DNA of 32,626 bases from the NCBI GenBank assembly GCA_017514235.1, contig JAFWKK010000015.1, positions 1 through 32,626 on the forward strand, given 5' to 3'. A model generated the notes under the pieces. It worked only from the letters and a program-made list of their open reading frames with translations, was not told the DNA's origin and made no database searches. This document shows, in pieces, positions 1 through 32,626 of the stretch (the stretch's first letter is position 1; every line of letters starts with the position of its first letter). Both the position numbers and the translations under genes were made by a program. Origin of the DNA: Kiritimatiellia bacterium (lineage in GTDB: Bacteria > Verrucomicrobiota > Kiritimatiellia > RFP12 > UBA1067).

Positions 1-3000
1 CGTCGTCTCCTCCGGCGTGAGGCTCGCGCCGATCTGCGCAAGCGCCGTCGCCATGCCGGTGAAGATGTTGCCGATGTCGGCCATCGTGCCACTCGACGTG
101 TTGCCCGTGAACGGAATGCGCATGCCGTAGTTGCGCCAGATCGGCTCGTCGACGACGGCCGGCTTCAGCTCGAGGTCGATCGTGCCGCCGTTCGCCTCGG
201 AGTAGGTCGGCGTCACGTCGAGGATCACGCCCACCTCGCGCATCGTGAAGTTCTGCGGCTCGACGACCGCGAGAATCGCCGACTGGCCGCCGCCCGAGCC
301 GCTGCCGCTCCCCGAAGAGGACGAGCTCGACTGCAGCTGCACGTCGTAGTCCTGCGGATAGATGTATTCGGTCACGACCTTGATGACCGCGTTCTCGCCC
401 GACTTCGTGACGACCTTCGGCGCCGAGAGGAGGTCGGTGTCGCTCCGCTGCGAAAGCATGTGGAGGATCAGCGAGAGGTCGGCCTGTCCGAGGAACGCGT
501 TCACCCGCATGAACTGGTCGTTGTTCGACGCCGACTCGCCCGAAATGTGGTTGCCGACCGTCGAGAGGTAGCGGTTGCCGTTGCCGTACGTCGCGTCCGT
601 CCCGCCGAAGGCGTTGATGCCGAGGTTGCGGTCGCCGCCAACGTTGCGAATGAGGTTGCCGCCGACGGAGCGGAACGGAACAGAGCGCGTGTGGGTGTCG
701 GAGTAGTTTCCGGAACCCGTCCTGCTGAAGGAGGATGTGTCGATCGTCTTGTTGTTGACGAGCGTGCGGTCGGACGACAGCGTGCTCGCCGAGCCGCCGT
801 TCTCGCTCAGCCTGTCGGACGTGAAGAGTCCCGTCGACGACCGGTCGCTCGAGTTCTCGCTGCCCCACTTCCCGCCGAGCGTGTTCGACCAGGTGCGCGA
901 GCCGCTCTCCGTGCCCCACTCGCTGCCCGTCACGCCGAGGGCCTTGCCAAGCCGCTGGCCGATGTTAAGCGAATAGTCGCTGTTGAGGATCCACTCGAAG
1001 CCGAGGGAGTTCAGGTCTTCCTGGGAGACTTCCACGAAGCGCGTCTCGATCTCGATGAGCTTCGGCTGCGAACCCATCTCCTGCAGCACCTTCTCGAACT
1101 CGGCGAGATTTTCGCGCGTGTTGCGGACGTAGAGCTTGCCGAGCGTCTTGATGTACATGATCGACGAGCCCTCGGGCCACTTCACGCCCATCTGCTCGAA
1201 GAACGCCTTCCAGTCGCGCTCCTGGTTCTCGCTGTCGTCGTCGTTCGACTTCTTGCCGCCTCCGCCGAAGCCCTGCGACTTCATCTCCTTCACGTCGGAC
1301 GACGCGCTCGTCATGCGCTCCAGGAACGCGTCAAGGACGTCGTACTTGCGGGAGAGAAGCTCGGCGGTCGACATGTCCTTCGGCATGACCATGACGACGG
1401 GCCCGCGGATTATGAACTTGTAGTTCACCGAGTCGCAGACGAGCTTCAACGCCTCGTAGAAGGTGATGTCGCTGGCGGTGATCGTCTGGATCGGCTCAAG
1501 CCCGTTTGCCGGGGCATCGGAGTTTTCGTCGCCGGAGGACGAGAAGTCGTCGGACTCCGAATCAGCCTGCTGCGTCTTGATGGCGCCCTGCGGCGTGCGG
1601 AGCACGAAGTTGAAGCCGCGCTTCTCCATCGGGATGTCGGGGCGGTCGTAGTCCTTGGACGCGCCGCGGAAGAACTCCACCGCGTCGATGATCGTCGCCG
1701 GCGGCTTGAAGGAAATCGTCGGAAGGCGCATCTCCTTCATGCGGCGCTCGATGTCCTGCTCCATCGTCCGCTCGGGATCGTCGCCGGTCTGCTGCTTCAC
1801 CGTGTCGGCGGCGGACTCGCTCAGGCGCGCCGCGTTAACCGCGTAGACGGGCCTCCACGCCTCGTCGACGTCGGCGATCATGCCGGCGCGGCCGGCCTCG
1901 CGCTCCTGCTCGCGGATCGTCTGGCGCTTGTTCTGGATCGCGCGGCGGATGCGTATCGCGTCCTGGTTATAGGGATCGGCCTTAAGGACGACCTCGCACT
2001 CCTCGAGCGCCTTGCTCAATTCGCGCACCGCAAGGTACTGGCGGCTGCGGCGCAGGTGCCTGCGAATCTGCTCGCGATCCTTCTTGAAGTCGTCGTCGCT
2101 GATGCGGTGACGGTTCGCGGAGACGTCGACGGCCTTGACGGACGGAGCCTCTTCGGCCTGCCACTTGTCGAGCATGCGGCGCGCCTTGGGGTGCCTCATG
2201 TCGATGGCCTTCTCCATCAGCTTTACGGCACGCTCGCGACGGCCAAGGTCGTTCTCCTGAAGCGCGGCGCGGTAGAGGCCCTCGGCAATTCCCTGGTCAC
2301 ACTCGCGGCGGAGCTTCTTGGAAGACGGACGGTCGTTGAGGAGCTTGAGCGCCAGCCCGTAGTGGCGGACCGCTTCGGAGTACTCGCCATCTTCCATCGC
2401 CTCGCGCGCATCGTTGATCTCCTGCTTTGCCTGAATGTCGAGAGTCCGGCGGCGCAGACGCTCGGTAGTGCGAATGTTCTCGATAAGCTCGGCGTCAGGA
2501 TTGACAGGAGCCTTGGCGACCGGAACCGGAGCGGGGGCAGGCTTCACGGCTTCAACCGGGGCTGCCGGAGTCTCCGGAGCGGCTGCGACAGGGGCCTCGG
2601 CAGGCTTCTCGGCAGGCTTCTCGGCTTCAACCGGGGCTGCCGGAGCTGCCGGAGTTTCCGGAGCTGCCGCGACAGGAGCCTCGGCAGGCTTCTCGGCTTC
2701 AACCGGAGTTTCCGGAGCGGCCGGAGTTTCAGGAGCGGCTGCAACGGGGGCCTCAGCCGGCTTCTCCTCGGTTGCCTCTGCCGGAGCTTCCGTTGCGGCG
2801 ACGGGCTTTGCGGCGGCCTTGCCGTCGCTCTCGGCAGCAAGCTCGTCAAGGAGATTCATCACCTCGTCGACCTTCTTGCTGTCGGCGGGAGCCGCAGCGT
2901 CTTCCGCCTCAGGCTTCGCGGCCTCCGCCTGAGCTTCCGGAGCTGCCGGAGCTTCCGCCTCGGGCTTGGCTTCCGCGGCTGGCGCTGCTTCGGGCGCGGC

Positions 3001-3225
3001 CTCGGCAGGCTTCTCCTCAGCTGCGACTGCCGGCGCTTCCGGAGCAGCCGGAGCTTCCGGGGCGGCTGCCTCGGGTTTCGCTTCGGCCTTCGCGGCCGGC
3101 TTCGCAGAGCCGCCCTCGAGATCCTTCAGAAGATCGTCAAGATCATCCTGCGCGAATGCAGAAAGTGAAGCGGCGACAAGCACCGCCGTCGCGTTCAGGG
3201 CGACCCAATTCCTGATGTTCGTCAT
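1..3225 (-). CDS. Type IV pilus/T2SS-type outer-membrane secretin (PilQ/GspD family, Amuc_1098-like), C-terminus outside window
   Basis: Secretin expected to form the outer-membrane channel of the pilus or export complex encoded just upstream. ATG at 3225 has a good Shine-Dalgarno (AGGTGA, 5-nt spacing). A signal peptide (cleavage near SAFA|QDD, about residue 25) is followed by an unusually long Ala/Pro/Glu-rich region (about 40-245). Next come TPR-like helical repeats (about 249-430) and small N-domain-like segments (about 575-617 and 668-712). The secretin domain opens with QPKLIEIETRFVEVSQEDLN near 720. Two further family signatures are visible: LLSAPKVVTKSGENAVIKVV near 925 and VGVILDVTPTYSEANGGTID near 1000. 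A Ser/Gly/Asn-rich insertion (about 752-888) splits the secretin domain. The frame is open through 1075 codons to position 1, so the extreme C-terminus is missing. It is the last visible gene of the cluster, 41 nt after the PilP-position gene. Secretin identity is secure; assignment to pilus rather than T2SS rests on neighbours. Confidence 0.9.
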   Translation of the reverse strand, partial: MTNIRNWVALNATAVLVAASLSAFAQDDLDDLLKDLEGGSAKPAAKAEAKPEAAAPEAPAAPEAPAVAAEEKPAEAAPEAAPAAEAKPEAEAPAAPEAQAEAAKPEAEDAAAPADSKKVDEVMNLLDELAAESDGKAAAKPVAATEAPAEATEEKPAEAPVAAAPETPAAPETPVEAEKPAEAPVAAAPETPAAPAAPVEAEKPAEKPAEAPVAAAPETPAAPVEAVKPAPAPVPVAKAPVNPDAELIENIRTTERLRRRTLDIQAKQEINDAREAMEDGEYSEAVRHYGLALKLLNDRPSSKKLRRECDQGIAEGLYRAALQENDLGRRERAVKLMEKAIDMRHPKARRMLDKWQAEEAPSVKAVDVSANRHRISDDDFKKDREQIRRHLRRSRQYLAVRELSKALEECEVVLKADPYNQDAIRIRRAIQNKRQTIREQEREAGRAGMIADVDEAWRPVYAVNAARLSESAADTVKQQTGDDPERTMEQDIERRMKEMRLPTISFKPPATIIDAVEFFRGASKDYDRPDIPMEKRGFNFVLRTPQGAIKTQQADSESDDFSSSGDENSDAPANGLEPIQTITASDITFYEALKLVCDSVNYKFIIRGPVVMVMPKDMSTAELLSRKYDVLDAFLERMTSASSDVKEMKSQGFGGGGKKSNDDDSENQERDWKAFFEQMGVKWPEGSSIMYIKTLGKLYVRNTRENLAEFEKVLQEMGSQPKLIEIETRFVEVSQEDLNSLGFEWILNSDYSLNIGQRLGKALGVTGSEWGTESGSRTWSNTLGGKWGSENSSDRSSTGLFTSDRLSENGGSASTLSSDRTLVNNKTIDTSSFSRTGSGNYSDTHTRSVPFRSVGGNLIRNVGGDRNLGINAFGGTDATYGNGNRYLSTVGNHISGESASNNDQFMRVNAFLGQADLSLILHMLSQRSDTDLLSAPKVVTKSGENAVIKVVTEYIYPQDYDVQLQSSSSSSGSGSGSGGGQSAILAVVEPQNFTMREVGVILDVTPTYSEANGGTIDLELKPAVVDEPIWRNYGMRIPFTGNTSSGTMADIGNIFTGMATALAQIGASLTPEETT
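2535..2762 (-). repeat. Tandem Ala/Pro/Glu repeat inside the secretin gene
   Basis: About three copies of a 20- to 28-codon unit reading PAEAPVAAAPETPAAP plus a variable PVEAEKP tail sit directly after one another. Related but more degenerate Ala/Pro/Glu sequence continues towards the N-terminus (to about 3100). The near-identical DNA of the copies suggests expansion by slippage or unequal recombination. In the protein it should be an extended, flexible periplasmic spacer. Confidence 0.85.
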
Positions 3226-3230
3226 ATCGA

Positions 3231-3236
3231 TCACCT
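3231..3236 (-). promoter_or_regulatory. Ribosome binding site of the secretin gene
   Basis: AGGTGA on the minus strand, 5 nt before the ATG at 3225. It fixes the start that yields a clean signal peptide. Confidence 0.75.
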
Positions 3237-3266
3237 ATTCCTCTGTTATTTTGTGACAGTATACTA

Positions 3267-4412
3267 TTATTTCCCGTCAGGCGCAAGTGCTTCGAGCACA
3301 CGTTTTTTTCCGGACTTCACATCTTCGACCGTCACCTTGGCTCCTTTTCCGATCGCCTTGATGTCGGCGATGCGGTACTTGGATCCGTTCAGGTCGATCT
3401 CCGAACCCGGCACGACGTCGAAGTTCTTAACCGTTCCGCGGTCGTAGGCGAGCGTCGCCTGCACGTCCACCGGCTCCAGCTTGTACTTCTTGCCCTGCAA
3501 CACCATAAGCTTTATGGTCTTGCCGTCGCTCTTGCGCACGACCACGGCTTCGGACACGTCGACATCCTTCTTCATGCCCTCCATGCCCTTGATGTTCATG
3601 CTGCGCTTTTCGGTCTTCGGCGTGTACGACTTGAGGTCGAAGCCGGGCTTCACCTTCCCGTCGGCGCTGACGATCTCCTTGCCGACGAGTGCGGTCATGC
3701 GCAGTCCGCGCCGGCCGTAGTCGTTGACCTTCACCGGATCGATGAACGTGCACTTCCATCCCTCGGGCGTCTTGATGGCGTCGCTGAAATAGAAAGGCAT
3801 CTTCGTCTCCTTGAGCGGCAGCACGACGGAGAGCGAGTCGAGGTAGTCCGGGTGATCCTTGCCGTCCTTCGGGTCGGTCTTCTTCTGGTACTCCTCGAGG
3901 TTCGTGAAGCCGTCACCGTCGGCGTCGGCGCTTGCGTCAGACGCGTCGTTCGGGTTGAGGCCGTGCTTCTTCTCCCAATCGTCCGGAAGGCCGTCGCCGT
4001 CGGCATCCACCACGACCACCTGCTCCTCCTGCTGCTTTTCGCCGCAGTAGGGGCAGGCCGGCACCGCCTTGACGTCGCCCGAGATCGCCTTCTTGCACTT
4101 GGCGCACAAGACGCGCTTCTCGCTGGCGAGGAAGCTTGCGTCGCGCTCTCCGACCTCCCTCACCGTCGTCGGCGAGCGGAAGGTCTCGAAAGCCTGCTGG
4201 TAGGCTTCCATGTCCACCGGCTTTACGCCGGTCTCCTTCGGCTTCAGGCTGTCGACGCGCGCCACCTCCTCGGCGGCGGCGGCGTCAGGGTCCGCCCCGA
4301 GCGAAAGCGCGAAGAGCAGCGCGCCGCCTGCGAGCGCAATCAGCCCGACTCCGGCGGCTATCCAGTCATAGTGGGCCGCGAAGAAGTTCTTGTTCTCGAA
4401 GCGCGAAATCAT
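3267..4412 (-). CDS. PilP-position inner-membrane protein with zinc ribbon and TSP3 calcium repeats (Amuc_1099-like position)
   Basis: 381-residue membrane-anchored protein of the pilus cluster. Residues about 18-38 form one transmembrane helix with the bulk outside (N-in, periplasmic C-terminus predicted). A rubredoxin/zinc-ribbon-like knuckle follows: CAKC at 103-106 and CPYC at 120-123. Two TSP3-type calcium loops come next, VDADGDGLPDDWEKKHGLNP (135-154) and ADADGDGFTNLEEYQKKTDP (162-181). The C-terminal 190 residues are beta-rich by eye, with no motif I recognise. Its ATG overlaps the stop of the upstream gene (ATGA, 4409-4412), indicating translational coupling. Gene order places it where PilP lies in pilMNOPQ operons and where Amuc_1099 lies in Akkermansia, so a role linking the inner-membrane complex to the secretin is inferred. 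There is no obvious PilP lipobox. Confidence 0.8.
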   Translation of the reverse strand: MISRFENKNFFAAHYDWIAAGVGLIALAGGALLFALSLGADPDAAAAEEVARVDSLKPKETGVKPVDMEAYQQAFETFRSPTTVREVGERDASFLASEKRVLCAKCKKAISGDVKAVPACPYCGEKQQEEQVVVVDADGDGLPDDWEKKHGLNPNDASDASADADGDGFTNLEEYQKKTDPKDGKDHPDYLDSLSVVLPLKETKMPFYFSDAIKTPEGWKCTFIDPVKVNDYGRRGLRMTALVGKEIVSADGKVKPGFDLKSYTPKTEKRSMNIKGMEGMKKDVDVSEAVVVRKSDGKTIKLMVLQGKKYKLEPVDVQATLAYDRGTVKNFDVVPGSEIDLNGSKYRIADIKAIGKGAKVTVEDVKSGKKRVLEALAPDGK

Positions 4413-5479
4413 CTGGCTGCTTCCTTTCCTTTCTCGTCAGTCTTCTCTTCGGCCTTCGCCTCGGCGCCGGCCTCCATCGACCTGAAGTCGTAGACGGTGA
4501 CGGACAGCGTGACGGCGAACGGCGCGTCGCCGAGCGGGTCGGTCACGATGCCGCCCTTGGCGCCGTCCTCCTGGCTGGAGGCGGCAAGCGCGAGCGCCAT
4601 CGCAGCGTCAGGCGCACCGCCGCGCCGACGCCTGCGGCCGCCGGCCGCAGGCTGCGACTCGCCCTTCTTCTCGTCGCCGCCGAGCGCGTCTTTTATGACG
4701 TCGCGCGAGCGGTCGAACGTAATGCCGTCGATCACGATGAAGCGCTCGCACGTGGTCAGGGCGTTCACGACCTTCACGAGCGCGGGCGGCCGGGCGAGGA
4801 ACGAGAACGTATAGCCGTACGCGGCAGGGCGGATCGCCGGCTCCTTCGCCGCAGGCTTCTTGCCGGCGCGGCCGCCGCGACGGTCCTTCTTCTCCTTCTC
4901 GGCGGCCTCCTTGGCTGCGGCGTCGTCACGGAACGCGACGTCGGAAAGCTCGTTCACTCCGCACGCCGCAAGCGTCTCGGCTACGGTCGCCACGTCGTCC
5001 CAGCGGCGCTGGATCTCGGCAAGGCTCTCCTCGGGCGGCATCTTGCCCTCGATGACGTAGTCCTTGAACGGGCCGAAGGCGAAGTCGGGCTTGACGAGTG
5101 CGCCGTTCACCGAGCCGCGGAGCGACGCTATGCGCTTCGCGTCCGACACGATGAACGCCTTGAACGCGGGCGGCGTGGTCTTCTCGATCGGGCGGTCGCC
5201 GCGCGAAGCGTACTTCAGGGCCTCCGCCTGCCAGGCGGACAGCGCCTCGGCGTCGGCCTTCAGCGCCTTCACGCTCTCCGCGCAGGGATATATCGGCTTG
5301 CCCGACAGGGACTGCGCCCTTGACACCACGGTCTCCAGTCCGTCCGTGCCTTCCTCGTCGTCGCCCTCCTGTGCGGCGACCTTGGCGGCGTAGGCGCGCC
5401 AGGTTAGGAACGCCATGACCAGCACGGCGAGGGCGATGACGCCGCCTGCGGCGGCCAATATCACTCGGTTCTTGTTCAT
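4409..5479 (-). CDS. Amuc_1100-like / PilO-like bitopic pilus-associated protein
   Basis: 356-residue protein with an N-terminal transmembrane helix (about 5-27), a periplasmic helical segment and a two-part alpha/beta region, as in PilO-like proteins. From memory of Amuc_1100 (the Akkermansia TLR2-active outer surface protein), two stretches correspond in order: TLAACGVNELSDV (169-181; LAECGLSKF in Amuc_1100) and PPALVKVVNALTTCERFIVI (231-250; a KAMNAI segment there). Low-complexity insertions rich in Lys/Arg/Ala (187-215) and GGRRRRRGG (280-288) interrupt the domain and look like linkers. The start is set at MNKNRV (5479) because it overlaps the PilM-N stop (ATGA, 5476-5479). A longer in-frame start at 5692 would only translate pilM-N sequence in another frame. 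Homology is remote and from recall, but architecture, position and motifs agree. Confidence 0.78.
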   Translation of the reverse strand: MNKNRVILAAAGGVIALAVLVMAFLTWRAYAAKVAAQEGDDEEGTDGLETVVSRAQSLSGKPIYPCAESVKALKADAEALSAWQAEALKYASRGDRPIEKTTPPAFKAFIVSDAKRIASLRGSVNGALVKPDFAFGPFKDYVIEGKMPPEESLAEIQRRWDDVATVAETLAACGVNELSDVAFRDDAAAKEAAEKEKKDRRGGRAGKKPAAKEPAIRPAAYGYTFSFLARPPALVKVVNALTTCERFIVIDGITFDRSRDVIKDALGGDEKKGESQPAAGGRRRRRGGAPDAAMALALAASSQEDGAKGGIVTDPLGDAPFAVTLSVTVYDFRSMEAGAEAKAEEKTDEKGKEAAR

Positions 5480-7077
5480 TTGAATTTCAGCTCCACCGTG
5501 AATTGAACGACTTGCGCGTCCTTGCCGATCTCGCTCATGTCGGAGATCTTCACAGAATCCGGGACGATCACGGACTTGCCCTTGAGGGTCTTCGCCACAA
5601 TCTCGGCCGGGGTCTTGCCTCCGGGCGTGTCCTTGATGCGGTCCTTCCAGTAGCGGATCTCGATCCTGTCGGCGGCGCACTTCTGCACCCACATGCCGGG
5701 ATGCAGCGAAGAGCGCACGGCGTTGAAGCGGCTGACCGCGGCGACGCGCGCGGCGAGAAGGTCGCGCATGGCGTCGGCGTCGGCGGTCGCCGACGCAAGG
5801 GCCTCCTCGGCGGCCTTCACCTGCTTGTCGAACTTCGACAGCGTCTCGACCCGGGCCTGCACGGCGTCGCGCTCGGCCTCTATCACCGTGGTGTCGCGAC
5901 CGATCGCGAGCATCACCAGCACGAGCGCCGCGACGACGGCCACGCCGGCCGCGACCACGAACGGTATCTTCGCGCGCTCGGCGCGCGCCTCAACGATCGA
6001 CGGCGGCAGCAGGTTCACGGAGAAGCGGGCCGCGCCGGACCTGTGCAGGGCAAGGCCGGCCGTGACGGCGATCCGCACGGCGTCGTAGCCGAGCGCGTCC
6101 GCATCGACCTTCGGGCCAACCCCGATGCGCTCGAACGGGTTGAAGTACTCGACCTCGAGCTGCAGCGACTCCGAGAAGAACACGTCCAGCTGCGGCAGAA
6201 GCGACGAGCCGCCGGCCAGGTAGAGCTTCGACGGCATGGAGCCGCCCTGCTGCGAACGGTAGAAGTTGATGGAGCGGGATATCTCGGCGTGAAGGCGCGT
6301 CAGCACGGCGCGGCAGACCTTGGACACCCTGTCGGCGGTCTCGTCCTCGTCTTCGGTGACGCCGCCCATGGAGACGTAGCCCTTCTCGAGCTTGAGCTGC
6401 TCGGCCTCCTCGTGGGAGCAGCCGAGCGCGGCGGCGACCTCCTTCGTCAGCGTGTTGCCGGCGACGGGGATCGAGCGGTTGTAGATCTTGTCGCCCTCGA
6501 CTATCACCAGCGACGTCGTCTTCGCGCCGACGTCAAGCAGCACGACGCACCCGCCGTCGTCGCGGCAGAAGCGGAGCGCGTTGGTGAGCGCGATCGGCGC
6601 CGCGTCGACGACCTCGGGCGAGAAGCCGACCGAAGCGACCGCCGAGGTGATGGCCTCGACCTGGTCGATCTTCGCGGCGACGATCATCACCTGCTTGTCG
6701 CCGTTCTCGGCGTCGCCGAGCACCTGCCGGTCGCATACCATCTCGTCGATCGGGAACGGAATGTTCTGCTCGATCTCGTAGCGGATCATCTGCTCGAACT
6801 TCTCGTCGCCCCCGGCCGCAGGTATCGCCGCGAACCGCGGGAACACCATCTGCCCCGAGATCGACAGCGCGACCTTGCCGGGCCTGATGCCCTTCTCGCG
6901 GACGATCTCGAGAAGCGCCGACGTAAGGACCGTGTCGGCGTTTCCGACGTCGACCGGGGCGGCCAGCGCCGCCGTCCCGTAGTTCACGAGGGTCAGCGCG
7001 CCCTTCGCGCCGGCCTCGTACTCGGCCAGCTCGACAGTGGCCGCGCCGATGTTGAGAGTCTGGATTTTCTTTGCCAT
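5476..7077 (-). CDS. pilM: PilM-PilN fusion: actin-like ATPase joined to a PilN-type membrane segment (Amuc_1101-like)
   Basis: 533 residues. Residues 1-350 are a PilM/FtsA-like actin fold. The visible signs are the family stretch YEIEQNIPFPIDEMVCDRQV (100-119), a phosphate loop DVGAKTTSLVI (182-192) and a second nucleotide-site loop LAGGSSLLPQL (287-297). Then FSVNLLPP (352-359), the N-terminal hallmark of PilN (NLLP), precedes a transmembrane helix (about 372-392), a heptad-like coiled coil (about 395-450) and a small alpha/beta tail. In classical operons PilM is cytoplasmic and binds the PilN N-terminal peptide; here the two are covalently joined. It would nucleate the inner-membrane platform with the Amuc_1100-like protein encoded next. 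The ATG follows the upstream stop by 4 nt (only a weak TAAGG before it), suggesting coupled translation. Confidence 0.9.
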   Translation of the reverse strand: MAKKIQTLNIGAATVELAEYEAGAKGALTLVNYGTAALAAPVDVGNADTVLTSALLEIVREKGIRPGKVALSISGQMVFPRFAAIPAAGGDEKFEQMIRYEIEQNIPFPIDEMVCDRQVLGDAENGDKQVMIVAAKIDQVEAITSAVASVGFSPEVVDAAPIALTNALRFCRDDGGCVVLLDVGAKTTSLVIVEGDKIYNRSIPVAGNTLTKEVAAALGCSHEEAEQLKLEKGYVSMGGVTEDEDETADRVSKVCRAVLTRLHAEISRSINFYRSQQGGSMPSKLYLAGGSSLLPQLDVFFSESLQLEVEYFNPFERIGVGPKVDADALGYDAVRIAVTAGLALHRSGAARFSVNLLPPSIVEARAERAKIPFVVAAGVAVVAALVLVMLAIGRDTTVIEAERDAVQARVETLSKFDKQVKAAEEALASATADADAMRDLLAARVAAVSRFNAVRSSLHPGMWVQKCAADRIEIRYWKDRIKDTPGGKTPAEIVAKTLKGKSVIVPDSVKISDMSEIGKDAQVVQFTVELKFK

Positions 7078-7081
7078 GGCC

Positions 7082-7789
7082 TTACTGCATCGTAGCCTCG
7101 TAGTCGTTCGGGTTCACAAGCGCCCAGATCGTCTTGGAGCGGTCGACAAGCCCCTGACGGCGCTCGACCATCGGCTTGCCGTCCGGACCGCTCGCGTTCA
7201 TGATGTTCTGGTCCTCCCAGAACTGCGTGTCGGACTTGATGCCCTTCACCTCGCTCACGGTTCCGCCGCCGAGTATGTCGCCGTTCTGGTTCGAGATCGT
7301 GAAGCCTATCGCCTTCGGCTCGCCGTAAAGCTCGAGGTACGACGGCGGCAGGCAGACGCATGCCGCGTGGGAGCCCTGCGGAATGTTGAAGTAGGTGACG
7401 GTCGTGTTGAAGTAGCTGTAGGGCGCCAGGCCCATCTTGTTGCCCTTGTTCTCCTTCGCGCTCTTCGTCTCGAGCATGACGTGCCAGTTGAAGGTGAGCT
7501 GGTCGAGGAACTTCGCGTAAGTCGTGTACTTGGTCTCGATGACAATCCACTTGCGCGGCTTCGTGTAGCACTGGCCGACCATCGACGCGCCCTGGATCGA
7601 AGGCGCCGTAAGGCAGCACTGCTGGCCGGTCTTCGGCATCTGGTCGACGAGAATCTTCGCCTCCTTGCCGGACGTCACGGGACCGTCCTCGTTCCCTGCC
7701 ATGGCCCGCACCCCCTTCTTGGAGGCGGCGAACGCGGCCGACGCCGCAAGGGCGACTGTCATGACGACGATGATCTTCTTTGTGTTCAT
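7082..7789 (-). CDS. Secreted protein of the pilus cluster, unknown fold (Amuc_1102 position)
   Basis: 235 residues with a clear signal peptide (MNTKK then a hydrophobic core, cleavage near AFA|ASK, about residue 21-22). A Shine-Dalgarno AAAGGA sits 9 nt before the ATG. The mature part has five cysteines (58, 59, 74, 144, 146), which could form disulfides. It also has aromatic/beta-like segments such as WIVIETKYTTYAKFLDQLTF (81-100) and YFNTTVTYFNIPQGSHAACV (126-145). I do not recognise a catalytic motif. It is the first gene of the five-gene cluster, 4 nt before pilM-N, where Amuc_1102 lies relative to Amuc_1101. By position it is an envelope component or minor pilin-like partner; the sequence itself does not show this. 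There is no prepilin peptidase motif (G|FxxxE) at the N-terminus. Confidence 0.8.
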   Translation of the reverse strand: MNTKKIIVVMTVALAASAAFAASKKGVRAMAGNEDGPVTSGKEAKILVDQMPKTGQQCCLTAPSIQGASMVGQCYTKPRKWIVIETKYTTYAKFLDQLTFNWHVMLETKSAKENKGNKMGLAPYSYFNTTVTYFNIPQGSHAACVCLPPSYLELYGEPKAIGFTISNQNGDILGGGTVSEVKGIKSDTQFWEDQNIMNASGPDGKPMVERRQGLVDRSKTIWALVNPNDYEATMQ

Positions 7790-7824
7790 TGCTTTGTTTC
7801 CTTTCGTGTTATATGGTCAGTCTG

Positions 7825-8910
7825 TCAAATCACCTTCATCTTGGGCAGGTCCTGTATGTCTACGAGGCCTACCACGCGCCCCTTCTCGTCACAGACGGGC
7901 AGGTCGTCGATCCGGCGCCTCTCGAAGACCTTGACGATGTCCGCCGCCGGCCTGTCGGCCCGCACGAAGAACGGCTTCTCCGTCATGTGGAGCGAGACCG
8001 GCGCGGAGAGAAGCAGGCTCGAATCGCCGGCCCCCCTGCCCGCGCTGACCAGGCGCCTGAAGTCGCCGTCCGTAAAGATGCCGAGAAGCTTGCCTGCGCT
8101 GCCGACGACCACGGCGGAGCCGCTCTGCGCCGCCGTCATCGCCATGAGAGCCTCCATGACCGTCGCCGACGAGCCGACCTTCGCAAGGCGCTCGCCGGTG
8201 CGCATCACGTCCCCGACGGACAGCAGAAGCGCCTTGCCTATCGCGCCGGCCGGGTGGTTCAGGGCATAGTCGGACACGTTGAACTTCTGCGCGTCCAGCA
8301 GCGCCATCGCCAGCGCATCGCCCATCGCCATCGTCGCCGTCGTCGAGTTCGTCGGCGCCATCCCGAACGGGCACGCTTCGCTGCCGCACGGAATTTCGAC
8401 GTGCACGTCGGAAAGAGTCGCCAGGGCGGACTTCCCGCTGCCGGTCATCGAAATCACCTTGAGCCCGTGACGGCGCACGGCGGGAATCAGCCTGAGTATC
8501 TCTTCGGACTCCCCGCTGAACGAGAGCGCGATCAGGATGTCGCCCCTCGATACGCTGCCAAGGTCGCCGTGCATGGCCTGAACCGGATTGAGCACGAAGG
8601 AGCGCGTTCCGGTCGAAGAAAGTATGCCGGACATCTTTTCGGCCACGTGCAGGCTCTTGCCGACTCCGGTGACGACGACCATGCCGCCCGAACGCACAGC
8701 CGCAAGGATCGCACCGACAGCCGCCTCGAACGACGGCCCGAGCGACGCACGGGTACGCTTGAGACCTTCGATCTCAATGTCAAAGACCTCGCGGGCACGG
8801 GAGAGGGCACGGGAGACGAGCGAGGCGCGAGAAACGCGAGGCCTCGTGCCTTTCGCGCCTCTCATGCCTTTTCTCGTGCCTTTTCTCATGTCTCCCATGC
8901 CTCTCCGCAT
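7825..8910 (-). CDS. kdsD: Arabinose-5-phosphate isomerase (KdsD/KpsF/GutQ family: SIS + two CBS domains)
   Basis: Interconverts D-ribulose-5-phosphate and D-arabinose-5-phosphate, the first step towards Kdo for LPS. The SIS domain (about 60-200) shows GVGKS (82-86), HGDLG (114-118), SFSGESEEI (130-138) and APTNSTTATMAMGDALA (185-201). YALNHPAGAIG (215-225) holds the conserved His-Pro (H219; the equivalent His is catalytic in characterised enzymes). CBS domains lie at about 233-290 (with GIFTDGDFRRL) and 306-358 (DDLPVCDEKGRVVGLVDIQD). The first 40 residues are odd: Met/Arg/Gly-rich and encoded by a palindromic repeat (8793-8905). Candidate ATGs at 8910, 8898, 8889 and 8865 all lie in the repeat, so the true start is unresolved; 8910 is 7 nt after the pta stop. 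The end is 35 nt before the pilus cluster, so co-transcription with it is possible. Confidence 0.92.
   Translation of the reverse strand: MRRGMGDMRKGTRKGMRGAKGTRPRVSRASLVSRALSRAREVFDIEIEGLKRTRASLGPSFEAAVGAILAAVRSGGMVVVTGVGKSLHVAEKMSGILSSTGTRSFVLNPVQAMHGDLGSVSRGDILIALSFSGESEEILRLIPAVRRHGLKVISMTGSGKSALATLSDVHVEIPCGSEACPFGMAPTNSTTATMAMGDALAMALLDAQKFNVSDYALNHPAGAIGKALLLSVGDVMRTGERLAKVGSSATVMEALMAMTAAQSGSAVVVGSAGKLLGIFTDGDFRRLVSAGRGAGDSSLLLSAPVSLHMTEKPFFVRADRPAADIVKVFERRRIDDLPVCDEKGRVVGLVDIQDLPKMKVI
8793..8905. repeat. Palindromic GGCAYGAGA-type repeat, copy A, translated as the kdsD N-terminus
   Basis: Dense array of short units (minus strand GGCATGGGAGACATGAGA, GGCACGAGAAAA, GGCATGAGAGG) folding back on inverted copies (TCTCCCGTGCC). 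The core is a loopless palindrome: GAGGCGCGAGAAACGCGAGG (8822-8841) against CCTCGTGCCTTTCGCGCCTC (8842-8861), 16 of 20 positions complementary. It shares units with the elements at 9976-10053 and 11218-11270. Confidence 0.75.
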
Positions 8911-8917
8911 CGGTCTC

Positions 8918-9958
8918 TTATCGCTTCGTCTGCGCCTGCAGCAGCGTCACGCACACCGTGGCGACTATGTCGTCGGCCGAGCAGCCGCGCGAAAGGTCGT
9001 TCATCGCCTTGGCAAGCCCCTGGAGGTTCGGGCCGATCGCATCGGCTCCGCCGAGGCGCTGCGCGACCTTGTAGGCGATGTTGCCCGCCTGGAGATCGGG
9101 GAAGACGAACACGTTGGCGTTGCCCTGAATCTCGCCGTTCGGGTTCTTCTGCCGTCCGACCGCCGGCACGATCGCCGCGTCGAACTGCATCTCGCCGTCC
9201 ATCTTGATGCCGGCCTCGGCGAACTTCGGGCGCGCCAGCTCCACGGCTTTCTGCACCTTCTCGACGAGGTCGCCGGCGGCGGACCCCTTCGTGGAGAACG
9301 AAAGATACGCCACGCGCGGCTCGTTGCCCGTCAGGTCGCGGTAGCTCTGCGCCGTGGCAAGCCCGATGTCCACAAGCTGCTCCGCCGTCGGGTTGGGAAT
9401 GACGCCGCAGTCGCCGAACGCAAGCACGCCGTCGCCGGACTCGGTCGGCGCCTTCAGGTCGATGATGAAGCAGCTCGAAGCCGTCTTCACGCCCTTCTGC
9501 GTGCCGAGCGTGTGGAATGCCGCGCGGAGCATGTCGCCCGTCGAGGCGATGGAACCCGCGACAAGCCCGTCCACGCGGCCGAGCTTCACCATCATTCCGC
9601 CGAAGTAGATGCGCTTCGTGCGAAGAGTCTTCTCTGCGCCGGCAAGGTCGATGAGCTTCTGCTTCTCGGCCGGCTTCTTCGACTCCTTGGCGTTCCACGC
9701 CTCAAGGTACGCCTTCTCAAGCTCGGGGTCGCCAGCCGTGTAGTCGATCACCCTGATGCCGCGATCGGCGAGCTTGAGACCCGCCTTCTCCTCTGCGGCG
9801 GCGATCTCCGCCGCCGTGCCCAGCACGACGGGCGTCGCGATCTTGCGGTCGATGCAGGCGCAGGCGGCCGTTATCACGCGAGGGTCCTGGCCCTCAGGCA
9901 GGACGACCGTTCCGTTCAGCTTAGAAGCGCGTTCGATTATCTTTGCTATTGCGTTCAT
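8918..9958 (-). CDS. pta: Phosphate acetyltransferase (short Pta)
   Basis: Converts acetyl-CoA and phosphate to acetyl-phosphate and CoA in the cytoplasm, feeding acetate kinase for ATP synthesis. At 346 residues it is the short, catalytic-domain-only form, without the N-terminal DRTGG/AAA region of E. coli Pta. Family motifs run in order: LPEGQDPRV (20-28), GLVAGSIASTGDMLRA (131-146), SFSTKGSA (220-227), DGEMQFDAAIVP (254-265), ANVFVFPDLQAGNIAYK (281-297) and GPNLQGLAKAMNDLSRGCS (309-327), the last carrying substrate-site residues of the family. It lies 101 nt downstream of ackA with a palindromic repeat in between, and only 7 nt before the longest kdsD start. The ATG at 9958 is preceded by AT-rich sequence with no strong Shine-Dalgarno. 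Confidence 0.96.
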   Translation of the reverse strand: MNAIAKIIERASKLNGTVVLPEGQDPRVITAACACIDRKIATPVVLGTAAEIAAAEEKAGLKLADRGIRVIDYTAGDPELEKAYLEAWNAKESKKPAEKQKLIDLAGAEKTLRTKRIYFGGMMVKLGRVDGLVAGSIASTGDMLRAAFHTLGTQKGVKTASSCFIIDLKAPTESGDGVLAFGDCGVIPNPTAEQLVDIGLATAQSYRDLTGNEPRVAYLSFSTKGSAAGDLVEKVQKAVELARPKFAEAGIKMDGEMQFDAAIVPAVGRQKNPNGEIQGNANVFVFPDLQAGNIAYKVAQRLGGADAIGPNLQGLAKAMNDLSRGCSADDIVATVCVTLLQAQTKR

Positions 9959-9975
9959 TATCGTATCTTACTTAT

Positions 9976-10053
9976 AAGGACAAGGGAGGCCTGAAGGGCG
10001 TGAGAGACGAGCGGTCTCATGTCTCTCGTGCCTTCCGCGTCTCGAATGTCCTT
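9976..10053. repeat. Palindromic repeat, copy B, between ackA and pta
   Basis: GAAGGGCGTGAGAGACGAG (9993-10011) pairs imperfectly with CTCATGTCTCTCGTGCCTTC (10016-10035). Flanking AAGGAC (9976-9981) and GTCCTT (10048-10053) extend the dyad. The units match those of copies A and C. There is no U-tract typical of an intrinsic terminator on the minus strand, so it looks like a REP-like element rather than a terminator. Confidence 0.75.
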
Positions 10054-10059
10054 TTCCCT

Positions 10060-11196
10060 TCATTTTCCCAAGATCCTTACGGTGTCGCGGGCTATCATCA
10101 GCTCCTCGTTGGTCGGAATCACCACGACGGGAATCTTCGAGCCCTTGGCGGAGATGGCCTTCAGCTCGCCGCGCACCTTGTTGGCCGCCTTGTCGAGCTT
10201 GACGCCCAGCGCACCGAGACGCCCGACGATCCTCTCGCGCACCTCGCTAGAGTTCTCCCCGATGCCGCCCGTCATTACGATGGCGTCGGCACCGCCGACT
10301 ATCGTGTTGTACGCGCCGATGTAGAGCGCCACGCGGTAGGCGAGCATCTCAAGGGCCAGCTCGGCCGCCCTGTCGCCCTTGGCGGCCTTCGCGCAGATGT
10401 CGCGGCAGTCGCTGGAGCCTGCGAGCGCAAGAAGCCCGGACTTCTTGTTGAGGATGACGTCCATCTCCGCAGGCGTCTTCCCCTCCGCCTCCATGATGGC
10501 GAGCACGGCCGCCGCGTCGATGTCGCCGCACCTGGTGCCCATCACCATGCCGGCGAGCGGCGTAAGGCCCATCGACGTGTCAACGACGCCGCCCTGCCTG
10601 ATCGCCGCGAGCGACGACCCGTTGCCAAGGTGGCACGTTACGAGATTCACCTTCGAAAGGGGCTTCTTCAGGAACTTCGCCGCCGCCTGCGTGACGAACT
10701 TGTGCGAGGTTCCGTGAAAGCCGTACTTGCGAATGCCCATCTTCCTGTAATACTTCGGGTCGATGGCGTACATTCCGGCGCAGTCCGGCATCGTCGCGAT
10801 GTGAAACGCCGTGTCGAATACGCCCACGTTGGGAACGCCCCTGAACGCACGCTCGCACGCCTCGATGCCGCCGAGGTTCGCCGGCATGTGCAGGGGGCCG
10901 AACTTGACGAGCTTCTTCGCCTTCGCCATGTTAGCCTTCGTCATGAGCGCGGAATCGCGGAACACCTCGCCGCCGTGCAGTATGCGGTGGCCGATGGCAT
11001 CGATGCCCTTCGCGGCGTCGCCCAGCTCTGCCACGACCTGATTGAGCGCTTCGGCGTGGGTGGCGGGGCCGCCGCAGCCGATGCGCTCTACAAGGCCCTT
11101 GGCGAGCCGGGTCTCGGTCGCCATGTCGAAGAGCTGGTACTTCAAGGACGAACTGCCCGAATTGACTACGAGAACCTTTTTGACTGATTTTTTCAT
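10060..11196 (-). CDS. ackA: Acetate kinase
   Basis: Transfers phosphate from acetyl-phosphate to ADP, giving acetate and ATP; partner of the Pta encoded next. ASKHA-fold signatures are all present: NSGSSSLK (12-19), HRILHGGE (70-77), DTAFH (128-132), YGFHGTSH (158-165), HLGNGSS (189-195), TRCGDID (221-227), GGIGENS (310-316) and TNEELMIARDT (362-372). Catalytic and substrate residues known from the Methanosarcina enzyme (Asn, Arg of HRxxHGG, Asp of DTAFH, His of FHGTSH, Arg of TRxGD, Glu of TNEE) are retained. At 378 residues it is about 20 shorter than usual, with the shortfall before the HRILHGGE motif (residues 25-65), where many homologs carry a longer loop. The ATG at 11196 is preceded by GAAGTAAAA, a weak ribosome site. 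It lies 81 nt after the giant exoprotein gene, the spacer being mostly a palindromic repeat. Confidence 0.97.
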   Translation of the reverse strand: MKKSVKKVLVVNSGSSSLKYQLFDMATETRLAKGLVERIGCGGPATHAEALNQVVAELGDAAKGIDAIGHRILHGGEVFRDSALMTKANMAKAKKLVKFGPLHMPANLGGIEACERAFRGVPNVGVFDTAFHIATMPDCAGMYAIDPKYYRKMGIRKYGFHGTSHKFVTQAAAKFLKKPLSKVNLVTCHLGNGSSLAAIRQGGVVDTSMGLTPLAGMVMGTRCGDIDAAAVLAIMEAEGKTPAEMDVILNKKSGLLALAGSSDCRDICAKAAKGDRAAELALEMLAYRVALYIGAYNTIVGGADAIVMTGGIGENSSEVRERIVGRLGALGVKLDKAANKVRGELKAISAKGSKIPVVVIPTNEELMIARDTVRILGK

Positions 11197-11217
11197 TTTT
11201 ACTTCTTTGACTTCCGG

Positions 11218-11270
11218 GGCATGGGTGACGCGAGGGACGAGGGTTTCTCGTCGTTCACGTCACTCATGCC
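11218..11270. repeat. Palindromic repeat, copy C, between the giant gene and ackA
   Basis: Arms 11218-11241 (beginning GGCATGGGTGACGCGAGG) and 11247-11270 (ending CACGTCACTCATGCC) are complementary at 20 of 24 positions around a 5-nt loop. The stem begins 7 nt past the giant gene's stop, so it could act as a 3'-end stabiliser or weak terminator, but no T-run follows on the minus strand. It shares the GGCATGAGTGAC-type unit with copies A and B. Confidence 0.8.
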
Positions 11271-11277
11271 GCTCATG

Positions 11278-14200
11278 TCATTTCTCCATGACCTCGACTC
11301 TGAAGAATCCGCTCACGCCTTCCGGCACGGCGTTGCCGATGTCGATCGTGTCCTCGCCGGAACCCACGACGATATTCTGGCTCTTGACAGGCGTCCACTG
11401 CGGATTTACGAGCGACTGCGTCCAGTAAACCGTCGCAACTGCCGGTATGTCGCCCTTCAGGGCCTCGCTGTCGACAAGGGCGCTGGCCGCAGCCGAATGT
11501 TCGGCGGGCTTCGTCTCGGCCGACACGGTTATGCTGACCTTGCCGTCCACGAACTCCAGCGACGTGATGGAGACGCCGTCCTCGGCAAGCTTCGGGCTGA
11601 CCGCTCCGGAGATTGCCGCAGTGAAGGATTCGTCGTCCTGCGGTGAAGCGCCCATGGCGAGCGCAAGCGTACCGGCGTTGCTAAGGCTGCTGCGCAGGGT
11701 GGAGGACAGGCCGGCCGTCGGAATGCGTGCGTTCGCGCGCAGTTCAAGCGCCCCCGTGAGCCGCTTGTTGACGAGCATCTCGGCCGCCGGCGTCTCGCTA
11801 ATGAGCTCTATGCCCTTCTTGGACAGGTCGCCATACTTCGCATATTCCCAGGAATCCGGCAGGCCGTCTTCGTCGGTATCGGCATCCTCGATGTAGATGA
11901 CCGCAAGGTCGCCGTACCCGACATCCGGCCCAATTTTGATTGGCGTTGGATTGAGAATATTCTCCGTCGAGACGCTGCCGTCGCCTGCAAGGATATTGTT
12001 CAATGCTGAGCCATCGCGGACGCAGAGGTAGCCGGAGCTTTCCCAGTCATCGCAGACGCCGTCCTTGTCGGAGTCGATGAACGCGCGCAAGTAGTACGTG
12101 CCGTGTGCTTCGCCAGTGGTTGTCGCGCCCGGCGCGCTCAGCGGCAAGCCGATGATCGAGCAATTTGCCTGAGGCTTCGCCCCAACCGCATCAAGCGTGG
12201 CACTCTTGCCCTTCACGTAGCCTGCTGCGACCGGAATGCCCGTGAAGTCGGGCGACGTGAACGCCTGCACCCGCACCGCCCTAGCGTCGAAGCTCTCCTT
12301 GGGGCCGAAGTAGCGCACCGCAACATTGGCCGTGCCGTAGAGATAGCCGTTCGTCTGTACGTTCAGGTAGAACGTTGCAGGCTCGGTCGAGTAGGCGTTG
12401 CTGCGGAACTTGGCGTTGTACATCGAGACGCGCCAGCCGTAGGTCGACTTGTTTGCGAACACCTTGCCCGACGGCGTCATGTCGTCGGCATAGAGCGGCG
12501 CAGTCCAGCGGTAGACGCCGTTCTCGTCACGTACCGGCGCACGGCGGATGCCCGAGTCGTAGACCGTCTCGGTGCCGTTCGTCACGATGATGCGGAAAGC
12601 CGTGTACGTATCGCTGTCGATCTTCCACGTGAACGTCGGGTTTGCCGAGCTGACAATGCCCGCCGCCGAAGAGACCGGCGAGACGCTGACAGCCGCGACC
12701 GGCGTCGGCAGCACGCGGTTCTCGTCGAACTTGCGCTTGATTACCTTGGTTGAGGCGAAGACAAACGTATTCGTGTCATCGGCATTGAGCCAGGACACGG
12801 GACCGTCGCCAAGGACCACAAGGTATTCGGCTTCTGTGACCGGGTAGTAGGCGGCGACTCCGCTATTCGCAATTTCGCTGGAGAAGTATTCCCAGTCGAT
12901 GTCGTGCGTGTTCTCATCGAGGAAGTAGGCTTCTGTGAGAGTCGTCGTTTTGCGCGGATCCATCATGCGGTCGAACACGACGCGTGGCTCGAACGGATAG
13001 CGGTAGGACGGGAAGCCGTCGACCTTCCAGCGGACAACCCTGACACGCATCGGCTCAGAGGCGGAAATCGCATCGTTCTCGCCGGAGGCCGTGACGTTTG
13101 TCGTGCTGTAAAGCGCGGCACCAGTCGCCCATATGTCGAAGCGAGGCGTGATCGGCGATTCGTCGGTCAGCTCGATTTCGACAGTCGGCGTGCCAGCCCA
13201 AGAAATATCCACGTTTTGGACAACGCCATACGGATCTACTCCAGGGTCGTACTCACCATTGCCATCGACATCAAAAAACGCTTCGATGGTATTCGGTCCT
13301 TCCTTTAGACGTCCCGGGTATTGTTCGGGATCGCTGAAGTAGAAGGTCTGCGGCCACTCTTTCCCTATGCGGTAGAAACACTGAGCCCTCACGTATTTGC
13401 CATAGACGTCAGCACCTCTTTCCGCTAGTTTTCCGAGATCCATTTCATATTCGCCCGTAAGGAAGTTGATAGATCCAATCTCGATTCCTTCCGGAATCTT
13501 TAACCCGGAACAACCTTCGCTGACGATTTTACCAGTACGGCTGTCGGAGTCGCATCTCGACTTCGCAACCGTTTGCGCGGGTGGAGGGACCCTACCGTCT
13601 AGTACTACGCCCTTTGTGATCTGAACATCGTTTGTCTCCGCTTTGCCATGATCCTGTTTATGGACACTATACTCCTCGTAGGAAGTAGTCGATGCCGCTC
13701 GACCGCAATATGTACAATGCCAAGTGTAGAGAACTTCACCATTGATTGCGCCCATCTCGAATGTGACGCCATCGTCTGGTAGGATGTGTCCGGGATGCAG
13801 ATGCCCGTGAATGACTCTCGGTCCGTTATGCGTGATCCCAACCACCCGCGATACCTCCGGCTTATTGCCGCCCTCGTTCTCGCTCTCGTTGCCAACGGCA
13901 GTAAACTGTACATCGTGATATGCGGAGCCGGTTCTTCTTGCACGGACTATGAAGGTTTTGCCATTTACACGCCAGAAGCCGCCGTTGTAAATCGGCCTGA
14001 TTGCCAATGTCGGCATCGGATAGCTCCTAAAATTACTGTCCAAGCCGCTGTTAAGCCATGTGTCGATGATGTCGGCAAATCTGTAACCGAACCAATAGGC
14101 AGACCGGTTCTCGCTGCGGTTTGACCAGCCATCCTCATCGACATCAGCCGCAGCATCATAGGACAAGCGAGACGCATACGGCGTTACGCCATTGACAAGC

Positions 14201-17200
14201 GTGCCGTGTGCATCCTCCCAGACGTCATCAACAAGGTCATGGTCCGTGAAGATTTCGCCCACATACAGCGAGCCGACGCGGTAGAAGTAGTCGGGCGTAT
14301 ACTGGTCGACCGAGCATGGGTCAGTCGGGTCAAAAACATGCTCGTCGAATGCGAACACCTCGGAAAGCAGATATTCCACGTAGTTGGGCAAGCCGTCGTG
14401 ATCGTGGTCGTCAAGACCCGACTCGCCGCTGATGCCGTAGAAATTGGCCCACCAGTCGGGGATGCCGTTGTGGTCCTCGTCGGCAACCTGTTCGTACTTG
14501 GTAATGCCCGCCACGATTTCGCCGGACCCGTTCATGTAGGCGCCGCGCGCAAGGTCGCGCAAATACGCCTCGCCGGCGGTGATCATAAGGCCGTTCCAGT
14601 CGAGTATCGTCGCCCAGGTGATTTCCTCGGAAGGATCCATTCCGGCAGGGCGGTAATTCTCGTCGGCATACTGCTCCCACCAGTCGGGCAGGCCGTCTCC
14701 GTCGGCATCGCTGCCGGTAATCTCCCAGTTGGTCGAGGGGCCCTGCTCGTCCCACATGTCCACTCCGTCGTCGCAGTACTTGGCGAAAGCACCGCCGAGC
14801 GCGACAAGGTCATCACCGCTCTGGTTTAGATGACGGCCGGTGAAGCTGAAGAGATTAATGAAATGCTTATTTCCAGAAGACCCCGAATTCACATTGACAA
14901 ACCAATGGCGGGAACCAGTCGTACGGTATTGAAGCCTGTCCGCTACGTTGGCACGCGTCAGCTGAGTCCAGCGCGAGACCGGCTCGGCGTTGCGCGCAAA
15001 ACCATAGGTTCCGTCGGTGTAGCCCTTGTAGTTCGCGCTCCAGTACACGGAATCGAGCGTGGTGCCGTCGAAGCGCGGCAGATGGGTGACCGTGTTCGGT
15101 ATCCAGCAGATCCAGTCGGTGTCGGCGTAGACGGTGCCCGAGTAGCCGGGATTCGTACCGTCGCCTTCAAGGACCGTCTTCCACCACTGTATCTCGTAGC
15201 CTTCGGGCCGCGACATAAGTGCACGCGCTCCGCCAAAATTGTGCGGCGCGGTCGCGGCGGCATTCTCGTTGTCGGCGCCAAAGATCGAGTCGAACGACCA
15301 GTGGTAACGGAGCTCGGCCGGCACATAATCGTTCGCGGAAACTTTATCGTAACGGCGCTTGCCGTCCGCCCACGTCTCATAAAACGCCGAGCGGTTGTCC
15401 GCCGCCAGTTCGGCGGTCATTCGGGTCCTCATGGCATCCTTAATCTCCGCCCCCGTGCGTGCGCCGTCCCAGATGCGCACCTCGTCGACCCAGCCGGTGA
15501 AGAACTTGCTGTAACGGTCCCAGCCTAGGCCGCGCGTAAGGTCAAGGGCTCCGCCGTCAGGAGCGCCCTCGGCCTGCGTCTTGGCGGACGCGCCGACGAT
15601 GACCGCCGTCAGGTTGTATTCGATGTCGAACCAGTACTTCTGGAACGCAGTCACGGCCAGGGCTTCCGAGCCATAGCACGGAGGCAGGCCGGAGCTAACC
15701 CTGCGCTCGGCGACGCCGTTCACGTAGAACACGAGCGTCTCGCCATCGTATGTAGCCGCAAGGTGCGTCCACTCCTCGGCGGCAAGCGTCTTCGAGACTG
15801 CCTCTATCGGACCGCCCGACGCCGTACCGACCGGATCGAACTTGGTGTACCATTTGCCGTCCTTGATGGCGATCTGGAAGTTCTTGCGCATGTACTCGTC
15901 GTCGGCCGGGTTCTCGACGGACGACCAGACGGCGCGCTCGACGATCACTGCGTCGGCAAGCGACGTCGGCCGCACCCAGCACTCTACCGTATACTGGAGG
16001 AACGACGGATCGTCGGGGTAACCCGACAGCGTCGGATAGAACTCCGGTATCTCGGGCATGGTCTGCAGGGCGGAAGGACGCTCCGGGCCCTGGAAGTACA
16101 TCGCCTGGCGGCGGCGCGGCGAATCGGCGTACTGCGGATCGGACGCGCCGTTGAACTTGCCTTCCTTCTCCTCATAGTCGCCGATGCCGTCGTGGTCGGA
16201 ATCGAAGCCCTCGTTCTCCTCAAACGAGAACATCCAGCCGGGCTTGTCCTTTGCCAGCAGCTCCCAGGCGTCGGGCTTGAAGGCGGCGAAGCGCGCCGGC
16301 TTCAGGAGAGGAATCGGCGGAACCCAAGTGTCGAAGTCCTTGAACGAGTAGACCGTCTCGTCCTCGCCCTCGCCGTATGTGAACGTATCGCCGTCAAGCT
16401 CGACTTCGCCGAAGCGCGCCGGCAGGCGGAAGAAGCGGCGGACCAGCGAGTTTGTGTAGGTAGTGTCGGTCATCCAGAGCGGCGTCGGGTCGGTATGGAG
16501 CGCACCGACGTTCATTTCGGGCAGCATGGACTCTGTCTGGTTCGGTATGCTGTCGCCGTCTGGATCAGCGTCTGCAACGCCGTTCAGCCACGGGAAGACC
16601 TCGAAGTCGTAGCCGTTGCCGCGAGGCGTCTTCCACGGGTTCTTCTGCCAGTAGTTCATCTGGTCGCCGGTTCCCCACGCCTCCAGCGCATTGCGAGCGC
16701 TGCTGGTCGTCCAGGAGTCGTGAACGATGTCGAACGGACCTTCGTCGTCGGTCTGCGACCCGCCGGCCCTCACGCCGCTCTTGCCGAGGAGCGGGTTCAT
16801 GCCGTGGAAGAGCTCGTAGTAGTCGTCCATGCCGTCACGATCGGAGTCTGCGTCGAGCGGCGAGCAAGAGGCGTACTTCTGGGGTTCCTGCATCCAGCCT
16901 CCCTGCAGCAACAGATCCGTCGATATCATGAGAGGCGTCCAGATATCCTTGATAAGCGCGTCGCCGATGCGCTTGCGGAACCAGTAGTAGGCACCGCCGG
17001 CCTCGCCCAGGCCACTGTCAAGATAGGCGGCGTCCCAGACGTTCGTCAGGCGCGAGAAGTACTGCGATCCAGACGTGGAGTCAGTCACGAGACGCGGGTT
17101 GTAGTAGGGGCTCGCCTTGTCGACGAGCGTCGCGTACCAGAACTCGTCGCTAGTCATGCCGACGTCGGCATACTTCGGATCCCACTCCCACTTGTCGTCG

Positions 17201-20200
17201 GTCTCGTTGTAGGTCCAGTAGAACTCGGTCGGGATCGCCGTCCACGGCGAGAGCGGGTCATCGTAGCGCCAGCAGCGCATCGTGCCCGTCAGGTATTCCT
17301 GCCAGTTCTCGAGCCCGTCATGGTCGTAGTCGCGGTTGACAACCTGGGTGACTCCGTCGGCGATCGTAAACATGGTGACGTTGGTGGAAGTTTCACCCTT
17401 GAAATCAGCCTCTATGGGATAGCTAAAGGCGTCCTTGACCGTGCCGTCCATGCCGTCCACAAGGCCCTGCAGGTAGTTGCCTATCTCATTGCCGCTGGCG
17501 TCCTTGGCCTTGTTGCCACGCTCGGCAAGCAACGGGGCGAGCGAACCAGGGAACGGAGTCTTGCCCTTGAACTGCTTTTCCCACTCGTCGGGCAGGCCGT
17601 CGCAGTCGGTATCGACCGAGCACGGGTTAAGGCCGCCGCCTGGAATCGAACGGAGCTTGCCGTCGTCCGCCGGCGTGCCGTAGATGAAGTGCTTGCCTTC
17701 GTCGGAGTCGGAGAGCCCGTCGCCGTCGGTATCGACGCTCCACGGATCGGATGGGAAGAACTTGTTGAACCACTTCCAGTCGCCCGTGTGTGCGACCGTG
17801 GTGGTAACGTTCGAATACACCCCGGCATAGTGGTTCATTGCGTCGGTCGACTCGAACTCCTGATACTCGTTGAGCTTGTCGTCGTTCTCGGATCCGCCGA
17901 GGTATATCTGGTTGTTAGTATAGTTCGACTTCGCAGAGCCGACAAACGGCGAAAGATAGCTCTCGGCCATCATGGCGTTCGGGTTGAGCCCCGTCGCGAA
18001 GCCGGCGTACGGCGGCGCGAAGACGAAGGCTCCCTTGTCCCTCGGACCGGACATTACGTAGAGTTCCCAGCCGTCCGGCACGCCGTCGCCGTCGGTATCG
18101 GCGCCGTTGTCGCTGTTACGGCCGAAGTAGTATTCCGCCGCGGCGTCCGAGTCGCCGTTCACTCCCTGGTTGAGGGTGATGTTGCCAGGCTCGTTCGGCC
18201 CCTGCGGATTTGTAGTGAGCGCACCCCAGACCTTCGCAAGGTACGGAGCCTTGTCGGCCATCACATAGGTGTAGCCCGACATGTCGCAGCCGTTGTTGAG
18301 GAAGAACGAGTAGACGAGGAACTCGTCGTACGCCGCATATTCGCGGGTGCGGGCGGGATAGGTGCAGTAGCCGCCGCGCCTAACGATGTAGACACCCTCC
18401 ACGCCTTCGCCGTTGGCCGTTGAGCCCCAACGGTCGGCGAGCGGGCTCTTAGAACGCCACGCCGTGCGGGGATCGAAGCCGAACTGCTGGTATACGAGGT
18501 AGTGCAAAAGCGCTACGTCGCGTTCGTCGCTCGGTACGGCGCAGATCTCGGCGCCTGCCGGCACTGCAAGCCGACGGCCGAGCGCAAGGCAGCCGTAGTC
18601 GGCGGCCGTGGCGGCGACCTCCCCACGCGCCGTGTCGTTCGTGCCCTTGCCGTAGACCCAGGCGGCGTACGCATCGGTTGCGGCAATCTCTTCGGTCACC
18701 GCCAGCACCGACACCTCCACGTCCGCGCTGACGCTGTCCGCGACAACCGGCGTGCCGGCTTCCAGGCGGATCGGCCAGCCGCGCATTACGAACGTCGTCA
18801 CGTTCGTAATCGGGTTCTCCGGGTCGCTGTCGTCTATTTCCACCGTCGTCTCGGTCACGGAGGTGTATGTGCCGCTACGGTCCAGCGGCTTGGCAAGACG
18901 CCCGTCGTCCGTAAGCACCGGCGCCTCGGTCGCCGCACACTCCGTGCCGTCGGCGAGCGTGAACGTCCAGCAAGTCACGGTGTTTGTCTCAAAGGCGACC
19001 GCAGCCTTAGTGGCATACCACTGCACTCCGTCGGTGTCGCCGTCGTCGGCGATCACCGCGAACGTCGTGTACCGGACATGCTCGGGGTGCAGGTTGGCCG
19101 GAGTCTCCCAGGCAGCCTCGAGCTTGTACGAGGTCATGGCCATCGCGTCGCCGTCGTAGTTACGGGCCTGATCAAGAACCGCGTCGGCCGCACTCCTCTC
19201 CAGCAGCGGATTCAGCCCGGCTATCATCAGCTCCCAGCCGTCGGGCAGGCCGTCGCCGTCGGTATCGAAGTCGAACGGGTTCGTGCCGATCTCGAACTCG
19301 AGAAGGTCCGGCAGGCCGTCGTTATCGGTATCGCGCGTTTTCGCGCTTTCCTGATCCGTAGCCACAAGCGGATCCATAAGGCGCTCGATCACCTCGGAAG
19401 CGATGAGCACGCCGTCGCCCGGGTTCTTCGCATCGTACCTGCGGCCGGTAAGGCGCTTATGGACGACATTGTTGCCCTTGGCGTCCGTCTCAAGCCAGCC
19501 GACATGCGCCTTGTACCAGAAGTAGTACTCGTAGCCGTCGTCGAAGCCGTCCCTGTCGGTGTCGCAATAGATCGGGCTGGTCGGGCGCTCCGGCGACCAT
19601 TCCGCCCAAGCATCTGGATTCTTCCAGTCCAGACCGTGGGCGGCGGCATACTCCGTCCAGGCGTACCACTCCGTCTTGCTGATCGTGCAGTTGGTCGTCC
19701 ACTGCCACTCGCCGTCGACCTCCTCGGCGTAGACACGGTCGGACTCGATGTCGAAGCCGAGCTGTGCGAGGGCGTCATTGAGGCCGTCATGGTAGCCGCG
19801 GATCTCAAGCCTCGCGCCGAAATCACTGCTCCACGTGCCTGCAAGGCCCGGAATGAGCGAACCGTAGACCGCCAGGTCGCTGGAAGGCAGGAAATCGGGC
19901 GATTCGGCGCCGTCCTTGTCAAGATCCCCGTTGAATCCACGAAGGTCCGTAAGGTCGCCTTCCGTCGCCCCGCCGCCGCCGGACTCGATGAGAGAGTGCG
20001 TCGTCAAGTCGAAAATGCCCATTCCGTAGCGGTAGACGGCCGCATCAGGGATGCCGTCAAGGTTGATGTCGCCGCAGTTGTCCGCCTTCAGGAACTCGCG
20101 CGAGAAGACACCCTCCCAGTACTGCACCGGAATGGCCGAACTTGCCGTTTGGCCGCCCTGCGACTGGCCCTGCTGGTCATATTCGGGCAACGGAATGATC

Positions 20201-23200
20201 ACCGTGCCGCTCTCGCCTATGTTGAATATGAGCGATGCGGTGGTCATGGAGTCGCCGCCGGTCGTGGACGTATTTTCCGTGTTGTTGCAGGCCCAGACGT
20301 AAAGGAAGCTGTCAAAGCCAAGCTTGCCCCACTTGTGCTGAGTCGTGTAGTTGTAGTACTCGCTGATCGCCGAGCCGCTCGACCAGTTGCCGTTCTTGTC
20401 GATGCCCCTGTCCCTGGAGGGGTCGGGCCCCAGGCTGCCGTCATCGTCGTTTCCGTCGGCCTTGTAGCCGTAGCCGTAGGCGAGGGCCGAAGCCGCATTG
20501 ATGCGGAACGAGTACGAATGGTCGAAGCCCTGCACCTTCTGCGGACCGGTGGCGCCTGCGAAGACGCGACCTGCGCCAAGGCCAGCGGCAAGGCCATAGT
20601 GCTGGGAATAGCCGCCGGACGTGCCGACCGATCCTGCCGGGCCGTGTGCGCGCAGCTGCAGGTTCTTGGACGGACTCACATAGTAGTTGACCGAACGGCG
20701 CGACGAATCGCCGTCCTTGTCGGTGAAGGTGAACTCCACGGTGTGCGCGCCCTCGCCTTCGAACTCGGCCGAATACATGTGGGAGGTGGAGTCGTAGAGC
20801 TTTTCGCTATGGACGGGCGCGCCGTCGATCGATATTTCGACGGTGACTCCCGCCGCGAGATCCGCCGTCACGTCGGTGCAGGCGTAACGTATGTCATACG
20901 GCGTGTTCGCGCTGGCGTTCATGTTGGTGTAGGCCTCTTCCGCCTCCGTCGGGCGGAGTATCTCCGGCGCGATGTTCTGCACCCGCACTGACGTAGGCTC
21001 CGCCTTGGTGTAGAAGTCGCACCACTTCACGCCGTCGTCGTTCACCGTCTCGGTCGTCACCTCCGCGCTCAGGTAGAGGCCGGCCATGGTGTCGTCGGTG
21101 CCGTCCATGTCAATTACGTCGAGCACCTTGGTCGTAACAGTGCTGGGGAACGTGAGATCGTAGACGCCGGTGCTCACCTCGTCCACGGAGCCGGGGAACG
21201 TGCTGAGCTTGAGATAGCCGCCGTCGGCCGCCTGGGAGACGGTGAAGCGAACCGTGATCTCGGCGTTCGCCGATTCGGAAAGCTTCACCGTGATCTTCGC
21301 GCTGTTCTTCTTCGCGTCGTTCTCGTTGAAGATTCCGCCCTCGGCGCTGGTAGAGATGGACACGCCCGGCTTCTCCGACACCGGCACGTAGAACATGAAG
21401 ATGGTCTCATAGTCCAGCATGTCCTTGTCCTTCGCGGATATGATCACCTGCGCCGCCTGCTTCGAGTTCGCGAACGTGTGCTGCACGGACTGCGTCGAGG
21501 GGTTGCCAGAGGTGTAGTACGTCTGGCCGTCGATCTCCCACTTGATGGACATAGCCTTGTCGCCGGTCGCGTTAAGGTCGGCCGCGACGTCCTTGACGTC
21601 GACGGAGAACGTCTTTGCGACGCCGCGCGACACCGGATCTATCCTCTGCCCGTACTTTTCCGAAGTGAGATACTGCCCGGCCGCCGTGCACGACTTGAAC
21701 TGCGGCGGCACGTTGGTGATCGTGAAGCTGAGCGTACCTTCAACGTAGCTCGGAACCTTCGTGGTCGGGTCGTTGGCGGTGCAGAGGAACGCCTTGAGCG
21801 TTACGTCCCTGTCGCCATCGAGGAAGTGGATCTGGCGCGGCGCGTCGGCTTCACTCTGTCCCTGCGAAATCTGGGCGCCGGCGGTCATCGCCGCGCTCGT
21901 AACGCACAACAGGTCGGCGGGATCGTCCGCACCGATGAAAATGTAGCCTTTGCCCTTGTAGGGCTGCGAAAGGCCGAGGTTGACCCAGGTCGACCCCTCG
22001 TTTTCGGCGAAGACGAGCTTCGTCGTATCCGTGAGCGCGATCGTGGTCTTCTTCGCGTCGCTGACGACAAGGTTGTACTTGACCTTCGCGGAAACCCTTC
22101 CGTCGGGACTCACCACGCAGAGCGTAAGCTCCTTGCCTGCGGTGATGTTCCAGAACTTCGCGCTGCCCACGAAAAGGCCGTCGTCGTCCATCGTGATGTT
22201 CGTGTCGTCGTCGACGTCCTCGCCGTCGCACGCCCACTTGAACGTGTAGCCGACCAGGCTGCCGAGGTCGGCATAGCCGGTCGCCGGCTCGTTGAGGTCG
22301 CGGTACGAGTCCGCAATCTCAAGGGTGAACGTCTGCGACTTGCCGGATTCGACGCTGATCGTGCTGGGCGACTCCTCGGTGGAGAACGCCGGGTCGCTGG
22401 CTACGATCGTCGGGGTGGAACGGTTCACCTTCAGCGTGCAGGAACCCTTGGTGGTGACGTTGTCCGGTCCGGAAATCTTCTCGGTCGAGAAGGTGATGCC
22501 CTTCGTGCCGGTCCTTGACGTTCCGCCGAGAACATAGATGTTCTTGTACACGACGGACCTGTTCGCGGGAATCTCCACCTCGAACGTCTTCTGGTCGAGC
22601 GGGTCGCCGCCGTAGTCCTGGTCGGCGATGCGGATTATGTTCGCGTCGTAGATGGCGTTCAGCGAGGTAAGCGTGTCGTCGCCGCTGACGCTGGCGTCGA
22701 GCCTGACGGTCACCGGGTAGTCGCATGCGGGCACCATCTTTATCACGAGCTGCTTCTTGGCCGTCACGTAGTCGGCGTCGGCCGTGACGGAGTCGGTGGC
22801 CAAGTCGCCGCCGAGAACGATCGAGACCGTCGGCTCCGGGGCGGTGATCACCTGGACCGTGCGCGACACCGTCACGTCCAGCAGTTCGCCGGTCGGCTTG
22901 TAGACTGCGGTCTGCTCCGGGCTCAGGTAGACGGTGGCGGTCGCGCCGACAGCGGCGCCGTCGGCGCCTTTCATCGCGAAAGTCACGCTCTCGGCGCCCA
23001 CCGGCACCTGCACCTTCAGCACCTTCTTGCCGTCGACGGTCGAAATCGTGTTGGCGCCGCTGGCGACAGGCACCATCACGGTCTCGTCGGAGGACCAGAT
23101 GTAGACCGACATCGCCTCCGCGATCGGGCCGCCGCCGATGAGAAGCGTCGGCGTCGTGCCCGGAGCTGCGCTCATGCCGGGATAGATGTCGCGCCACACG

Positions 23201-24033
23201 TCGCCCTCGGAATACGGATCGCCCGCCGCGTTAACCTTGTCGAAGTCTATCGTCTTCACGAACGCGCCCTCGACGGAGAGGTCGCCGGGAATCTGCGGCC
23301 CGTCGTCGGTATAGCTGCTGGTCGGCCAGTCGGTGGGTATGGACCCCGCGTCGTCGGCGTACATGCGGAACTTCGCCACGTCGCCGTCGGAGTTCCGCAG
23401 CACCCAGTGGTCCAACCCGTCGGAACTGCAATAGCGGAGATAATAGCCGGTGTTGCTGTCGCCGGTAGAAGCGGGGCCGGTGCCGGTCGAGTTGCTCAGC
23501 TTCACCGGCAGGCCCAGGTCGCCCGGCTTCACCTTGTAGACGAAGTAGAAGTCGGTATAGTACTTCCAGTCCGTGTTGGGGTTGCCCGCGTCGTCGGTTT
23601 CGAGCATTCCGCTCTTCTGCCATGCCTTAGGCCCGGTGGAGGTGTACTCCGCCTCGGCGAGATGCTCGCCTATCCACAGTCCAAGCCGCGGCTTGTAGAG
23701 GGAGAGATCGAGCGAGCTGCCGCCGATGAGGCCCGGCGCGAAATACCAGGTCTTCGGCTCGTAAGCGCCGTGCGAACCCATTACCTCTTGCCAGTTAGAC
23801 ACAAGCATCCTGACGCGGACGTACAGGTCGTCGCCCGCAACGAGCGGGTTCGACGCCGAACAGCGATAGTCTTCCGGCGCAAGGCTGTTTCGGGTGCCGA
23901 ACCCCATGGCATCGGTATCCACGACGCGTATGTCCACGGTGTCGCCGTCACCTGGCGCGGCGAACGCCGCGAACTGCGCAGCGAACGCCGCGACGGCGAG
24001 ACCTGCGGTTACGAGCATTTTCTTTGTCTTCAT
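11278..24033 (-). CDS. Giant secreted TSP3/LamG repeat protein, 4251 residues
   Basis: Exported protein with a signal peptide (MKTKKM start, cleavage near AAFA|APGD, residue 25). The ATG at 24033 is chosen for a textbook GAGGAG at 7 nt; an ATG 15 nt upstream lacks one. The first about 1200 residues are beta-sandwich-like repeats, including a Calx-beta-like stretch near 890-1010 (ISTSAEGGIFNENDA). From about 1315 to 3315 the protein is studded with TSP3 calcium loops such as DTDGDGLPDGWELM, DTDCDGLPDEWEKQ and DADGDGLPDWWEQY. A LamG/concanavalin-like module sits at about 2670-2865 (YTVECWVRPTSL, EEWTHLAATYDGETLVFYVN, GWVDEVRIWDGART). After an AT-richer patch (see separate entry) come a fibronectin-like region (TFTWKIDSDTYTAFRIIVTN) and one more TSP3 loop near 4050. 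The tail is WTPV...GFFRVEVMEK, a C-terminal style recalled from other large PVC-group exoproteins. There is no LPXTG or autotransporter barrel. It probably acts at the surface in adhesion or glycan/matrix binding; no catalytic domain was recognised. It follows the lipoprotein gene by 11 nt. Confidence 0.9.
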   Translation of the reverse strand: MKTKKMLVTAGLAVAAFAAQFAAFAAPGDGDTVDIRVVDTDAMGFGTRNSLAPEDYRCSASNPLVAGDDLYVRVRMLVSNWQEVMGSHGAYEPKTWYFAPGLIGGSSLDLSLYKPRLGLWIGEHLAEAEYTSTGPKAWQKSGMLETDDAGNPNTDWKYYTDFYFVYKVKPGDLGLPVKLSNSTGTGPASTGDSNTGYYLRYCSSDGLDHWVLRNSDGDVAKFRMYADDAGSIPTDWPTSSYTDDGPQIPGDLSVEGAFVKTIDFDKVNAAGDPYSEGDVWRDIYPGMSAAPGTTPTLLIGGGPIAEAMSVYIWSSDETVMVPVASGANTISTVDGKKVLKVQVPVGAESVTFAMKGADGAAVGATATVYLSPEQTAVYKPTGELLDVTVSRTVQVITAPEPTVSIVLGGDLATDSVTADADYVTAKKQLVIKMVPACDYPVTVRLDASVSGDDTLTSLNAIYDANIIRIADQDYGGDPLDQKTFEVEIPANRSVVYKNIYVLGGTSRTGTKGITFSTEKISGPDNVTTKGSCTLKVNRSTPTIVASDPAFSTEESPSTISVESGKSQTFTLEIADSYRDLNEPATGYADLGSLVGYTFKWACDGEDVDDDTNITMDDDGLFVGSAKFWNITAGKELTLCVVSPDGRVSAKVKYNLVVSDAKKTTIALTDTTKLVFAENEGSTWVNLGLSQPYKGKGYIFIGADDPADLLCVTSAAMTAGAQISQGQSEADAPRQIHFLDGDRDVTLKAFLCTANDPTTKVPSYVEGTLSFTITNVPPQFKSCTAAGQYLTSEKYGQRIDPVSRGVAKTFSVDVKDVAADLNATGDKAMSIKWEIDGQTYYTSGNPSTQSVQHTFANSKQAAQVIISAKDKDMLDYETIFMFYVPVSEKPGVSISTSAEGGIFNENDAKKNSAKITVKLSESANAEITVRFTVSQAADGGYLKLSTFPGSVDEVSTGVYDLTFPSTVTTKVLDVIDMDGTDDTMAGLYLSAEVTTETVNDDGVKWCDFYTKAEPTSVRVQNIAPEILRPTEAEEAYTNMNASANTPYDIRYACTDVTADLAAGVTVEISIDGAPVHSEKLYDSTSHMYSAEFEGEGAHTVEFTFTDKDGDSSRRSVNYYVSPSKNLQLRAHGPAGSVGTSGGYSQHYGLAAGLGAGRVFAGATGPQKVQGFDHSYSFRINAASALAYGYGYKADGNDDDGSLGPDPSRDRGIDKNGNWSSGSAISEYYNYTTQHKWGKLGFDSFLYVWACNNTENTSTTGGDSMTTASLIFNIGESGTVIIPLPEYDQQGQSQGGQTASSAIPVQYWEGVFSREFLKADNCGDINLDGIPDAAVYRYGMGIFDLTTHSLIESGGGGATEGDLTDLRGFNGDLDKDGAESPDFLPSSDLAVYGSLIPGLAGTWSSDFGARLEIRGYHDGLNDALAQLGFDIESDRVYAEEVDGEWQWTTNCTISKTEWYAWTEYAAAHGLDWKNPDAWAEWSPERPTSPIYCDTDRDGFDDGYEYYFWYKAHVGWLETDAKGNNVVHKRLTGRRYDAKNPGDGVLIASEVIERLMDPLVATDQESAKTRDTDNDGLPDLLEFEIGTNPFDFDTDGDGLPDGWELMIAGLNPLLERSAADAVLDQARNYDGDAMAMTSYKLEAAWETPANLHPEHVRYTTFAVIADDGDTDGVQWYATKAAVAFETNTVTCWTFTLADGTECAATEAPVLTDDGRLAKPLDRSGTYTSVTETTVEIDDSDPENPITNVTTFVMRGWPIRLEAGTPVVADSVSADVEVSVLAVTEEIAATDAYAAWVYGKGTNDTARGEVAATAADYGCLALGRRLAVPAGAEICAVPSDERDVALLHYLVYQQFGFDPRTAWRSKSPLADRWGSTANGEGVEGVYIVRRGGYCTYPARTREYAAYDEFLVYSFFLNNGCDMSGYTYVMADKAPYLAKVWGALTTNPQGPNEPGNITLNQGVNGDSDAAAEYYFGRNSDNGADTDGDGVPDGWELYVMSGPRDKGAFVFAPPYAGFATGLNPNAMMAESYLSPFVGSAKSNYTNNQIYLGGSENDDKLNEYQEFESTDAMNHYAGVYSNVTTTVAHTGDWKWFNKFFPSDPWSVDTDGDGLSDSDEGKHFIYGTPADDGKLRSIPGGGLNPCSVDTDCDGLPDEWEKQFKGKTPFPGSLAPLLAERGNKAKDASGNEIGNYLQGLVDGMDGTVKDAFSYPIEADFKGETSTNVTMFTIADGVTQVVNRDYDHDGLENWQEYLTGTMRCWRYDDPLSPWTAIPTEFYWTYNETDDKWEWDPKYADVGMTSDEFWYATLVDKASPYYNPRLVTDSTSGSQYFSRLTNVWDAAYLDSGLGEAGGAYYWFRKRIGDALIKDIWTPLMISTDLLLQGGWMQEPQKYASCSPLDADSDRDGMDDYYELFHGMNPLLGKSGVRAGGSQTDDEGPFDIVHDSWTTSSARNALEAWGTGDQMNYWQKNPWKTPRGNGYDFEVFPWLNGVADADPDGDSIPNQTESMLPEMNVGALHTDPTPLWMTDTTYTNSLVRRFFRLPARFGEVELDGDTFTYGEGEDETVYSFKDFDTWVPPIPLLKPARFAAFKPDAWELLAKDKPGWMFSFEENEGFDSDHDGIGDYEEKEGKFNGASDPQYADSPRRRQAMYFQGPERPSALQTMPEIPEFYPTLSGYPDDPSFLQYTVECWVRPTSLADAVIVERAVWSSVENPADDEYMRKNFQIAIKDGKWYTKFDPVGTASGGPIEAVSKTLAAEEWTHLAATYDGETLVFYVNGVAERRVSSGLPPCYGSEALAVTAFQKYWFDIEYNLTAVIVGASAKTQAEGAPDGGALDLTRGLGWDRYSKFFTGWVDEVRIWDGARTGAEIKDAMRTRMTAELAADNRSAFYETWADGKRRYDKVSANDYVPAELRYHWSFDSIFGADNENAAATAPHNFGGARALMSRPEGYEIQWWKTVLEGDGTNPGYSGTVYADTDWICWIPNTVTHLPRFDGTTLDSVYWSANYKGYTDGTYGFARNAEPVSRWTQLTRANVADRLQYRTTGSRHWFVNVNSGSSGNKHFINLFSFTGRHLNQSGDDLVALGGAFAKYCDDGVDMWDEQGPSTNWEITGSDADGDGLPDWWEQYADENYRPAGMDPSEEITWATILDWNGLMITAGEAYLRDLARGAYMNGSGEIVAGITKYEQVADEDHNGIPDWWANFYGISGESGLDDHDHDGLPNYVEYLLSEVFAFDEHVFDPTDPCSVDQYTPDYFYRVGSLYVGEIFTDHDLVDDVWEDAHGTLVNGVTPYASRLSYDAAADVDEDGWSNRSENRSAYWFGYRFADIIDTWLNSGLDSNFRSYPMPTLAIRPIYNGGFWRVNGKTFIVRARRTGSAYHDVQFTAVGNESENEGGNKPEVSRVVGITHNGPRVIHGHLHPGHILPDDGVTFEMGAINGEVLYTWHCTYCGRAASTTSYEEYSVHKQDHGKAETNDVQITKGVVLDGRVPPPAQTVAKSRCDSDSRTGKIVSEGCSGLKIPEGIEIGSINFLTGEYEMDLGKLAERGADVYGKYVRAQCFYRIGKEWPQTFYFSDPEQYPGRLKEGPNTIEAFFDVDGNGEYDPGVDPYGVVQNVDISWAGTPTVEIELTDESPITPRFDIWATGAALYSTTNVTASGENDAISASEPMRVRVVRWKVDGFPSYRYPFEPRVVFDRMMDPRKTTTLTEAYFLDENTHDIDWEYFSSEIANSGVAAYYPVTEAEYLVVLGDGPVSWLNADDTNTFVFASTKVIKRKFDENRVLPTPVAAVSVSPVSSAAGIVSSANPTFTWKIDSDTYTAFRIIVTNGTETVYDSGIRRAPVRDENGVYRWTAPLYADDMTPSGKVFANKSTYGWRVSMYNAKFRSNAYSTEPATFYLNVQTNGYLYGTANVAVRYFGPKESFDARAVRVQAFTSPDFTGIPVAAGYVKGKSATLDAVGAKPQANCSIIGLPLSAPGATTTGEAHGTYYLRAFIDSDKDGVCDDWESSGYLCVRDGSALNNILAGDGSVSTENILNPTPIKIGPDVGYGDLAVIYIEDADTDEDGLPDSWEYAKYGDLSKKGIELISETPAAEMLVNKRLTGALELRANARIPTAGLSSTLRSSLSNAGTLALAMGASPQDDESFTAAISGAVSPKLAEDGVSITSLEFVDGKVSITVSAETKPAEHSAAASALVDSEALKGDIPAVATVYWTQSLVNPQWTPVKSQNIVVGSGEDTIDIGNAVPEGVSGFFRVEVMEK
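11825..20085 (-). repeat. Dispersed TSP3 / DxDxDGxxD calcium-loop repeats within the giant gene
   Basis: About 15-18 loops of the form D-x-D-x-D-G-[LIVMF]-x-[DN]-x-x-E occur. Positions include about 11825-11890, 12030-12085, 14095-14160, 14370-14490, 14660-14720, 16160-16215, 16540-16580, 16790-16860, 17285-17345, 17570-17740, 18060-18115, 19230-19340, 19500-19570 and 20050-20085. At DNA level many share a nearly identical core on the plus strand (GGCAGGCCGTCGCCGTCGG followed by TATCG), for example near 17590, 18085 and 19240. The family binds calcium and stiffens extracellular proteins. Confidence 0.85.
13441..14080 (-). other. AT-richer patch of the giant gene encoding a His-rich segment and a C2H2-like motif
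   Basis: 60-base lines counted by hand here run mostly 42-53 percent GC (one 58), against 57-72 percent in other lines of the same operon and 77 percent in one pilM line. The patch encodes ITHNGPRVIHGHLHPGHILP (near 13770-13845), with five His in 17 residues, and then HCTYCGRAASTTSYEEYSVH continuing to KQDH. That gives Cys3440, Cys3443, His3458 and His3462 (13648-13716), i.e. C-x2-C-x14-H-x3-H, close to a classical C2H2 zinc finger. Flanking sequence is ordinary giant-protein sequence in the same frame. Confidence 0.7.
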
Positions 24034-24040
24034 TGTATTG

Positions 24041-24046
24041 CTCCTC
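24041..24046 (-). promoter_or_regulatory. Ribosome binding site of the giant TSP3/LamG gene
   Basis: Minus-strand GAGGAG, 7 nt before the ATG at 24033. It overlaps the stop codon of the lipoprotein gene (TGAGGAG), so ribosomes finishing that gene sit on this site. It decides the start in favour of 24033. Confidence 0.85.
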
Positions 24047-24518
24047 ATTTGGAAACCGGTGCTTTCTTTTGCTGTTTCGGGGCGATGCGATCGCGTACGA
24101 TTCCCAGGCGCTCCCGAGAGTGCGCCTCGACCTTCGCGTTCGCGTTAGTACACTGGCTGTAAAGGTCGTTCCACGCCGGATCCTTCTCCAGCGCCGCCTG
24201 CACGGCCTTGAGGTCGTCGGTCTTGAGCTCGGCCTTCTTCGCCTCGATCATCGCCTTCATCCGCTCCGCGATGGCGTTGCGGTCGCGGACGAGCGCGACA
24301 TGCGCCTTGCGCTCCGCCGCAAGGCGGCCGCGGAACTTCTCGTCGTTCATGTAGCTTTCGGGCGAAGACGGGTCGGGCGGCGGTGGCTCCTTCTTCTTCG
24401 GGCAGCCGCAGCAGAAGAAGGCGCAAAGGAGAGCGCAAGGCACGGACGCCCGCGTCCAACGCGCCGCCCGTGTCATCTCGCCCTTCTCAGCCATGCATGC
24501 CATTGCAATCTTTTCCAT
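24045..24518 (-). CDS. Small Cys-rich probable lipoprotein with helical domain
   Basis: 157 residues. A positively charged start is followed by a hydrophobic, Cys-rich core (VPCALLCAFFCCGC, 26-39) and then PKKKEPPPPDPSSPES, a typical flexible linker after a lipidated Cys. Lipidation at C37 or C39 is likely, although the lipobox (FFCC or CCGC) is non-canonical. Residues about 57-145 are charged and predicted helical (for example RDRNAIAERMKAMIEAKKAE), perhaps a short coiled coil. Its ATG overlaps the stop of the upstream giant gene (TGATG at 24516-24520) with GAGGA 9 nt before it, supporting the 24518 start. The internal ATG at 24476 (MTRAARW, preceded by AAGGGCGAG) would give a more normal signal length and is the alternative. 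It is sandwiched between two giant exoproteins, so it may anchor or chaperone one of them at the envelope; this is inference. Confidence 0.75.
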   Translation of the reverse strand: MEKIAMACMAEKGEMTRAARWTRASVPCALLCAFFCCGCPKKKEPPPPDPSSPESYMNDEKFRGRLAAERKAHVALVRDRNAIAERMKAMIEAKKAELKTDDLKAVQAALEKDPAWNDLYSQCTNANAKVEAHSRERLGIVRDRIAPKQQKKAPVSK

Positions 24519-27500
24519 CAGTCGTCATCCTCGAACGGAGGCCCGTCATACGTCGAATCGGCCTTGAGCAGGTTGATCTGCGCCCAGGTCTCCAGCGAAT
24601 CGTCCAACGTGAACTGGTACAAGATCGAATTGCACGGATTCTTGTACCAGCCGTATGAATAGCCGGCCGACGACCGCGAGAACGGATCGAGTATCTCGAT
24701 CTTCGCCTCGAAGTCGTCCGAGAAGCTGCCAGGCCCGAACGTGAACCAGCGGAACGGCAGGAAGCCGGCGTTGTGGGGGAGGCCGTTGTTCAGCATGAGC
24801 TGCACCTTGAAAGTCTCGCTTGTCCAGTTTCCGGTGTAGAGGTCGGACTGCTCGTTGCCGAGGCCCTGCAGCCGCATCGGCCTGGAGATGACGCGGGAGA
24901 CGTCGTTCGACAGGTACATCTTCACCGTCACCTGGCGGTTCGTCAGGTGCTCGGTGTAACCGTCGTTCCACTTGCGCTTGCGCCGGATCTCCTCTCCCTG
25001 TATGCCCGTGAACCCGTGGCGAAGCCACCAGCCGGGCTCGGTGGGGTCGAGATCCAGCCAGTACATCATCTTCAGCGGCATCTCGTAGACGGGATCGGCT
25101 TCGTCCAGCCCCTTGTGGTGGCCGAGCGATATCGGGCCCTCGGGATTCGCAAGCTCCCCGTCGGCATGGCGCCTGCCGAGCCAGTTCAGGACCGCCGGCG
25201 TATAGGCGTCGGCAGGGTCGAGCCCGGCGTCAAGCAGCATCGGGTCGATGCCCTCGGACACGACCACGACGGTCGTCTCGGTGATGTTGTTGAGGTTAAG
25301 CGTGTACGAGCCGGTCACGCCTGTCACCGCATCGTTCGTCACCCCGTTCACCGTCAGCGCGCCTATCGAGTACCACGGATCGATCGTGTAGGTGACGTTC
25401 GTGGATTCGCCGGAGTTGACGATCACGAACGTGTCCTGCGCGGTGTCGTCGCCTATCGCCTGCACGACATGCCTGCCCAGCGACTGCGCATAGACCCAGA
25501 TGCTCGCGCCGTACGGCTTGAGATACCAGCCAGTGAGCTCCTCCTGCCCTTCGTTGAGGCGGCCCGGGGTGAACCTCATCTCGGACGACCAGCCGCCGTC
25601 CTCCCCGTGCGCTTCGCCCGCGACGCCAAACGACGACCACGTGACGCCGTTCTCCTTGCGCGCACGGTCCTCGCCGGCGTAGAAGCGCCTGGCGTAGGAG
25701 CGCCCTGCCGCCGCGTCCAGGTCGTTCAGCTCCTTCACGAGGTTCGTGCCGTCGTACGTGTAGCCGAACATCTCGTAGTAGGGAGGCTGGCACCACTCGT
25801 TCGTGCCGGCGACAACAAACTGGTGCTCCAGGATTCCGCTCGGGCGGAAGAGCTCGAACTGGTACGGCTCGTCGTACTGGAGCTGGCCGGCCTTGAACGT
25901 TGTCGGCAGCGTGTCCGCGACCCATGTGCCGTCCGCCACCGGTGCGCCGGTCATGTAATCCTTTATTCCGCCCGCGTCGCGCGTATCGGGACTCTGGAGC
26001 ACGAGGAAGTCGTAGTCGCCGCTGCGTTTCCCGTCAGTCGACTTCTTGGACGCCGGAACGCCGTTCTTGCCCAGCTCGGCCAGCGTCAGCGACCTGTGGT
26101 TCATGTCGGTCAGGACGACCTTCCATCCCTTGAGGTCCACGCCCCATGGCACGGCCAGCTCGACAAACTGGTTCGTCACGCACTTGACGTTGCCTGTAAG
26201 GCCCTTCGGACCGTCGCAGTAGTTGACCTCGTTTATCCAGACGCGGCCGGGCGAAACGGCGTCGAGTATCGTGTAGGGCGAGAAGTACTCCAGCTCGCCG
26301 TTGCCGTGGAACTGGTCCTTGTTGTAGTCCACCGGCTCGTACCACAGCGGATTCGTCCATCCGTCGCCTTCCGCCTCGTCAGTTCCAGGCTCGATCTCCT
26401 GCGGCTGCGGCTCGTCGACGCCGGCGAGGTAATAGTCCACGCGGAGCGTGTACTGCACGACAGTGTTGGCGGTCGACTGAGAAGGCACGATCGTCTTCTT
26501 GTCGGCGACAGTGGAGCGGAAGACGTAGTCGCCCGGCTCGCCGACCTGCTGCAGCTCCGCCCATTCGCTCGCTCCGCTTTCGTTCTCCCACCTCGAGCAG
26601 CCCCAGGGCGAATCCCCGACGAAATAGCGGAAGTACACGCGGAAGCCCTTGTTGGTGTCGATCTCGGAGTCGTACCTGTCGAACTTCAGCTTCGCCTGAA
26701 CGCCCCACGACTCGTCGATCAGCGGCTGCTGGTCCTTGTCGAGTATGTTGGTGATCAGCTTGTCGACGGCAAGGCCGGTGCGGAACGGCCGCGCGTACTC
26801 GAAGCCGACTGCCGCCTTGGCGCGTTCGGATACGACCACCTCGTCGAGCAGCACCCTCTGCACCCCGGCCACCGGCGGTGTGTTGGTGACCCCGTCCACG
26901 ACCAGCCGTATGGCGGCGAAGTCGTCGAGCGAAGACGCCCTGTACTCGAACGTGCGGTACACGAAGGAGTCGACGGTGAAGTTCGTGAGCGCCGTCCCCC
27001 AGTTCTCGCTGGCCCCGTCCTTCACGCCATAGAGCGACAGCTTGCCGACGGCGTGCGAGGCGGTGTTGGTCTCGTAAAGGCGCGCCCTTAGGCGCACGAG
27101 CCCGATCGTCGCCTTCCGTTGCTTGCCCTCCGAAGTCGTGTACGTGCCGAACGTCGGCGACTGGATCGTCGGGTTGATCTTGTCGTATTCCGACGGGTCG
27201 CCGTTGATGTCGGCGGTAGTGGAGTTGTTGAGCCCGGCCGACATGCCGTAAGCCGTCTCCGACTCGGTCTTGACCACCATCGAGTCAGGCAGGTACATGC
27301 GGCGCTCGGTATCGGCGTCGTCGCCGAGCGTGCGCAGGTTCCATCCGAGCCAGCTCGTCTCGTCTATGGGAGGCTCGTCGTGCACCAGCACGTCGGTGAT
27401 CGTGATCGAGCCCCATTCGGGATCCGTCTTGGCCCTTGCCTGAGCCGCCTCGACGACTGACGGGGCGATGACGATGCGGAACATGCCCTCGAGCGGGTCG

Positions 27501-30500
27501 TTCTCGTGCGCGTGCCAGCCGCAGTAGTACGTCTGCGCCTTCGCGGACGCGAGCTCCTCGTAAGAATATCTCCTGAGCGTGATCCACGAGCCCACGGTTT
27601 CGGCCTCGCCGAGCTCCACGGAATTGGTGGAGAAGTTGTAGTTGTTCACCGAACCGGACATGTTTGCAGCGACATCGTTTGTTGCAGCCTGCACCCACAC
27701 CTCGCACCCGGGCCGCACGTCCTTGTACGAGAAGCCGATCATGCCGAGGCCGTTAAGGAGCAGCGAGCGTATCGACAAAGCCTTCGATGCGACCGCTCGC
27801 GCCGGCTGAAGCATGGTGACATGGTTGGTCACCGCCCCCTGAACCTCCTCGATCACCCGCGCCTGCGTGTAGGCGAAGGTGCGCGCGCTGCTGGCGATGC
27901 TGCGTATGTCTTCGCCGTTCCACGCGGTCTGCTTGATATCCCATACCGTAACGTCCACGGGGGCTTCGCCTGCCTTCAGCATCACGTGGCAGTCCATGTT
28001 GGTGCGCACCGCAATCGAATGCTGCGTGAAGGCGTAGCTGGACACGTTGACCCGGTCGAGCAGCTCCCACGACGAGGATCCGCTTCTCGACTTCAGGTAC
28101 ACGTCGACCGTCTGGTCGAGGTTGGCCGGCGCGCGTATGCCGAGCGCGCGCGGAAGCATCTCGTAGTTGTACTCCGACGTCGACTCCTCGAACATCTCGG
28201 TGCGGCCGGGCGTGTAGGCCCATGCGTTCACCAGACGGGTGCGGCACGGGTAGTAGGGGGCCGAGTTGTCGTAGTTGCCGACAAGCGTAACCCGCCTCGC
28301 CGCGTAGAAGTCCTTGTACGCCGCGCCTTCCGCTATGGCCGACTTGGTGAGCCGGCTCGAATACTGCCTGGGCTGGAGGAACACGCCGTTGCAGTTCGCC
28401 GGCAGTACGCCGTAGCCGCCCTTCGTTAGCGGATTTTCCGTGTCCTGATAGCAGACGAGATTGTAGTTCACGCCCGAATACGAGGCGCTCGGCAACGCCG
28501 AGGCGGTCGTCAGGCCGCCGATTATGACGGTGTTGCCGCTGTCCACGCCTACCGACAGCACCATCGCGTAAAGGGTCGGCTTCTTCACGCCCTCGTCGTG
28601 CGAGAACTTCGCGTCCTTGAAGAAGTGCGTCGTGAGCAGCTCGCTGGAGATCTTGTACTTCTTCACCGACCACTTGTAGAGGGATATCTGGATTCCGTCG
28701 GAGAAGTTGCGCTCGGCCCTGAGCTCGTAGCAGCCCACCTTCGGCAGGTAGTAGGAGACGATGCTCATCGAGGCCCCCGGCGCGTAGTCCTTCGCCTTCT
28801 CGGCGCTGGACAGGAGCGCAGGCACGACGATCGTGTACTCGTTGGTCGACGACGAGCCGTCGCCGTACCAGACGGAGAAATCGTCGAAGGAGATGGACTG
28901 CCCGAGACGCGCCTTGAAGGAGAGCGTGTCTAGGCCCGACGGCCCTTCGCTCTGCGTGTATGCGATGTCGCCGGACTCCTCACCCTGCATCTGCCAGGCT
29001 ATGCCGGAGTTCTCCATCTGCTGCACCAGGTTCGACGTCGTCAGACTCGCGTCGACGAACATGCCGTTTGCGCCGTTCCACGGCCCGGGCATCTTGTGCG
29101 TGCCGAAGAGCACGCCCTTGGGATAGCCGGGGTCAAGGTAGTTCGGGAGATGGAACGGCTCGTTCCATTCGCCCTTTTCCGTCACAAGCGGGCTCCAGGA
29201 GAGCATGTCTGCGTTGGTCTGGACCATCGTAGCCGTCGTCACGCCGCTCTTCTCGGCGAACGTGCCGACGAATTTTTCCGTGCCCGCGACGTTCGCGTCG
29301 TGCCAGGCGTTGAAGTTCTGGTATGACGCATGGCCTATGGAAAAGGTGTCGCTCGCGTCATTGTATGTGAACTCGAGGTAGGTCGACGCGCCGTCAGCCT
29401 CGTACTTGTGCATTTCCCCGGACTTCTTGGCCTCTCCGCGCCACGGGAACTTATCCACGTCCGCAGTCGGGAACAGCGTGTCCTGGTTCATCGCAAAGGT
29501 CGTTGCGCCGGCATCCTGCCGGTTCTCCCTCCGGAAGAGGAACGACACCGCACCGCTGACGGTGTTGGACGGAACCTTCACCAGGCCCCGCCACGAATGG
29601 TCGGACACTAGCTCCATCTCCTGGTTGGCGCTGTATGCGCTAGGCACGCCGGCAAGCACTACGCGAACCGTCTCGTAGTCGCTCTCTCCCTCGCGCAGGC
29701 GCACGAACCAGTCGGAGCCTTCGCTAGGCAGCTTGTAGCCGTTCGTGTCCATGCGGTTTGTGACGGTCGTAGTCTCCTCGGTATAGAGGCCGCCGAGCTT
29801 GAAGCCGGACCCCGAATAGTCGTAGTAGTCGTAGAACGGCATCATCGTCTTCAGCTCGTACCAGAACTCCACGTCGCCCGGCTCGGCCGGTATGTCCAGC
29901 GGCTCGGACGCCCTGAACCCGTCGAACGGGCTTAGCGCGACGTTCTTCCAGAGACTGCCGCCCGCCGGATCGAACACCTGCCCGAGATAGCGCCAGCGGT
30001 AATGGAATATCGCGCGCTGCACGAAAGTCTCCGCGCTGACGTCCGTAGCCGGGCTCACGTACGCATCAAGCCGCCCGCGGGCAAGAAGGTTGTTCGCGCT
30101 CGTGACGGACGGGAACGGCACGTTCGCCATCGCCCCCTCCTGCCCGAGCACCAGCTTGCCGCCGCGCGACCTGTCGTATTTGCCGTACGGGGCCATCGAC
30201 GCCTTGCACGCCGGATAGGACACGATGATGTTGTCGAGCAGGATAAGGCCGCCGGCCTGGTCTTCGCCGAAGTAGTCGTATCTGCCGGTGCGGCGGATCC
30301 TGAAGCGCACCGGCCCGGTGAAGTCCAGCGGCACGCATACGCGGTAGAAGTTCGCATTGGACTGGCCGGTCTTTATCCCGAGCGAAAGCTCGTTGGTCTT
30401 CGCCTGCGCCTCGAAACTGCCGCCGTCCCGCTTAAGCGGCAGCATCGCGCACGGCGTCCACGCCGTAATATTGCCCAAACCACCGCCGCCGTCCATGGCG

Positions 30501-32626
30501 TTCTCGTCGGTCGGGGGAAGGCCGCTTACGGTGTTCGTCGCGATCTCGACCACGATCTGGTAGTTGGTGGCGGTGCTACCGTCGCCTGAGACGGTATAGG
30601 AGTTCAGCGCGTCGAAGTAGATCGTCCCGATGCCGTTCGTGTAGCACGGCGAATAGACGGTCGCGTCCACAAGGTTGCGCAGTATGAGGTTCCCCGACTC
30701 CGTCTCGTAGCCCTGCAGGTTCCTGTTCGCGTACGAAGAGTTGCCGAGCGAGGTCGACGAGCAAGGCAGCACGGCTTGGTAGACTGGCAGCGCCGTGGCG
30801 TTGGGACGGCCGTTTCCGACAATCACGTCGTCCAGACGCCAAAGCACGTTGGTGGAACCGTCCTCCCCGATGAAGTTGAGGCGATGCCTGCCGCCGGCAA
30901 GGAAGTTGAGGGCGTCCGGATTCCTGACCGGTTTTTCGGTGTCTTCATGCGTCCAGTAAAGGTTGTAGAGGTTTGTGACGCCGCGCGAGGTCTCGACCTC
31001 GCGCGTCCGCCAGTAGGCTTGGCCGACGACCGCATGGCCGTCCGCCGCGTCGTCGTTCGCGAGCATCACGCGCCCGTTCAGCGTGAGAGCGTCGGCGCCG
31101 CCAAGCCCGCCGGAAAGGTCGTCGAACGGCAGCGTGCCGTAGATGCTGAAGTCCAGGTTGCGGACGACCGGCTCGTATTCTCCGTCCGGCGCGTCCGGCT
31201 TGAAGACGATGCGGTAGGTGCCGGGAGCCGTCGGCAAGACCGCCGGATCCGTAGACAGCACCGTCTCGGAAGCGTCGATCACCGCAACCGCGACATCGCC
31301 CTCGGCCAGTTCCGCCAGCACGGTGACATGGCCGGGCGTCTCGCCCACCGCCCAGTTCTGCTTGTCCATGGCAGGCTCACGGGTGAAGTAGTTGACCCAG
31401 ACACCGTCCTTGTTGACCAGCCCGAACTCCGACGGCGGCTGCCCGGCGGCTGCGGCGTCCTCCTCCGTCCAGTCCGACCAGATTGTCTCGGGATAGTGTT
31501 CCGGGGCGGCCTGGCCCGGGCGGAGATGCCAGTACATGCGCAGCTTCTGCGGTTCCGAGCCGACGAGCGGCAGCTTCACGTAAACCGTCGACTCTCCCTT
31601 CATGTCCCACAACTTGACATAGAAGGGGAGAACGTTGCCGTCGTCGTCGGTGAACGCCAGGTCGTCGCCCATAAGCCCCGCACGCTCGTAAAGGAATCCC
31701 ACCAGCGACCCGACCGGATTCGCCCCGATGTCAGTCCTCCTCTCGTCAAGCGTGACCTTGTAGGGGAAGTTTGTCAGCTCGGCGGGGTCGCCTGCAGTCC
31801 GGGAATCTACGACTATCTCAACGTAATCCGTGAAAATCGCGCCAAGACCCTTCACTATCTTGAACGCCACCTTCTGCGCCTCATAGAGGTAGTTGCGCTC
31901 GTCAGGCGCACGTACGCGCAAGTAATGCACACCCGCAACCGTTGGCTTCTCGAAGAACCATTCAGTCGCGTCCTCGGAATCGGCGTATTCGTATACGGGT
32001 GTCACCCACGACGGGGAAACGGTGCACTTCGGGTTCGGCGTCTTCTCCTCAGGCGTGCCGTAGAGCCAGTCGCGGATACGCAGGTCGGAGAACGTCACGG
32101 TCACCGGCGAAATCGTGAAAGCTGCTTTCAGGTTACGCGGCGTGGCTTTGTAGTTCCTCTCGTCCTCAGTCCTCACGCGCAGCCAGTAGCTGCCGGCTTC
32201 GGTGGGCCGCGTAACCGACCATTCTGTCGCGTCCTCGGACTCGGCGTACTCGTAGACGAGCGAAACGGTCGAGGGCGAGAACACGCAGACCGGGTCCGGC
32301 GCAGTGTCGTTGTAGGTCCACCCCTCCTGCGTCAGGGACGAAAGCGTGACGGCCACAGGCTCGATCCTCATGGTGACCGTGGCAACGCCGACAGACCCGT
32401 CAAGCCACGTGCAGCCAGACTTCAGCGTCGCCGTGGCCGTGTAGTCGCCGGCATCCGTGCCGACGTTGTCGCCCGTAACGTCGAAGAAGGCCGTCGACAC
32501 CATTGAGGTGTGAGCGTTGCCGTCGTAGGTGACGGGGGCCGGATCCGTCGGCTTCTCGAGTGAGCCGTTCATCGACATCGAGATGCGAACGTAGACAATG
32601 CCGTCGCCGCCCTTGCCGCCGGGTGC
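24518..32626 (-). CDS. Giant exported multidomain protein, N-terminus outside window (2702 residues visible)
   Basis: The frame is open to the right edge: before the first ATG it continues as APGGKGGDGIVYVRIS, a Gly-rich stretch that seems to be the tail of an upstream module. Then come an Ig/MBG-like repeat (PVTYDGNAHTS...GDYTATATLKSG, about 30-90) and two clearly related copies at about 95-258 (see repeat entry). A DUF2341-like region follows at about 259-410 (FTDYVEIVVDS, LTNFPYKVTLDE, VYVKLPLVG). The middle has several lectin/CBM-like beta-sandwich stretches I cannot name. A lamin-tail-like domain lies at about 2118-2280 (RVWINEVNY, NQFVELAVPWGVDLKGWKVV, YQFELFRPSG). The C-terminal 400 residues end in EDDD with no anchor. 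Only the C-terminal part is seen, so total length, signal peptide and promoter are unknown. The stop overlaps the lipoprotein ATG, indicating a common operon. Probable surface or secreted protein; no catalytic motif recognised. Confidence 0.85.
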   Translation of the reverse strand, partial: APGGKGGDGIVYVRISMSMNGSLEKPTDPAPVTYDGNAHTSMVSTAFFDVTGDNVGTDAGDYTATATLKSGCTWLDGSVGVATVTMRIEPVAVTLSSLTQEGWTYNDTAPDPVCVFSPSTVSLVYEYAESEDATEWSVTRPTEAGSYWLRVRTEDERNYKATPRNLKAAFTISPVTVTFSDLRIRDWLYGTPEEKTPNPKCTVSPSWVTPVYEYADSEDATEWFFEKPTVAGVHYLRVRAPDERNYLYEAQKVAFKIVKGLGAIFTDYVEIVVDSRTAGDPAELTNFPYKVTLDERRTDIGANPVGSLVGFLYERAGLMGDDLAFTDDDGNVLPFYVKLWDMKGESTVYVKLPLVGSEPQKLRMYWHLRPGQAAPEHYPETIWSDWTEEDAAAAGQPPSEFGLVNKDGVWVNYFTREPAMDKQNWAVGETPGHVTVLAELAEGDVAVAVIDASETVLSTDPAVLPTAPGTYRIVFKPDAPDGEYEPVVRNLDFSIYGTLPFDDLSGGLGGADALTLNGRVMLANDDAADGHAVVGQAYWRTREVETSRGVTNLYNLYWTHEDTEKPVRNPDALNFLAGGRHRLNFIGEDGSTNVLWRLDDVIVGNGRPNATALPVYQAVLPCSSTSLGNSSYANRNLQGYETESGNLILRNLVDATVYSPCYTNGIGTIYFDALNSYTVSGDGSTATNYQIVVEIATNTVSGLPPTDENAMDGGGGLGNITAWTPCAMLPLKRDGGSFEAQAKTNELSLGIKTGQSNANFYRVCVPLDFTGPVRFRIRRTGRYDYFGEDQAGGLILLDNIIVSYPACKASMAPYGKYDRSRGGKLVLGQEGAMANVPFPSVTSANNLLARGRLDAYVSPATDVSAETFVQRAIFHYRWRYLGQVFDPAGGSLWKNVALSPFDGFRASEPLDIPAEPGDVEFWYELKTMMPFYDYYDYSGSGFKLGGLYTEETTTVTNRMDTNGYKLPSEGSDWFVRLREGESDYETVRVVLAGVPSAYSANQEMELVSDHSWRGLVKVPSNTVSGAVSFLFRRENRQDAGATTFAMNQDTLFPTADVDKFPWRGEAKKSGEMHKYEADGASTYLEFTYNDASDTFSIGHASYQNFNAWHDANVAGTEKFVGTFAEKSGVTTATMVQTNADMLSWSPLVTEKGEWNEPFHLPNYLDPGYPKGVLFGTHKMPGPWNGANGMFVDASLTTSNLVQQMENSGIAWQMQGEESGDIAYTQSEGPSGLDTLSFKARLGQSISFDDFSVWYGDGSSSTNEYTIVVPALLSSAEKAKDYAPGASMSIVSYYLPKVGCYELRAERNFSDGIQISLYKWSVKKYKISSELLTTHFFKDAKFSHDEGVKKPTLYAMVLSVGVDSGNTVIIGGLTTASALPSASYSGVNYNLVCYQDTENPLTKGGYGVLPANCNGVFLQPRQYSSRLTKSAIAEGAAYKDFYAARRVTLVGNYDNSAPYYPCRTRLVNAWAYTPGRTEMFEESTSEYNYEMLPRALGIRAPANLDQTVDVYLKSRSGSSSWELLDRVNVSSYAFTQHSIAVRTNMDCHVMLKAGEAPVDVTVWDIKQTAWNGEDIRSIASSARTFAYTQARVIEEVQGAVTNHVTMLQPARAVASKALSIRSLLLNGLGMIGFSYKDVRPGCEVWVQAATNDVAANMSGSVNNYNFSTNSVELGEAETVGSWITLRRYSYEELASAKAQTYYCGWHAHENDPLEGMFRIVIAPSVVEAAQARAKTDPEWGSITITDVLVHDEPPIDETSWLGWNLRTLGDDADTERRMYLPDSMVVKTESETAYGMSAGLNNSTTADINGDPSEYDKINPTIQSPTFGTYTTSEGKQRKATIGLVRLRARLYETNTASHAVGKLSLYGVKDGASENWGTALTNFTVDSFVYRTFEYRASSLDDFAAIRLVVDGVTNTPPVAGVQRVLLDEVVVSERAKAAVGFEYARPFRTGLAVDKLITNILDKDQQPLIDESWGVQAKLKFDRYDSEIDTNKGFRVYFRYFVGDSPWGCSRWENESGASEWAELQQVGEPGDYVFRSTVADKKTIVPSQSTANTVVQYTLRVDYYLAGVDEPQPQEIEPGTDEAEGDGWTNPLWYEPVDYNKDQFHGNGELEYFSPYTILDAVSPGRVWINEVNYCDGPKGLTGNVKCVTNQFVELAVPWGVDLKGWKVVLTDMNHRSLTLAELGKNGVPASKKSTDGKRSGDYDFLVLQSPDTRDAGGIKDYMTGAPVADGTWVADTLPTTFKAGQLQYDEPYQFELFRPSGILEHQFVVAGTNEWCQPPYYEMFGYTYDGTNLVKELNDLDAAAGRSYARRFYAGEDRARKENGVTWSSFGVAGEAHGEDGGWSSEMRFTPGRLNEGQEELTGWYLKPYGASIWVYAQSLGRHVVQAIGDDTAQDTFVIVNSGESTNVTYTIDPWYSIGALTVNGVTNDAVTGVTGSYTLNLNNITETTVVVVSEGIDPMLLDAGLDPADAYTPAVLNWLGRRHADGELANPEGPISLGHHKGLDEADPVYEMPLKMMYWLDLDPTEPGWWLRHGFTGIQGEEIRRKRKWNDGYTEHLTNRQVTVKMYLSNDVSRVISRPMRLQGLGNEQSDLYTGNWTSETFKVQLMLNNGLPHNAGFLPFRWFTFGPGSFSDDFEAKIEILDPFSRSSAGYSYGWYKNPCNSILYQFTLDDSLETWAQINLLKADSTYDGPPFEDDD
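24528..24532 (-). promoter_or_regulatory. Ribosome binding site of the lipoprotein gene
   Basis: Minus-strand GAGGA 9 nt before the ATG at 24518, inside the last codons of the upstream giant gene. Together with the TGATG stop/start overlap it favours this start. Confidence 0.6.
31850..32350 (-). repeat. Two tandem Ig/MBG-like repeats in the 5' part of the second giant gene
   Basis: Each unit is about 80 codons and carries the same skeleton: a VT-rich strand, W-[TL]-Y, P-[DN]-P-x-C, SP-S, VYEYA[ED]SEDATEW, [RE]KP-T-[EV]AG-x-[YH], LRVR-x-[DE]DERNY. VYEYAESEDATEW and VYEYADSEDATEW differ at one position. The copies look like a recent internal duplication; a more distant related unit precedes them at about 32350-32580. 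Confidence 0.85.

Follow-up and report, generated by a model that had tools for sequence, protein, structure and literature searches.

The conserved module in the DNA described here is a pair of genes, one for a small helical-hairpin protein and one for B, a giant exported protein, and the hairpin gene stays with B. Gene A, coding for a second giant, is independently conserved and stands before the pair only in this genus, as a recruit. A single stoichiometric complex of giant, lipoprotein anchor and giant, as put forward in the original prediction, was not supported. Giant surface proteins of PVC bacteria and the Amuc cluster of Akkermansia are each already known, and their combination with a hairpin partner appears to be new as far as the literature searched goes.

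Gene organization of the contig

The window, that is the whole stretch of DNA analysed, is an entire contig (G000:C3) of 32,626 bases, both ends of which are contig ends, and belongs to a MAG of 3.96 Mb with a completeness of 92%. Three minus-strand open reading frames were found where the original prediction had placed them. Gene B (11278..24048) codes for a giant exported protein, which has 4256 aa if read from the first ATG or 4251 aa if translation starts at the ATG at 24033, the small helical-hairpin gene (24045..24518) for a protein of 157 aa with the lipobox-like motif FFCCGC, and gene A (24518..32626) for a giant exported protein of at least 2702 aa, its frame being open at the contig end. 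The predicted lengths of 4251 residues for B and at least 2702 for A were borne out, as was the coupling of the three genes. The stop of A and the start of the small gene overlap as TGATG, and TGAGGAG precedes the ATG at 24033, so that the Shine-Dalgarno sequence of B starts inside the stop codon of the small gene. Domain scans of A and B gave no enzyme domain above threshold, in agreement with the view of both as giants lacking one.

Two parts of the earlier description needed revision. The small protein had been called a Cys-rich lipoprotein, which is true of the signal/lipobox stretch only; the rest has one further Cys after the lipobox Cys. The three genes had been taken as an operon and are indeed overlapping, co-directional and conserved, but they are not the natural unit, and the run extends past 11278 with eight more genes on the same strand as B. 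It comprises eleven genes, the intergenic gaps across all of them ranging from -4 to 101 nt, and the pilus-like cluster downstream had gone unrecognised. The three genes are more than chance open reading frames, since the orthologues of A and B align over long stretches.

The hairpin gene accompanies B

By a mechanical rule, a hairpin-like gene was found directly upstream of 26 of the 35 testable B ORFs, of 3/20 A ORFs and of 0/12 other ORFs of at least 1000 aa, with 5 B, 13 A and 3 other ORFs untestable. The rule, set after the loci had been inspected, asks for a gene of 80-500 aa on the same strand whose end falls between -260 and +130 nt relative to the start of B and which has a hydrophobic N-terminus and a charged helical composition. 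Several of the B failures have such a gene all the same: in G014, G024 and G053 it is present by hairpin profile hits and the mechanical start lies too far upstream, while in G040 (a gap of 145 nt) and G047 (composition) a small upstream gene misses the rule. The failure in G029 is N-masked, and the failing ORFs of G023 and G027 (in the latter the second) are each a fragment of a B that is split. In G006 the hairpin gene precedes A rather than B, A and B being adjacent, and G021 and G022 have one small gene before A plus one before B. The hairpin-before-B arrangement was also seen at many named MAG loci, including those of the lake MAGs L144, L152 and L153.

By pairwise search the small protein was detected in 15/59 genomes, all in the window's genus (the sets of 59 genomes include the window's own). 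It is rich in Ala, Glu, Lys and Arg and often too diverged for sequence search. AlphaFold2, run with 32 sequences, predicted an antiparallel hairpin over residues 60-145, with helices at 60-98, 103-111 and 114-145 and a pLDDT of 95-98 over residues 61-140. The PDB matches listed for the hairpin were generic coiled coils only, and the protein gave no Skp/OmpH Pfam match.

The small-protein alignment held 31 sequences from 79 named loci, picked by completeness and profile hit. Among 36 small-protein N-termini judged by a crude rule, 23 were lipobox-like, two of them doubtful (G016, G053), and 13 were not, three of these (G014, G029, G046) being artefacts of start, mask or contig edge. The hairpin orthologues of G003, G005, G007 and G019 have a TM stretch and no lipobox. 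In family f4 the small proteins have a signal-peptide-like N-terminus without Cys, but the hairpin profile did not match these f4 upstream proteins, which are alike only in place and in composition and character. The lipobox Cys is consequently not conserved family-wide, since several orthologues lack it, as do the f4 forms, and the TM-type and f4 N-termini imply that lipidation is not the conserved property of the hairpin protein. The earlier label of envelope anchor is weak for a protein that is lipoprotein-like, TM-anchored or Cys-less and signal-peptide-like according to lineage. Such varied anchoring suggests a periplasmic escort rather than a surface anchor; because its anchoring varies, the hairpin probably works in the periplasm.

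Gene B is a conserved giant

The N-terminus of B is signal-peptide-like, as judged by eye. A first cluster of Asp-rich TSP3-type repeats occupies residues 1496-1610 (19219..19563, minus strand; PF18884 E 4e-11 for the whole protein), with the best PF18884 stretch at residues 1595-1609, and the TSP3 part of the B alignments has invariant Asp columns. A LamG domain follows at residues 2685-2785 (15694..15996, minus strand; PF13385 E 4.7e-16). Among the B family members scanned, TSP3 was found in 8/8 and LamG in 7/8. With LamG and TSP3 in one exported-type protein, B has the domain content of a TSP3/LamG surface adhesin. Structural comparison of a predicted model of B residues 1120-2270 yielded no informative match.

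The B orthologues are collinear in BLAST alignments over ~4000 aa at 25-41% identity, which marks B as a conserved giant rather than an array of shuffled repeats. The B of G004, the closest relative, is 78% identical as far as a masked stretch. One of the B alignments used 8/15 B frames and another 30 B frames from the 79 named loci, the latter picked by completeness and profile hit; the comparison of segment 1120-2270 used 29/30 of these loci.

B frames closed at both ends range from 2852 aa (G043) to 11,455 aa (G033). Frames of 7,854-11,457 aa were seen in G033:C4 5423-39790 (L032, L033), G012:C3, G030:C5 and G002:C4, and the extra length in G033 includes partial copies of the C-terminal third, window residues ~3110-4070 matching again at several places. 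The C-terminus of B is a GFFRVEV tail. An FF/FY-(R/K) tail is present in 14 of 20 B ORFs of at least 2500 aa with a closed 3' end; of the 20, one terminates in N and another in a shifted frame. The f4 B proteins of G038, G047 and G054 (L051, L047, L050) have the tail G(T/S/V)L(V/I)R-ED-G-(S/T)-W-(T)-(F/L) in its place.

B is split into two ORFs in G027 (G027:C5 93001-102521, L077; 4-nt overlap) and in G023 (G023:C73, L080), and A is split likewise in G021 (G021:C7 4929-13241, L076); the split giants may reflect natural fission or assembly error. In the B tree, G027, which is assigned to the window's genus, clusters with G237 of genus g14.

The B core profile matched 50/59 genomes at E 0.001, some of these being weak TSP3-only matches. 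At E 1e-10, 109 of the 289 genomes sampled from the class had a B-like giant, which corresponds to 44 of 113 genera, and many of the more distant matches among the 109 covered B in part only. Most of the named loci came from rumen or gut MAGs that carry the label Kiritimatiellae, Lentisphaerae or Verrucomicrobia; the remainder were a few termite, lake, sediment and groundwater loci and a small number of weak matches in other phyla.

Gene A is separable from the pair

A DUF2341-like stretch was detected in A at open-frame residues 320-365 (31532..31669, minus strand; E 2.7e-4), its 21.8 bits falling just short of the cut-off of 23.4. Within the A family, of which 7 frames entered the alignment, DUF2341 was found in 5/7 members (E up to 0.5, best 6e-14), a glycine-rich domain in 4/7 and LamG in 1/7. 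The A orthologues align by BLAST over ~2100 aa at ~28-35% identity, that of G004 being 88% identical to the window's A, and A ORFs having a start in related genomes are ~2300-3700 aa long. The A core profile matched 43/59 genomes, strongly within the genus and weakly beyond, and with a longer A profile, proteins from families f4, f5 and f6 aligned over positions ~840-2676.

The original prediction would fail if orthologues of its three genes occurred apart in related genomes, and this was observed: in G012, G013 and G033, A and B are on different contigs, with no A in the fetched flank of B. G012 also encodes, ~7.6 kb upstream of its hairpin gene, a Gly-rich protein whose match to A is confined to the N-terminal part. 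Of the 28 genomes of the window's genus having both A and B, 21 carry them on one contig. In G002 and G007, A is truncated by a contig end next to the hairpin gene, and B is cut in G023 and G026, so that the linkage is ambiguous in these last two. Among 32 B genomes of the genus, A was not found in four (G016, G025, G030, G035), which are MAGs 72-89% complete. In the 30 B-positive genomes from other genera of the family, A was present in 27 and lay off the B-core contig in 27/27. The assemblies are fragmented, so a different contig is not always proof of distance between A and B; at the A loci of f4-f6 that were inspected, no hairpin- or B-like gene was found beside A. A giant-lipoprotein-giant complex of fixed stoichiometry is thus not supported, A being separable from B and on one contig with it in only 21/28 genomes in the genus and in 0/27 in other genera of the family.

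The place before the hairpin is taken by other genes in genera g14 and g19. A secreted C10-family peptidase is encoded there in three of six loci (G283, G240, G298), and in G237 a repeat protein stands before the hairpin, next to a C10-family peptidase; G130 and G270 have neither. Secreted C10-family peptidases are thus found 1-2 genes upstream of the hairpin in 4/6 g14/g19 loci (L161, L165, L167, L172).

The downstream run ends in Amuc_1102-1098 homologues

Three genes on the minus strand separate B from the pilus-like cluster: ackA, acetate kinase (10060..11196; PF00871 E 6.2e-128), pta, phosphate acetyltransferase (8918..9958; PF01515 E 1.1e-99), and a SIS + CBS protein (7825..8910; PF01380, PF00571), which from this domain pair we take to be kdsD-like. 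The three (7825-11196) keep their place between the giant and the pilus-like genes in three genera.

The cluster itself, also on the minus strand, begins with an Amuc_1102-related protein (7082..7789; NF042424 E 6.8e-7, 29.1 bits, cut-off 55) and an Amuc_1101-like PilM (5476..7077; NF045709 E 2.2e-121, 406.6 bits, cut-off 650; PF11104), the latter scoring 172.9 bits with TIGR01175 pilM (cut-off 133). These are followed by an Amuc_1100-like protein (4409..5479; NF038287 E 2.4e-12, 46.9 bits, cut-off 180), an Amuc_1099-family protein with a TSP3 repeat (3267..4412; NF042425 E 9.1e-20, 71.5 bits, cut-off 50; PF18884) and an Amuc_1098-like secretin cut by the contig end (1..3234; NF042912 E 9.7e-93, 311.6 bits, cut-off 750; PF00263 E 9.8e-8), of which the longer copy in G004 reaches 427 bits against the same cut-off of 750. 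The five homologues stand together and co-directionally in the order 1102-1101-1100-1099-1098. Only Amuc_1099 exceeds the NCBI curated equivalog cut-off; the other four are below theirs, and the cluster is therefore a homologous one and not a set of certified equivalogs. The genome as a whole also has matches to T2SSE/PilB-type ATPases (six) and to secretins (six, spread over five contigs), together with a single prepilin peptidase.

Within the window's genus, the run was found in the same order, to contig or fetch limits, in G004, G016, G031, G032 and G034. The order hairpin-B-ackA-pta-kdsD-1102-1101 was present in all six g14/g19 loci (G283, G130, G240, G237, G270, G298) and continues to 1100, 1099 and 1098 as contigs and ORF picking allow: in G283 a longer opposite-strand ORF kept 1100 from being picked, the G130 contig ends past 1101, and the secretins of G240, G237 and G270 are N-terminal pieces at a contig end, named by eye. 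The B segments 1120-2270 of g14/g19 members (L099, L120) are ~35% identical to that of the window. B is on one contig with the Amuc_1102-like gene in 22/30 genomes of the window's genus (g1), 9/11 of g14 and 1/2 of g19. In the other genera of the family, the comparison covered the 30 genomes that are positive for B. Outside these three genera they are on different contigs in 28/28 genomes with B at E 1e-10 or better (15 from other genera of the family and 13 from other families of the order, the f3 Amuc_1102-like matches among them being weak), from which it follows that B need not be encoded with the Amuc cluster.

Discussion

Our tentative reading, which we hold with slightly less than even confidence, is that both B and A are giants of the adhesion or matrix type, that the hairpin protein is the periplasmic escort of B, and that B is made with, and perhaps displayed via, an Amuc_1098-type secretin complex. 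B would be Sec-exported, as its signal-peptide-like N-terminus suggests, and would form a chain of Ig/PKD-like beta domains in which the Asp-rich TSP3 repeats would be stiffened by Ca2+ and the lectin-like LamG domain may serve in binding. The hairpin protein would be made right before B and stay in the periplasm, where according to lineage it would be held by a lipid or a TM helix or be soluble; its most likely task is to hold the unfolded giant or to guide it during export. As judged from the gene order, the hairpin-B pair heads a co-directional run ending in the full Amuc_1102-1098 set in the window's genus, g14 and g19, and giant and pilus-like secretin complex are likeliest co-produced and acting together at the cell surface. 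B may be exported through or to the secretin complex, and attachment to feed particles, mucus or other cells would be a plausible role.

The working link between B and the secretin complex is one that we infer from gene order, in three genera only. Neighbourhood alone does not establish a physical link between B and the pilus genes, and ackA, pta and kdsD intervene. The more specific proposal, in which the Amuc_1098-1102-type machine is, in these bacteria at least, the apparatus that both exports and displays a giant non-pilin adhesin, B, handed over by a dedicated periplasmic hairpin escort, appears quite improbable. If the secretin does export B, this would be a secretion-and-adhesion system of its own kind and would tell what the Akkermansia-type complex does.

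Gene order may also be kept by hitch-hiking in an operon, the hairpin and B forming a free-standing surface module with no functional tie to ackA-pta-kdsD and the pilus-like genes. The metabolic genes in between and the separate contigs of B and the Amuc_1102-like gene in all 28 genomes outside g1, g14 and g19 speak for this; the order is, however, kept in three genera with small gaps, despite an identity of only ~35% in B segment 1120-2270, and we consider hitch-hiking somewhat unlikely. A role of the small protein as an outer-membrane lipoprotein holding B, and here also A, on the surface in a fixed ratio would suit its tight adjacency to B and its lipobox-like N-terminus here and in most same-genus relatives. 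The TM orthologues without lipobox in four genomes and the cleaved, soluble-looking f4 forms would not serve as outer-membrane surface anchors, and A is separable, which together make such an anchor unlikely. That B and A are instead matrix or S-layer-like coat proteins, and not adhesins, we regard as very improbable. One strong locus each of A and B in most same-genus genomes, the conserved and collinear sequences and the lack of an enzyme domain above threshold would fit a coat, but the length of B varies widely among relatives and its LamG and TSP3 content points elsewhere, such content being commoner in adhesion or glycan binding.

In Akkermansia muciniphila, the Amuc_1098-1102 cluster is, according to the available portions of the reports, proposed to make pili-like structures (PMC4960237, PMC5332112). 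Homologues of all five are present in the window in one co-directional run, and differ in being preceded by the hairpin-giant pair and ackA-pta-kdsD; the available portions of PMC5332112 and PMC4960237 mention no such giant. The Akkermansia members are abundant outer-membrane, immune-active proteins.

Lentisphaerae are among the bacterial phyla rich in proteins of more than 5000 aa, and giant PVC-type proteins are described, in the portions available, as very long, often exported and carrying adhesion-type or carbohydrate-binding domains (PMC11573180, PMC12057145). The giants of the window are likewise very long and of exported type; the difference is that the giant here is orthologous and collinear across many families of the class, where a small partner gene goes with it, and that within part of one family it belongs to a fixed operon that includes pilus-like genes. 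PVC bacteria often encode giant surface proteins, which are mostly orphan, and here one of them has a partner gene across many families. The combination of a giant, an Amuc cluster and a hairpin partner was not found in the literature searched, as far as the portions available of it go. The arrangement may point to an undescribed route by which a giant adhesion protein is made and displayed. For uncultured bacteria of the rumen and gut, it offers a testable connection of a giant protein with a possible escort and with a secretin complex.

Skp is a small periplasmic helical chaperone, general rather than a gene-specific partner. The hairpin protein resembles Skp-type chaperones in a small helical architecture that would be able to hold an exported chain, and differs in its lack of a Skp/OmpH Pfam match and in apparently being a gene-specific partner of B. 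Likeness to CglD and MtsD, bacterial TSP3-repeat surface proteins whose names come from NCBIfam hits, is limited to the TSP3-type repeats in common, the scores being far below the cut-offs (NF033765 on B 31.8/400 bits; NF047639 on the Amuc_1099-like protein 38.9/800 bits). The Amuc_1099-like protein (3267-4412) has, besides its TSP3 repeat, a CxxC...CxxC zinc-ribbon-like stretch.
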